Origin: Siphonodentalium dalli
Taxonomy: Eukaryota; Mollusca; Scaphopoda; Gadilida; Siphonodentaliidae
Assembly (NCBI GenBank): GCA_032622095.1
Contig: CP136069.1
Span: 19,481,326 to 19,545,325, forward strand
Direction: 5' to 3'
Length of the DNA stretch: 64,000 bases
Position 1 is the first letter of the stretch. Every line of letters begins with the position of its first letter. Under the pieces are notes generated by a model. The model saw only the letters and a list, made by a program, of their open reading frames with translations, was not told where the DNA came from and did not search any database. A program made the position numbers and the translations under genes. Below, piece after piece: positions 1 through 64,000 of the stretch.

Positions 1-174
1 CTGTATATGAATTTCTGTGCATACTATTAGTCATGGATGTTAACATTGACATATAAATAGGAACAAGCCATTTTCGGGTCATTCGGTAAAAAAAAAACAT
101 GGCTGCCAGCCATCTTGGATTTCAAAATTCAATCCATTAGCATGGGCTACAGGCTATACTGTTTGTCTGTTCAT

Positions 175-448
175 CATGACATTTGTCATTTATGTTAATA
201 TTGACATATAGATGTGTTTTAAGCCAAACTCATTGCAAAAACAGTCAAAAAGACTTGCAGGAAAAATATTTTTGAGTTGCGGAAAAAATTGTTTGTTGGT
301 CCTATCGACATGACATGACATTTGTCATTTATGTTAATATTGACATATAGATGTGTTTTAAGCCAAACTCATTGCAAAAACAGTCAAAAAGACTTGCAGG
401 AAAAATATTTTTGAGTTGCGGAAAAAATTGTTTGTTGGTCCTATCGAC
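175..448. repeat. 139-bp direct tandem duplication
   Basis: Positions 175-313 and 314-448 read the same at an offset of exactly 139 bases, from the TGACATTTGTCATT stretch to the TTGGTCCTATCGAC stretch. I see almost no differences, so the duplication is recent. It sits inside a dispersed repeat that spans about 1-545. That repeat has a second copy at 55341-55700, recognisable by the same opening GAATTTCTGTGCATACTATT and the same C-rich CACCCACCCACC end. Confidence 0.85.
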
Positions 449-509
449 CACCCACCCACCCCGGCATACGTGCCCGGAAAAAACTTTTTTCCACCCCCCT
501 GCCACTGGT

Positions 510-798
510 ACTTTGTAGTGGCCTGGTAAAAAGTTGATGAAAAAAATGCAGATGAAGATGGATAACTCTAAAATCAAGTGTGGCATTTTGTGTCAGCTAT
601 TTGACAAACCGGCCAAATTTTATTGAACAAAATGTTGATATAAAATAACAGGTTTTGGGAAATTTTATGCTATATTTGACTGATTAGCATTATTTTTGGG
701 CAATTAATCGAATTAATCTGATAACTGAAGCGGCATTTCAAAAAATGTTGTTGTTGGAATCTGATGATATGGGGACCATCGAATCGGATTGAGCACCT
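510..798. mobile_element. Truncated TTAA element (AGGTACTCAATCC family)
   Basis: The right end reads GGATTGAGCACCT followed by TTAA at 799-802. This matches the terminal inverted repeat of the complete copies at 20532-21003, 30684-31152 and 45936-46414. The left terminus is missing or merges into the preceding repeat. Confidence 0.6.
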
Positions 799-891
799 TT
801 AAATATATAGACATATACCTGATATAAAGTGGGCCATTAAATCCTTTTGTATTCCATTCACTAATCGAGTGCCTAAATTTTTATTTTGCAG

Positions 892-998
892 GGCTTTGCC
901 TTCATAAACTTCTACAGAAGGGAAGATGCAGCTAGGGCCATAAGTGGAGTGTCAGGTTTTGGATACGACCATCTAATTCTCAATGTGGAATGGGCTAA
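892..998 (+). CDS. EIF3G: eIF3 subunit G (eIF3g), penultimate coding exon
   Basis: This internal exon encodes the C-terminal half of the RNA recognition motif of eukaryotic translation initiation factor 3 subunit G. eIF3g belongs to the cytoplasmic eIF3 complex, which loads mRNA on the 40S subunit and promotes scanning. The 35 whole codons begin [17 protein letters not shown], containing most of RNP1 ([K]GFAFINF, whose Lys must lie in the previous exon), and end in [12 protein letters not shown]. This is the strongly conserved end of animal eIF3g. A polypyrimidine tract and CAG end at 891, and a GTAAGT donor starts at 999. The exon ends in phase 2 (AA), and the next exon supplies the G that completes Lys. 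The first part of the gene lies left of the window. I recognised it from family knowledge, not from a search. Identification is very secure. Confidence 0.95.
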
Positions 999-1057
999 GT
1001 AAGTAGAACATTAACCCTTACATGACTGGAGCTTCCTGAAATTTTGCGAAAACCCTG

Positions 1058-1370
1058 TGCCAATGCATTATCTTATATATGGGAATCTCCCATAGGGAGC
1101 CTCGTATATATAAGAGAATACATTGGCCTAACAATATTTACCTCGACCTTGTAAGCCAGTGCATTCTCTGATATATGGGAGTCTCCCATATGGAGCCTTG
1201 CATTTATAATAGAATACATTGGCCTAACACTATTTATCTTGACCTTGTAAGCCAGTGCATTCTCTGATATATGGGAGTCTCCCATATGGAGCCTTTTATA
1301 TATAAGAGAATACATTGTCCTAACAATATTTACCTTGACCTTGTAAGCAGTGCATTCTCTTTATATATGG
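1058..1370. repeat. 96-bp tandem repeat of a palindromic module
   Basis: Three full units and one partial unit start near 1058, 1154, 1250 and 1347. Each has an arm close to GCATTCTCTGATATATGGGA, its near complement ending ATAGAGAATACATTGGCC, and a spacer with TTGACCTTGTAAGCCAG. The same hairpin module recurs near 7100, 10170, 29800, 50270, 50440, 54290, 54440, 59800 and 60050. Confidence 0.8.
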
Positions 1371-1378
1371 GTTAACAG

Positions 1379-2183
1379 CAGTTCTGATTAAAACCATACT
1401 CTAAAAGTACTGAGTCTGATGAAACACGCTATTTGTCGCATTACTGTCACTATAAATAACTTCCACAGTATATAGTATGCCATATGACGTCACCGCCCAC
1501 ATTTGTCTTTAAAAATAACTTTGATTGACATAATGTAGTTTCGGTTTCGGTTTCGTTTCCGCGTAAGATTTTACTTTCCGCGAAAGCCTTACGTTTCCAG
1601 GGAATATTGATGCTACGCATTCTCTCAGAATATCTTCTGCGCCTTGTGACATTATTTTAACTGAGATTAATCACGTTCAACAAACTTTAATTGCGTTTAT
1701 GAATCGACGCAAGATATATTTTATTCGTTTAATTTCGAAGTTAATCATCATATCCCAGAAATTAAATAAATTTACGACATCGCGACTTATAAATTATTCG
1801 GTACTAAATGTTGAATTTCTTAAAAAGATTCAATTATATTTGACATATTAAGTAATATTGGTCAATTCTGCACTCTTTAAATACGCTTTTCAGTGTTAAA
1901 TTTGCTGTCGTAAAACTGAATTTGTAAACATTAGCCATGCGGCGGAAAAATTATTGTGCTATTTATAACTATTGGGCGTGGTTTACTGGAATCGGCACCG
2001 GCTGAAGGAATTCCCTTGTCTTGGGAATTCCATGCGACTGTCACCTGATTGGTCACATCGCGTTCATGAGGATATTGTGATTGGCTGGCAAGTATGTAAT
2101 TCCTGCTGGGAGTAATGGAATCTCTACCCATTGTCATCAGACTCAGTACTTTTAGAGTCTGAGTATGGTTTTAATCAGAACTG
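1379..2183. mobile_element. 805-bp TIR transposon with 9-bp target duplication
   Basis: Left end CAGTTCTGATTAAAACC and right end GGTTTTAATCAGAACTG are inverted repeats that continue inward for about 45 bases. The 9-mer GGTTAACAG flanks the element exactly on both sides (1370-1378 and 2184-2192). A 9-bp duplication is typical of Mutator-like elements. I see no transposase, so it is non-autonomous. It interrupted the last unit of the preceding 96-bp repeat. Confidence 0.75.
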
Positions 2184-2269
2184 GGTTAACAGCTGAGGAA
2201 ATCTTTAGACACCTGTTTTATCACAAATATGAATGGAATTCTCTTATCAACCAGGTACAGCCACATACA

Positions 2270-2409
2270 GTGATGCCCTAAATAATTGACTCCTTAATCA
2301 CAGCAGAATTATGGAAATATGGCTTGTTGCCATTCATCGGAAAGCTCTCATCGAGAGTTACCCATAATTCTGATCTAGTTAAGGAGTCGATTATTTAGGA
2401 CATTACTGT
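2270..2409. mobile_element. 140-bp MITE, TIR with CTAAATAATYGACTCCTTAA
   Basis: Nearly the whole element is two inverted arms, starting TGATGCCCTAAATAATTGAC and ending TCGATTATTTAGGACATTAC. Related copies lie at 7733-7875 and 44385-44544. The internal GGAAATATGGCTTGTTGCC is conserved among them. Confidence 0.8.
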
Positions 2410-3456
2410 ACACATTTAACTTGTAACATGTGTTACTATGATATTCCTATAGAAAAAGTCAAACATGGCGGGAAAGTCAAACATTTTACAGTGCCAAACA
2501 TACTAGTGCATGTTTTTTTATATCTGCCCAATGTCTAGCGAAATTTGTACATAATAGCCGGATGGCGAAGACAAGCTGTCCTCGGTGCATGCACTGATAA
2601 GCTTAATGGGATTCAGTCAAAATAAGATTCCACCTCACATAAAAATCCCATTCCCGCACTGCCTGCATTTATTATTCCTCTTTGTTCTTTGCTATAATGT
2701 TGGACACACAACTTCTAAACAGAATGACACTGTACGTACAGGCGAAGTGGTCACGTCGGTCATGTGACTTCGGTTGGCAACACGAGTTACACATTACAAG
2801 TACATGTGGCTGAACCCGGCTATTTACTCATGATAGTGTAAAAAAAACGATGTTTCCATGGATTCCTTCACTAGAATCTTCCAAATTATTAAAGGTTACA
2901 AAAACCTACAGACTATAAAACTGCGATAGTCAGATTATTGTAAAGTACAGTGTGAACTCAAACTGGAACAGGGTAAGGACACAAGAACGTACTTAGTACT
3001 GATGTCTTCTCGTGGGCATGTTGGTCACAAGTAATGGTGAGGTGGATTCCTGCACAAACCTGCGCAATAAGTTATATAAACAATTTATTACATAGTATCA
3101 CAACATTGTTTAGGGTACACACATGATGTGATGACAACAATGACAACAAGTTATTTTAGGCATGCAGACCACTTGGCCATTCGGGTACACTGTACTTGGT
3201 CAACCCAGGAAAACCACAAATGTGACATATGAGTTATGTATTCTGGCAGGCCCAAGTTTAAACATATGTCACTTGCTATTGCAAACAAAATTGACCGTTC
3301 CTTATAAATACTAGACCAGAATTCTGGATCCGGAATGTGTGTTTTTGTACATCTTCTAGTCATACATCCTCACCATTTATCTGTTTCTATAGAACACGTC
3401 GTGAGGATTCATGGAATAAAATATTGGAATTATTACTAGAGGATCGTCGTCTTTAA

Positions 3457-3697
3457 CCCTTTCAGTGCCAAGTCTGATTTTTATATCAACCCATATTTCC
3501 TTGATCATTTTTCGGCAAGAGCTCTTATAATAATGTGATACATTGATGGAAAGAGCTCTAAGAGCTCTTTCCATGAATGTATCACATTATTATAAGAGCT
3601 CTTTCCATGAATGTATCACATTATTATAATCAATAAATTTGAAAAATGATCAAGGAAATATCGGTTGATACAAAAATCGGACTTGGCACTGAAAGGG
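3457..3697. mobile_element. 241-bp TTAA MITE (CCCTTTCAGTGCCAAG family)
   Basis: The arms CCCTTTCAGTGCCAAGTC and GACTTGGCACTGAAAGGG are inverted repeats. Left TTAA is at 3453-3456; the right site is a mutated GTAA at 3698-3701. Inside is a duplicated stretch with AGAGCTCTTTCCATGAATG. CCC termini next to TTAA fit the piggyBac superfamily. Confidence 0.7.
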
Positions 3698-3770
3698 GTA
3701 ATATATATACATATCCCAAAAGTATACACAATGTGAAGAACAGAAGGAAAATAAGGTCAGGGTAAAAACA

Positions 3771-6420
3771 CCCAGGGACTCTGCTACAATAGTTCTAAAT
3801 GCCCAGGGACTCTGCTACAATAGTTCTAAACGCCAATGGACCCTGCTACAATAGTTCTAAATGCCCAGAGACCCTGCTACAATAGTTCTAAACGCCCAGG
3901 GACTCTGCTACAATAGTTCTAAACGCCCAGGGACTCTGCTACAATAGTTCTAAACACCCAGGGACCCTGCTACAATAGTTCTAAATGCCCAGGGACCCTG
4001 TTACAATAGTTATATACGCCCATGGACCCTGCTACAATAGTTCTAAATGCCCAGGGACCCTGTTACAATAGTTCTAAAGCCCAGGTACCCTGCTACAATA
4101 GTTCTAAACGCCCAGAGACCCTGCTACAATAGTTCTAAAGCCCAGGTACCCTGCTACAATAGTTCTAAACGCCCAGAGACCCTGCTACAATAGTTCTAAA
4201 GCCCATGTACCCTGCTACAATAGTTCTAAACTCCCAGGGACTCTGCTACAATAGTTCTAAACGCCCAGGGACCCTGCTACAATAGTTCTAAAGCCCAGGG
4301 ACCCTGCTACAATAGTTCTAAACGCCCAGGGGCTCTGATACAATAGTTCTAAAGCACAGGGGCTCTGCTACAATAGTTCTAAACGCCCAGGGACTCTGCT
4401 ACAATAGTTCTAAACTCCCAGGGACTCTGCTACAATAGTTCTAAACGCCCAGGTACCCTGCTACAATAGTTCTAAACGCCCATGGACTCCGCTACAATAG
4501 TTCTAAACGCCCAGGGACTCTGATACAATAGTTCTAAACTCCCAGGGACCCTGTTACAATAGTTCTAAACTCCCAGGGACCCTGCTACAATAGTTCTAAA
4601 CGCCCAGGGACTCTGCTACAATAGTTCTAAACGTCCAGGGACCCTGCTACAATAGTTCTAAATGCCCAGGGACCCTGCGACAATAGTTCTAAAGCCCAGG
4701 GACTCTGCTACAATAGTTCTAAAGCACAGGGAGTCTGCTACAATAGTTCTAAACACCCATGGGGCTCTGCTACAATAGTTCTAAATGCACAGGGACCCTG
4801 TTACAATAGTTATATATGCCCAGGGACCCTGCTACAATAGTTCTAAATGCCCAGGGACTCTGCTACAATAGTTCTAAAGCCCAGGGACCCTGTTACAATA
4901 GTTCAAAAGCCCAGGGACCCTGTTACAATAGTTAGGGACCCTGTTACAATAGTTATATATGCCCAGGGACCCTGCTACAATAGTTCTAAATGCCCAGGGA
5001 CCCTGTTACAATAGTTCTAAAGCCTAGGGACCCTGTTACAATAGTTAGGGACCCTGTTACAATAGTTATATATGCCCAGGGACCCTGCTACAATAGTTCT
5101 AAATGCCCAGGGACCCTGTTACAATAGTTCTAAATGCCCAGGGACCCTGCTACAATAGTTCTAAAGCCCAGGGGCTCTGCTACAATAGTTCTAAACACCA
5201 GGGGCTCTGCTACAATAGTTCTAAAGCCCAGGGACCCTGTTACAATAGTTCTAAATGCCCAGGGACCCTGTTACAATAGTTCTAAATGCACAAGGACTCT
5301 GTTACAATAGTTCTAAAGCCCAGGGACCCTGTTAGAATAGTTCTAAAGTCCAGGGAGTCTGCTACAGTAGTTCTAAACTCCCAGGGACCCTGTTACAATA
5401 GTTATATATGCCCAGGGACCCTGTTACAATAGTTATATATGCCCAGGGACTCTGCTACAATAGTTCTAAAGCCCAGGGACTCTGCTACAATAGTTCTAAA
5501 GCACAGGGAGTCTGCTACAATAGTTCTAAACACCCAGGGGCTCTGCTACAATAGTTCTAAAGCCCAGGGACCCTGTTACAATAGTTCTAAATGCCCAGGG
5601 ACCCTGTTACAATAGTTCTAAATGACCAGGGACTCTGTTACAATAGTTCTAAAGCCCAGGGACCCTGTTACAATAGTTCTAAAGCCCAGGGACCCTGCTA
5701 CAATAGTTCTAAACGCCCAGGGGCTCTGCTACAATAGTTCTAAACGCCCAGGGACCCTGCTACAATAGTTCTAAACGCCCAGGGACTCTGCTACAATAGT
5801 TCTAAACGCCCAGGGACTCTGCTACAATATTTCTAAACGCCCAGGGACTCTGCTACAATAGTTCTAAACGCCCAGGTACCCTGCTACAATAGTTCTAAAC
5901 GCCCACGGACCCTGCTACAATAGTTCTAAACACCCAGGGACCCTGTTACAATAGTTCAAAAGCCCAGGGACCCTGTTACAATAGTTCTAAATGCCCAGGG
6001 ACCCTGCTACAATAGTTCTAAATGCCCAGGGACTCTGCTACAATAGTTCAAAAGCCCAGGGACCCTGCTACAATAGTTCTAAACGCCCAGGGACTCTGCT
6101 ACAATAGTTCAAAAGCCCAGGGACCCTGCTACAATAGTTCTAAACGCCCATGGACCCTGCTACAATAGTTCTAAATGCCCAGGGACTCTGCTACAATAGT
6201 TCTAAATTCCCAGGGACCCTGCTACAATAGGTCTAAAGCCCAGGTACCCTGCTACAATAGTTCTAAACGCCCACGGACCCTGCTACAATAGTTCTAAACG
6301 CACAGGGACTCTGCTACAATAGTTTTAAATGCCCAGGTACCTTGCTACAATAGTTCTAAACACCCAGGGACTCTGCTACAATAGTTCTAAATTCCCAGGG
6401 ACTCTGCTACAATAGTTATA
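3771..6420. repeat. 31-bp minisatellite array, about 85 copies
   Basis: The unit is close to CCCAGGGACTCTGCTACAAT followed by AGTTCTAAACG. Length varies between 30 and 31 bases. Common variants are ACCCTG/ACTCTG, GCTACAAT/GTTACAAT and AAACG/AAATG/AAAG. Longer higher-order duplications occur near 4930-5130, where units starting AGTTAGGGACC and AGTTATATATG alternate twice. The array is entirely inside the last eIF3g intron. Confidence 0.95.
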
Positions 6421-6694
6421 GAAAATTTGTGCATTTGTATTATCACTGAAATGTGTCTATTCATCAACAGTTTAATGAATTTTCCTGTTCAGTTATACAA
6501 GTATACAATGGATTGGCCTATTTTGCATTTGTAGGAAATTAGGAATATTCAAATCTTATAAGCACACGGACAGGTATAGAAACTCCCTATTGTTTCGGTC
6601 TTGCTGATCAGATGTATTCACCATTTTCACCTTTTCGCCAATGCTGAATCACTTTATTTATAGGTTGTCATGTCTGCTTGTATTTTTGTTTCAG

Positions 6695-6713
6695 GCCCTC
6701 TGGGGACACATAA
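6695..6713 (+). CDS. EIF3G: eIF3g last coding exon (six amino-acid end)
   Basis: The acceptor TTTTTGTTTCAG ends at 6694. The first base completes the Lys codon of the previous exon, and the exon then reads Pro-Ser-Gly-Asp-Thr-stop (TAA at 6711-6713). The joined end WAKPS... agrees with animal eIF3g, which continues WAKPS before a short variable tail. Only 19 coding bases are present, so the exon can be found only by matching phase and family knowledge. The 3' UTR follows. Confidence 0.9.
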
Positions 6714-6988
6714 CAGAAGCTATAGGAGGATAGAAAATGTACCCAATGTTAATCACAAGGATCATGACATTATATCATAATTGTGCTAAATTAAAAGCTG
6801 CCCCCACAGTTCACATTAAACTCTTTATCCAACCCTATGGTCAGGATATCACGATCCTGTTAAAGGTGTTCATTCTCTTATTATATATGCGAGTCTCTAG
6901 CTTTCCCCAATTGTTTAGTCTAAATGTAGCTTTGATTTTGCAATATATCTTTGTTTGGAGCAAGGGGAGTAATTCATTGGTGTATTGC

Positions 6989-6994
6989 AATAAA
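6989..6994 (+). terminator. Polyadenylation signal of eIF3g
   Basis: AATAAA lies 276 bases after the stop codon, within TGCAATAAATATTTTCG, followed by T-rich sequence. It is the first canonical signal downstream of the stop. Transcript evidence would be needed to prove use. Confidence 0.55.
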
Positions 6995-7084
6995 TATTTT
7001 CGTTTTGTGTATCTCTCCCCGATTCAATTCGAGATTTGATTCAACTGTAATCTCCAGTTTCGTAGGGGCCTACTAATAATATTT

Positions 7085-7175
7085 AACTTGACCTTGTAAG
7101 CCAGTGCATTCTCTTATATATGCGAGGTTCCCTATTTGAGAGTTGCATACATAAGAGAATGCACTGACACAGGAT
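7085..7175. repeat. Single copy of the GCATTCTCTTATATATGCGAG hairpin module
   Basis: It has the flank TTGACCTTGTAAGCCAGTGC and a diverged inverted arm, CATAAGAGAATGCACTG. It belongs to the module seen in tandem at 1058-1370. Confidence 0.65.
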
Positions 7176-7204
7176 CTTTAATGCTGCCCCAGCACAGCTC
7201 CCTT

Positions 7205-7610
7205 CATGAACGGTTTAATAGCATTCTGCTACATATGGATATAGTATGTCTGATATTTGCAGAATTATGTCAACAGAGGGTGAATTTAGTGCAGGATGGC
7301 ATCACCAAATTCACCCTCTGGGAACCTCATTCTGCTTAGACCTCAACTGCTATGGGAGACCTAGGATCAGATTGAAGTTCCCCAATTGAAGTTAGTCACC
7401 TCGATTATGCAATTTATCTTCTGCAAATTAGGGGATAAAGAAACAGATCAGAAGGGAAAAAATAACTAAAAACAATGTTAAATTGAGACTAGATACTTGC
7501 AGTCTGCAGAGGGTGAATTTGGTGATGGTAAACCACTTTTTGAGATAGCGTCACTAAATTCACCTTCTGGGGACCCCATTCTGCTAATGCCAGACACACT
7601 TTTTCAAGGC
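7205..7610. repeat. Dispersed repeat with CAGAGGGTGAATTTGGTGATG ends
   Basis: Inverted and direct copies of CAGAGGGTGAATT and AATTCACCCTCTGG occur at 7270-7330 and 7503-7575. Relatives are at 27838-28190 and 29196-29375, including the shared CCTCGATTATGCAA stretch. No coding capacity is visible. Confidence 0.6.
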
Positions 7611-7732
7611 TTGGATGTATTCAGGGTTGCAGACCTCCAATTACAACATAAACAATCTAATTTAAGATCTCTTTGCACTTTGTTCTGTTGAAAAAATGTT
7701 GAAAACCAATTATGACATATAAACTAGACCTA

Positions 7733-7875
7733 CAGTAATGCTCTAAGTAATCGACTCCTTAACCACAGCAGAATTATGGGTAACTTTTCAGGATTTAGTC
7801 GGAAATATGGCTTGTTGCCATTCATCGGAAAGCTCTCCCCGAGAGGTTAAGGAGTCGATTACTTAGAGCATTACT
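7733..7875. mobile_element. 143-bp MITE, CTAAGTAATCGACTCCTTAA family
   Basis: The arms CAGTAATGCTCTAAGTAATC and GATTACTTAGAGCATTACTG are perfect complements of each other. This is a close relative of 2270-2409. Confidence 0.8.
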
Positions 7876-7920
7876 GCCTGATAAAAAATATTATTTGAGT
7901 ATCGGACACCGCCACATTAA

Positions 7921-8257
7921 CCCTTTGAAGAGTATCTGTAACGTCATATACATGACGTCATGTGTAAATTTAACGTCAACGTCATAGCAATAATTATTAA
8001 CAAGTTCGGGTCAAAAAGGTCCAATAATTCGTTTTAATTTATGTGCATTTTTTTGTTAACGTGTGTTATCATAATCGATTGCACTTATACATTTGGGACA
8101 TTATATTAATCAACATAACTCCTATACAAATCATTTATAAATCAGATGATTTATTGAAGTTAATGTCTACGTAAAATAACATTTCCTGAAACGACATATA
8201 TGTCGTTCTACTCCTCAACCGATAGACGACATATATGTCGTTCTACTTGCCAAAGGG
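7921..8257. mobile_element. 337-bp TTAA MITE (CCCTTTG family), copy 1
   Basis: TTAA at 7917-7920 and 8258-8261 flank ends starting CCCTTTGAAGAG and finishing GCCAAAGGG. A second copy of 338 bp in opposite orientation is at 11095-11432. Internal landmarks are shared: TATGACGTCATG near one end and ACGACATATATGTCGT near the other. TTAA plus CCC ends suggest a piggyBac-type MITE. It lies just 3' of the receptor gene. Confidence 0.85.
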
Positions 8258-8498
8258 TTAAAATAAACGGCCTGCATTGGACGTATTTTAAAAATTTTGA
8301 TATTTTGAATTGTTTTTTTTATTATTTTGGTATGTTTTTACCAACATGTTCATATGCATTGAGCATTAATTGCAAACTACATGAACTCTTAACATCTCTG
8401 TGTAATGTGTGACGATTGACTATCAACTATACATATAGTGATATAGAACAAATATCAGGCTTTTTCAGATGGAAGCAATTAACTCACACAGCACATAG

Positions 8499-8504
8499 TT
8501 TATT
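8499..8504 (-). terminator. AATAAA overlapping the receptor stop codon
   Basis: On the minus strand the end reads GAACAATAAACT. The TAA stop (8500-8502) is part of an AATAAA hexamer. If used, cleavage would leave a 3' UTR of only about 10-30 bases, so it may be coincidental. Confidence 0.3.
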
Positions 8505-9465
8505 GTTCAGGCTTCATTTCACCTGTTTGCCTGGTGTTAAGTGGGAACACTTGACGGGTAGCTCGTCCACAGCAGAGAAAAATCCTCAGTGCCTTCAAAA
8601 ATCGCCTATTTATACAGCAGTAAAGCACGAAATTACACGAAAAGTTTAGTGTCACAAGTATCGTTACTGTTACTTGAAAGATCTCAAATACAGAAGAATC
8701 TAACTTGTAGTTTGTTGCGAGGATATTTAGGATTGCCGACGGAACCATAGTTACGAAAAACAACATTAAAATTGATACTAATGTCATAATGATCCGTAGT
8801 TGCTCAGATTTGGTTCGTTGCTCCATGTATTCTGTTGCTCTTAACTTCTGTCGAATTTTCCACTGTTTTCTGATGAAGGTTATGAGAATGATATTAAAAA
8901 CTGAGAGCGTCACCATAGGTAGGTACTGAAACATTATAGCGTCGAACCATATATATATTAGAAAATCATGGCTGTCCCCAAATTCAGTCAGTTCAAGTTC
9001 TCTGTCCTCGTTTATTTTGTACATGTAGAAGGTTGGAATATTTTCCAGCGTTACAGAGACAAGATTGATAACGATGAAAATTTGACCACCGTATCTGAAT
9101 CTATCAAATTTATGTCTGCTTTGAAAGCAAACCACTAAACACCTCTCAACCGTGAACACTAAAACTGTTAAAATGCTTGCTTTGATAAAGATGTCTCCTA
9201 TTTGTATGTAAATATACCCTTCGAATATCAACATGAAATCTTTGTCGATGTCCAATCTGGTTGGATAACGTATGAAACATATCGGAAGAATGAATAGTAG
9301 ACTGAGTGAATCGAACACTGCCAAAGCACGCAGGTATAGATAGGCTGTTCCTCCGAATTGCTTATTCCTCAGAACGATAAGTGTTAGAACATTTCCTGCC
9401 AAGCCGAAGCAACATATTATCGGGATCACAACAAGGTATCCCACCAGTTCAAAGTTTCTTTCCAT
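8500..9465 (-). CDS. Class A (rhodopsin-like) G-protein-coupled receptor, FMRFamide-receptor-like
   Basis: This 321-residue single-exon receptor belongs in the plasma membrane and is probably activated by a small peptide. The ligand cannot be read from sequence. Visible family marks are TM1 with GN at 24-25 (N1.50), TM2 with LRALAVFD (D2.50 at 52), TM3 ending in VERC in place of DRY, a Pro in TM6 (FFVTMVPSA, no CWxP), and TM7 with NFVLYCC, an NPxxY variant seen in FMRFamide-receptor-type invertebrate receptors. Helix 8 with CC after RIFL may be palmitoylated. Only about 8 residues precede TM1 and contain no clear glycosylation site. Cysteines normally linking TM3 and extracellular loop 2 are not seen. 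The start is the first ATG after an in-frame TGA seven codons upstream. The stop overlaps an AATAAA. Neighbours are transposons only. Confidence 0.88.
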   Translation of the reverse strand: MERNFELVGYLVVIPIICCFGLAGNVLTLIVLRNKQFGGTAYLYLRALAVFDSLSLLFILPICFIRYPTRLDIDKDFMLIFEGYIYIQIGDIFIKASILTVLVFTVERCLVVCFQSRHKFDRFRYGGQIFIVINLVSVTLENIPTFYMYKINEDRELELTEFGDSHDFLIYIWFDAIMFQYLPMVTLSVFNIILITFIRKQWKIRQKLRATEYMEQRTKSEQLRIIMTLVSILMLFFVTMVPSAILNILATNYKLDSSVFEIFQVTVTILVTLNFSCNFVLYCCINRRFLKALRIFLCCGRATRQVFPLNTRQTGEMKPEQ

Positions 9466-9942
9466 ACAGACTCTTATGTTTGATCACTGGACTTTACAAT
9501 AATGGTGGATACATCGGCGTTGGCAATGTTGTTGATGATAGACCACAAGTCCTGCTACTCTTCAGATATTGTCATGTTCTGTACTTGTTATTTTTCTCAC
9601 TAGTGTCAGAACATCATCAGTGCCTCTGTTGGTGCTGGATCATATGTTTGATGTCATTGCATTCCTGTAGAGAAAAAACATCCAGATAAAGTATATTATT
9701 ATCCATCCCTTAACTAACACTATATCTGAAAGGGGCAAAAGCCGTCACATGATAATCCAGGAAAAAGTCATATTGGACTCCTGAAAGTCATATTGGACTC
9801 AATCGAGTCCGATATGACTATTTATCAGGACTCCATCACTTCATGAAGTAATTCTATTGCCAAATGAATCGGTGAAATTGTGATGCATGCAATACTCTGA
9901 TTTTGCAGACGTTTCACTTCCGCATTGAGTTTTTTTTTTCAC

Positions 9943-10055
9943 TACAATGTTGTGTACAGTATGAGTTTTTCTTGTACTGCGTGTCTCATCCAATTTGACT
10001 TTTCACCACAACCTGGAGTCATACAAGAAAAACATACTATACACAACATTGTAGA
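9943..10055. repeat. Hairpin ACAATGTTGTGTACAGTATG, copy 1
   Basis: ACAATGTTGTGTACAGTATG returns as its complement near 10033-10055, with TTTTTCTTGTAC in both arms. The loop has TTTGACTTTTCACCACAACC. The second copy is at 10796-10915. Confidence 0.7.
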
Positions 10056-10129
10056 ATAGAATTAATTTAAAGATTTATTCCATTTTTCGGACCACTAAGC
10101 ACAACAACATACAAATATATTTTAACCCT

Positions 10130-10270
10130 TTTATGACTGGAGCTGCGCTAGTGCAGCATTAAAGATCCCCCTGTGCCATGCATTCTTTTATATATGCAAA
10201 TGGTCTATCATTTCCTATAATATCAAGTTATAGGTCGCCTTGCATATATAAGAGAATGCATTGGCCTAAC
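10130..10270. repeat. GCATTCTCTTATATATGC hairpin module after a TTTTAACCCTTTTATGACTGG start
   Basis: The opening CCCTTTTATGACTGGAGCT matches similar starts near 1014 and 29403, always followed by CCTGTG(C/A)CAATGCATT and the hairpin. This suggests a composite family. The right boundary is unclear. Confidence 0.5.
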
Positions 10271-10274
10271 AAAT

Positions 10275-10590
10275 TTTATATTATTATTTATAATTGTTAA
10301 AGAATGTAAGAAATAGTGATAAAAAAATGATAAAAATTGTAAAGGAACATCAGAAAAAATGATAAAATTTGATAAAGAATGTAAGAAAAATTATTAAAAG
10401 TTATCAAAAATTGTTAAAAAATGTAAGACAAAATGATAATAAAAAAATGATAAAATTGTTAAAGAATATAAGAACAAATTATAAAAATTGTTATAGAATG
10501 CAACAAAAAAATTATAAAAAAAAATTACAAAAAATTGTTAAAGAATGTAAAAACAAAAAGACAAATAATGATAAAAATTGTTAAAGAATC
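10275..10590. repeat. A-rich low-complexity tract (TTGTTAAAGAATGTAAGAAA units)
   Basis: Irregular units close to AAAAATTGTTAAAGAATGTA follow one another. The same units, sometimes complemented, occur at 29860-29890, 33095-33300, 50385-50420 and 54370-54420. They usually lie between or beside the hairpin modules, so they seem to be part of the same composite element. No gene. Confidence 0.6.
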
Positions 10591-10795
10591 TATGTTTATC
10601 CAAATGATGTCACCCAGTCCCGATAATTTTTATAATAACTCAATTCGAGTCCAATATGACTTTCAGGAGTCCAATTTAACTTTTTCCTGGATTATCATGT
10701 AGCGGCTTTTGCCCAATCAGAAATAGTGTTAGTTAAGGGATGGATAATAACATGTTTTATATAGTTCCCTGGGTATAAAATAATATAAAGTTATT

Positions 10796-10915
10796 ATACA
10801 ATGTTGTGTACAGTATGTGTTTTTCTTGTACGAGACGCGTAGCGTCGAGTCCAATATGACTTTTCACCACAACCTGGACGAGTACAAGAAAACACATAAT
10901 GTACACAACATTGTA
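10796..10915. repeat. Hairpin ACAATGTTGTGTACAGTATG, copy 2
   Basis: Same arms as 9943-10055, with the shared loop sequence GACTTTTCACCACAACCTGG. Confidence 0.7.
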
Positions 10916-11094
10916 TATTGACATTTTTATTATCCACCTGTATGTTTATCCAAAAGACGTCTGAATCCCGATGATTTTTATAAAAGTCATATTGGACTCT
11001 ATTCAAGTCCAATATGACTTTCGGGAATCCAATATGACTTTTTCCAGGATTATTATGTGATGGCTTTTGTCCAATCAGAAATGGTGTTAGTTAA

Positions 11095-11432
11095 CCCTTT
11101 GGCGAGTAGAACGACATATATGTTGTCTATCGGTTGAGGAGTAGGACGACATATTATATGTTGTTTAAGGAAGTGTTATTTTATGTAGACATAACTTCAA
11201 TAAATTATCTGATTTATAAGTGATTTGTACAGGAGTTATTTTGATTAATATAATATCCCAAATGTATAAGAGCAATCGATTATGATAACATACGTTAACA
11301 AAAAATGCACATAAATTAAAACAAATTATTGGACACTTTTGACCCGAACTTGTTAATAATTATTGCTATGACGTTGACATTAAATTTACTCATGACGTCA
11401 TGTATATGACGTTACAGATACTCTCCAAAGGG
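11095..11432. mobile_element. 338-bp TTAA MITE (CCCTTTG family), copy 2
   Basis: Flanked by TTAA at 11091-11094 and 11433-11436. The ends are CCCTTTGGCGAGTAG and CTCTCCAAAGGG. The orientation is opposite to 7921-8257. Confidence 0.87.
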
Positions 11433-11436
11433 TTAA

Positions 11437-11776
11437 AGGGGTACTGGACACTAAATCCGGCCATTTATGTGACCATCTCCTTTTATACTCAACAGAATAT
11501 ATGCAACAAATGAATAAATTTGAGCCATGTATTATTAGTGCAATATACACTCGTGTTCTCTATGAACGATTAAAACAACGTGGTAATTATAATGAAAACG
11601 AATAAATGAATTGAGTCATAAATTCATTTTCATTATATTTTCCATGTTGTCTGCATCGTTGAAAAGTGTATTTTGCACTAATCCATGGCTCAAATTCATT
11701 CATTTGTTGCATATCTTCTGTTGAGTATAAAAGGAGATGGTCACATTACTGGTCAGATTTAGTGTACAGTACCCCT
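11437..11776. mobile_element. 340-bp TTAA MITE (AGGGGTACTG family), copy 1
   Basis: Flanked by TTAA at 11433-11436, shared with the previous MITE, and at 11777-11780. The arms hold ACACTAAATCCGGCCA at the left and its near complement at the right, and CTCCTTTTATACTCAACAGA in both. The second copy is 45596-45931. The AGG ends beside TTAA fit Kolobok better than piggyBac, but this is a guess. Confidence 0.82.
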
Positions 11777-12179
11777 TTAAGGGATGGATAATAATAAATA
11801 TGAATTTAAGACGCCTGTCTAGAAACGCTTCTATCAATTAATATTGAGTTATTTAAGATTTTCTGGTGTAATATACATACAATCAATTTGACGTTTTGAG
11901 GCTCACTTTCATTCGGATCATACTATGTGGAATAACTAAATTTAAAATTCTAAAAATAGTAATGAAAAAATGTCTTACTTGATTATCCCATTATATTAGA
12001 ATATATTGATATAAAATCAATATTAACCAATAGAAGCATTTCTGGACAGGTGTCTTCAACTCATCTCTTATTGTATACCCCATAAACTATAAATGAAAGT
12101 GTCAATGACACTGTAGCTCAACTTGGGAAGGAGTACAGTTTTTGCTGAGCAATGAATAGAATGATAAAGAAGAAGGAAA

Positions 12180-13400
12180 GTAAACTAGAGGTGACCCCGA
12201 AGATCAATACGAAGTTTGGTGATGATCGGATGATGTGGTATGTAGGGTGTGCCAAAGGATTTAGTCATACGAAGAGTAAATTCCAATATGGCCACTGGCG
12301 GCCATGTTTTTCAACTAATTTCGATCAAAATGGAAGGCTCCCATCTAGAGGTCACCTCGAAGATCCATGTGAAGTTTGGTGATGATCGGATGAGGGAAGT
12401 GGTCTGTAGGGTGTGCCCAAGGATTTAGTCATACAAAGAGTAAAATCCAAGATGGCGGCCATGTTTTTCATCGAAATGTGTTCAACTTTGATAGCTCCCA
12501 ACAACAGGTGATCACAATCGTGCTTGCGAAATTTAAAAATGATCCGGCCATAAATACGGGCTGTATAGGGTGTGCCAATGGATTCATATTTGAAACCCAA
12601 GATGGTTGCTGGTGGCCATGTTATTTTTGAATTCGGCCAAATTAGGAGGCTCCCATCTAGAGGTCACCCCGAAGATCCGTATGAAGCTTGATGCTGATCG
12701 GGTGAGAGATGTGGCCTGTAGGATGTGTCAAAGGATTAAGTCATGCAAATATTAAAATCCAAGATGGCTGCCGGCGGCCATGTTTTTCATCGAAAATTTT
12801 TCAAATTCGATAGCTCCCATCTACAGGTGATCACAATCGTGCTTGCGAAATTTAAAAATGATCCGGTCATAAATACGGGCTGTAGGGTGTGCCGATGGAT
12901 TCAGATTTGAGATCCAAGAATGCTGCTGCCAGCCATATTTTAAAAACAAATTTCGTTAAAATTAGGACGCTCCCATCTAGGTCACACCGAAGATCCATAT
13001 GAAGTTTGGTGACGATCTGGTGAGAGATGTGGCCTGTAGGGTGTGCCGAAGGATTTAGTCACACAAATAGTAAATTCCAAGATGATGTTTTCATCAAATT
13101 TCGGTCAAAATATGAGGCTCCCATCTAGAGGCCTCCCCGGAGATCCATAAGAGGTTTGGTGATGATCGGATGAGGGAAGTGGTTTGTTGGGTGTGCCAAA
13201 GGATTTAGTCTTGTAAAATCCAAGATGGCTGCCGGTGCCCATGTCTTTTATCGAAAATCGTTCAAATTCGATAGCTCCCATCTACAGGTGATCACAATCG
13301 TGCTTGCGAAATTTATAAATTATCCGGCCATAATTAAGGGACGTATAGGGTGTGCCAATGGATTCAGATTTGAAATCCAAGATTTTCTTGCATTATTCCA
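12180..13400. repeat. Tandem array of two alternating ~150-bp units, CCAAGATGGCGGCC-rich
   Basis: Unit A starts near GGCTCCCATCTAGAGGTCAC and unit B near GATAGCTCCCATCTACAGGT. Both end in versions of TCCAAGATGGCTGCCGGCGG then CCATGTTTTT. The units alternate for about four rounds, with shared GTAGGGTGTGCCAA(A/T)GGATT. Open frames inside are by-products of the repeat. Confidence 0.85.
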
Positions 13401-13754
13401 CACGACTTTTGTTAGTCTACTGAAGCAACGTTTAGGCATTCTGAGATCAACAGATCATCTGAGTTGATAAACATGCAAATAATTCATTGATTAGCTTGAT
13501 ACGCTGATGACAGTTATTTTTTAGCCAATGATAGTCACATTAATGTTTGAGACAGCTGCTCGCTATTATTCCATTCACACAATGGTCTATGCTTAAAGGT
13601 CTTAGTTACATGAGGACAAGTTTATTTATTTCAGTTTTACATTTCTCAAAGCTTCTTTCGAGGGGTGTCGGGAAGGATTTTGTCACCTCACCGTTCCATA
13701 TGCAACATATCAGCTAAATGTCACATGGCACTGAGGTTATATGTTCTAATATGT

Positions 13755-14145
13755 TTTAAAGTGATGTGAAACACTCCAGTAGTAGGGTGATAAAATAGAA
13801 ATTAAGAATACTCTTGCTCAAAGAAGTTATTTGTTACGAATATTAATCCAAATTGACGATACACACCGTAATTCTTATATATATTTAAATGCAATGACTC
13901 GATGGCGAAATCATTTGTGTTAGATTATCACCGATAGTTGCGTCCCGAATCGAGATATAAATATTTACAATTGGGTGTAGTTCTATGTTTTCTATAGAGT
14001 GGTATGGTCGATTTCTTTGAAATGAAATTTTCGGAGATGTTAGTAGATTGCTGCATTCCCCATGTTAGCGTATATAGCGCATGAGTACTAACTTATCAAT
14101 TTCACGCTCCCGAAAAAGTCCATGACATATTTTTATGTTATAAAT
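13755..14145. repeat. Dispersed repeat starting AAAGTGATGTGAAACACTCC
   Basis: Related copies start at 56236 and 58374. Shared marks are GTAGGGTGAT, TTAATCCAAATTGAC, CGATAGTTGCGTCCCGAATC and ACTAACTTATCA. The copies are clearly diverged. The 58374 copy carries a TTAA MITE insertion at its right end. Confidence 0.75.
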
Positions 14146-14957
14146 GTCAAATATGGGCACAAAAGGTCTTTAGTAAAAAAAATTGCATGAGCTTGTAATA
14201 AATGCGTTTTTTTGGCTCTCTTGCCACCCACCCACCCTGGCATACCTTCCTGCAATTTTTTTACGCCCCCCCCCCCCCCGGCGTTAATGACTTAACTTAA
14301 TCGACGTACTACTTATCTCACGACTTCGAAACAAAAACAAGGCGACTCACCTTTTTGGATTCTCAACTCCGAAGAACATACACCATGATAAGTACATACA
14401 TCCATATACACCATGAGAAGTAGACTAAGACGGATGATGTTTTTCTGGTAAGTTGATATTGTATATGCTCAGATTCGCAAACGGTAGCAGAGTCATGGTT
14501 CACATGCTGATTGTGGCAAGGCCATCCCTGGAATGACCTGGATGTGGAATTTTCACTCGTGGACAACCTATTAATTTTTTATATGCAAGACATGTCATGT
14601 ATACACATGAGTTATTCTTGGTTTCTTTATGTGATAACACCCATACCATATATTATTCGCAATGGAAGTCCAGTTTATGGAGTACCATTCACTCCATAAC
14701 TAATGGGTCTTGTGCAAAGTTTATAATTTGCTCCTTGTAATATCCGGTATTTACACGATGTGTATAGAGCACTCTTGCCTTGTCAGAATGCCCCGGATAC
14801 ATATTTACATTTGCATGTTTTATGGCTCCTCCCTAAAGTTTGTATGTAACGACATTAATATTGTTGTTTGAATAACAATCAGGAGAGCGAAAAATTGGTT
14901 GCATTGTCGATCAATGTTTTTCACATAAATGCGCAACTATAGACGTTGTAATTGGTT

Positions 14958-15115
14958 TTTATTATCCATCCCTTAAGTAACACTATTTCTGATTGGGCAA
15001 AAGCCGTCACTTGATAATACGAGAAACAGTCATATTGAACTCCCGAAAGTCATATTGGACTCGAATCGAGTCCACTATGACTTTTAGAAAGTTATCGGGA
15101 CTGATGACGTCATTT
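14958..15115. mobile_element. Left-end fragment of the TTATTATCCATCCC family
   Basis: It begins TTATTATCCATCCCTTAAGT and continues through GGGCAAAAGCCGTCAC and AGTCATATTGGACTCGA, then stops before a poly-C run at 15131. No right end is present. Confidence 0.65.
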
Positions 15116-15432
15116 TGGGTACACATACACCCCCCCCCCCCCCCCACAGATCAGACATGGAAGACAGTGAATAACATTTAAAAAGTGCATGTAAAACATT
15201 TCTTAGTTATTACCCGTTCCTTAATAACGTACTTCAAATTCAAAATTTATTGCGATATCGGCTCACAAAAGTCGTAAAAAATAATGAAACTCAAGCTGGG
15301 ACCACCCCTAATGTGAATCAGATTATTGAGGAACATATATTAACAGGGAAATTTATTTCCTGCCTTGTTTTTTCAATGTTATAAAGTTTCCTGCCATAAC
15401 GCGTTTTCAATGTTGTATATACATGTATAAAA

Positions 15433-15560
15433 TGATGATGATTATGATGATGCGAACAATGATGATGATGATGATGCTGATATTGATGATGCTGCTGATG
15501 ATGATTTGATTATGATGATGATGATGATGATATTGATTATGATGATGATGATGATGATGA
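15433..15560. repeat. GAT trinucleotide microsatellite
   Basis: Runs of GATGATGAT and variants (GATTAT, GATGCT, GATATT) over about 130 bases. Confidence 0.9.
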
Positions 15561-15619
15561 ATATATTGCTACATAAGGAAAACGTTGATTATATTTGCAC
15601 CAGGAAGTTCTTGTACATA

Positions 15620-16128
15620 TCTATACTATTAAAACGCAATTTTGTTTGTTTGTTTGTCCGCTTATAGACGATCAAACGGCTGGACCATCATGAAAAGTTT
15701 TACATAGAGGTAATTTGACACGGTGAGAATTATTCAATTGGTCCCATTTACCCCATATGTATTAAAGGGCCAGCAGAGACTCCGCACGGAATGTAGTTAA
15801 CATGGTGAGCACATAAGCGAGCAGAACGCTCTTTATTCATACCATATCAGTAATAGATCAGTTGTGAACGCTCTTTATCTTAGTCTACACCAGAGACCGC
15901 ACTCAAAGTCATACACCGCCTCGAATAGCACAAGCGACCAGAACGCTCTTTATACATACCATATCAGGAATAGATCAACAGTCAACCTATTCACCCATGC
16001 AGCAGAATGGAGGCCACAAATGTGATGCACAAAGAAGTTCTTTGAAATTGTGTAAATGTATGTAAAACACTTCAATTTGTTTCCAATCTTTTTTACCCGA
16101 GCAATTTAACGCTGGGTACCCCAACTAG
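15620..16128 (+). mobile_element. Non-autonomous Helitron (509 bp)
   Basis: The 5' end is TCTATACTATTAAAACG after an A (15619). The 3' end is CTAG (16125-16128) before a T. A short hairpin, TACCCGAGC/GCTGGGTA with an 8-base loop, lies at 16094-16118, just before the end. TC start, CTAG end, subterminal hairpin, insertion between A and T and absence of target duplication are the standard Helitron marks. No Rep/helicase is present. Related pieces with GAACGCTCTTTAT occur near 41690-41740 and 51990-52040. Confidence 0.8.
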
Positions 16129-16427
16129 TAATACATAATTATGCTGTTACATTCTCATTCTTGTGTATATATTTTCTCCTTGTATTTCTCAATATCTGTA
16201 TTGGAGCAGAGAATGAAAAGGATATAGCACTATTCAACAGTATTTCTAGATCATGTCATGAATCTCTACCCTGGCGCCCGAAGAGATCATATTCCACCAG
16301 TACAAAACCTTGGATTTAAAAAAAGTTTTGACAGGGAACCTTTTTAAGTCGAGACATTAACGCGGGGAATATATTTCTTAGTTATTATGTGTTCCTTAAT
16401 AATATACTTCACTGTTGGTGAAGATCC

Positions 16428-17244
16428 AGTCTGGGTGAACGTCGACTCTATATTTGAAATATAGAGTCTGGAGCTTATGTAGCCAAAACCATTTCTATTC
16501 AGCGAAGAGCTTCCCCAAAATGACGTCACGGATTTAAAAAAATACATCGATGATTGACAGGTGTCCCCACGTGTTATTTGTTGTGCTTCGCAATAATAGT
16601 AATGGCCTGTGTCGCGACATAAGATTACAGCAGATAATATTTGTCGTGTGTGCGACTATTCTTTTTCGGGAGATGAACTCGCTGCATCAACCGGAAAGCT
16701 GCATCCGAGAGCAAAAAATAAGGTCGTCATCAAAAATGATGCTTTAGAACTATTTAAAAGCATAAAATTAAGTCATTTCCTCGGTGTTAACTTTCAGATG
16801 ACTTTTTTACGACAAATAATTTGATTTGCAAACCATGGTACAATAAAGTAAATCAAATACACGGACGTGAGTGAGTTCTATTTATATTTATGGGAGGCCA
16901 AGTTGGTACCATGCGCAGGCCTATCTATCAGGTCTAGCACATCCTTCAAATTAATCCGAATATATAATTTCGAAGCCATTGTTTCTGTCTGTTGTATTTG
17001 CAAGCATCGCTTTCGATCGGAGAAATTCCGCTCTGTTACTATATTTAGAGGTGACATTATGGGAGTCTAGCTCCGCCCACTGATACTTGTTTATTAACCC
17101 ATACGGTTTCATTGGACGGAAAATAATTTACGCAATCAATCAGATTACGGAATCCCGAGGACTTGGAAATGAAATATCGATGTTATCCGTCAGACCTTAT
17201 ATTCAATGTTGTAATGAATATTTAGGTATGAGTTTACTCAGACT
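16428..17244. mobile_element. 817-bp insert with 11-bp duplication, carrying gene-like pieces
   Basis: GGTGAAGATCC is repeated exactly on both sides (16417-16427 and 17245-17255), while the 48-kb copy of the host element has one GGTGAATGTCC. The termini AGTCTGGGTGAAC and GTTTACTCAGACT are imperfect inverted repeats. Its inside looks unlike the neighbouring repeats: a CpG- and motif-rich start with TGACGTCA and CCACGTG, and an open frame at 16609-16824. Confidence 0.75.
16609..16824 (+). pseudogene. Captured exon-like fragment, Cys-x-x-Cys peptide
   Basis: The open frame begins MSRHKITADNICRVCDYSF and goes on through GKLHPRAKNK and DALELFKSIKL, 71 residues to a stop. A CxxC pair and a Lys-rich basic patch suggest the beginning of a zinc-binding domain, but I do not recognise the family. 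It sits inside the 817-bp insert, so it is probably a piece of a host gene carried by a transposon. The frame may be real only up to about LSHFLG, since a GTGTTAAC donor-like site follows. On the opposite strand nearby is another short frame starting MASKLYIRINLKDVLDLI. Function unknown. Confidence 0.4.
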
Positions 17245-17435
17245 GGTGAAGATCCCAACTCGAATTTTTACGATTTAAATAAATTTGTGAGCGATTTTGC
17301 ATCGCGTCGCTTGCAATTATGGAATTTCTCCTGGCTAATTAATTCATTGTTTATTGCGATATCGGCTCACAAATACCACGGAAAGGCATGCAATTTTTAA
17401 TTGGGACATTCGTCTAGAATGAAGTACATTATTAA

Positions 17436-17872
17436 AGGTACTCAATCCGATCAGAGGGTCCCCATATCATCAAGATACAAGAATAACAACAACATTTTTT
17501 CAAAATACGCTTCAGTTATCAGAATCGATTAATTACCCAAAAATAATGCCAACCACATGCAGTCAACTATAGAATAAAATTGCCCAAAACCTGTTATTTA
17601 TCAACGTTTTGTTCAACGAAATTTTGCCAGTTGTCAAATATCTGACACAAAAATGCCACTGGATTTTAGAGTTATTGATCTTCATCCGCTATATGGTCAG
17701 ATAAGTTCTTCTCGTCGACAGTTTACTGGGCCACCTAAAATTAAAATAATAGATTTCAAACATCGATATCTGATCACTCCTAGCTTTGATGGGTGGGTTC
17801 CTCGACTCGAATCAAATATTTTTTTTACCCCCGAAGCAAAGGAAATTGTATGCTAATTCGGATTGAGTACCT
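17436..17872. mobile_element. 437-bp TTAA MITE (AGGTACTCAATCC family)
   Basis: Flanked by TTAA at 17432-17435 and 17873-17876, inserted inside the Mutator-like element. The ends are AGGTACTCAATCCGATC and TCGGATTGAGTACCT. Confidence 0.85.
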
Positions 17873-18282
17873 TTAAGGAAAAGAAAACATGATAACTAAG
17901 AAATGTATTCCCGCGTTATTTTTTCGACTTTATAAGGTTCCCTGTCAAAACTTCAAAAAGTTCCAAGGTTTGTACTAGTGGAATATGATCTCTACGGGCG
18001 TTAGTCAGAGTATAGAGATTCATGGCATGATCTACAGAATTTCTTGATTTTCGATGTGGTCGGGATGATAACTTGAGCAATACAAAGGTCGTTCCACACC
18101 GGGCGCGAGCGAGCGATTATAACGGCCGTTTTCTAACGTCCGTAGCAGTTCAAAACGCGCGATTTTTATGTTCACACCGCAAGCGACTGAAACGCTTCGT
18201 CGCGCGCGATAGTCAGGTTATTATTCTGTGTGTACGCTAATTTCAGGGGAGTCAGGTGGCTGCATGGGGGATACCCTCACCC

Positions 18283-19068
18283 CACACACTTATGACTAAT
18301 GTGTAGGGTTTCTACACACAACGTGTAGCCCTGCTACACAACCATTATTCATTTTTTATCTTAAACATATTTTACACAATAAATGGGTCAATTTATACAC
18401 ATTTATACACACTGGTGTGCATAAAATCAACACCTATGCCTTACACATTTTGTGTAAATTCTTACACATATATATCGTAGACAAGAATGTAAAGTTCAGT
18501 ATTCCGAACTGTGGTTATATATATAGTATTCATGGCAAATGGAGATTTATATGTTAAAACTTTCATGGCGTACAATGGTACGTAATATTTTGCTCTGTCA
18601 TGTGTGAGTTTTCGTTTTAAATGAACAAACCATGGTCGTGGCGTGGTTGCACGTGATTAGTATTAACGTATTACAACAATCATATAAACAAGAGTAAGAG
18701 CAGTATTCTTCATGAAAGTTTTTTCAAATATATCCTCATATATCATTAATACAATACTCACAAGTCGGAATTCTGAATTACATTCCTTGTCTACAATTTG
18801 TTTATTCTCGTCACTCAAAATGACATGGGTATTGAGAAAACATATACTCAAACAATATCGCCGTCATGTAGCAGACTATGAAACTGAAGGCACGCAATGC
18901 GCACGCTCTACGTTCTTACACAATTGTGTGTAATAAAATGTACACATTATGTGTAGAACGGCACTTGGTCAATGTATTTGTATGTAAAACTACACATTGC
19001 TATGTGTATTAACCGGGTTTACACATTTGATGTGTAATCGTTTCTACACATTACTTATAAGAGTGCAC
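18283..19068. mobile_element. Nested element rich in TTACACA/TGTGTAA motifs
   Basis: Both arms (18283-18480 and 18905-19068) hold many copies of TACACA, TTTACACA and their complement TGTGTA at irregular spacing. The outer ends CACACTTATGACTAATGTGT and ACACATTACTTATAAGAGTG are imperfect inverted repeats. The middle (18500-18900) has no recognisable gene. Confidence 0.55.
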
Positions 19069-19361
19069 CCACCCGGTAATACGAGATTATTATTAGTTGA
19101 TGAATGCATTGTCTCATGTTTACCACAACGTCTTTTGGAATGAACTAGCCTCGTTATATTCTTTATCATTTCCCCTGATTATACCAAAATATAATTCACC
19201 AGCCAATGGAGCAGATTATACGGTCCATGATGTTAGTTCTTTACAAGGAATAAACTGAGTATAGTAATCTAAGGTGGAATTTTAGTCACGAAAAATCACA
19301 AAAATAAATGGTTTAATTATTTGGTCATAGAGACATACAGTCATACAGACACATATGGCAT

Positions 19362-19395
19362 ACATACATACATACATACATACATACTTACATAC
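19362..19395. repeat. CATA microsatellite
   Basis: About eight CATA units, followed by further CATACAGACACACA-type sequence to 19440. Confidence 0.8.
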
Positions 19396-19929
19396 AGACA
19401 CACACAGTCATACGGACACACATGTGCCATACAGACACACATGGCGTTGTACTTCGATTGTTAGCTTCTCGCTAAATCAGTGTGCCGTCATCAAATAGAA
19501 AAAATACGGTCGTATGAACATCCTATTTGAGAGCCGTCCAATTATCTCGCTGGTTTGCAACAAAGCGAGAATTCGACGAAGCATAAAATCGCTGCTATAA
19601 TCGCCTCGTGGTCAGCGATTCGGTCGCTTGCGGTGTGAACATAAAAATCGCGCGCTTTGAACTGCTACGGTCGTTAGAAAACGGTAGTTATAATCGTTCT
19701 CTCGCGCCCGGTGTGGAACGACCTTTAAACAGAATTTCTTGATATTTCGTATATGTGGTTCACATTTGATAAACCGCATGTCAACTTCGAAAATGATCAT
19801 GGCAGATGAGATTTGACCGAGTTACGCCCCTTTTGTGAATAAGAAAGAACTATTTTTTGGCTTGTCCGGATCATAACTGGAACAATGTTAACAGAATATC
19901 TTGATATTAAATGTTGTTCCTTTTTATAC

Positions 19930-20525
19930 GGCCGTTTGAAAAAACGGTCGTATTATGTAAATGGGTTGTCCGTCCGTCCGTCGTCGATCCGTCCGTCCGC
20001 TTTTGGTTTCCGGATGATAACTTTAGATTGAACCGAGTGAACTGAACCAAATTTGATATGTTAGTTTACCACACCAAAATACAGATCAAGTTCGAATATG
20101 GGTTTCGTCCGCATGATTTTGACTGAGTTATGCCCCTTTTTCGACTTAAATTTTACCTGATTTGCGGTTTCCGGATGATAACTTTAGATTTAATCAAGTG
20201 AACTAAACCAAATTTGGTATATTAGTTTACCACCCCAAAATACAGATCAAGGTCGAATATGAGTTTCGTCCGCATGATTTTGACTGAGTTATGCCCCTTT
20301 TTTCGACTTAGATTTTACCTGATATGTGGTTTCCAGATTATTGTGTTTTATTTATTTTTTATTTCGTCTTATAAGTCAAAGGTTTCAAACAAATGAATTA
20401 AACCTTGCCACACTCTACTCCAGAAACGGGCGTATTATGCCACGCCCCGACGGCGTGTTCTTGTTGACATGTTATCCCCCTTTTTCGACTTGTTGAACTC
20501 ATAATTTTGGGTTGTCCGGATGATA
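19930..20525. repeat. Dispersed repeat with TTTCCGGATGATAACTT, tandem period ~160
   Basis: Two adjacent units of about 160 bases contain GGATGATAACTTTAGATT, AATACAGATCAAG and GACTGAGTTATGCCCC. Diverged relatives flank the elements at 18040-18080 and 19735-19900 and occur at 26540-26690. A palindromic ACGGCCGTTTGAAAAAACGG opens it. Confidence 0.7.
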
Positions 20526-20531
20526 ACTTAA

Positions 20532-21003
20532 AGGTACTCAATCCGATAAAACTCCTCTCAATTACTATTTCAATGGGGTCGAAAATATTTGATTCGAGTC
20601 GAGGAAGCCACCCATCAAAGCTCAGATTTTTTAGATATCGATTTTAGAAATCTATTATTTTTCATTATCGGGAATACTTTCTGGCCCAGATCACAGTCAA
20701 AATTGCGTTATTATTACCACTTGATTTTAGAGTTATCCATCCTTGTCTGTTTGAATAGTATTTGGTGTACACATCTCGAGCATATTACGAAGTTGACGGC
20801 AATTAGTAGTACTCATCTCGAGAAAATAACAAATTTCAAAAATCAATATCTAATAACTCTGAGCTTTGTTTGATGGGTTCCTCGACTCGAATCAAATATT
20901 TGTTACCCCCAAAGCCAAAGAAATAGTAATATAGGACCCTCTGATCGGATTGTTGTTGTTGGAATCTGTTGAGATGGGGACCCTCTGATCGGATTGAGTA
21001 CCT
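20532..21003. mobile_element. 472-bp TTAA MITE (AGGTACTCAATCC family)
   Basis: TTAA at 20528-20531 and 21004-21007. It shares TTTGATTCGAGTCGAGGAAG and ACTCTGAGCTTTGTTTGATG with the copies at 30684-31152 and 45936-46414. Confidence 0.87.
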
Positions 21004-21108
21004 TTAAGCAATACTTGACATAATTTCATTATATTTGGTATGCATTTGAGAAGACACATTACATGTATATAAAGTTCGATTTTGGTCATGGTCCGATAAT
21101 ATTTGACG

Positions 21109-24100
21109 CAGAATCAGAATCAGAATACTTTATTTCATGACATAACATAGTATATAAAATATAAACATAGACATAATAAGAAACATAAGTGAGATGCCAT
21201 GTGGAGGCAACATGACCTATCCAGGTCGTCTTCCTGTTGCTACCATTAATAACAAAAAAAATTGATTGATTCTAAGTTGATTTTATAATATAACCGGTCA
21301 TATGACACGCGAGAGCTGGATTGCATATGTTATAATCCTTGTTCATTACTAAAAGCTAATAAAAGGACAAATAGATTTAGAAATCATGACGAGAAACCAC
21401 ATTTTGATTGGTTAAATAGACAATTTTTTATAAATCAATTAATTGATTAATTAATCAATTAGCATTAATCCATCAATCAATCAATTAATTAATTAATTAA
21501 TTAGCACTGAATATAGGCACTGAATATAGGCATATAAATATAAATATATGTCAGGCATTATGAAAATTCATTTTACTAATAAGGGAAGGTCGTCCAATAA
21601 TAACAGTTTCTTTCCTTTTAACTGGTTCATTGAAAGTTAAAGTTAAGTATATCATATTTGTACAATCTGGACAAAACTTATTTTTGCACTTAATAATCAT
21701 AGAATAATTATCAATAATGGATTTTGTAAATTGGCTCTTAAAAGCTGACTTCGGTCGAGTACTCTGTATTTTTTTATCCAGTGAGTTCCATTCCTTTGGA
21801 AACACATGTAGGGGTAGTTTTTCAGTAAATTTAATGCGAGCTTTTGATTCCTGTATTTTACCTGAAGACCTAGTATCCATACTGGGATTTTTTATATATT
21901 TTAAAACTATTTATAAAAGATTTTGGTACATTTGCACATGTCCAGTCATGCATAAATAGACATATCCGTTGCCTGTATTCATCCTGTAATTTTAAGATGT
22001 TATTAGTTTTAAATAAGGGTTCGGTGTGACTATTGTAGCGTTTTTTATTGATAGCTCGAATTGCTTTTTTCTGTATCACTACAACTTGATTTTGAGTACT
22101 CGCATTCCCCCATAACTCAATTCCATACAGAATATGAGAATGTACTAAAGTAAAATATAGCATTCGAAGACAATCAAGGGGGAGGAATTTTTTTACTCGA
22201 TTTACAGCAAACAGAGAGTTAGACATTTTTGCGCAAACGGCTTTCACGTGGTATTCAAATGTCAAATGTTCATCTATGTGTATACCCAAAAATTTGAAAG
22301 ATTTATCTTGACAGTCTGATCCTATTCTTTCAACATGTTGTCCATTTATATTCAGCCTACGATTAGCAACTACATAAGGACCATTTTTTGGTTGTATCAC
22401 CATATATTTCGTTTTATTTGTGTTCAATGATAGTTTATTTGCTCTACACCAAATACTAAATTTTTCAAGTTCCTTGTTAAAGTAGTCATACAGATAATCC
22501 AGATTACTGTGCGAAAAGTACACAGTTGTGTCATCAGCAAAAGATAAAAGTGATAAAGCAGTTGATTTGTGCATATCATTAACATAAACTAAAAAAAAGA
22601 ATCGGCCCAGCAACAGATCCCTGAGGGACTCCACATGTAATTGGGAGTTTGGAAGAAACCATACCTTCCAAATCAACACATTGAGATCTATTGGTCAAGT
22701 AATTTCTAAACCACTCATTGGCTTTGCCTCTTACTCCATAAGATTCAAGTTTACTCAGCAGAATTTCATGATTTATTGTGTCAAAGGCTTTAGAAAAATC
22801 AATAAATGCAGTTAGAGTACAATCTTTGTTCTTCTTATCATTGTTCAAACCCACATCATAGAGTAGCTTCAAAATTGGATGAATTGTTGAGTGATCTTTT
22901 CTAAAACCATACTGATCATGATAGAGAATGTCATGTTTTTTTAAAAAATCAACTAATCTGTGACACACAATTCTTTCTAAAATTTTAGAAAAAATGGGAA
23001 GAAGACTGATTGGGCGATAGTTTCCCATTATCTTTGAATCGCCTGATTTAAAGAGGGGGATAACCCTTGCTATCTTCATATCATCGGGAATAATTCCTTT
23101 TTCCATGGAAAGATTGAAAATATGACATAGGGGTTGAGAAATTTCATTGATAACTTTCTTCATAATAAAAGAATTAAGGCCATCCTTATCAATACTATGC
23201 TTTCCTTTACTGGAAGAAACTGTAGTTTCAATTTCTTCCACTGTTGTGGGGCGAAAGAACAGTGTTTCACTACAAGGTGTAGGTAAGTAAGAAGAAAAGT
23301 TTTTACAAGTTTGTGTTATTTTTTCAGATTCGGTGGTACCAATGGTAGAGAAATATGCATTAAAGGCTTCAGCAACTTCTTTTCTATTTGCTTTTTCGAC
23401 CCCTCCAATAATGAATGACATAGGATATTCCATTTTTTTAGATCTTTGTTGCATTATCTCACCAATAAGTTTCCAAGTTTTTTTCATATTATGTTTATAT
23501 TCATTCACCATATGTATATAGTACAAATTCTTACTTGCTCGTTTTATTTTCTTAAAAAATTTACAAAATTCTTTGTATTTTAAAACATTAGTTTCAGAGG
23601 GATCCTTCAGTTTTTTGTGAAAAAGTTTAGCTTTATGTTCAGAGGAAATCATCAGTCCATTGGAAATCCATGGTTTCTGTTTGATAGATTTTTGCCTCAA
23701 TTGCTTCAGTGGAAAAGCTATTTCAAAGGCATTTGAATAAATTTCCATAAATGATTTATATGATTCCTGAGGACACGTTCTTCCTACAACACTATTATAA
23801 TTAGCAGACATTAAAAGTCGTTTGAAGCAGGATATATTTTCATCATTAAAGTTCCGCTGATATTCCATCTTGGATTTTTTATAAGATTTATTTTGTTTAC
23901 TCTTGTAACAGAGAAAAGTACCAAAGTGGTCAGATATATCACTTAGTATAATACCAGATTCATAATCAGTAGTTAGGTCATTTATTAAAATTTGATCAAT
24001 CAAAGTAGCAGTTAAGTCGGTCACTCTAGTTGGTTTTGTTATTGTTGGAAGGAAACTAGAGGAAAAAACATAGTTAAGAAAAGTATTAGTTTTATCATGC

Positions 24101-24789
24101 CTACTATATTTTAATAAGTCAATATTGAAATCTCCTATCAAAATTATTTTTTTATGCTCTCTATTAAACTGAACCATCTTCTCATTCATTAATTTTATAA
24201 ATTTATCTAGGTCTGCCTTTGGTGCTGTATTAGGTCTATAAATAGTTCCGACTATATACGATTTATTTTTGTTTGTCAATACTTCAACAAAAAGTGACTC
24301 AAATACATGGGGAATAAATGTTGTTAAATCTTCTCTGATTTTATAAGATAAGTCATTTCGAATATAAATGCCCACACCGCCATGACAATCATCTCCATCC
24401 GGACGGCATCTTTTAATTAATGAATGGTATCCATTCAGAGGAAACTCAATACAATCTGGTGTCCTGAAAATTTCAGTTAGCCCAATAACTCCGAATTTTG
24501 ATTTATTATTCTGCAATTCAAACATTAACGTATTAAAGTCATCCCAGTGAGAATTCAGACTTTGGCAGTTCAGGTGAAAGACAGATAGATGTTCATCCTT
24601 CGTGGATACGTTATCATGAAAAGATTTGGGAGAAAAGTAATGACAATCTGGTATTTGCAAAATAGTCTCATCACCCTGTTCTGCGATATCAAGGGCCTCT
24701 GGGCTAGAAATAATTTGTTTCAAGTTATATCTGGGATCTTCCTCTAGTTTATCAAGTGCCACAGTGCTATCTAAATTAATCTCAGCCAT
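21109..24789 (-). mobile_element. CR1/Jockey-group non-LTR retrotransposon (LINE)
   Basis: On the minus strand the element encodes an AP-type endonuclease and a reverse transcriptase and ends, at the left, with AATAAAGTATTCTGATTCTG, a short TTCTGA-repeat tail typical of the CR1/L2 group. No ORF1 was found to the right of 24789, and the 5' end was not located. Tandem repeats at 26080-26530 could belong to its 5' region but this is unproven. It is inserted in a GGATGATAAC-type background repeat. Confidence 0.88.
21551..24789 (-). pseudogene. LINE ORF2: endonuclease-reverse transcriptase, two frameshifts
   Basis: The first frame (24789 to about 22590) starts MAEINLDSTVALDK and holds endonuclease marks (HLNCQSL, VIGLTE, GTIYRP, ILIGDFNIDLL, SDISDHFGTF). 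Then come reverse-transcriptase blocks: NYRPISLLPIFSKILERI, DQYGFRKDHST, FIDFSKAFDTINHEILL, and GVPQGSVAGPIL. The catalytic SFADDTT box is in a second frame (to 21870), and the conserved C-terminal stretch (TRSSGK, FPKEWNSL) in a third. The first shift coincides with a run of eight A (plus strand, 22591-22598), one more than the frame allows. The second is near 21880-21895, at another A/T run. Apart from these the frame has no stop, so it is a young copy or carries sequence errors. Confidence 0.85.
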
Positions 24790-24989
24790 TGTCTAATTTA
24801 TGAAATTCACATTTTCTCATTATAATGAGCTTAGAATAAAGATTTATAATGTGTCTAAATCGTCTAACTATGAAGTAATTAAATATATAATTCATTAAAG
24901 CCTGGCTCTCACGTGTCATATGTTCATAACAAATGACCAACAAAAAGATTATAGTCCTAATCAGGGACATATAAATCAAACTAATGTAC

Positions 24990-26080
24990 AATTGCAGTTC
25001 CCATTCATGTACATATAAAAAGTTTACACATGGAATAACAAGTAGAAAATGTACCAGTCTGTTTGAGGACTTGAAAAGCCATGCCCAAGATACATGTACT
25101 AGTAATTGCAGTCAATCCATAACCAATAACACAGTAAAGTTTACATCATAAAATTAAAATGGACCAACTGCAAACTCACATCTGTCATAATCCATAACAG
25201 AACAATGATTCTATATAAACCGGTACATGTGTACCATATAACTATTGTTAGTATTTAATATTATTCATTCAAAATAATAACAAACCTCGGAATTTAAGCA
25301 AATCATTGTAATAATTACTAGTATCAAAAATGGAAATAAATCCTAACGATTTTATAACACACCGTACCCCTAATGGGCCAACATAGTTGAGCACAGAAGA
25401 TGAGCATACCGGTACATGTATCAGGGGTCACAGCTACCATCACATTTCATGCTCACAGCAAACTCATTTCAAATCAATAATTGTTCAGACATCAGGAAAC
25501 ATTGTGTTTACAGCCGATAAATAATTAGTATTTACTCAATCCCTTCAAAGAAGTACCGGCAAGTTCCAACTGAAATCTACGATTATCTGTCATCATTCAG
25601 GACCAGAAAGTGTTTAATATGAAAGTATTATATGGAAGTATTATATATACCAACATTGTATTCTAACAGTAATCCGTATTATGATTATTCGCGAACATTG
25701 AAGTCTTATCGGTTGTGCCGAGAACAGATTCCATACCGCAATTATATAAAAAAAAATTATAAAAAATTAGGTCTAACGGCCGTGTTGACAATAGGCGACA
25801 AGAGAATATAAATAATTTGGAAAATTAAAATAATTTAATACCATTAACTAATGATATTTTCAAATAATTTTCAGTGTGAACAAGATGGATGCATGTACAT
25901 GTATATGCAGTGAATATTACTAGTAAATTTTAATAGAAAAAAAAAACAAAAAAAAACATTCATTTGATAAGTTTTTAACCCTTTAATTATCTTTTTCTGC
26001 ACTGTTTACTTTTTACACCCCCCCCCCAGCTTGAATTCATCACAACCAACAGACCTCAATTTCAAACAATCACAGAAATT
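24990..26080. other. No gene seen; AT-rich sequence right of the LINE
   Basis: No convincing open frame, splice-bounded exon or known repeat. Contains A runs near 25750 and 25945 and a poly-C tract at 26016-26026. Confidence 0.5.
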
Positions 26081-26530
26081 AAATTAAATTAATAATATTA
26101 AATAACATCATGATCAATTAAATTTAACCATCATAACGCTCAATCCATTTTCTGTTTGTGTCTCATATTTCGGATAAAACTCTTATTACTGACATCATTC
26201 CTCAACTTCAAGCAGTTTGAGAAATTTAAATGCAATATATTTATAATAATAACATTATAATCAAAACAAATCTGTCAAGACACACTCATTCAACTGTCAT
26301 AATGACAGTTAAATAAATCTATCTTGACAAACCTATCTTGAGCATAATGCTCAGTCATTTTATTGTTTGTATCTCGTTCCTCGAGTAAAACATATCCCCG
26401 ACATCAGTCCTCAACTTCAAGCAGTCAGAGAAATTAAATGCAATATTTATAACAATAACATTATAATCCAGATAAATTTATCAAGATAAATTTATTTATT
26501 TAACTGTCACTCCGCTCGATCCATTTTCCG
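26080..26530. repeat. Imperfect tandem repeat, ~170-bp unit
   Basis: Two to three units share CTCAATCCATTTTCTGTTTG, CCTCAACTTCAAGCAGT, AATGCAATATTTATAA and AACATTATAATC. Could be the 5' region of the adjacent LINE or an independent repeat. Confidence 0.6.
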
Positions 26531-26539
26531 TTGGCTCAG

Positions 26540-27140
26540 AAAGGATAATTTTGCGTTGTCCGGATGACAACTTGAACAACGTTTAATATAATTTATTGAT
26601 ATTTGGTTTACAGTTAAAAAAAACACAGGTCAATTTCGCATTTGTTCACAGTCCAATGATATTAGGCGGAGTTATGCGCCTTTGTTCGATTTAGAAATCA
26701 CATGTGCACATTGTTGTCTAAAAGATACACTTCAAATGAATCTCGTGGTATATATGATGTTCAGCTTCGCATGAGAACACGCAGGTCATCGTCAAGTTGG
26801 AATATAATTCGGCTAGAATTTGACTTCTTTGTCCTTAATAAAAGCCAACGCCCCTCTTTCGGGAGACCTTTTCATCGACCTATTGTCGCTTGTACATGCA
26901 TGCAAGATTTGAATGTTGATCTCTTTGAAGACTGGACGTATGCTAAATTTTGGCGTTCAAGTCATAACATTGAGAAAAATAGGATCCCGTCTTTTCTTCC
27001 GGAAGGACCAATAAAGAGCATCCATTGTTAGTCTTATTCATGTTATGGTTACAATAAAGAGCGTTTATCTAACTTCTTTGGTCAAAATTGAAAACCGCTG
27101 AAAAAATTGCTATGACGTTGGCAAGCCACACACCCAGATA
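26540..27140. other. Background GGATGATAAC repeat, then unassigned sequence
   Basis: 26540-26690 matches the TCCGGATGATAACTT family. From 26702 a 109-codon open frame exists, but it has no recognisable motif and borders repeats, so I do not call it a gene. Confidence 0.45.
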
Positions 27141-27200
27141 ATATCGTGTATTTATACATCTATCTGGTCCTTCCTTCCAAATTACTTAGACTTAATTTTG

Positions 27201-27693
27201 AGGTTCAAATGAGCCATGTCCGTTTAAGGGTCAGACGCACGTTTTGCCAAAATATCTTGGTATTTCAAAATGTTCTCAAAATGTGTCAGGAATTTCTTTA
27301 TGGAATTTGGTACAAGCTATTATTGTGACACAATATTTAAGAACCATTGACCCAATGGATATTATAATCTTATTTACTTTACTTTTATGGCATGAATAAT
27401 TATGTTTAATTTCACTGTTTTTATGTACCAAGAATATCTGTAAAATATATATTTTTTCAAATTGCAGTTCATATATGCATGATATCATATCTCAAGATCA
27501 TGAGAGGAGACTTAATTATTCTTGATTCGTGAAATTTAATGATTATTTTCAGTTAGAAAGGCAACTACCCATCAATAGTTATCTTTATTTGAGAATGTTC
27601 ATGTCATGACTGTTATTCAGTGATAAATTGGGCTCAGATGAACTGGATCATGGGTAGGATAACCAAGTTAAACGGACATGGCTCATTCGAACC
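27201..27693. mobile_element. 493-bp TIR element, AGGTTCAAATGAGCCATGTC
   Basis: The ends AGGTTCAAATGAGCCATGTC and GACATGGCTCATTCGAACCT are inverted, extending to CCGTTTAA. No target duplication or coding region was found. Confidence 0.65.
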
Positions 27694-27837
27694 TCCAAAT
27701 GTTGTCAACGTAATTCGGAGGGACCGATACGACAGGTCGATAAATACACGAAATATTGGTATACCGGCTTCATATGTCCTCGATAATCGATGCTAATTAT
27801 AAATCCGACACGAGCCACGAGTACAGAGAGTTCCATT

Positions 27838-28190
27838 TGCAGAATGGGGTCCCCAGAGGGTGAATTTATCTGCTATGGGAGACATAGACTCAGAATGAAG
27901 TTCCCAAAATGGTGAATATTGTGATGTACACCCATTGGGAACCTCGATTATGCAATATGTCGTCTGCCAATTTGGCGATATAGTGAAACTAAACTAAAAA
28001 AGATATAAAATATATATATGAAGAAGTTTCTATAGAAATTTGATGCTAAAGAAACGTCCCAGCGAAGATGAGGCCTAAGCAGAATGAGGTCACCAGAGGG
28101 TGAATTTGGTTATGCTAGCCCACTGTGCGGGATAGCGTCACTAAATTTACCCTCTTGGGAACTCATTCTACAAATGACAGGCACACTAAA
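27838..28190. repeat. CAGAGGGTGAATTT dispersed repeat
   Basis: Shares GCAGAATGAGGTCACCAGAG, GATAGCGTCACTAAATT and CCTCGATTATGCAA with 7205-7610 and 29196-29375. Possible inverted termini CAGAATG/CATTCTG. Confidence 0.6.
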
Positions 28191-28249
28191 CTCAGGCTTG
28201 ACTGAGCCACGAGTACTGAGAGTTCCATTTGCGTCATATCTTTGAAACT

Positions 28250-29190
28250 CTCCATGATCAAAACATGGCCCCACCGTTCATTGTATTGCATGATTCACAC
28301 TCTATGACAAATGTGTATTTAAAGAGTATTCGCTTCAATGAAATGACGTCGAGTACGCCGTTATCAATAGAGCGGGTCAATGCATTATAGAAGTTCCCTT
28401 TATGAGCTTTCGATAGCAATGACTTGTTTGTTGTGCCCACATTCATACATCAATTATTCGAAATCGCCTAGTGAAGAGTTGACACCAATAAACTTGAACT
28501 CGAACCATCGGCGAATTGCGTAAATATTTCGAGCTTCTGTGAAACATATTTTGAGCATTTCATAATTTTCGACGAGCACTAATTTCGGTGTGATAAGTTG
28601 TGAACTGTTCGTTTGTAAATATAATATTCAGCAAAGAGATTTATTGTGTTGTGTATTTGAAGGATATCGTGAATAACAGTAAGTAAATATATCGGTATGT
28701 ACGTACTTGGTTTCAGCTAACTGGGTCACAACGCCGTTGCATATGCATGGCGGCTATAACGGACATTTCGATGCTGCTAAATATATGTGTGAGGTACTTG
28801 GTCAGTATGATGTGTTTGTAGTTGAACATGACTTGACCAGATGTAACCTCCATTTAAGGTAGAAAAACTTTATTGTATAATTACAAATGTAGCATAAACT
28901 CTCTTCAATTCTTAATAGCAATATCTTGAGTGAAATTTGAACAATATGACTGAATGAGATGTTTTTATGTCTTTTATCATTATACAAACACTGCAAAGCA
29001 AATTTAATGTGTTCCTGTTACATTTTGATAGTTTTGCTGTAAATGGAAAGAAAATTAGGCCAAGGGTGGGTTAAGCTTTCTCACAAAACAAATTGTCAAA
29101 TGTGAAAAGTATTATCACAAAATATTCCACCTCTCCCTGTACTGTATAGACTTATTTTCTCATACCATGTGCAAGTCTGAATTGAGAGTG
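28250..29190. other. Unassigned sequence; donor-like site but no coding exon
   Basis: The stretch 28500-28760 is free of known repeats and ends in AACAGTAAGTAAA, a fair splice donor at 28680. It could be a 5' untranslated exon of the gene beginning at 33379, but nothing proves transcription. Confidence 0.2.
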
Positions 29191-29195
29191 TCTGA

Positions 29196-29375
29196 CATTT
29201 GCAGAATGAGGCCACCCAGAGGGTGAATTTAGTTATGCTATCCCGCACAGTGGACTATTATCGCCAAATTCAGTCTGAGGACCTCATTCTGCTCAGGCCT
29301 CAACTGCTATGGAAGACCTAGATTGAAGTTCCCCAGTTGAAGTTGGTGATGTTCACCCATTAATCACCTCGATTA
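29196..29375. repeat. CAGAGGGTGAATTT dispersed repeat, third locus
   Basis: Shares GCAGAATGAGG, GATTGAAGTTCCCCA and CCTCGATTATGCAAATT with the loci at 7205 and 27838. Confidence 0.6.
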
Positions 29376-29655
29376 TGCAAATTGCATGAAGGCTTCTAAC
29401 ACTTTAACCATTCCATGACTGGAGCTTCCTGAAATTTTGCGAAAACCCTGTGACAATACATTCTCTTATATTTGCAAGTCTCTCATACGTTCATGAACAT
29501 ATTCGAAAACAAATTCACAAGATCACATTTTTGTCCCTGTTCCGTGCAATTTAAAAAAAATCGCGTTGGGTAAAATTTTACCCAACACGATTATGGTGCA
29601 TATATTACCATGCGAACGTTGGGTAAACCCATGCAGTGTTGGGCATATGTTTTAA

Positions 29656-29900
29656 CCCTTTACCCAACAAACCGGCCAAAACCGGCCAAATAAAGCTTCA
29701 ACAGCCTAAAATATCTTCGGTCTGTCTCAATAGAACCATACAAATATGGATATCATTGGAACCGGCTCCTTGACCACATTGTGATAGTTACAGTTATGCC
29801 CTGTGCCAATGCATTCTCTTATATATGCGAGTCGACCATACACTTTTTACCATTTTTTCTTACATTCTTTAACAATTTTATAATTTTGTTGGGTAAAGGG
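29656..29900. mobile_element. 245-bp TTAA MITE (CCCTTTACCCAACA family), deleted copy
   Basis: TTAA at 29652-29655 and 29901-29904. The ends are CCCTTTACCCAACAAACCGG and TTGTTGGGTAAAGGG. Compared with the 393-bp copies at 50131 and 54271 it lacks most of the hairpin modules. Confidence 0.85.
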
Positions 29901-30069
29901 TTAATACAGCAAAGAGTTCTTATTTATCTGGGACTATTTCTTTACGCGGACAAACAATGCATAGTTACGTGGAACGTCATCGCATGCCTTATAGAAGCCG
30001 ATGTTATAGTTTTCTGTCCCATTTGTTGATTTAAGTATATTTTGTCGAGGGTTTGGATCATGTAGTAAA

Positions 30070-30181
30070 TAGAATCTACAACTCGTCCCCAGTTTATAGC
30101 GGAATTTACAAAACTCGTCCAGTAAATTAAACCTTTTGTTTTGTAAATTCCGCTATAAACTGGGGACGAGTTGTAGATCCT
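30070..30181. repeat. Foldback CTACAACTCGTCCCCAGTTT
   Basis: Arms of about 45 bases (ATCTACAACTCGTCCCCAGT and its exact complement) surround a 22-base loop with CTCGTCCAGTAAATT. An approximate relative of the foldbacks at 43263 and 56707, which share the CTCGTCC...CCTCTATATA design. Confidence 0.75.
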
Positions 30182-30294
30182 CTATATATTATGGAACTAA
30201 ATCTCAGTTAAAATTGGTCCAATATGACCTTGTATTAACAAGAGTCTCGAAATTTGGAGTATACGTTATGTAAAGCCTATTTTTGAGCTACGTT

Positions 30295-30530
30295 TTTTGT
30301 ACAAATAATATGTAATGACTGTACGTGTATTATTATAATATGTAATGACTGTACGTGTAATAATATGTAATGACTGTCCGTGTAATAATATGTAATGACT
30401 GTACGTGTAATAATATGTAATGACTGTCCGTGTAATAATATGTAATGACTGTACGTGTAATAATATGTAATGACTGTACGTGTAATAATATGTAATGACT
30501 GTACGTGTAATAATATGTAATGACTGTACA
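30295..30530. repeat. 25-bp minisatellite, nine units
   Basis: The unit is AATATGTAATGACTGTACGT plus GTAAT, with an A/C variant (GTACG/GTCCG) that alternates in the first half. Confidence 0.92.
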
Positions 30531-30683
30531 TAGACAATTTGCTTGAAATTACTTTTTTACTGAAGATCTATCATACACACTAAACAAAATATACATATTG
30601 AACTACATGTATTAATATCTTTTGAACGGAAGTGTTAATAATCATTTTAACATGTATTAATATCTTTTGAACGGAAGTGTTAA

Positions 30684-31152
30684 AGGTACTCAACCCGATA
30701 AAACTCCTCTCAATTACTATTTCAATGGCTTCGGGGGTCAAAAATATTTGATTCGAGTCGAGGAAGTCACCCATCAAAGCTCAGATTTGTTAGATATCGA
30801 TTTTAGAAATCTATTATTTTTCATTATCGGGAATACTATCTGGCCCAGAACTCAGTCAAAATTGCGTGAAAATTACCACTTGATTTTAGAGTTATCCATC
30901 CTTGTCTGTTTGAATAGATTTGGAGAACACATCCAGAGCAGATTACGGCAGTTAGCAGTACTCATCTCGAGTTTATAACAAATTTCAAAAATCAATATCT
31001 AATAACTCTGAGCTTTGTTTGATGGGTTCCTCGACTCGAATCAAATATTTTTTACCCCCAAAGCCAAAGAAATAGTAATATAGGACCCTCCGATCGGATT
31101 GTTGTTGTTGGAATCTGTTGAGATGGGGACCCTCTTTACGGGTTGAGTACCT
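30684..31152. mobile_element. 469-bp TTAA MITE (AGGTACTCAATCC family)
   Basis: TTAA at 30680-30683 and 31153-31156. The flank is a tandem repeat (GAACGGAAGTGTTAATAATC), and the uninterrupted unit just to the left shows the empty site with a single TTAA, which confirms the duplication. Confidence 0.9.
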
Positions 31153-31360
31153 TTAATAATCATTTTAACATGTATTTGATAAATAGATGATCTCTCATCT
31201 GCTCATGAGTCGCAATTCTATACAAAATTTATTAACCGAACGCACTAAAGTCGATTCGAGCCGAGCTTTAGCGAGGCTCGAATATAATTTAGTGGACGAG
31301 GTATAATAATATATATATAACTAGCCGATGAGCCCGACGTTGTCCGGGCTATTCAAAAAC

Positions 31361-31740
31361 CAAATTTCAAGTCGATAGCTCCACCCGTTTCCGAGATCTG
31401 GTCTGCGCATGCGCGAAGCTGGCGTCGCACGGGCTCGGCGACCCGATAAAATTCGTATCCGGGGCAAGATACATTCACATACCAAATTTCAAGTCGATAG
31501 CTCCACCCGTATCCGAGATCTGGTCTGCGCATGCGCGAAGCTGGCATCGTACGGGATCGGCGACCCGATAAAATTCGTATCCGGGGCAAGATACATTCAC
31601 ATAGCAAATTTCAAGTCGATAGCTCCACCCGTTTCCGAGATCTCGTCTGCGCATGCGCAAAGCGGGCGCCGCACGGGCTCGCCAATACGACAACGACGAC
31701 CGCCTGGTCAAACTACACACACGTACCAAGTTTAGTCCCG
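31361..31740. repeat. 122-bp tandem repeat with TGCGCATGCGC palindromes
   Basis: Units start at 31361, 31483 and 31605 with CAAATTTCAAGTCGATAGCT. Each contains CTGCGCATGCGC and ends CCCGATAAAATTCGTATCCG. A GACAGACAGACA run follows at 31770-31800. Open frames on both strands here come from the repeat. Confidence 0.92.
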
Positions 31741-31809
31741 ATCGGTCGAGAATCGTAAATTTGTATTAATGACATACAGACAGACAGACAGACAAACAGA
31801 CAAACAGAG

Positions 31810-33060
31810 GTCTTCAAAATATATATGAGATTGCGACGAATTTGAGATCCATTTTTATTACATATTAACATTTTAGTGAGGACAAACGATCTAGAAACGG
31901 CTGGGGTTAAAACAAATTAATATTGATTTCCTTATCACAACCAAAGACACCTTCACGAAAAAGATATAGTTCCAATTTAAATGTGTCTTTTCATGTTGAC
32001 AAGAGTGTTCAACCACCCTTATCAACCATGTTTATCTCACAGTCAACAATAAATAACCAAACACAAATTGAATATCATAATTATATTCTAATTAACATAA
32101 TGATAGCAATGATCCATATAATTGCGCTAAGCTCCTACGTCACTGCGCGTGCCGATAATTCACGTGTGTTTTACTAAAAATATTAGGTCGGGTTTTGGGG
32201 CTAATTGTGTGATAAATAGGTTTGCGTTCATATTGTAGCACATCGCAGTCATCTGTGCCCAATTGCCGGGAACATTCGCCAGTTGCCACCTTTTGCACAA
32301 TGAACTACTACAGATAAGAATTATGGATAGATAACAGTACTGTGGTCGTAATTTGTTCAAACGGCCCAAAAACCTTTTCGTACCACCTTATGTCCTGTCC
32401 ATAAAATATGGACAGAACAGAACCCATAACTGCAAATCATGCAATAGGAAGTGAGCGCGTGATTGTCGGTGTGAAATGAATTTGTCTGATATTTCTGGGT
32501 TGATTTTAATATATATGTGTTTGTGGATATTTGGGGAAAAAAGCAATGCTATGCTCTTTCCCTACGTGAATGAGCTTGATGGAGTGCTGTTGTGACAGTA
32601 CATCCTAGCGTACGTGTGTACGGTTGTGTGTGTCTGCATAATGTGTTAGCTTGTGTATGCGTACGGGTGTGGTCGAGAGGGTGTGTGTTGTCTGTTGATG
32701 TGGTCTCCAACATATGTAAACTCGTGTTGAATTATGTTGATGTACATACATTTAGAATGTTATTCTTTTCCTCATGTGATTACTCTCTTAGTCTCTTGCA
32801 TTTCTGTTCATTACGTCTTCTTGACTGCTAATTGTATATATTTAACATTCATGTACCTATGTCTTTTATTAAATCTTCAATACTGGAGGCAATAAAGATA
32901 TATATATCTAAAATAGTATAGTCAGTTGTAGGCTCGAATAATTCACGCAAAGATAGCATGCCCATGCTTGGCTTAACTGTAATCGTAACTACGGATAAAG
33001 AAAAACGACAACCGATAGCAAGAATTATAGTGACCAGTAACATTAAAGACATTAAAGACC
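31810..33060. other. No gene seen between the 122-bp repeat and the Tyr-repeat gene
   Basis: I see neither conserved protein motifs nor members of the repeat families. Short frames (up to about 84 codons) have no support. A possible promoter-like GC-richer stretch is at 32130-32170. Confidence 0.45.
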
Positions 33061-33300
33061 CTGCGCCAATGCATTCTCTTAAATATACTAATTTTTATCT
33101 TTTTTTTGTTTTATTTTTTTCTTACATTCTATAACAGTTTTTTCATTTTTTCTTATATTCTTTAGCAATTTTATCAATTTAAATTGTTTTTAATTTTTTA
33201 TCATTATTTCTTACATTCTGTAACAAATTTTTATTATTTTTATCAATTTGTCTTACATTCTTTACCAATTTTTATCATTTTTTCTTACATTTTCTTACGT
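33061..33300. repeat. T-rich tract with half hairpin module
   Basis: GCCAATGCATTCTCTTA at 33066 is one arm of the hairpin module. It is followed by T-rich units (TTTCTTACATTCTTTA), the complement of those at 10275. It is a decayed copy of the composite element, lying directly before the acceptor of the next exon. Confidence 0.6.
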
Positions 33301-33399
33301 ACCCTATTCGTAATTATTATATGTGAAAGGTGCCCTGTGTGTGATCGTATCCTCACCCAAACTGTTTATTCCTTACAGGTTTAAGCAGCGTCGTTAAAC

Positions 33400-36300
33400 A
33401 TGATGCAAGCGAAAGAATATCAGCTACGCGACTACGGCGGTAAGATTAATAAATCAAATTTTCAATCATCATACAGAGAGTATGGCGGCGCCAAAGAATA
33501 CAGAGGGAAGGAATACCGATCTTTGGGAAAACAACAGGAGAAACGCAAACCCGTGAAACGCCTCGAAAAGCCGTCAGTCAAAAGAATTCCAAAACACAGA
33601 ACGAAGGATAAAGAATTTCGAGGTATTCACAAATGTTATGGTTACTTTGGACTCGATGGACACTGGAATAAAACACGAAACTACCAGTCGCAGGTGAACG
33701 AATATGAGGCAAAGCCGTACGAAACTAAACCAGCACATACACGTTCGGCGAAGGAATACAAATATAAGCCTTACGAAGGTGGGGGTGATTATACCCCGAA
33801 GAGGCGTAATAGCTTACGCCCCGACGGGAGCAGAGGGGCAAGTCCAGATATTGTGAAATCAGTAAAAGGTGCGAAGCCAGAAGCGAGTGATAAGGTTAGC
33901 TTGAAGGACGTTGTAGTTGAAAAGATTCCTGAACCGGTTCACAAAGCCATGCCCCAACAGGCTGCCGTTGCTCAGAAGGCGAATCAAGTGGCACCGGAAG
34001 TTGACGGTGGCCCGGACATTGTAGCAGCGGGAACAACTCAGGCAAAACAACAACCTCATGCCAACATGAAGGCCAAGGAGTATGCAGCCAAAGATTATAG
34101 TAATAAGGCGAACCCGTATAAAGGCAATGGCGAGTTCCAAGGTCGCGAGTACCATGCCAGAGATTACCAACCAGTCAGGAAACCAACAATGGGGGAGACA
34201 AATAAAACGACGGCGGCAGCGGCTATTGTTCCCTTACAGAAAGCTGAATCTACTCCAAAGGACGTGGCTCCGAAAGTTGCGAAACCGAATGACACTAAAG
34301 CTAAAACTAATAAGATAGCACCGGAACCAAAACAAGCTAAGCCAGCTGTCGAGAGAAAGCCAGATCCTATGAAAAATAATATGGCGAAGAATAATGCTGC
34401 CACGAAACCGACTAAAGATTACAAAGGCGGTCACGAGTACAAAGGCGGTCACGCGTACAAGGGTGGTGCATACACGGGATCAAATAAATATGACTTACCT
34501 GGTGGTAAAACATCTCGCGTGCCCAGGGCGGAGCCGGAACCAAAAGTGCCGGAGCCCAAAAAAGGTGCGGATCCAAAAACCAAACCGGAAGTTGCTAAAG
34601 AAAACCCGAAGCAGCAGAATGGACCACCCAAGGCGGTTAAACCCGAACCGAGAACAGGAGGCGAGAAAAAGCCAGATCCCATGAAAAGTAATGCAACAAA
34701 GACTGGTGCTGCTATGAAACCTACTAAAGAGTACAATGGTGGGCGCGATTATAAGGGTGGTGCATACACGGGAAGCAACAAGTACAATTTACCAGGCGGT
34801 AAAACATCTCGCGTACAGCCGCAAATTATGCCGGTTCCACTAACTGGTGGAAATCCTCAACCGCCGGCCAACGAACCAAAGCAGCAAACAGGGAACAAGC
34901 CTCAACCACCGGCCAGCGAACCAAAACAGCAACCAGCGAACAGACAAGGCCAGGACAAAGCAAAGAATCATGGGATGGATTGGAATGATGACCAGAAAAA
35001 GAGGGGCGGGGTTAAGAATGGTGCGATAGCTACAGGGGCGGCTGTTGCTGGTAATCAAAACCAGCCCAATGCCAGGCCTAAGTCTCCGCTGAAAAACACA
35101 CAGAAGGACGTCGCTCGTAATAATCAACCCGCCCCGCAGAATGATCCAAACAAAAAACCTGGCAATGATTTACCCCAGGGAAAACCACAACCCAGAGAAG
35201 CCAAGCCAATTCCAGAATCTAACAAGGAAGCTCCGAAGAATAACCCCCAGAACAACCAACACCAGAATAATACTCAACCGAGAAACAACCAACCTCCTCC
35301 ACAAAATTTACCACAGAATAACCCTCAACCGAGAAACAACCAACCTCCTCCACAAAATTTACCACAAAATAACTCTCAACCTCAGAATAACCAACCTCCT
35401 CCACAAAATTTACCCCAGAATAACCAGCCAGTACCTCAGAACAATGGACAACCCGTAACACAACCACGAAACACAGCACCTAACAACCACCTACCAAATC
35501 CGATGTTAGTTCCGATTGGTGGATCTGTTGCACCTGTTGGACATACAGGTGAAGGTTATCCCAAACAGACGGACGGCGACAATAACAACAAACCGAACAA
35601 TGACAATAAATCTGATAACAATGACAATAAATCTGACAACAAGGTAAAAGATGGGGACATTCAAAATGTAGAAGACGCTGGAAAAAAGAGTCCAACTCCC
35701 AACATGGATGACAAGACGGTAAATGAACCAAAAACCACAACCAATGATAACACACCGAACGATCGAGGTCATTCGCCAAAACAGGATGTCTCATCTGCGC
35801 CAAATACAACAAAGAATGATCCACAAGTTGACCCGCAAAACAGAGCGGACAGCCCCAAAATTAATAACGAACCCAAGGGCGATGAAACATACAGAGTCGA
35901 TCCACAAGGTCCTCCGCCTGGAACTTCTGGTGGTGGCGGTAACTCGGGTGGAAATGCCGCTTCAAATATTCTGCCAGCTGCTGTCGTTGGGGGAGCGATT
36001 GGGGCCGGTATGGCTTCAGGAAGTGGCGGTGACAACGTCCCGAATAACAACAACAACAACAGCGCCGACAATAAGGAAAATAACAACAACACTGGTAGAC
36101 CTGACAATACAAACAACAAACCAACACAACCCGAAAGCAGTTCAAATGTCCCTCCATCTTCTGACAAACAACCATCCCGTGATGTGCCAAAGAATACAGC
36201 CCCTCCACCCAAAATACAGCCTGTACCTGCGCCACCTAATACAAAGAATAATAAACCACAACCAAAAAATGAACCAAAGAACAACAAAGACGTCGGCGGA

Positions 36301-36774
36301 CCTACTCCAAGTCAAGAGCCTCCGTCCAGGAAGCCAAGCAAGACAGAACCACAGAGAAACAAACCGGCGGACAACAGAACCAGCGAGCCTCGTCCGCCAA
36401 AGCAAGTCGACGATTGGTTCGCGCCATCTCCATCTCCAAAACCTTCAAAGCCAAAAAGTCCTGCCGGCCCGAAAGCTGGTCGGTATGAAGATAACTGGTT
36501 GGACAGAGCGACGCCAACGAAGCGACCTACTGTCAACGAACCAGCGGCGCCTCCTGGTGGTGACGACGGGAATTCCGGTCTTCCTCCCGAGGTTCAGGCG
36601 GCAATACGAGGCTATGACGAGATGCACAATCGGAAAGTGCGGACGCCTCCTCCGACAAAGGTACCATTTCCTACATCTTTTACAAACGGCGCCAATGTCG
36701 CGCATGTCGGTCAAGGGTTACCACCACAAGTTGAGGCTGCAATTGGCGCGTATGGCAGGATGCGGCAGTCTTGA
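33400..36774 (+). CDS. Large disordered Lys/Arg-x-Tyr repeat protein, uncharacterised
   Basis: This single exon encodes 1124 residues of low-complexity, Pro/Asn/Gln/Lys-rich sequence, with no signal peptide or catalytic domain that I can see. Residues 1-135 and 225-265 carry KEY/RDY/REY motifs (MQAKEYQLRDY, AKDYSNKANPYKG, GREYHARDYQP). Two copies of a module with YKGGAYTGSNKY and LPGGKTSRV lie near residues 335-370 and 440-470. About 628-690 is a Q/P/N repeat built on NNQPPPQNLPQN. Near 860-875 is a Gly/Ala hydrophobic stretch (AAVVGGAIGAGMASG), and the end repeats LPPEVQAAIRGYDEM and LPPQVEAAIGAYGRM. The acceptor CCTTACAG ends at 33378, and an in-frame TAA at 33382 precedes the ATG, fixing the start. 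Base composition is richer in GC than the flanks. The stop TGA is followed immediately by GTAAGA, a possible donor. Likely a structural or scaffold-type protein; its partner gene is at 60296. Function unknown. Confidence 0.85.
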   Translation: MMQAKEYQLRDYGGKINKSNFQSSYREYGGAKEYRGKEYRSLGKQQEKRKPVKRLEKPSVKRIPKHRTKDKEFRGIHKCYGYFGLDGHWNKTRNYQSQVNEYEAKPYETKPAHTRSAKEYKYKPYEGGGDYTPKRRNSLRPDGSRGASPDIVKSVKGAKPEASDKVSLKDVVVEKIPEPVHKAMPQQAAVAQKANQVAPEVDGGPDIVAAGTTQAKQQPHANMKAKEYAAKDYSNKANPYKGNGEFQGREYHARDYQPVRKPTMGETNKTTAAAAIVPLQKAESTPKDVAPKVAKPNDTKAKTNKIAPEPKQAKPAVERKPDPMKNNMAKNNAATKPTKDYKGGHEYKGGHAYKGGAYTGSNKYDLPGGKTSRVPRAEPEPKVPEPKKGADPKTKPEVAKENPKQQNGPPKAVKPEPRTGGEKKPDPMKSNATKTGAAMKPTKEYNGGRDYKGGAYTGSNKYNLPGGKTSRVQPQIMPVPLTGGNPQPPANEPKQQTGNKPQPPASEPKQQPANRQGQDKAKNHGMDWNDDQKKRGGVKNGAIATGAAVAGNQNQPNARPKSPLKNTQKDVARNNQPAPQNDPNKKPGNDLPQGKPQPREAKPIPESNKEAPKNNPQNNQHQNNTQPRNNQPPPQNLPQNNPQPRNNQPPPQNLPQNNSQPQNNQPPPQNLPQNNQPVPQNNGQPVTQPRNTAPNNHLPNPMLVPIGGSVAPVGHTGEGYPKQTDGDNNNKPNNDNKSDNNDNKSDNKVKDGDIQNVEDAGKKSPTPNMDDKTVNEPKTTTNDNTPNDRGHSPKQDVSSAPNTTKNDPQVDPQNRADSPKINNEPKGDETYRVDPQGPPPGTSGGGGNSGGNAASNILPAAVVGGAIGAGMASGSGGDNVPNNNNNNSADNKENNNNTGRPDNTNNKPTQPESSSNVPPSSDKQPSRDVPKNTAPPPKIQPVPAPPNTKNNKPQPKNEPKNNKDVGGPTPSQEPPSRKPSKTEPQRNKPADNRTSEPRPPKQVDDWFAPSPSPKPSKPKSPAGPKAGRYEDNWLDRATPTKRPTVNEPAAPPGGDDGNSGLPPEVQAAIRGYDEMHNRKVRTPPPTKVPFPTSFTNGANVAHVGQGLPPQVEAAIGAYGRMRQS

Positions 36775-36777
36775 GTA

Positions 36778-37460
36778 AGACAACGTTGAGTAACTTGAGT
36801 TATATATTGCAGCACACGAATCTCTTGCTTATTCACAGTATATCTCACTTCAACGCAATCACTCCAAGGCACCACTGCTTCCTTTTCTATTCTCATCACT
36901 AACTTATAGATTCAGGCGTTCAGGCGATAATTTTTCCACACTCGATGAAATCACACGCAATTCATCGGGAGATTCGACAAGCTTGATACTAACTGCATTA
37001 TTATCTATGAACAACTCTGAACAACTCAACATTTTTTTTCGGAGCTATAGAAAGTGTTTGACCACACAGGCGGAGAATATATATAATTCAAAATTAGGTG
37101 ACATGTTTTTAACCGAAAAACATATTTCTAAAGAACTAAAGTAAACAAAGTTTTTTTAGAATCCTTATGAAAATTTCAACAACAGGGAGCTAATGATGTT
37201 TGCTTGTTCAAATATATAAAAAAAATTCTCTTGAAAATCAGGAAATGTCATTTTGAAAGAAAAAACTGAGAGAAATTAATATATAACGTTATATTTAATT
37301 GAAGCTTCATTTCTGGAATATGTTTTGAAAAAAATGCCACCACCGTCAGTATTGAATTAAGCCACCTAAGTATATTGCTTAGGCACCTGCTGTGGTTGAA
37401 AGTAACGTAGGATCGTTTCGATCAATCCTTAATCAACCTCTTTGTCATGTTAACTAACTA
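36778..37460 (+). other. Presumed 3' flank or UTR of the Tyr-repeat gene
   Basis: No AATAAA was found in the first 600 bases after the stop. That fits the idea that a 3' UTR intron starts at GTAAGA (36775), or that a weaker signal is used. No coding sequence or repeat family is seen here. Confidence 0.4.
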
Positions 37461-37683
37461 TTTCTATTATTGAACTCGAAGTGTCCTTCTTGCGAATGTC
37501 TCGTTTCTTTCACTAAAAATACTTTAGTTTGAAAGTCTTTTCTTTCAACCACATTCAATTAATACATGTATCATACATGTATTAATTGAATGTGGTTGAA
37601 AGAAAAGACTTTTAAACTAAAGTATTGTTAGTGAAAGAAACGAGACATTCGCAAGAAGGACACTTCGAGTTCAATAATAGAAA
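37461..37683. mobile_element. 223-bp near-perfect foldback
   Basis: The left arm starts TTTCTATTATTGAACTCGAA and the right arm ends with its exact complement. The arms are about 105 bases long with few mismatches, closing on TACATGTATCATACATGTA. Single locus in the window. Confidence 0.85.
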
Positions 37684-37754
37684 ATGATGTATCCTTAACA
37701 CATCAGCTTTCCTCACATTGTTTACTAAACCAAACTATAAAAGCTATTTTTTAA

Positions 37755-37982
37755 CCCTTTCTATACTAAATGAATTCTCCCACCCAGTTATAACAGTATA
37801 TATTGGAATTATCTATTATTCATGTGTAGGGATGTTACGGATATATATGAGCAGACGGTTTATACAAGTGCAGAAGTATTCATATTCATTGGTGGGAAAT
37901 GTTTAGATAATAAGTTCAACAAACGACAGGAACATCTCCTGAGGGAACTACTCGTCAATGAGTATATTTAGTATGGAAAGTG
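37755..37982. mobile_element. 228-bp TTAA MITE (CCCTTTCTATACTAAA family)
   Basis: TTAA at 37751-37754 and 37983-37986. The ends are CCCTTTCTATACTAAATG and ATTTAGTATGGAAAGTG. It pairs with 48678-48923. A related fragment with AAATGTTCAGATGATAA and CTCGCCAACGAGTATTTAGT follows at 38060-38180. Confidence 0.8.
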
Positions 37983-38189
37983 TTAAGAAAACAAAAAAAA
38001 CACGGAATATTTTAATATAATCGGACAATCGATATGACAGATTTATACGCAGACGACAGTTAGACAAACATTTACAAGTGCAGTCCAGTTCATCAGTGGG
38101 AAATGTTCAGATGATAATTCCTTAGCTTATTATCTAAACATTTCCTCAGGGAAACTCTCGCCAACGAGTATTTAGTAAAGGACCGGTTA

Positions 38190-39340
38190 ATTCATCAACA
38201 TATCAACATGACCTAACAGTAACAGCACAAGATAATTATAGGATGGCCACTTAACCGGGGTATATAGTTGTTTATGGCTGCGAACATGCAAGAGTGATAC
38301 TTGATACGAATTATGGACGTTTCGGTATTTAGGTGCATGCATGGTTTTTATAACTTTCACTCATATTCACATGTGTGTGCATTCCGAAAATATTTGAAAC
38401 TACATTGTATGTGAGGTATAACGTACATCATAGAATACATTTTTCATATACTGTAGCATGCTAGCTGGATCACCTGTCAGATTCGATAGGAATTTCCTTC
38501 ACCGTGGTACAATGGAAAGACGGAAGACATGACTATATCTAAAATTGTTCGATTGCATACTAATCATGTCAAAGATAATAAACAAATCATGCGCCGAAAC
38601 GTCTTCGATGAAGTCGAAACAACCAAGTGCCGAAACGTCCTGACAACCAGGCGTCGAATCGTGCAGGTTCCGAAAGGTCATGCACCCCTCGATACCTTTA
38701 TCAAAGACATGCAACATGTAACCATTGAAAACATTGTTGTATTAGGTAATGAATCAATTACTTCATACTATGTATGCATTATGAATGCTAAGTCTGGGTT
38801 TTGCGACGGAAATGTAAGACACATGACAATATATACGACTTCGAACTTCATACAGCGTTTCCTACATGTATGTACATTGTATCTCTTCCCAAGTAGATAT
38901 TCCTGATTTACCTATCCCCACCACATCATTCACCTCTACATGGCTCCATCGATCCCACCCCAAATGTCTACCCTTTAGAGCCAAGAGCAAGACATTCTGT
39001 GCTGTAAATATGATTAAAACTCAATTCCAGGACATGGTAACAAGCGCAATTTCGCAAAAATTATGCAAAAAATATACTACCCTAAGTCAAAATGTTCATA
39101 TGGAAAACGAGTAGCGCTATCTAGAACATTGTGAACTTTCGGGTCTTGTGTGGTAATGCAGGACCTGCCCTCGCTATTCGAACTCTATCTCCATATGTCA
39201 AAGATTGAGCTCTAGAAATAGCTAACTTAAATGGGAATAACAAAAACATAGCCACTGAAAATTCGTGAATTTTGGGTATTGTTAATAGACAACTAATTTG
39301 AATGAGGATTTTCATGCGCATTTCAGAGAAAATATGGCCA
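38190..39340. other. Unassigned; short GCCGAAACGTC repeats
   Basis: CGCCGAAACGTC and similar words recur at 38591, 38630 and (diverged) 38650-38675 in a 125-codon open frame at 38529-38906. The frame has no recognisable domain and looks like decayed repeat, so I do not call a gene. Confidence 0.35.
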
Positions 39341-39718
39341 TATTATCACTTGATTATCACGAAATTTAGCCGTATTACCGCATGCTTTTAGAATTATCCA
39401 TCTTCATCCGTAATTATGTCCGAGACCATCGCATTGACGATTTTTTTCCCAAGCCACAAATAAGTACATATCACTTAAATAACAAATTTCAAAAATCGAT
39501 ATCTGATCGCTCTGAGCTTTGATGGGTGGGTTCCTCGCCATATTTCGTTGAACAAAATGTTGATAAGTAGCACTTTTTGGGCAATTTTATACTATATTTG
39601 ACTGTTATTAGCATTATTTTGGGGCAATTAATCGATTCTGATAACAGAAGCGGCATTTCAAAAAATGTTGTTGTTGGAATCTGATTATATGGGGACCATT
39701 GAATCGGATTGAGTACCT
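39340..39718. mobile_element. Truncated AGGTACTCAATCC element
   Basis: The right end GGATTGAGTACCT precedes TTAA at 39719-39722. The left end is missing. Confidence 0.65.
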
Positions 39719-40015
39719 TTAAATTGTATAATGATAAAATGTCCAGGAACTAAAACAGGTATTTTTATATCGTTATACAATTATAACATGTAGCTGGCGA
39801 ATTGGTGAGCAAATTATCAATTGTCCATACAAATCTAGTTTGGGAATTTATTGCTGCAACTTGCGTTGAGTAAGTATTTGCTGGTTTGAATGGGGTGCAG
39901 TAAGAGATTTAGAGGTGGACTCGCATTCCATTCGAGTCCGATAACAACGCCAGGTTCTGTGTTTCACCATATTGAAAGAACTATGATCAACGTATAGTAG
40001 ATGTACTTATTTTAA

Positions 40016-40417
40016 ATGTACTCAATGCGATTCGATGGTCCCCATATCATCAGATTCCAACAACAACATTTTTTAAATGCCGCTTCAGCTATCAGAATCT
40101 ATTAGTTGCCCAAAAATAAAGTTAACTACAGTCAACTATAAAATTGCATGAAACGTGTTATTTATTAACATGTTGTTCGACGAAATTTGGCTTGTTATCA
40201 ACACAACGCTTCTTTATTTTAGAGTTATCCATCTTCATCAGCAATTTGGTCCGAGACCGTCGGCTCGTCGACGTTTTACTGGGCCACTATTAAGTCTCGA
40301 TTTTGAAAAATAATAATGTTCAAAAATGGATATCTAATAACTCTGACATTTGATAGGTGGGTTCCTCGACTCGAATCAAATATTTGTTTGAGGGAGGTTT
40401 AGTCGGATTATGTATCT
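40016..40417. mobile_element. Old AGGTACTCAATCC family copy
   Basis: TTAA at 40012-40015 and 40418-40421. The ends ATGTACTCAATGCGATT and GTCGGATTATGTATCT are diverged. Inside, GGTTCCTCGACTCGAATCAA is conserved. Confidence 0.7.
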
Positions 40418-40525
40418 TTAACGTGTTGACACAAGTCCCTGACAAAAATACCCACAGCACTAAAAGCTAAAAGTACTTATATTTAGGTCTTTTAAGTGCT
40501 AACTAATTTTGTCAAGGAACGTCAT

Positions 40526-40660
40526 TGATACGATAAGATAAGATAGTTTATTGCAATACACCAGTGTAGGCAATGGCAAATAACATAATGTACAAGTAAA
40601 TTAAACATAATTAATAATATATGTGCATAAAATAGTAAACAAGCCTATAACTATATCCTA
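40526..40660 (-). mobile_element. LINE 3'-end fragment with TTATC tail
   Basis: On the minus strand it ends GCAATAAACTATCTTATCTT ATCG, a polyadenylation-like signal followed by a short TTATC repeat, the usual 3' form of CR1/L2-type elements. No coding remains. Confidence 0.5.
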
Positions 40661-40679
40661 CATACGATTCTTAATTAAA

Positions 40680-41060
40680 GTCAAAATAAGTCGAAAATGA
40701 AGTGTAATGTTAGGAAAAACAGCCCGAGCCAACCCTGAGCCGCATCATGTAGAGAGTGTGATGTGAGAAGCATGTATACCAAAAATTATTGAAATCGGTT
40801 CATATTTGTTAAAGTTATTAAGTCGGACAGAATTTTCTAAGTCAAAATAAGTCGAAAAGTAAGGCGTAACTTAAAAAAAGAAAGTCGGACTGCACCGCAA
40901 TTAGCATCACGCGGAGAGGCGGTCCTAAAGAGATTGCATACAAACCATTATTGAAATCGGTTCATAGTTGTTCGAGTTATGAGGTCGGACGGACGGACGG
41001 ACGGACGGACACACGGAGGGAGAAAGTGTGACGGACAGACGCAGTCAAAAATGTGACGGC
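40680..41060. repeat. Diverged tandem repeat with GGAC microsatellite
   Basis: Two units share GTCAAAATAAGTCGAAAA and ATTGAAATCGGTTCATA. They end in (GGAC)n at 40985-41010. Confidence 0.65.
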
Positions 41061-41429
41061 CAGCTAGACGCAGTCAAACCAGTATATTTACACACTAAGT
41101 GTTGTCATCACTAAATCCAGCATTCTGATTGGTCGGCGCCCACGTGGCTAGTTGCAGTTATTTCTCGGTGAATGCGCAACGCCTCATAACACCAAGCTAA
41201 TAACACCATCGATACGTCATTAGGTTTGGAAAGACGAAGGCGTAATGTTTTGGGCGCATTTGGACTCGCGCAGGATTGACTTAATACATCGTCGGGTTTC
41301 AATATGAAGAGAAATTGTTCCTATTAACTTTTGGCAAGGGTGCTATTGGGTATTTTGGGCTGATCTTGTCACGATACACTTTTCGATTTAAATATATTTA
41401 CAAAAGTGGCTTCTTCGCTAAATGTATAT

Positions 41430-41625
41430 AAATATAAGGATTAACTGTCATGTGGACTATTTTTATGGAGATGTAACGGTGAGGTAAGTGGTCATAACTT
41501 GTATGTAAAACCCTTCGGGTTTTACACAAGTTATGTCCACTTACCTCACCGTTACATCTCCATAAAAACAGTCCACATGACAGTTAATCCTTATATACCC
41601 CCCATTTTCTTCGAAAGTGGGGGTA
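41430..41625. mobile_element. Long foldback followed by a second hairpin
   Basis: Arms AAGGATTAACTGTCATGTGG (from about 41436) and the complement ending near 41593 span about 75 bases each, closing on AAAACCCTTCGGGTTTT. Immediately after, TATACCCCCCATTTTC and GAAAGTGGGGGTATA form another hairpin at 41594-41629. The spacing suggests a subterminal-hairpin element, but its ends are not resolved. Confidence 0.7.
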
Positions 41626-42039
41626 TAATAAATTGATATGTATCAGTTGTTTTCAAGTTTCTGCAGGGAAAATTACGTGACATAAACGCTCTTTATTTTT
41701 TACCTTATTAGGGATAGACATACCACGAACGCTCTTTATTGTTTCATGTTGAGAGGAGTTATCTCTTTCTAATGCGATAGAATCTCTGACTTGAATAAGT
41801 CCTTCCGATGCATATAAATTCCACATAAAGGTATTTCGCCGTGCAGCACATTGATCGACCTGGTGATACAATCATGTAACCTGACCGGAATTGGACAAAA
41901 CCAGCATAATTAAGTCAGTATAATTTGTGGTTACAAAGCATCAGTTTCCAATAAGGCATTGTTCATTTGTACCTGCATCATAGTATATGTATGCGAAATG
42001 TGACATGGGGGTAATATAGGTTGCTAAGTACGCGAAATA

Positions 42040-42480
42040 CCATCATACAGACTTCATATACTCCGAAAAAAAAATACAATTTTTCAAGTCATGACAATTT
42101 ATCAGCTGTTGTCAGTTTTCCTCAACATATCATTATGCAAATTGGTCATATAGGACCTAAATATTCACATGGGTTCATATGGAACTTATTTGATACTGAA
42201 ATAAGCTCATATAGGACTTATACCCGTTAATCCGTTTAATGGCGAGGGACGTAGGTCAAACATGTTATAAAGAGTGGTATAAGTCGTGTCGTTGAAAACA
42301 TACATTAAATAGTGCCTATATGAGCTTATTTCGAATTCAAATAAGCTAATATACGACTGTTTTGAGCTTGTCCCATTTAGGTTCACACAGAGCTTAATTT
42401 AGTTCAAATAATTCTTATATGGGCCTATAGTTCGTGTGTTTGAAATTAGTTCCATGATCTTATTTACGGGAGAACAGGCT
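42040..42480. repeat. Unclassified short-repeat region
   Basis: Words such as AAATAAGCTCATATAGGAC and AAATAAGCTAATATACGAC recur at irregular spacing. TTTTTCAAGTCATGACAATT also occurs at both edges (42078 and 42496). No gene found. Confidence 0.4.
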
Positions 42481-42959
42481 GCCAAAAAAATACTATTTTT
42501 CAAGTCATAACAATTTATCAGTTTTCCTATGCATAAGTAAAACATACACTGTCTATCAGAAATGTTGTTTATTCTTTCTACGATTTGAATAAGTCTTTCC
42601 GTTGCATGTAAATCCGTAGACACGTATTTATTGACATACGCATGTTGCTTCTCAGAACCGGACGGGAAAGTGACCAAAACCAACACCACTAAATATTGTT
42701 TGAGCCTGTGGTGGGGATGTTGAGGGGTGTCTCACTCCCAAGTTTTGTACACATTTTTCAATTGGAAATTTCATGCCTGACACATGTATTAGTTGGAAAT
42801 ATTAGACTAAAAGTAGGTTGATTTTTTTCTTATAGTTAAATATTCTAACCAGTATTTAGTGTGAAATTTTTTGTTTTAGCCCAAAAGTCGAATGCATTTT
42901 CCTTCTTTAAGTAAAATTTTGGAAATGACAAACATTAGGAGGTGTTAGGTAGGGTATTA

Positions 42960-43410
42960 CTACCAGTTGGAACTTTTTATGCACCGGTTGGACAATTCCG
43001 CCCCCGGAAAGGGTGAGGTGAAAATTGGATTTCTCGGACTTGGACATTTCGATCCAAGGTGAACACACCCTATAACTGAGACCATTTTATCACATAATTT
43101 TCCCATAAAAGCAGTTTCATAATTATCGGTAAGACACACGTTTAATATCAGTGCGTGCGATGGCGTCACGACGTTCTTCAAATAACTTGCGATCGCTGCA
43201 GTTTATGATTGTTGTTTTCGATGAATATTTCGCGTTACTTCGCGTTTATTTGATCATGTGATAAAAGGTATCTCACACTCGTCCTATTTTATACCTCGTC
43301 CACTAAATTCTATTTGAGCCTCGGTAAACCTCGGCTCAAATCGAATTTAGTGAACTCGGATGATAAATTCCGTATAAAATAGAAACTCATGTGAGATCCT
43401 CTATATAGCC
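42960..43410. repeat. Dispersed repeat, inverted copy of 56705-57060
   Basis: Shares GCGATCGCAAGTTATTTGAA, GATAATTATGAAACTGCTTT and, at its right part, a foldback with CTCACACTCGTCCTATTTTA and TATAAAATAGAAACTCATGT. The order is reversed relative to 56705-57060. Confidence 0.8.
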
Positions 43411-43453
43411 ACGCCCGTGGTGCTACGTGCTGTTATATACTGGTGAAAATTAA

Positions 43454-43860
43454 AGATGCATAATCCGAATTAACGCTCCCAAATTACTATTTCTTTGGCT
43501 TGGGGTGGGGGGGGGGGGTAAACTATTTGATTCGAGTCGGGAACCCACAAATCGAAGCTCGGAGTGAGCAAATATCGATATTTGAAAGTTGCTATTTCTC
43601 GAGCGGTGTAATTTTTTACAGCCTGCTAAAAAGTCTCGGAACAAATTGCGGATGAAGGTGGATGACTCTAAAATCAACTGGCTTTGGATGTCAGAAATTT
43701 GACAATCCGGCCAGATTTCGTATAACAAAATGTTGATAAATAACATGTTTTGCAGCGCTTTAGACAATTTTGTACTATAGTTGATTATGACAACTGAAGC
43801 GGCATTTAAAAATGTTGTTGTTGTTGTTGGAATCTGATGATATGGGGATTGATGCTAGTC
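43454..43860. mobile_element. Old AGGTACTCAATCC family copy, truncated right
   Basis: TTAA at 43450-43453, left end AGATGCATAATCCG, and shared interior ATTTGATTCGAGTCGGGAAC. The right end stops near GAATCTGATGATATGGGG. Confidence 0.6.
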
Positions 43861-44090
43861 TGAACAGTAAATTGAATCGAAAATGAGCGGCACACTTTTT
43901 GTTGTAGTAATTAATACTGGTTACAAGACATCAACAAGCATATATTCTGGTCGTTATACAAGTGCTGAACGCGACATGAATCAAAGAAACCATCGCGAGG
44001 GTACAGCCACAAATAGTTTGAATATAATTAGTCGTAACAATTAATAATATCATTGTATAGTGAAAACTAATATCCAATATATTCTTTCAG

Positions 44091-44165
44091 AGTGACTTTC
44101 CGCGGCCGTCTCCAAACGTCAATGCAGTTGGGACAATGAAACGCTCACTCGGATTGTTCGGCTGA
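44091..44165 (+). CDS. Possible terminal coding exon, 24 residues
   Basis: A good acceptor (CCAATATATTCTTTCAG, ending 44090) is followed by an open frame reading SDFPRPSPNVNAVGTMKRSL then GLFG and a TGA at 44163-44165. The patch is clearly more GC-rich than the AT-rich DNA around it, and is not part of any repeat family seen here. Upstream exons were not identified, so it could be the end of a gene starting further left or a chance match. Phase 0 is assumed. Confidence 0.25.
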   Translation, partial: SDFPRPSPNVNAVGTMKRSLGLFG

Positions 44166-44384
44166 GGGCGTTGTCACGACGATGACATGTGATATCATCC
44201 TAGTCCCATTACCTCAAATGTGCTCAGAACTTCAGAAGGTGTTCGATTATGACCTATTATGACAGGATGTTGCCTGTTCCATTGTTAAAATCAAGCATGT
44301 ACTGACTCGTCGCTGGGTGGCGAACCGAAAAAAGCCAAAACAAAAAGTAGATTCAACTATACAACTCATTGAATATATATGCAC

Positions 44385-44544
44385 ACTAATGCCATAAATA
44401 ATCGACTCCTTAACCACATCAGAATTGTGGGTAACTTTTCAGAGAGAGTTCCGATGAATGGCAACAAGCCATATTTCCAACTAAATCCTGAACAGTTACC
44501 CATAATTCTGCCGCGGTTAATGAGTCGATTGTTTAGGGCATTAC
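44385..44544. mobile_element. 160-bp MITE, CTCCTTAACCACA family
   Basis: The left arm has ATAAATAATCGACTCCTTAA and the right arm GAGTCGATTGTTTAGGGC. Conserved AATGGCAACAAGCCATATTT lies in the middle. Its right end continues straight into the 43-bp array. Confidence 0.8.
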
Positions 44545-44945
44545 ATGCATGTATCTATTTCAATTAAGAAGCAATTATTTAGGGCATTACATGTATCTAT
44601 TTCAATTAAGGAGTCGATTTTTTAGGGCATTACATGTATCTATTTCAATTAAGGATTCGATTGTTCAGGGCATTACATGTATCTATTTCAATTAAGGATT
44701 CGATTGTTTAGGGCATTACATGTATCTATTTCAATTAAGGAGTCGATTGTTTCGGGCATTACATGTATCTATTTCAATTAAGGATTTGATTGTTTAGGGC
44801 ATTACATGCATGTATCTATTTCAATTAAGGAGTCGATTGTTTAGGGCATTACATGTATCTATTTCAATTAAGGAGTCGATTGTTTCGGGCATTACATGTA
44901 TCTATTTCAATTAAGGAGTCGATTTGTTAGGGCATTACATGTATC
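44545..44945. repeat. 43-bp tandem array derived from a MITE end, nine units
   Basis: Each unit is GGAGTCGATTGTTTAGGGCA plus TTACATGTATCTATTTCAATTAA. The first half is the right terminal repeat of the MITE at 44385-44544, and the second half is its flanking sequence. Confidence 0.92.
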
Positions 44946-44949
44946 TATA

Positions 44950-45590
44950 TTTCCGAACGTGAATAGAACTACAATTCGTAGGCCCATATTTTCACCTGCA
45001 GTTTATTCCCGGTTTAGAGAAAATCTCCGGTTAAGACTGGAGACGAAGATATTTAAGAGCAGAATTTAAGTCAGCAGAAATGGCTGTTGATCAAATTGCG
45101 CAACATTTGCCAGTTGTTTTCCCGGGTTTACCAAAAAACGAATAAATTATTTTTGTGTTCAAACAGCAATTACTTACTTGTACTTGCGCAGACCATCGCA
45201 TGCACGGATGCGAAATTCACACGATCTGAAATATCTGATACTAGCTGAAACAAAGGATCCTGCGGCCCCTGCACAATGAGCGTACATCTGGTGCTGAAAT
45301 AGGCCCATAGTGAGCTTCTTTTTTTAATTATTTATTTAATTAAATTTGTTTTAAATCAAAATTTTAAAAAACTAATGCCATTATAACCTCCGCCAATTGA
45401 AATCGGACCAGCAGTCTGGGAGAAAAATCAGGACAGACAGACAGACAGATAGACAGGTCCTACTCTTTTATATGTATATAGATATCTTATTTAAATTTCG
45501 CGCACCTTAAAAGGATAACCGTCCTGTTGCACTGCTAATTCATAAAACTACCATCTCTGCGTCCGTACAAAAACCTAATGTGATCTAACT
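44950..45590. other. No gene seen
   Basis: Contains a CAGACAGACAGACAG run near 45435 and AT-rich sequence. No supported exon. Confidence 0.45.
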
Positions 45591-45595
45591 TTTAA

Positions 45596-45931
45596 GTGAA
45601 TATGTACACTAAATCCGGCCATTTATGGAACCATTTCCTGTTATACTCAACAGAATATATGCAACAAATGAATTAATTCGACCCATGGATTAGTGCAATA
45701 TACACTCCTGTTGTCTATGGAAGATGCAAACAACATGGTATTTATAATAAAAATGAATTCATGACTGTAGGAATTAACTCATTTTCTTTATAATTACCAT
45801 GTTGTTTTCATCATTCATAGAGCACATGAGTACTAATCCGTGGCTCAAATTAATTCATTTGTTGCATATATCCTGTTGAGAATAAAAGGAGATGGTTCCA
45901 TAAATGGCCGGATTTAGTGTACAGTACCCCT
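45596..45931. mobile_element. TTAA MITE (AGGGGTACTG family), copy 2
   Basis: TTAA at 45592-45595 and 45932-45935. The left end is decayed (GTGAATATGTACACT); the right end is intact (AGTGTACAGTACCCC). Interior matches 11437-11776. Confidence 0.8.
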
Positions 45932-45935
45932 TTAA

Positions 45936-46414
45936 AGGTACTCAATCCGATAAAACTCCTCTCAATTACTATTTAAATGGCTTCGGGGGTCAAAAATATT
46001 TGATTCGAGTCGAGGAAGTCACCCATCAAAGCTCAGATTTGTTAGATATCGATTTTAGAAATCTATTATTTTTCATTATCGGGAATTCTTTCTGGCCCAG
46101 AAGACAGTCAACATTTCGTTATTATTACCACTTGATTTTAGAGTTATCCATCCTTGTCTGTTTGCATAGAGTTTTGGCGTAAAATCTCGAGCAGGTTACC
46201 AAATTGGCGACAGTTATTAGTACTCATCTCGAGAACATAACAAATTTCAAAAATCAATATCTAATAACTCTGAGCTTTGTTTGATGGGTTCCTCGACTCG
46301 AATCAAATATTTTTTACCCCCAAAGCCAAAGAAATAGTAATATAGGACCCTCTGATCGGATTGTTGTTGTTGGAATCTGTTGAGATGGGGACCCTCTTTA
46401 CGGATTGAGTACCT
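45936..46414. mobile_element. 479-bp TTAA MITE (AGGTACTCAATCC family)
   Basis: TTAA at 45932-45935, shared with the preceding MITE, and at 46415-46418. Very similar to 20532-21003 and 30684-31152. Confidence 0.88.
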
Positions 46415-46797
46415 TTAAGTTCAACAAACTGTCAATGAGTATTTTGCAAATAATGGGTTTAACTTTAAACTTGAGATGCTATAGAAATATTCGCGCGGCT
46501 CGAAAGTACAGTGTGATTATCCACGCCCGCGTTTGATGATTGCCCATATAAGGATAACGACATGTTGATTTTGCGCAAATAATATTTGTTTGCCAATCAT
46601 AAAACATACCTTTATTTATAAGGTGATGAGAATAAAGAATTGAGAACTTTTCCAGCTTGCAACGTCTCGTCATCTGTCAACTACGCGTTTGACGTTATCG
46701 TATGAACTCCGATTTAAAAAAACAAACTATAGTTTCAACTAAACGACGAAGTCTGCTAATTACGCGAATTAACATTTCGTTGCTAATACCTGAAATA

Positions 46798-47002
46798 ACT
46801 GAGTCGCTACCATATTGTATCCATCCAGCCCCGTTCCGCGCATTCAGTGCTATACGTGTCAAAGTTCTGGAGTAGCATTCCATATATGAAGCTTTTGAAT
46901 ATTCTTAACTTCCATATATGGAATGCTACTCCAGAACTTTGACCTGTAGCACTTAAACCACGGAATGGGGGCTGGATGGATCCAATATGGTAGCGACTCA
47001 GT
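46798..47002. mobile_element. 205-bp foldback, ACTGAGTCGCTACCATATTG
   Basis: Inverted arms of about 90 bases (GGAGTAGCATTCCATATATG near the centre, GCTACCATATTG near the ends), with a few mismatches and one small length difference. Confidence 0.8.
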
Positions 47003-47039
47003 GATCTCACTTTTAGCAATCCAATTCCCAGTTCTCCCA

Positions 47040-47600
47040 TCTAAATCAAACAGCTTGCGTAAAAGCGACCGATATTAAACAATTAATTTATCAATTATAC
47101 ATGCATATTATGGGATCCCAATCTGCACTAGTAGAAACACTTCAGTTTGAAAACGTTCTCTCTGCTTAAAACCATATCGATTTTCATTTCTCATGCCATA
47201 AAGCTATGCTCACACACTGATAAAATTGCCTGGCTATTTCGCGTGCGAGTTTATATCGTGTACACGCATAAGCAATGCAACCTACATACAACATGAATGA
47301 GCATAAACTTTTACTACTTGAGCAGTGAGTGATTTATAATTCCATGCATAAGTTTTTCTACAATTGTCATTTCCAGATATTTGTTTTCAACTAGCTGGGG
47401 AACAATCAATATTGCGTTGTATTTGATGGCTAAATAACTGATACAGTAATCTAAGATACATGCTTCGTTATTCAACATTATTCAATCATAAGTATATAAG
47501 CAAAAAATAACCATCTATAAAGAATTGCGTGATAATTTGCGAATAATTTTCCCAGTTGTGTGAACGTAGCTTAAAGAGTAGACTCTCAACCCCGAACCAC
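47040..47600. other. No gene seen
   Basis: No exon or known repeat is visible in this AT-rich stretch. Confidence 0.4.
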
Positions 47601-47609
47601 CCACTGCAT

Positions 47610-47832
47610 CCGGAAATGTCTATAACGGTTGTTATGTCTATAACAATGGGAAGGCGACTGCTCCAAGTTTGTTACAAATTAGTCTGAAAGAAACAGGGCA
47701 GTTATCGCCATTTGAAGGGAATTACCCTTCCCATTGCTATAGCCATTTCTACCGCTATAGACATGACCACCGCTATAAGCATGTCCACCGTTGCAGACAT
47801 GTCCACCGCTACATACATTTCCGGATGCATGG
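47610..47832. mobile_element. TIR element with tandem ACATGTCCACCGCTAT
   Basis: The ends CACTGCATCCGGAAATGT and ACATTTCCGGATGCATGG are inverted. The right arm contains three units of 17-18 bases close to AGACATGTCCACCGCTAT. No target duplication was identified. Confidence 0.6.
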
Positions 47833-48035
47833 GGTGTAAGCTTTCACATTCATAAATAAACCAACATTCAAAAAGTCTGTTTCTATGTTTGAAGGCCTCG
47901 ATGCCCGTTTTGTATATATAAATACAATAATTTTACCACATAATATATCTAAAAGTATACATATTTTCTTATTATGATATATTATGATATTGCCCGTGTC
48001 AAGAAAAAAATAAACTCACCTCTCTTGATTTGTTG

Positions 48036-48553
48036 TAGATCATGCCATGAATCTCTACTCCGGCTAACACCCGTAGAGATCATATTCCACCAGTACAAAA
48101 CCTGGGAACTTTTTGAAGTTTTGACAGGGAACCTTATAAAATCGAAAAAATAACACAGGGAATATATTTAATTGCTATTATCTGTTTCTTAATAATGTAC
48201 TTCGCTGTAGGTGAATGTCCCAACTCGAAATTTCACTATTTAAGTGACATTGTGAGCGATTTTTCTTTGCGTTTCTTACAATTATGGATTTTTTCCAGGG
48301 TAATTAATTGAATGTGTATTGCGATATCGGCTCTCAAAAGTAACAGAAAAGCATGCAAATTTTAGTTGGGACCTTCACATATAGTGAAGTACACTACTGA
48401 GGAACAGAAAATATTTCAGAAATATATTCCCCGTGTTATTTTTTCGACTTTATAAGGTTCCCTGTCAAAACTTCAAAAAGATCACAGGTTTTGTACTGGT
48501 GGAATATTATCTCTACGGGCGTTAGCCGGAGTAGAGATTCATGGCATGATCTA
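48036..48553. mobile_element. 518-bp Mutator-like MITE, intact copy
   Basis: The ends TAGATCATGCCATGAATCTC and GAGATTCATGGCATGATCTA are inverted over about 170 bases. The flanks GATTTGTTG (48027-48035) and GATTTGTAG (48554-48562) are a 9-bp duplication with one change. It has no nested insert, giving the reference length for 16247-18034. Confidence 0.88.
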
Positions 48554-48677
48554 GATTTGTAGATGTTCTTTTTCTCTCATGCATAAATATGCAATCCGTA
48601 CATGTGGAACATATTGTGTGAAGTTCTTGGAACCCAAAGACAATGTTAATGTGTTTGCCATGGTAAATATGCTTTAA

Positions 48678-48923
48678 CCCTTTCTATACTAAATGGATTC
48701 CCCCACCCAGTTAAAAGTGTACATTGGAATGGTCTATTACTCATCTGTAGGGATGTTAAGGTGATAAAAGCAGACGACAGATAACTAAAATTGCAGAAAG
48801 AAATATTTATTGAGGGAATTGTTTGGATAATAAGTTCAACAAAAGACCTATGTTCGTTTTTGAGCTTATCATAGAATATTATCTACAGGATAACTCATCA
48901 ATTATGCTTTAGTATAGAAAGGG
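48678..48923. mobile_element. 246-bp TTAA MITE (CCCTTTCTATACTAAA family)
   Basis: TTAA at 48674-48677 and 48924-48927. The ends CCCTTTCTATACTAAA and TTTAGTATAGAAAGGG are perfect inverted repeats. Confidence 0.88.
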
Positions 48924-48929
48924 TTAAAA

Positions 48930-49585
48930 AGTTAGTGTCGATTCTTAATATTTTTCACTTATCACATGCTGCAAAACCCAAGATGTTTTCCAGGCATGTG
49001 AGATATTCCATTTTGATATATCAACAAAATTTCGAAAAAAAATTGTGAAACGGGCATCTCGGCCTCAATGACTCATGTGCATATATATCTATTTGTTAAT
49101 TGTATTTATTAAACATTTGTTATGGTTTGTGTACCTATCTGTTGCATGTTTTTATTTATCAAATATATATCATATAAAAGCTGTTATGGTATGTGTATGA
49201 ACATTTAGTCAATACCAGGGTCAATACTATAAAAACATTTACAGATGTTTATACATGTACAAAGAGAAAGTCGATTGCCAATAATTCACGAGAGCGGGAG
49301 ATTTCTTATGATATGGCTGTCTGAAACTTTATCATCACAAATCAGAAGAATCACCCCGGCTAGGTCTCTGCGCTAATAAGGCCAAGGATGATTCCACCTC
49401 CACCCTGCCCCCTCTGCAAGTTGCGTCTCAGTTAACTATGCTCAGAATAGAGGGTCAGGAACCTACGTCACTAATGTAATCTATAACACAAAGCGATTTT
49501 GACTTTAAATTTGTTTAAAACATCTATTATTGTTTACCTGGCGAGATAAACTGGTACATGAGATGTGGAAATAGAACAATGCACA
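48930..49585. other. No gene seen
   Basis: No repeat family identified. A slightly GC-richer patch with TGACGTAGG on the minus strand at about 49465 has no open frame of note. Confidence 0.4.
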
Positions 49586-49591
49586 TTTTAA

Positions 49592-50023
49592 AGGCCCACA
49601 TACTTTTCGACCCCCCCCCCCCAGATCACATATATAAAATTTATGCCATATTATATACAATTTGAAAGAGGAAGCTCCAAAACAATGTATTATTTTTGTC
49701 ATCTAGATTGTAGTAAAAAGTGTATTATTTTCAATGGAGGGGGGGGGGGGGGGTAACTCTATATCTTAAAGAGTTATTCCCCTTCCTTTGAAAACTCATC
49801 TTTAGTAAAGAATTCTGTTGCATTCTGGGAGCCAAAACGGGGGGAAATCTTTCTATGATTTCAGCTGTTATCTATTTCTCTATGGACATCTTCTGAGACA
49901 CAGATGTTTCAAATGGTGATGAATTATAGTATTTTAATCAAACTTTATGGCATAGATTGTTCATAAAACCGTATATCAAGTCACTATAAAAAATAATCGG
50001 TGACTCGAAAATTAATTGGGCCT
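49592..50023. mobile_element. 432-bp TTAA MITE (AGGCCCAC family), copy 1
   Basis: TTAA at 49588-49591 and 50024-50027. The ends AGGCCCACATACTTTTCGA and TCGAAAATTAATTGGGCCT are inverted. The centre is a GGGTAACTCTATATCTTAAA hairpin preceded by a long G run. Copy 2 is at 57424. Confidence 0.85.
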
Positions 50024-50130
50024 TTAAAAAGTTAATAATCGTTAAAAAGTCATATTTATAACTAACTGATGGAAAATAGATATCAGTTGGGCCCAGATTT
50101 TATAGCATCAAACGCATCTCAACCATTTAA

Positions 50131-50523
50131 CCCTTTACCCAACAAACCGCCAAAACCGGCCAAATAAAGCTTCAACAGCCTAAAATATCTTGGGTCTGTC
50201 TCAATAACACCATACAAATATGGATATCATTGGAACCGGCTCATTGACCACATTGTGATGGTTATAGTTATGCCCTGTGCCAATGCATTCTCTTATATAT
50301 GCGAGTCGACCATAGGTCGCCTCGCATATATAAGAGAATGCATTGGCCTCTAAAAAAAATCTGTTTTTAACACTTATTACCATTTTTTCTTACATTCTTT
50401 AACAATTTTATAATTTTTAATGTGTTAAGCCAATGCATTCTCTTATATATACGAGGCGACCTATGGTCGACTCGCATATATAAGAGAATGCATTGGCACA
50501 GGGTCGTTCTGTTGGGTAAAGGG
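50131..50523. mobile_element. 393-bp TTAA MITE (CCCTTTACCCAACA family) with two hairpin modules
   Basis: TTAA at 50127-50130 and 50524-50527. Hairpin modules with ATGCATTCTCTTATATATGC and a GAGTCGACCATAGGTCGCC centre lie at about 50276-50348 and 50434-50506, in opposite orientation. Between them is TTTTTCTTACATTCTTTAAC. Inverted relative of 54271-54662. Confidence 0.88.
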
Positions 50524-50529
50524 TTAATT

Positions 50530-51300
50530 GACTCATAAGTACAATAATTCCTGCAACAAATATCGAGTTCATCTACTGCATGAGTTCCAGATAGCAGCTT
50601 CCTGAACGTCTGAAGCGACGGGTTAGAGATTATACATTAGAGGCGTAGGTTCTCAAACTCCATGCACAGTTACCTCCCATCGCTCCTCTGAGATAGCACT
50701 ACCACAAGGACATTTGGTAGGGATTTCTGACACGATCTTAGTTCTAATGTTAATGTCCTTGGTCAACTTTTATAATCAGCCATCTTATCACGACTATTGA
50801 GTCTTGGCGTATAGGAACGGGTATCGCTCTGAATTCACCAGTCCAAGATAAGGTACGACAGTGATTAATTATATTGTATCAAAAGTGGCAGGTAAAACAT
50901 TATAAAACACAAGTTCTGAAGAGCTTTTGACCGACTAAAAACAATGCACATATATATTTTAAACACATAATGATATTAATATTGTAACGGTTCCAAGCGT
51001 AGACTCGTTGAAGAAACCTTCCATTGGTTGAAGGTTATCCCAAACAGTATTAGAGATCGAGAGGTAGGAGACAGAGGATATGGAGCGGAAAATAGAGACA
51101 TGGATGAAGTAAAGGTCGAATTTAGAGGATGAAAAGTGAAACAAGACATGTTGACAAATATAAAATTTGAAATGATCACTGCTCTGTATATTTCAGTATA
51201 ATATATAAATTTGAAATTGACGTTTGATTCATTTTACTATTACTATAGATTAGCCAAACGAATTGCCAGTCGAGAGGAGTCACTTGATCGTTTTGCCTAT
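50530..51300. other. No gene seen
   Basis: Frames on the minus strand at 50959-51179 lack recognisable motifs. No repeat family found. Confidence 0.4.
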
Positions 51301-51304
51301 ATAA

Positions 51305-51440
<136 letters not shown>

Positions 51441-51444
51441 TGTG

Positions 51445-53820
51445 TATTCCTCAATATCAACAAAGAACCCAGAAAAGGCTGCGTTCCTGCTTCCTATATG
51501 TTTGACGTCGCAGGCAGAGTCAAAATTGTGATCCTCTGTATGAAGTTGGTGACTTATGGGTGCAATATAGGTGCTGAACTATGGTTGTGGTATTCTATAA
51601 CTTTGAGTTATCTATATATAACTATTTAAACAAATCTAATTAAACACAAAATGTATCGTTTTTCTCTTATATTCACGACTATCACGACTATCCCTAGGTA
51701 TCAAATTTCGTCGAAATCCGTTAATTTTTAAATTTAATTTGAGTTAATTCTGCCTTTTTAATCAAGAGAAATGATGGTACCCGTCCCGTGATGGTACCCG
51801 TCCCTAAAATAGGTACGTTTGTGGGTACCCGTTTCAAAGTGAAGATCAAATCGGGCGGAAAAACTTACCCGATGAAAATCTCCCCCGTTCCTTGGAACCC
51901 CTAAGTACGAAGACAGACATAAGAATCACATAACACGCTCATGTCTGGATACAGACACACTCACGTCTGGCCCCAGACATAAGAATCACACTACACGCAT
52001 ACGCTCTTTATCAACGACACTGCGGATACGAACGCTCTTTAACTATCAACGCGATTAACTACACAGTGCCAAGGACGGTCATTTTGGTGACTGGGTGTGG
52101 AGAAGGGGTGATCGGAGCTTCTCCAAAACGGCGGTAAACACTCCCCGTGGTTGTTAACCTTAGATTGGAAGTTTGAGCTCAATCGGTCCAGCCGTTTTCC
52201 CCGGCCATAGATAACAGACAAACAAACAGAGACGCGCTCATGTAGACCAAGTCTTTTCGGCTCACAACAGCGTGGATTATCGGTTGGGATGATGCTATTT
52301 TTGACCGAGTCCCGCCCGTTGCTTTTCTATAAACGTTCTGATTTAAGTTCGTTTAACTAGAGATGCTCTCCTTGATGACTCGGCTATATTTATTTATCGA
52401 TTCCCAACATTTTAAGATACCATTTTCGGCCTGATCGTAGTAAACCTTTTCCAAATTATTAAATGTTATGTTTCCTCCATGTTATCAAGCCACGCCGACA
52501 ATCAAACATTAGGCTAAATCACGAGGTTGTACACAATCTGTAACTTGAAATATAGGCCTACTGTGTGGTTCTGTATATAATACAATAAAAATATACAATA
52601 TAAAAAGAACCCATTTATAAAGAGCGTTATACTATGTGTTATATATGTATATTTCCTTACAATACTTTATGTCTTATATGTAGGTTTTTCCCCACTGATT
52701 ATATCCCACCTGCATGGAACTGATATTATTGTCTTCGGGTTTCCCCATATAATATTGTATACAAACGGTTCTCTATTCTTTAAGTGCATGCCATATATGC
52801 ATATTTCAAAAAGATGGAAACAACGGTACCTCCCAAGCTCATAATAACAATAAAACCTTGCCAGGATAGTGTGTGGATTTCAACAATGCTATGTGTTGTT
52901 TACTCTCCGAAACTTAGCCACATTACCAAACACATTCATTCAAATGGCGGTTTTTTGGCGGTTTACATGCGATGTGTTAAGCATATTGTTAATATTATTA
53001 TCTGGGACCCAAGCGGCCATATACACGCATACTAATACATGGATGTGTATTGTTTGACTACCAGTGGATACTAGTATATACATATTATTGGGCGCCCCAA
53101 CTCCCGTGCGACATACATATATTTACATATCAAAATCAATATGTAATCATAGAATATACCCCAAATTTCTAGCGGAGCGTGCGCATTATGGCTTTGATCT
53201 GTCCGTCCGTCTGTCCATCCATCATTCGGTCTTGGTTTATGTGTGGTGGCTTAAGTTAAGTATCAACTGGAAAAACTATAATCTAGTGTTTGGGTTTTCT
53301 AACACAGAGTGCATGCCGGGGCCGCATGTTCGGTGACCGCCGGCCACCACCCCCCACCCCCCCCCCCCCCCCATTTGTATTGGGATTTCCTTCTATGTAC
53401 GGCATTGATAAGTCCCAACTGATTTTACTGGGATTACTGGCCCGGGTGCAGGTTGGGTTCGAGCTTGGAGTCCTACCCGGGGGTTTTACATGTCACATCG
53501 CGATATTACTTCTGAGTCAATATATGACGCCCATATAAAAAGCGTTAATTTATTAGTTTTTACACGGGAATATGGAAAGATCGGTTAATCCAAGGAAGTC
53601 TAGACGTATATTCTATACCTGTGTTACTCTTATCTTGACATTTTGTAAACTGCCGCAAGGTAGACTGCTCTGGACGTCACTAGTGATGTTTCCACTATCG
53701 AAGTTCAAGACAGGGGTGCCTCTATATGTGGGACCGGGGTGCGTGCATCCACCTGCTCATATATTATGGGTATCACAAAAAAAAAAAACAAACAAACAAA
53801 CAAAAAAAACAATATATATA
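51445..53820. other. Mixed unassigned sequence without supported genes
   Basis: Contains GATGGTACCCGTCCC repeats near 51775 and AGACATAAGAATCACA repeats near 51915 and 51975. Pieces with ACGCTCTTTA are at 51990-52040. A poly-C tract is at 53345-53373. A 120-base repeat, GACGCGCTCATGTAGACCAA to CCCGTTGCTTTTCTATAA, is at 52210-52330 with a second copy at 53824-53930. No exon is supported. Confidence 0.5.
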
Positions 53821-53950
53821 TTAGACGCGCTCATGTAGACCAAGTCTTTTCGGTTCACAACAGCTTGGATTATCGGTTGGGGTGATGCTGCATGTTTTTG
53901 ACCGAGTCCCGCCCGTTGCTTTTCTATAACGGACTTTCATTCAAAAGACG

Positions 53951-54105
53951 TAGGATAGGACAGGATAATTTATTTACAATATACATGAATTATACAATGG
54001 CAGTAATACATAATAAGGTAAAGCCGTATATTGTCTGGGGTAGCCTAGCCCTATATATCAGGCTGTCTTCCTGCTACCCCCTTAAACAATTATGAGTATA
54101 AATAA
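53951..54105 (-). mobile_element. LINE 3'-end fragment
   Basis: On the minus strand it ends GTAAATAAATTATCCTGTCC, then TATCC-like repeats, a CR1/L2-type tail similar to 40526. No reverse-transcriptase frame is preserved. Confidence 0.45.
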
Positions 54106-54270
54106 TAGAATATATGCTTGTATTTCATATCCACGCACACGTACAGACTATAATTATATATTAAACTTAATAGAATCTAGTACTATACATGTACATGTGG
54201 AGCCCGGGCATTCACGTAAACCCAGGAAAGTGATTAATCATCTGACATGTCCGCGATTAATCTGTCTTAA

Positions 54271-54662
54271 CCCTTTAACCAACAGAACGGCCCTGTGCCA
54301 ATGCATTCTCTTATATATGCGAGTCGACCATAGGTCGCCTCGCATATATAAGAGAATGCATTGGCTTAACACATTAAAAATTATAAAATTGTTAAAGAAT
54401 GTAAGAAAAAATGGTAAAAAGTGTTAAAAAAAGATTTTGTTTAGGCCAATGCATTCTCTTATATATGCGAGGCGACCTATGGTCGACTCGCATATATAAG
54501 AGAATGCATTGGAACAGGGCATAACTGTAACTATCACAATGTGGTCAAGGAGCCGGTTCCAATGATATCCATATTTGTATGGTTCTATTGAGACAGACCG
54601 AAGATATTTTAGGCTGTTGAAGCTTTATTTGGCCGGTTTTGGTCGGTTTGTTGGGTAAAGGG
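54271..54662. mobile_element. 392-bp TTAA MITE (CCCTTTACCCAACA family), inverted copy
   Basis: TTAA at 54267-54270 and 54663-54666. The same two hairpin modules at 54293-54366 and 54442-54514, with AAAATTGTTAAAGAATGTAA between. Opposite in orientation to 50131-50523. Confidence 0.88.
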
Positions 54663-54669
54663 TTAAAAA

Positions 54670-55330
54670 GATTTATATCATTTACCGTGATAGAAAAAGA
54701 GGAGATTGAGGAGATGGCTCCATATAAGCGCCTGGCGCTTGATGTCAAATCCTCTTCTCTCTCAGACTTATCATACTTACATATATATATATTAACATCA
54801 TTTTGTAAATTGTTGTATAAATCTGGGATACTAAATAAATAATGTTTACACCAGAAAAAGAGTTATAGTGATAATACGATCATTTAATAATGTTTTGTTT
54901 ACATGAATTTTCTGATAGCGCAACAAATCGAAATTCTCTGGAAAACTAGGCTTTGTTTACTTATAAATTTCGTTGCGTTGACATTCAACCGACATCTGGT
55001 ATATGCATGTTCGATATCACCATGCTTGGAAAAAAGCTGCCCGCTATGTTCATATATACGCAAAGCTTCCAATTCACTCATTCCGAAGACATACACGCAA
55101 GATAACTCCCACCCACGATTATGGGCGTAAAGTCCATTATAGAAGAGTAACGGGATGGGACTCGGTCCAAAACAGCATCGGAAAAAAATTTCAGGCACGT
55201 ATGGCATTTTTTCCCTTTCGATCATTTTTTGTACCCACCCACCCCCACCGCCAAATTTTTTTCCGTTTTCGGCAGTTTTTTTCCGACACCCACCCACCCC
55301 CCTTTTAACACTAAAACAGAGATTTGCGGG
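54670..55330. other. No gene seen; C-rich dispersed repeat at its end
   Basis: CACCCACCCACC-type sequence at 55230-55305 resembles 441-500 and 14225-14280. Frames in all phases lack motifs. Confidence 0.4.
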
Positions 55331-55340
55331 GGGGAATTCA

Positions 55341-55700
55341 CTGTATATGAATTTCTGTGCATACTATTTATCATGGATGTTAACATGGGACATGTAAATA
55401 GGAATGAGTCATTTTGAGGTCATTCGTCCAAAAAAACATGGCTGCCAGCGGCCATCTTGGATTTCAAAATTTGCAACAAATACAACACGATAACTGCCTG
55501 CAGTCAGTTTACCAGTTAGAATTACATTATTTATCTCATTCAAAGTGGTTTTGAAGCCCAACTCATTGGCAAAAAAATACTAAAAAAACAAGCAGGAAGT
55601 TTTTTTTTTTAGTTGCGGAAAAAATTGCATGTTGGTGGCTTTGACCACCCACCCACCCGCAATTTTTGTTTTCACCCCCCCCCCCTGATTCTCTTGCAGA
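55341..55700. repeat. Dispersed repeat, copy of 1-545
   Basis: Shares CTGTATATGAATTTCTGTGC, CGGCCATCTTGGATTTCAAA, AGTTGCGGAAAAAATTG and CACCCACCCACC with the first 545 bases. Confidence 0.8.
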
Positions 55701-56235
55701 CATTCATGATTTCAGATGGCAGACTTAGGGCATACCATACCCTAGTTGGTTTCATAAGCTCAATAATGCAGTGTATTTCCTGTTAACTCTCTAGTGACCT
55801 GCATGCCAAGTTCCTTGATTCAAGATTATTAATATTTGACCTCTTATGTCACATATATGTATTTTAAATGAGTGAATAAAATATTTAGATATAGACCAGC
55901 ATGGGAAATTGTTGTTTTTATTTTGTTTAAACCGTTTTTTAAAACATAATTAGAATATATCGCTCATATTGTGAGGGTGAACATTTGTTGTTATAGTACT
56001 ATAGCATACATTGGTTTTAACGGATGATGATTTTTTTTCCTTCAAATTGATAGTTTAAATTGAGTTTTTTTTGTCAAGTCTAAAATTCAAGTCAACTTTG
56101 CAATTCATCACATAAATTGTTTTGTTTCTAGTGATAATAAAAAGGTACGTTTATTGCATGTTTTGCTTATACTGTTGCTTAAATATAATATTATATGTTA
56201 AATCCAATGCCAAAGATTCAATGTTTGCCTTCTTA

Positions 56236-56640
56236 AAGTGATGTGAGACACTCCGCCGTAGGGTGATCAAATATAAATTGAGAATAATCTTGTTCAAAGT
56301 AGTTATTTTTTAAACGAATATTAATCCAAATTGACAACACATGCCGTCATGCTTGTGTATTAATTAAATGCAATGAGTCTCGATGCCGAAAAAATGTGTT
56401 AGTTTATCTCCGATAGTTGCGTCTCAAATCGAGATGTAAATATTTACAATTGAGCGTAGTTCAGACAATGTCTTCTGTGGAGTGGGATGGTCGACTTTTT
56501 TTAATTTTCGGCGACGTTCGTAGAATATTATATTCCCAAGGTTGGCATAGAGCCTGCGTACTAACTTATCAGTTTCCAGCACCCGAAAAAGTCCATAATA
56601 TGTCTTTAAGCACAAGCGTCAATTCACGGATTGTTGTAAA
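56236..56640. repeat. Dispersed repeat, AAAGTGATGTGA family
   Basis: Related to 13755-14145 and 58374-58751. Confidence 0.75.
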
Positions 56641-56704
56641 ATAATTTATTAGTTTAAACATATTTATTTGTCTAAATTCAATAATACATAGGAAATAACA
56701 CATA

Positions 56705-57060
56705 TATAGAGGATCTCACATGAGTTTCTATTTTATACGGAATTTATCAACCGAGTTCACTAAATTCGATTAGAGCCGAGGTTTACCGAGGCTCAAACAG
56801 AATTTAGAGGACGAGGTTGATAAATTACGTATAAAATAGGACGAGTGTGAGATACCTTTTATCTCATGATCAAATAAACCCGAAGCAACGCGAAATATTC
56901 ATCGAAAACAACAATCATAAACTACAGCGATCGCAAGTTATTTGAAGAACGCCGTGACGTCATCGCACGCGCTGATATTAAACGTGTCTATTACCGATAA
57001 TTATGAAACTGCTTTTATGGCCAAATTATGTGATAAACTTGTATACAGACAATGGGATTG
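56705..57060. repeat. Dispersed repeat, inverted copy of 42960-43410
   Basis: The left half is the foldback with CACATGAGTTTCTATTTTAT and AAAATAGGACGAGTGTGAGA. The right half contains GCGATCGCAAGTTATTTGAA and GATAATTATGAAACTGCTTT. Confidence 0.8.
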
Positions 57061-57423
57061 GAGGACAAGTGCTGACTCACTTAAAAGTACCTCATCTCCA
57101 GATTGTTATTACACTAAGAAATAAATCAAGAATAATGGCATTGTCGCTTACATAAAGGTCATGTATACGTCGATAAACGTTATCGGTTTCGACCACACAT
57201 GTGCACGAACTAGTTTCCACACAGAATCGCCACACGTGTTTGGAAAAATGTCAGCCTTATTTATTTTAACATGATTGAAATGAAGTTTTTCTGCAACTAG
57301 AGGCATGATTGTCAGCCTATGTCAGGTGTTTGTTCACAAGAGGTATAATTGCTTAGAAATTATCTAAATTTATGGAAAGATATTGGAGATGCTATAGGCG
57401 TTTTATACCAATACTGGAATTAA

Positions 57424-57881
57424 AGGCCCACCTAATTTTCGAACCCCCAGATAATTTTATATAAAGTATATACCATATTATATACCATTTAAAAAAAGGA
57501 AGTGCGAAAACATTGCACTATCAACTTAGTCGGTGTAATAAAATGAGAAACCTTTTGTTATTGTTGAGATATTGACTTGTGTTATGTGCTCAAGTTTCAT
57601 TATTTTCAAAGGAAGGGAATAACTCTATATCTTAAGATATAGAGTTATTCCCCTTCCATTGAAAATACATTTTTAGTTTGAATTCTGTTGCATTCTGGGA
57701 ACCTTAACGGGGGAAAGATGTTTTCTTTTTTCTATGGACATCCTCTGAGACACAGACGTTTCAAATGGTGATGAATTATAGTATTTTAATCATATTTTAT
57801 GGCATAGATTGTTATTAAAACCGTATATCAATACAAGGCACTATAAAAAAATAATTGCTGACTCGAAAATTAAGTGGGCCT
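57424..57881. mobile_element. 458-bp TTAA MITE (AGGCCCAC family), copy 2
   Basis: TTAA at 57420-57423 and 57882-57885. The ends are AGGCCCACCTAATTTTCGA and TCGAAAATTAAGTGGGCCT. Its perfect central hairpin AACTCTATATCTTAAGATAT allows recognition of the shared core. Confidence 0.87.
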
Positions 57882-58092
57882 TTAAGTAATGGGAAGTAAC
57901 TCTTTATTTAGATTAAGTTTATGAATTATAACCGGAAAGTTTAAAGACAAATTTACTATAACACCAAATCTACACCGGTCGTATGTATCAATGCCACCAA
58001 ATTAAATGTACGCAAACATAATTACCCACACGCTCGTTCAGTTGTATAATTGAAAGCAGTTGAATTGAATTTTAAACCTAGCCACAAAAAGA

Positions 58093-58320
58093 TCATTCAC
58101 TGTACAACTGGCAGGGCGAAGTGTCTTGAATGGTTTGCCGGGCTGTTTTGTTGTACACATTCGAACCGTCTTTCTTGGTTTGACACATTAACAAATCATC
58201 AATAATACACATATTCTGGTCATAACCGTATTTAGTTTCGATTATGTTCTTCGGGACATTAGAACCGGAAGGTGACTTTAATTTAACTACGAATGGACGG
58301 TGACACGATGGATATATATA
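58093..58320 (-). CDS. Possible terminal exon on the minus strand, 75 residues
   Basis: After an AG (TCGGCTTCCTAG) the minus strand is open from 58320 to a TGA at 58093-58095. It reads through HRPFVVKLKSPSGSNVPKN, TKYGYDQNMCIIDDLLMC and QTKKDGSNVYNKTARQT to SPCQLYSE. The composition (balanced polar and hydrophobic residues, no long repeats) looks like real protein, and the plus-strand frames here are broken. The region belongs to no repeat family I see. I do not recognise the product. An upstream exon is required; a minus-strand ATG exon with a GTAAGTAT donor exists at 59451-59514, but its phase does not match directly. Confidence 0.35.
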   Translation of the reverse strand, partial: YIYPSCHRPFVVKLKSPSGSNVPKNIIETKYGYDQNMCIIDDLLMCQTKKDGSNVYNKTARQTIQDTSPCQLYSE

Positions 58321-58373
58321 CTAGGAAGCCGATGTAAGTATTTCGTAACAAACCACCAATATCTCAACATATC

Positions 58374-58751
58374 AAAGTGATGTGAAACACCCCGGTAGGG
58401 TGATCAAATAGAAATTGAGAATAATCTAGCTCAAAGTAGTTATTTTGTTTACGAATAATAATCCATATTGACAACACCAACCGCCATTCTTATGTAATAC
58501 TTAAATGTAATGACTCTCGATGGCGAAATAATTTGTGTTAGTTTATCTCCGATAGTTGCGTCCCGAATCGAGATGTAAATATTCACAATTGAGAGCGTAT
58601 ACAGTTCAGACGATGTTTTCTATGGAGTGGTAGGGTCGATTTCTTTTTAAATTTCGGCGATGTTTGTAGATTGTTACATTCCCCAGGTTGGCATGGAGCC
58701 TGCGTGCTAACTTAGCAATGTCACGCATCAGAACATTTACATAATATGTCT
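58374..58751. repeat. Dispersed repeat, AAAGTGATGTGA family
   Basis: Related to 13755 and 56236. The TTAA at its right end (58752) is the target of the MITE that follows. Confidence 0.75.
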
Positions 58752-58755
58752 TTAA

Positions 58756-59210
58756 AGGTACTCAATCAGATCAGACGGCCCCCATGCCATCAAGATACAA
58801 CAACAGCATTTCTTCAAAATACGCTTTAGTTATCAGAATCGATTTATTGCAACAAAATAAAGCTAACCACTGTCAACTATGGTATAAATTTCCCAAAACT
58901 TGTTATTTATCAACATTTTGTTCAACAAAATATGGCAGTATTATCACTAAAATATCACAAAATTTGACCGTATTACCACACGATTTTAGAGTTATCCATG
59001 TTCATCCGCAATTTTGTCCGAGACCCTCCGTTTGACCACGTGTTTCTTGGCCACATATTATTACACATCTCGAGAAATAACAAACTTCAAAAATCGATAT
59101 CTGATCACTCTGAGCTTTGATGGCTGGGTTCCTCGACTCGAATCAAATATTTTTTACCACCAAAGCCAAAGAAATAGTAATTTAGGAGCGTCTGATCGGA
59201 CTGAGTACCT
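58756..59210. mobile_element. 455-bp TTAA MITE (AGGTACTCAATCC family)
   Basis: TTAA at 58752-58755 and 59211-59214. The ends are AGGTACTCAATCAGATC and GATCGGACTGAGTACCT. Confidence 0.85.
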
Positions 59211-59214
59211 TTAA

Positions 59215-59740
59215 GATCCTTCGTGTTCTCGACACAATCAGTTTAATTGAATAATTATGTTGTGGGTACACATTTTACTATTTTCGAAAACAAATTGGCT
59301 GGTTTTGGAATTTGGAAATTTGCTTCCGCGGGTTTATGAAACTGATTTTTCAATAAATACGAGAGACAATGAGGCGTCATGTGGCGTGATTGGTTTGGGT
59401 GGGTCAGTAAACAATTCCGCTTCTCATGATGTATACTATATACTTACCGTTGAGAGTGTCTTTGAGGCGAGAGTCTGTATAAAAATAGAGTCTTTGCCAG
59501 AAATGGAGCGGACATAAATTGAAGAGTTAAAACAATCTTTCAATCTACTTACGCTTATGAAAAGGGTATTATTTTTGTGTATATTATAACCAGTTTGTTG
59601 GTGTTAAATTTTTTTTTTTTTTAAATTAGGTCCGGCCAAGTTGGTCACCTTTTTTTTTATAGGATTAAGTATTACTGGGGTGTGGTCATTTTTGTTTGTT
59701 CTGCTGACCTGTGAGGATAACTATATGTACAGTGCACTTC
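59215..59740. other. No supported gene; possible minus-strand first exon
   Basis: On the minus strand ATG at 59514 opens MSAPFLAKTLFLYRLSPQRH and reaches a CG|GTAAGTATA donor at about 59449. This is only 21-22 codons and has no independent support. Confidence 0.2.
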
Positions 59741-59744
59741 TGAT

Positions 59745-60178
59745 ATATGTGACCCGCCATATCAAATCCAGTCGTCAGTCGGGATTTTTTTTACCCTGTG
59801 CCAATGCATTCTCTTATATATGCGAGTCGACCATAGGTCGCCTCGCATATATAAGAGAATGCATTGGCCTAACAATTTTTTATCATTTTTTAAAATAAAT
59901 GTTTCTTACATTTTTTAGGACATAAAATAAAAAAAACATCCATTACCCTGCAGGGAGCCCCACACATATATAGAAGCATATATAAGAGTGTCGTCTGCTC
60001 ATGTTTGTCTGGGGCTCTGTATGGGTGAAATATTAAAATTGTAAAAAATTGTTAGGCCAATGCATTCTCTTATATATGCGAGGCGACCTATGGTCGACTC
60101 GCATATATAAGAGAATGCATTGGCACAGGGTAAAAAAATCCCGACTTACGACTGGATTTGATATGGCGGGTCACATAT
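59745..60178. mobile_element. 434-bp inverted-repeat element with two hairpin modules and 27-bp flanking repeat
   Basis: The arms ATATGTGACCCGCCATATCA and its complement ending at 60178 extend past 100 bases into the hairpin modules (59798-59870 and 60052-60127). A 27-bp direct repeat starting ATATGTACA, with one mismatch, flanks it (59723-59749 and 60175-60201). It ends 21 bases before the splice acceptor of the next gene. Confidence 0.8.
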
Positions 60179-60270
60179 GTACATTGCACTTCTGATATAT
60201 GTTCCTCTTTGTTATTTTGCAGCTGACATACGATGCTTCAGTTTACACACAAATAAGATATATCACGATA

Positions 60271-60303
60271 ATGCAGTTTGAAAAATCACCCAACAATGTA
60301 TGA
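60271..60303 (+). promoter_or_regulatory. Upstream open frame overlapping the start of the 60296 gene
   Basis: ATG at 60271 reads MQFEKSPNNV and stops at TGA 60301-60303, overlapping the main ATG (60296) in another frame. Another small frame (MLQFTHK) is at 60233-60256. Both would be in the leader if the acceptor at 60222 is used, and could reduce translation of the main frame. Confidence 0.5.
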
Positions 60304-61219
60304 ACCGAAATTCAAGTCATCTACCGCAGCAAGTGCATTATTTAAATTTCAACCTCAGTCCAAACTGAAGAGTAATAAGCTGTTTGACAACGAAAAATAC
60401 AAGGCGAAAAATTACAAGCCGAAAAATTACGAGTCGAAAAATTACGAGCCGAAATTTAAACCAACCATCAAAAATGATCTCACCGTCAAGGATCCTGGTG
60501 AGTATGAGAACAAGGAGTACTATCACATGCCGAAAGGAGGTCGATCGAGGAAGGGTCGGGATGAGGAGAAAGTAGCCGACAAGAAAGCACCAGACACGAG
60601 AAAACAGAACGATGCAGCCAATAAACGACAGCAAGCGCATCAAAAGAAAAACGAAGAGAAGAAAAAACAAGAGCAAAAGGACAAAGAGAAGCCGAAGGAG
60701 ATACCACAGACAAGAAAGGACAATCGAAAACAAGAAGAGCCAGAAGAAAAGAAGAAAGACAAAGCTGTTAAATTTACAGAGGAGAAAGAGAAAAGTTATG
60801 TTGCAAAAGATTACAAACCCACTCACGAACGAGAGTTAGAAGATTACGACGCGCGCAAATACGAAGGGAGGAATTATCAGGGAACAATATATGACGACTA
60901 CAGAAGACAGAGAAGCGAAGAAATGATAGAGGATGAAAGAGAAGAGACTCGCAAGACGAATGAAGAAAGAGAAAATATCCGTAAACAGGAAGAAAACGCG
61001 AGGCAACGAGAGAATGAGCGACAAGAACAGGAACGGATACGCAGACAGGAGGAAGAGATGGAACGACAGGAACGAGACAGGAGAACGAAAGAGGAGGAAG
61101 AAAGACGGCGATTTGAAATGGAACGACAACAGCGACAGAATCTTTTAAGCAGAGAGCAAGATCAAAGACAGGGGGTTGATAGTCGAATAGCACGATGGTC
61201 CACAGATGGACGCAGAAAG
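60296..61219 (+). CDS. Lys-x-Tyr / charged-helix protein, first coding exon, uncharacterised
   Basis: This exon encodes the first 308 residues, beginning MYEPKFKSSTAASALFKFQP. Residues about 34-56 repeat K-x-K-N-Y (YKAKNYKPKNYESKNYEPKF). A second Tyr cluster near 168-208 contains VAKDYKPTHERELEDYDARK, YEGRNYQG and YDDYRRQ. From about 78 to 165 it is rich in Lys/Glu/Gln, and from 210 to 300 it is a nearly uninterrupted Arg/Glu/Gln helix (RQEEEMERQERDRRTKEEEE), a probable coiled coil or single alpha-helix. No signal peptide. The acceptor TGTTATTTTGCAG ends at 60222. The exon ends in phase 0 at AAAG, before GTATGT (61220), so the protein continues beyond the window or in an exon I could not identify. 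An ATG at 60271 opens a 10-codon frame overlapping the start. Motif style and gene layout match 33400-36774. Function unknown, probably intracellular scaffold or cytoskeletal. Confidence 0.8.
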
Positions 61220-61599
61220 GTATGTTATTATATAACGCCCTCGGGTGTATAGTGTCCTAGATATTCTAAATAGCTATGGTTCGCTGGGCGTTTTATAAAT
61301 AGATAATGGGTTTTTCCGGTAAGTGACAATTTGAAGTAGGTCCCTAATTGCGGAGATCTATTTGTGGATGTCCCCTAAAATGGTCGAAATATGTTGATTT
61401 TAATTAGGGAACGGGTGCGTATATGTCAATTGATACATATTTAAAAAAAATAACGACACGTTCGTCATAATAGTGCTTTGTTCTATCAATCATATCTTCA
61501 TCATCATAATACGGAACAAGTCTTGCTACTTTTCGTCCCAATAAGATTATTTGCAATGTTTGTTTATAAATATATGTATCGTCATTCGATATTTACTTG

Positions 61600-62330
61600 T
61601 GAGTCACTTGAACATATTACTTGTCGTCGAACTCGTATTTTATATAATAGAAGAATGAGTCTATGTATATTTTGAATTGATCGAGTGTTAGAGCCTCAAC
61701 AGCGAAGTCTGGCGGAGAGTTCCAGCTATTTACCACCCTCTGCGTGAAGAAATATTTTCCTATGGCATTGTTAACAATGGGCATTTGTAGCTTTTTATTA
61801 TGTCCTCTTGTTCTTCCTGATGGATGTCTTTCTAATAGGTCACATGCATTGATATTGTAATGACCATTAACAGTTTATATACCTCGATTAGATCTCCTCT
61901 AAATCTTCGATATTTTAAAGACATCAGATTGAGTCTTATCATTCGGTCTCGGTAGCATAGAGTTTTGATTTGACGAACTAGTTTCGTTGCTTTTCTTTGT
62001 ATTTCTCTAACACAATGCTTTGATATTTGTGATGTGGGCTCCATGCAGAGTTACAGTATTCGATGATAGGTCTGACCATGCTTATGTAGAGCGATTAGAA
62101 AGTGTCGATGTCCAGCATGTTCGTGAAAGTTTTATTGACTATGCGGATGATTTGGGAAGCTTTATTGTTTTAGGATATTGTAGGAAGGCTAATCTGGCCG
62201 TGTAAAAATTCGTTGGGTGTGTATTCCCTGGATGTCTTATAGTTGCAGTATGTAACTATTATGACCGCGTTAATTGCTTTCGATGTTTAGGTATGAAGAA
62301 TGGCTGGGCCATACACTCTTGAAGATTTTA
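61600..62330 (-). pseudogene. Decayed CR1-type LINE, reverse-transcriptase C-terminal end
   Basis: On the minus strand, the pieces LYISMVRPIIEYCNSAWSPH, then EIQRKATKLVRQIKTLCYRD, RLNLMSLKYRRFRGDLIEVY, and near the 3' end a frame-shifted FFTQRVVNSWNSPP match the conserved end of CR1/L2-type reverse transcriptases. At least two frameshifts separate them. It lies in the intron following 61219, in antisense orientation to that gene. Confidence 0.82.
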
Positions 62331-62339
62331 TGGCGGGAA

Positions 62340-64000
62340 CACAATGCCTCCGATTTTTTATCCGCATTTAGAAGCTTTCTGGTGTGGTGAATGTGAAACC
62401 TGCAGCAATAAGCCGTAGTTTTTTGCAATAGTTTGAAGGATTAGTTGTTTTAACGGAATTATGAGGCGGTGCATTCATGTAACCAATATATTTTATATTA
62501 TAATTTATATTTATGCGTAATAATATGATCTTGAGGGCGTTACCATTTCTGATTATGGGTTTCTTGTCATTATGGTGCGCAGGAAGGTATGTTATCATTG
62601 TGGTTTTGGTAGCATTAATATTTAGCTCGGGGTCACCACCAGGGGGCGCGTATAACAAAAATGTAACAACTTTTCACGGGTGATCACATTTGAGGGCAGT
62701 CACTGTTGGCTGCTATATGCATGTACTATAATACCATGTCTTACCATTTAAATAGACCAGTGTTTGTGGATTGTACTACCTTGTAAAATAGCTATATGTC
62801 ATGTTGTTAATCCGGATTATGTGTCCTTTTGTCATTTTGAGATTGTTTCACATATTCCCAACCTGCCAATTGACTGTCGGCACAATATATAATGACGGTG
62901 AGGTCTGGAAGGAGACAAAAACCAGAAACAATTTCATTGCATTTTCTACCAAATGTTGTCAGTATGTTCGTTATTACGTGCGCTCGCGCAACAGTATGGC
63001 GATCAGACAGATTCGTACGTTGGTGTCACCCTACTCCGTTTCACTCCATGACGTCACCAAAAACGACGTAAAACCTCGTGGCGTTCTGACATTTTTACTG
63101 TGCCGCGTTTTTGCTATGTTTATTGTATGTGTTGTTTTCGATTATTTGTTTGTCGCCGATATCGCCATTTGTCGGGATTCCCTGTTTCTATATTTAAAAC
63201 TGGCATGCTCGTAGTGAGCCTCGATTTCGATTTTTTCTCCCAGGTCAAAATACGCCAGAGTTATGACAAAAATAGATCGACCTACATTTTCTCCATCAGA
63301 ACTCTACATCAAAGAGTCTATAGACTCATTCGGGACCTACATAGACTCCTTCATTGGGGTATTTTTACTTATAATTGGGAAGTTTTATTATTTTTGGTTC
63401 GTGCGAAGACCTCTTTTTATCGTGCGGGGAAAGAGAGACATTCAAAACGCGATTTCGTAATTCGACGCAATAGGCTGAATAGCCTAACCTTCAGCCGAGT
63501 TCCGGGTCAAATACGACGAATGACGTAACACAAAACAAAACGAATTTGTTGACACAAACACCGTTTGAAGAGTTTATTATTACATAAAATGATCGTTATT
63601 GATTAATTATTGATGAATTATTGATATTTATTGTTGCACATTGGCTGCTATCAATATTTACACAAATAGTATTAATTATGTCTTATAATTGCTCCTTTGG
63701 TCAACTTTGACTATCGGAAAATGAAAATGAGAATATGCCGCTGAAAAAAATGTAATCGATATTAAAGTCTCATCCTTTCGGCAACATGGAATTGGTTTTA
63801 ATTACTTAAATGATTAATATAGTAATTTGCCTTTTATCTGTGATGAAATGAGAAATGGTAATTGTCTTTTTTTGCTAACATTAAATTAAATTAAATAAAT
63901 TAAGTAAAATACAGTGAAATTATTTTTTAAATTATTGTTTATTACATTTTTGCGCACGTTGGCATCTCTCTGAGTGCATTCTAGTTACATGTAGTTAACA
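62340..64000. other. No supported gene; presumably intron of the 60296 gene
   Basis: Open frames at 62801-63214 (137 codons) and 63263-63460 (65 codons, hydrophobic middle SFIGVFLLIIGKFYYFWF) have no recognised motif. The second follows a good acceptor (TTTTTTCTCCCAG at 63243), but its frame is not the phase required by the 61219 donor. The phase-0 reading from that acceptor (VKIRQSYDKNRSTYIFSIRT) is possible but unproven. Confidence 0.3.

What the first reader, a model, noticed from the sequence alone, without database searches (positions are those of the whole stretch)
33400..61219. Two genes of an apparently undescribed Lys/Arg-x-Tyr repeat family
Seen: both proteins repeat short K/R-x-Y words at similar spacing (AKEYQLRDY, GREYHARDYQP; YKAKNYKPKNY, AKDYKPTHERELEDYDARKY, EGRNYQG). 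Both start a few bases after a splice acceptor and have no signal peptide. One has a long Pro/Asn/Gln-rich body, the other a long charged helix. They lie about 27 kb apart on the same strand. Inference: they descend from one gene or share a binding motif. Tyr/Lys-rich repeats occur in adhesive and structural proteins, and periodic Tyr motifs also occur in microtubule-lumen proteins, but absence of a signal peptide argues against secretion. Together they could be two parts of one assembly, one scaffold and one rod.
Basis: partly seen in the sequence, partly recalled or inferred. Interest (0 to 1): 0.75.

Follow-up and report, generated by a model that had tools for sequence, protein, structure and literature searches.

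The report
Tandem Tyr-Lys repeat gene family
Two odd animal genes spotted in this stretch belong to what looks like a row of five related, apparently undescribed genes for long, floppy, highly charged proteins that repeat short tyrosine-lysine words, in some of them between stiff helical rods; their job is unknown, most likely scaffolding inside cells.

Summary
Both genes carry 5-residue-spaced Tyr words (Y-x-[AGPS]-[KR]-x-Y; AK[DEN]Y) beyond composition. The guess of common descent is supported mainly by what lies beyond the window: the same strand holds three more genes. g3 and g4 carry 7 and 15 copies of an extended module ending in [LM]-x-KG-x-[RKI]. g1 joins them (BLASTP with g4 4e-6, 0 of 400 block shuffles; held-out profile 0 of 500; but an earlier profile missed it). 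g2 is weaker (E 0.002, 0 of 400; but 276 of 500 in the held-out test). g5 lacks the Tyr module but shares a C-terminal DWW motif with g4 (1e-6). Genome searches showed no convincing member outside the cluster. What was scanned has no Pfam match above cut-off and no PDB match. g4 repeat units show pN/pS 0.2. Best reading: an undescribed tandem family of intracellular scaffold proteins, Tyr docking modules with charged helices as spacers. The family is well supported for g1, g3, g4; partner and function are inference. Microtubule-lumen (Mn/SAXO) identity was tested and not met.

The parts
33377..33378 (+). g1: splice acceptor AG; exon starts 33379, in-frame TAA 33382-33384 before the ATG
   Evidence: read; no transcript data
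33400..36774 (+). g1: single-exon coding sequence, 1124 aa; Tyr modules in residues 1-473, then Pro/Asn/Gln-rich body
   Evidence: only itself found in the genome at E<=1
33400..33516 (+). g1 Tyr block (residues 1-39; AKEYQLRDY, AKEYRGKEY)
33676..33792 (+). g1 Tyr block (residues 93-131; YEAKPY, AKEYKYKPY)
34075..34167 (+). g1 Tyr block (residues 226-256; AKEYAAKDY, GREYHARDY)
34411..34521 (+). g1 full module copy A (residues 338-374; KDYKGG..YKGGAYTGSNKYDLPGGKTSRV), aligns with g4 ...YRGGNKYDMNKGERYGRVPR
34699..34818 (+). g1 full module copy B (residues 434-473)
   Evidence: 10.1 bits, 0 of 500 shuffles; one search finds it from copy A, E 2e-8
60221..60222 (+). g2: splice acceptor AG after a T-rich tract; exon starts 60223, in-frame stop 60269-60271 before the ATG
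   Evidence: read; no transcript data
60296..61219 (+). g2: coding part of the exon, 308 aa, phase-0 GT donor at 61220; later exons not found (if unspliced, stop at 61250-61252)
   Evidence: a partial copy at C9:19551328-19551597 ends in the same ...TDGRRK and gtatgtta
60392..60454 (+). g2 Tyr block 1 (residues 33-53; EKYKAKNYKPKNYESKNYEPK)
   Evidence: aligns to g4 KEYKPSEYKPKGYKP
60527..60550 (+). g2 single KG core (residues 78-85, MPKGGRSR)
   Evidence: not recovered as a full module when held out
60791..60904 (+). g2 Tyr block 2 (residues 166-203; YVAKDY, EDYDARKYEGRNYQG)
60872..61216 (+). g2 charged rod (residues 193-307), predicted continuous helix; i,i+4 charge pairs 29 opposite, 8 like in residues 201-308

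Best explanation
g1 and g2 are members of an undescribed tandem gene family, probably of five genes, on one strand of one chromosome (g1, g2, then g3, g4, g5 beyond the window; about 134 kb from first start to last end). The proteins are probably intracellular and mostly disordered or helical. Tyr words and a fuller Tyr module ending in [LM]-x-[KG]G-x-x recur in g1-g4; in g3 and g4 they are spaced by charged E/D-K/R stretches of about 73-80 residues (11-12 nm if helical); g3 and g4 have SP/TP/R-rich tails and g3-g5 a C-terminal DWW motif. Most likely mechanism (inferred): the Tyr modules are multivalent docking motifs for one common partner, probably a cytoskeletal polymer or each other, and the charged helices are stiff spacers, so the long members g3 and g4 are multi-site scaffolds and g1 and g2 are shorter partners with the same docking words. 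Shown: open frames, shared modules, selection on coding in g4, the g3 splice by conservation. Inferred: cell location, partner, spacer role.
For: Composition-adjusted BLASTP: g3-g4 1e-15, g1-g4 4e-6 (block-shuffle z 10.3, 0 of 400), g2-g4 0.002 (z 4.9, 0 of 400), g4-g5 1.3e-6. Leave-one-gene-out module profiles recover g1, g3 and g4 (0 of 500 shuffles each). Whole-genome tblastn with a 165-aa g4 N-terminal piece finds g3 at 1.2e-4 (and 0.01, 0.18) and nothing elsewhere at E<=10; other queries stay in the cluster apart from hits at E 4-9, and for g3 whole repeat-DNA and low-complexity hits. g4 repeat units: pN/pS 0.19 (module), 0.21 (rod), 7 of 11 units. Spliced g3 tail resembles the unspliced g4 tail across the junction. 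Repeat period: 117-118 aa in 9 of 10 steps of g4, 123 and 120 aa in g3. i,i+4 charge pairs opposite to like: g3 45:7, g4 36:15, g2 29:8. AlphaFold2 gives g2 a helix 193-307. No signal-peptide-like N-terminus in g1, g2, g4, g5 (crude scan).
Against: g2 fails the held-out module profile (276 of 500 shuffles reach it). A first profile from g3+g4 alone gave no domain in g1 and 6.3 bits in g2 against a best shuffle of 6.9, so profile results depend on the alignment. g1-g3 and g2-g3 give no BLASTP match at E<=0.1. g3 has no AK[DEN]Y and K[DENPS]Y only at chance (2 against 1.8), so it shares the 5-residue spacing and the KG core, not the K-x-Y word itself. g5 has no Tyr module and Tyr spacing at chance. 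The W motifs of g3-g5 were not recovered in g1 or g2. Genome-wide, the g1 module query does not reach g4. At i,i+3 the g3 and g4 rods have more like than opposite pairs (19:33, 20:32). No expression, localisation or partner data; single-sequence AlphaFold2 readily makes helices of charged sequence (recalled); mean pLDDT 67, pTM 0.30.
Confidence: 0.42

Rival explanations
1. The proteins are nuclear: RS/SP-rich, highly charged SR-like or chromatin-linked proteins in which the Tyr words act as condensate 'stickers' with Arg/Lys.
For: [ST]P motifs: 42 in g3, 50 in g4; RS/SR dipeptides 19 and 24; repeated SPRRDKSPRRD and TPTPPPR tails. A charged single helix in CAF-1 binds DNA and serves as a spacer (PMC10335832, title and abstract start seen).
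Against: No domain found: Pfam 0 families for the long exon of g3 and for g4 at E<=1. g1, g2 and g5 lack such tails ([ST]P 15, 0, 9). A fixed-period rod array is not typical of SR proteins (recalled).
Confidence: 0.22
2. Microtubule-linked (axonemal or sperm) proteins: Tyr modules bind tubulin, charged helices run along the lattice.
For: Mn, PYG and related microtubule-lumen modules are short, often aromatic words repeated along extended proteins (PMC10973386, passages); a charged single helix in INCENP binds microtubules (PMC4571873, title and abstract start).
Against: The published Mn syntax [TS][TS]X4[YF] occurs 0, 0, 0, 1, 0 times in g1-g5, at or below chance, and Y[RK]S[DE][FY] 0 times in each. 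No Pfam or PDB match in what was scanned.
Confidence: 0.15
3. Secreted adhesive, cuticle or shell-matrix proteins cross-linked through Tyr (DOPA) and Lys.
For: Lys/Tyr-rich repeats are typical of such proteins (recalled).
Against: No signal-peptide-like N-terminus in g1, g2, g4 (from MASKM) or g5 by a crude scan; in-frame stops just upstream of the ATG in g1 and g2. g3's first coding exon is unknown. The [ST]YPP word is absent in all five.
Confidence: 0.1
4. No family: two unrelated low-complexity genes that converged on Lys/Tyr words.
For: g1-g2 direct E 0.029; g2 fails the held-out profile; the g3+g4-only profile missed g1.
Against: g1-g4 z 10.3 and E 4e-6; g1 recovered when held out; all five genes lie on one strand in 134 kb and no convincing copy was found elsewhere.
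Confidence: 0.11

Closest known systems
Proteins with stable single alpha-helix (ER/K) domains, e.g. INCENP, drebrin, CAF-1 KER region (PMC4571873, PMC12203971, PMC10335832; titles and abstract starts only)
   Same: Long E/D-K/R stretches with i,i+4 opposite charges and few hydrophobics; possibly rigid spacers
   Different: In g3 and g4 the rods recur at a near-constant period between Tyr modules; no known domain found with them
MAP6/SAXO and other Mn-repeat microtubule proteins (PMC3280300, PMC10973386; passages)
   Same: Short repeated words along an extended, domain-poor protein
   Different: Mn syntax and the SAXO core word absent or at chance; Tyr spacing mostly 5-6; no SAXO/MAP6 family in the Pfam scans
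Trichohyalin (recalled, not tested)
   Same: Charged Arg/Glu/Gln helix repeats in a large intracellular structural protein
   Different: No S100/EF-hand family in the Pfam scans of g1-g4; Tyr modules have no counterpart that I know of
Mussel foot protein 1 and other Tyr/Lys adhesives (recalled)
   Same: Dense Lys-Tyr repeats
   Different: Secreted; here no signal-peptide-like start and no [ST]YPP words

Membership tests
Tandem Tyr-module family proposed here | Tyr words at 5-residue spacing above chance | tested here: met
   pentad with Lys/Arg: g1 4 vs 0.12, g2 6 vs 0.03; plain Y....Y above chance in g1-g4 (0, 0, 0 of 2000; 3 of 600), not in g5
Tandem Tyr-module family proposed here | Full module recovered from a profile that excludes the gene | tested here: inconclusive
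   g1, g3, g4 met (0 of 500); g2 not met (276 of 500); a g3+g4-only profile missed g1
Tandem Tyr-module family proposed here | Same strand, neighbouring positions | tested here: met
Tandem Tyr-module family proposed here | C-terminal DWWxxNxxSxxRP motif | tested here: inconclusive
   present in g3, g4, g5; g1 not recovered; g2 C-terminus unknown
MAP6/SAXO (Mn repeats) | Mn syntax [TS][TS]X4[YF] repeated | tested here: not met
   0, 0, 0, 1, 0 matches in g1-g5; shuffle means 0.43, 0.12, 0.54, 0.58, 0.37
MAP6/SAXO (Mn repeats) | N-terminal cysteine cluster (CVC-type) | tested here: not met
   read by eye: Cys counts g1 1, g2 0, g3 2, g4 5, g5 2; no CxC near a start; g3 start exon unknown
MAP6/SAXO (Mn repeats) | Microtubule binding | not testable with these tools
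   needs biochemistry
Secreted Tyr/Lys adhesives | N-terminal signal peptide | tested here: not met
   crude hydropathy on g1, g2, g4, g5; no dedicated predictor; g3 start exon unknown
Single alpha-helix proteins | Charged stretch with i,i+4 opposite charges, few hydrophobics | tested here: met
   i,i+4 45:7 (g3), 36:15 (g4), 29:8 (g2); i,i+3 not so in g3, g4; helix in a single-sequence model of g2
Any Pfam family | Match at the curated cut-off | tested here: not met
   g1, g2 0 families at E<=10; long exon of g3 and g4 0 at E<=1; five pieces only sub-cut-off lines; g5 and g3's second exon were not scanned

The most novel reading that the evidence does not exclude
The cluster encodes the parts of an undescribed lineage-specific intracellular fibre or molecular ruler: long members present Tyr modules at a near-fixed repeat of about 117-123 residues (rods about 11-12 nm) and dock on a polymer or on each other, while g1, g2 and g5 cap, link or tune the assembly; the modules are kept uniform by gene conversion while the genes diverge.
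Probability: 0.15. Interest if true: 0.8.

Novelty: new variant of a known kind. Interest (0 to 1): 0.55.

Why it matters
A small cluster of diverged genes that share one repeated module, with no Pfam or PDB relative found, is a compact handle on a possibly lineage-specific intracellular structure. The modular design, uniform Tyr modules at near-constant intervals between charged, probably helical rods, predicts a periodic partner and can be tested directly; it would be a natural ruler or scaffold if true. It also shows how low-complexity proteins can be tied into a family through their genomic neighbourhood where the sequence of two members alone is too weak.

Tried and rejected
Direct homology of g1 and g2 from the window alone: E 0.029, not enough. 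A module profile from g3+g4 only did not find g1; the leave-one-out profile with a longer module, which for g1 also had the g2 module in training, did. W-motif profiles (DWW and H..DW) did not recover g1 or g2 above shuffles: look-alikes in g1 (EDNWLDRATPTKRP; HGMDWNDDQKK, by eye like g5 HSFDDWNEKDKK) stay unproven. Weak Pfam lines for single pieces (ODAD1_CC 0.005, UPF0767 0.21, DUF3464 8.6, Imm51 0.089) are below cut-off. The LTRPK tail word of g3/g4 recalled THEG repeats; the pieces scanned showed no such match. The first 31-33 residues of the g3 open frame match 17 other places in the genome and lie mostly upstream of the acceptor, so they were dropped as repeat DNA. The other 30 hits of g3 whole (e.g. 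C1:48642806-48647770) fall in its SP/TP-rich or charged parts and were taken as low complexity. Viral contigs: 7 pattern matches, no relative of g1. Fold search of the g2 model in PDB: 0 matches. The species was not identified; nine sequences and 2.23 Gb did not lead to a name (listing; PMC10810820 outline and abstract; PMC12005716 passages).
Full report
The finding. The coordinates are right: g1 33400-36774, 1124 residues in one exon; g2 60296-61219, 308 residues ending at a GT donor. The exons begin 21 and 73 bases before the ATGs, with an in-frame stop in between in both (read).

Is it more than chance? Yes. [KR]xY words: g1 18 against a shuffle mean of 5.3; g2 8 against 4.2 (p 0.031, weak). 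The real signal is the spacing: Y-x-[AGPS]-[KR]-x-Y is seen 4 times in g1 residues 1-470 (mean 0.12) and 6 times in g2 (mean 0.03); AK[DEN]Y 5 and 2 times (means 0.09, 0.04). Tyr-context matrices cross-predict between the genes beyond 3000 shuffles, including shuffles that keep the Tyr positions. The direct alignment of the two is weak (E 0.029; local-alignment shuffles p 0.002-0.028).

The neighbourhood. The window is G000:C9:19481326-19545325 of a 2.23-Gb genome in 9 sequences. I took 40 kb upstream and 120 kb downstream. In window coordinates continued past 64000, the downstream flank holds: a partial copy of the g2 rod, 70003-70272 with one stop inside, ending at the same ...TDGRRK and gtatgtta; g3, exon 99782-102976 plus exon 103754-104012, 1150 residues, first coding exon not known; g4, 129207-137201, open frame of 2664 residues, start perhaps MASKM at residue 80; g5, 165114-167405, 763 residues. 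All are on the + strand. A tblastn of eight pieces of g1-g4 over the 224 kb gave, outside the four genes, only three places at E<=0.05: the g2 partial copy, the second exon of g3, and the tail that revealed g5.

One family. Composition-adjusted BLASTP: g3-g4 1e-15, g1-g4 4e-6, g2-g4 0.002, g1-g2 0.029; g1-g3 and g2-g3 nothing at 0.1. g4-g5 1.3e-6 over a 53-column tail; g5 against g1 nothing at E<=1, against g2 0.99, against g3's long exon 0.77. Against shuffles within 20-residue blocks, which keep local composition, g1-g4 has z 10.3 and g2-g4 z 4.9, both 0 of 400; of the 16 piece comparisons run, 6 had at most 1 of 400 shuffles reaching the score; the four with the g4 repeat unit had 19, 114, 233 and 314 of 400. 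Leave-one-gene-out profiles of the module recover g1 (10.1 bits), g3 (20.5) and g4 (16.7), 0 of 500 shuffles each, but not g2 (-2.1 bits, 276 of 500). An earlier, shorter profile from g3+g4 alone missed g1 and gave g2 6.3 bits against a best shuffle of 6.9. So g3 and g4 are secure, g1 nearly so, g2 likely, and g5 is tied by its C-terminal motif DDDWWRDNMKSYRRP (g4 DNDWWAKNMRSKRRP, g3 DNDWWAKNIKSPLRP). Word by word the sharing is uneven: AK[DEN]Y is strong in g1, g2, g4 but absent in g3, and K[DENPS]Y is at chance in g3 and g5, while plain 5-residue Tyr spacing is above chance in g1-g4.

The module. By pattern g3 has 7 and g4 15 copies (17 rows for g4, two dropped: one overlapping, one inside a rod), g1 two full copies, g2 one core. 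Typical ends: NKYDMNKGERYGRVPR (g4), NKYDLPGGKTSRVPRA (g1), GTIGDLPKGKRSRVNA (g3), EYYHMPKGGRSRKGR (g2). In g4, 11 units begin with GSPTRH; nine of ten steps are 117-118 residues and one is 75; in g3 the three like units lie 123 and 120 apart.

Real genes under selection. Seven equal-length g4 units (of 11): pN/pS 0.19 in the Tyr module, 0.21 in the rod; pS 0.058 in the module against 0.317 in the rod, which suggests that the modules are homogenised by conversion or recent spread (inference). Joining g3's two exons gives KRHRCSHSPTQKFWRDQSPPPRKR, which by eye lines up with the unspliced g4 stretch KQHKCEFSPPDHYWEELSPSPRDR, so that splice is supported by conservation. Other splice sites rest on consensus only.

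Restricted to this locus, as far as tblastn in the own genome shows: g1 only itself at E<=1; g2 itself and the partial copy; a g4 N-terminal piece finds g3 at 1.2e-4 and nothing outside the cluster at 10; the g4 unit 14 places, all in g4; the tail piece g3 at 0.002 plus two hits at 4.2 and 9.9; the DWW piece g4 at 1.4 and one hit at 6.2; the g1 module its own two copies plus one hit at 8.7; a g3 module two places, both in g3. g3 whole gave 48 places: itself, 17 short matches to its repeat-DNA start, and 30 in its charged or SP/TP-rich parts (only 42 of 8351 first-look candidates were scored). Distant or intron-split members could be missed; the g1 module query did not reach g4 at this scale.

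How it may work. Few hydrophobic residues (AILMFVW 11-19% of g1-g5) and 26-56% charged residues mean little folded core. The rods carry more opposite than like charges at i,i+4 (g3 45:7, g4 36:15, g2 29:8; at i,i+3 the g3 and g4 rods do not: 19:33, 20:32; [quoted passage not shown] abstract starts). AlphaFold2 on g2 alone gives helices 102-131, 180-190 and 193-307, mean pLDDT 67, pTM 0.30; Foldseek found no PDB match. About 73-80 rod residues at 0.15 nm make 11-12 nm (arithmetic). With no signal-peptide-like start in the four genes that could be checked (crude scan), I read these as intracellular scaffolds whose Tyr modules dock on a common partner. The partner is not known; the SP/TP/R-rich tails of g3 and g4 keep a nuclear role open.

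Known kinds. Pfam: 0 families for g1 and g2, the long exon of g3 and g4; pieces gave only sub-cut-off lines; g5 and g3's second exon were not scanned. PDB by sequence: 0 for g1, g2, the module profile and one g3 module; g3-g5 whole were not searched. MAP6/SAXO: the published Mn syntax and core word (passages) are absent or at chance, so it is not a member, though it may work in a similar multivalent way. Paper searches: 0 papers; others (28 papers, 15 listed; 23, 10 listed) showed no title or abstract start about such a family, and none of those papers was opened on this question. The library is open-licence PMC only, and sequence words are seldom in text.

Limits. No transcripts, no other species, species unnamed. 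Homology among low-complexity proteins is easily overstated; I rely on block shuffles, held-out profiles and neighbourhood together, and give the failed tests above.

Noticed in passing
window 21551-24792 (-): LINE-type element: endonuclease and reverse-transcriptase domains over two overlapping frames (Pfam RVT_1, Exo_endo_phos).
   Followed up: partly
window 8500-9483 (-): Single-exon rhodopsin-type GPCR, 327 aa frame (7tm_1 1e-11, Srw 1e-10).
   Followed up: partly
window 59786-60138, 37461-37683, 41440-41588: Near-perfect inverted repeats with 104-, 111- and 63-nt arms (97-98%), the first a nested palindrome just upstream of g2; look like MITE-type elements.
   Followed up: partly
L007:6003-6272: Partial copy of the g2 rod with a stop inside and the same donor, possibly a relic duplicate.
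   Followed up: partly
L019:532-8523 (g4 repeat units): Synonymous difference is about five times lower in the Tyr module than in the neighbouring rod (0.058 against 0.317), hinting at module-level gene conversion.
   Followed up: partly
window coordinates 139688-140584 (beyond the window, downstream of g4): Open frame made of a repeat (QIYNRPFPIPNYNTCNDMPALKRLL...), probably a minisatellite.
   Followed up: no
window 36577-36771 (g1 residues 1060-1124): Two copies of a short word, GLPP[EQ]V[EQ]AAI.[GA]Y..M, at the C-terminus of g1.
   Followed up: no
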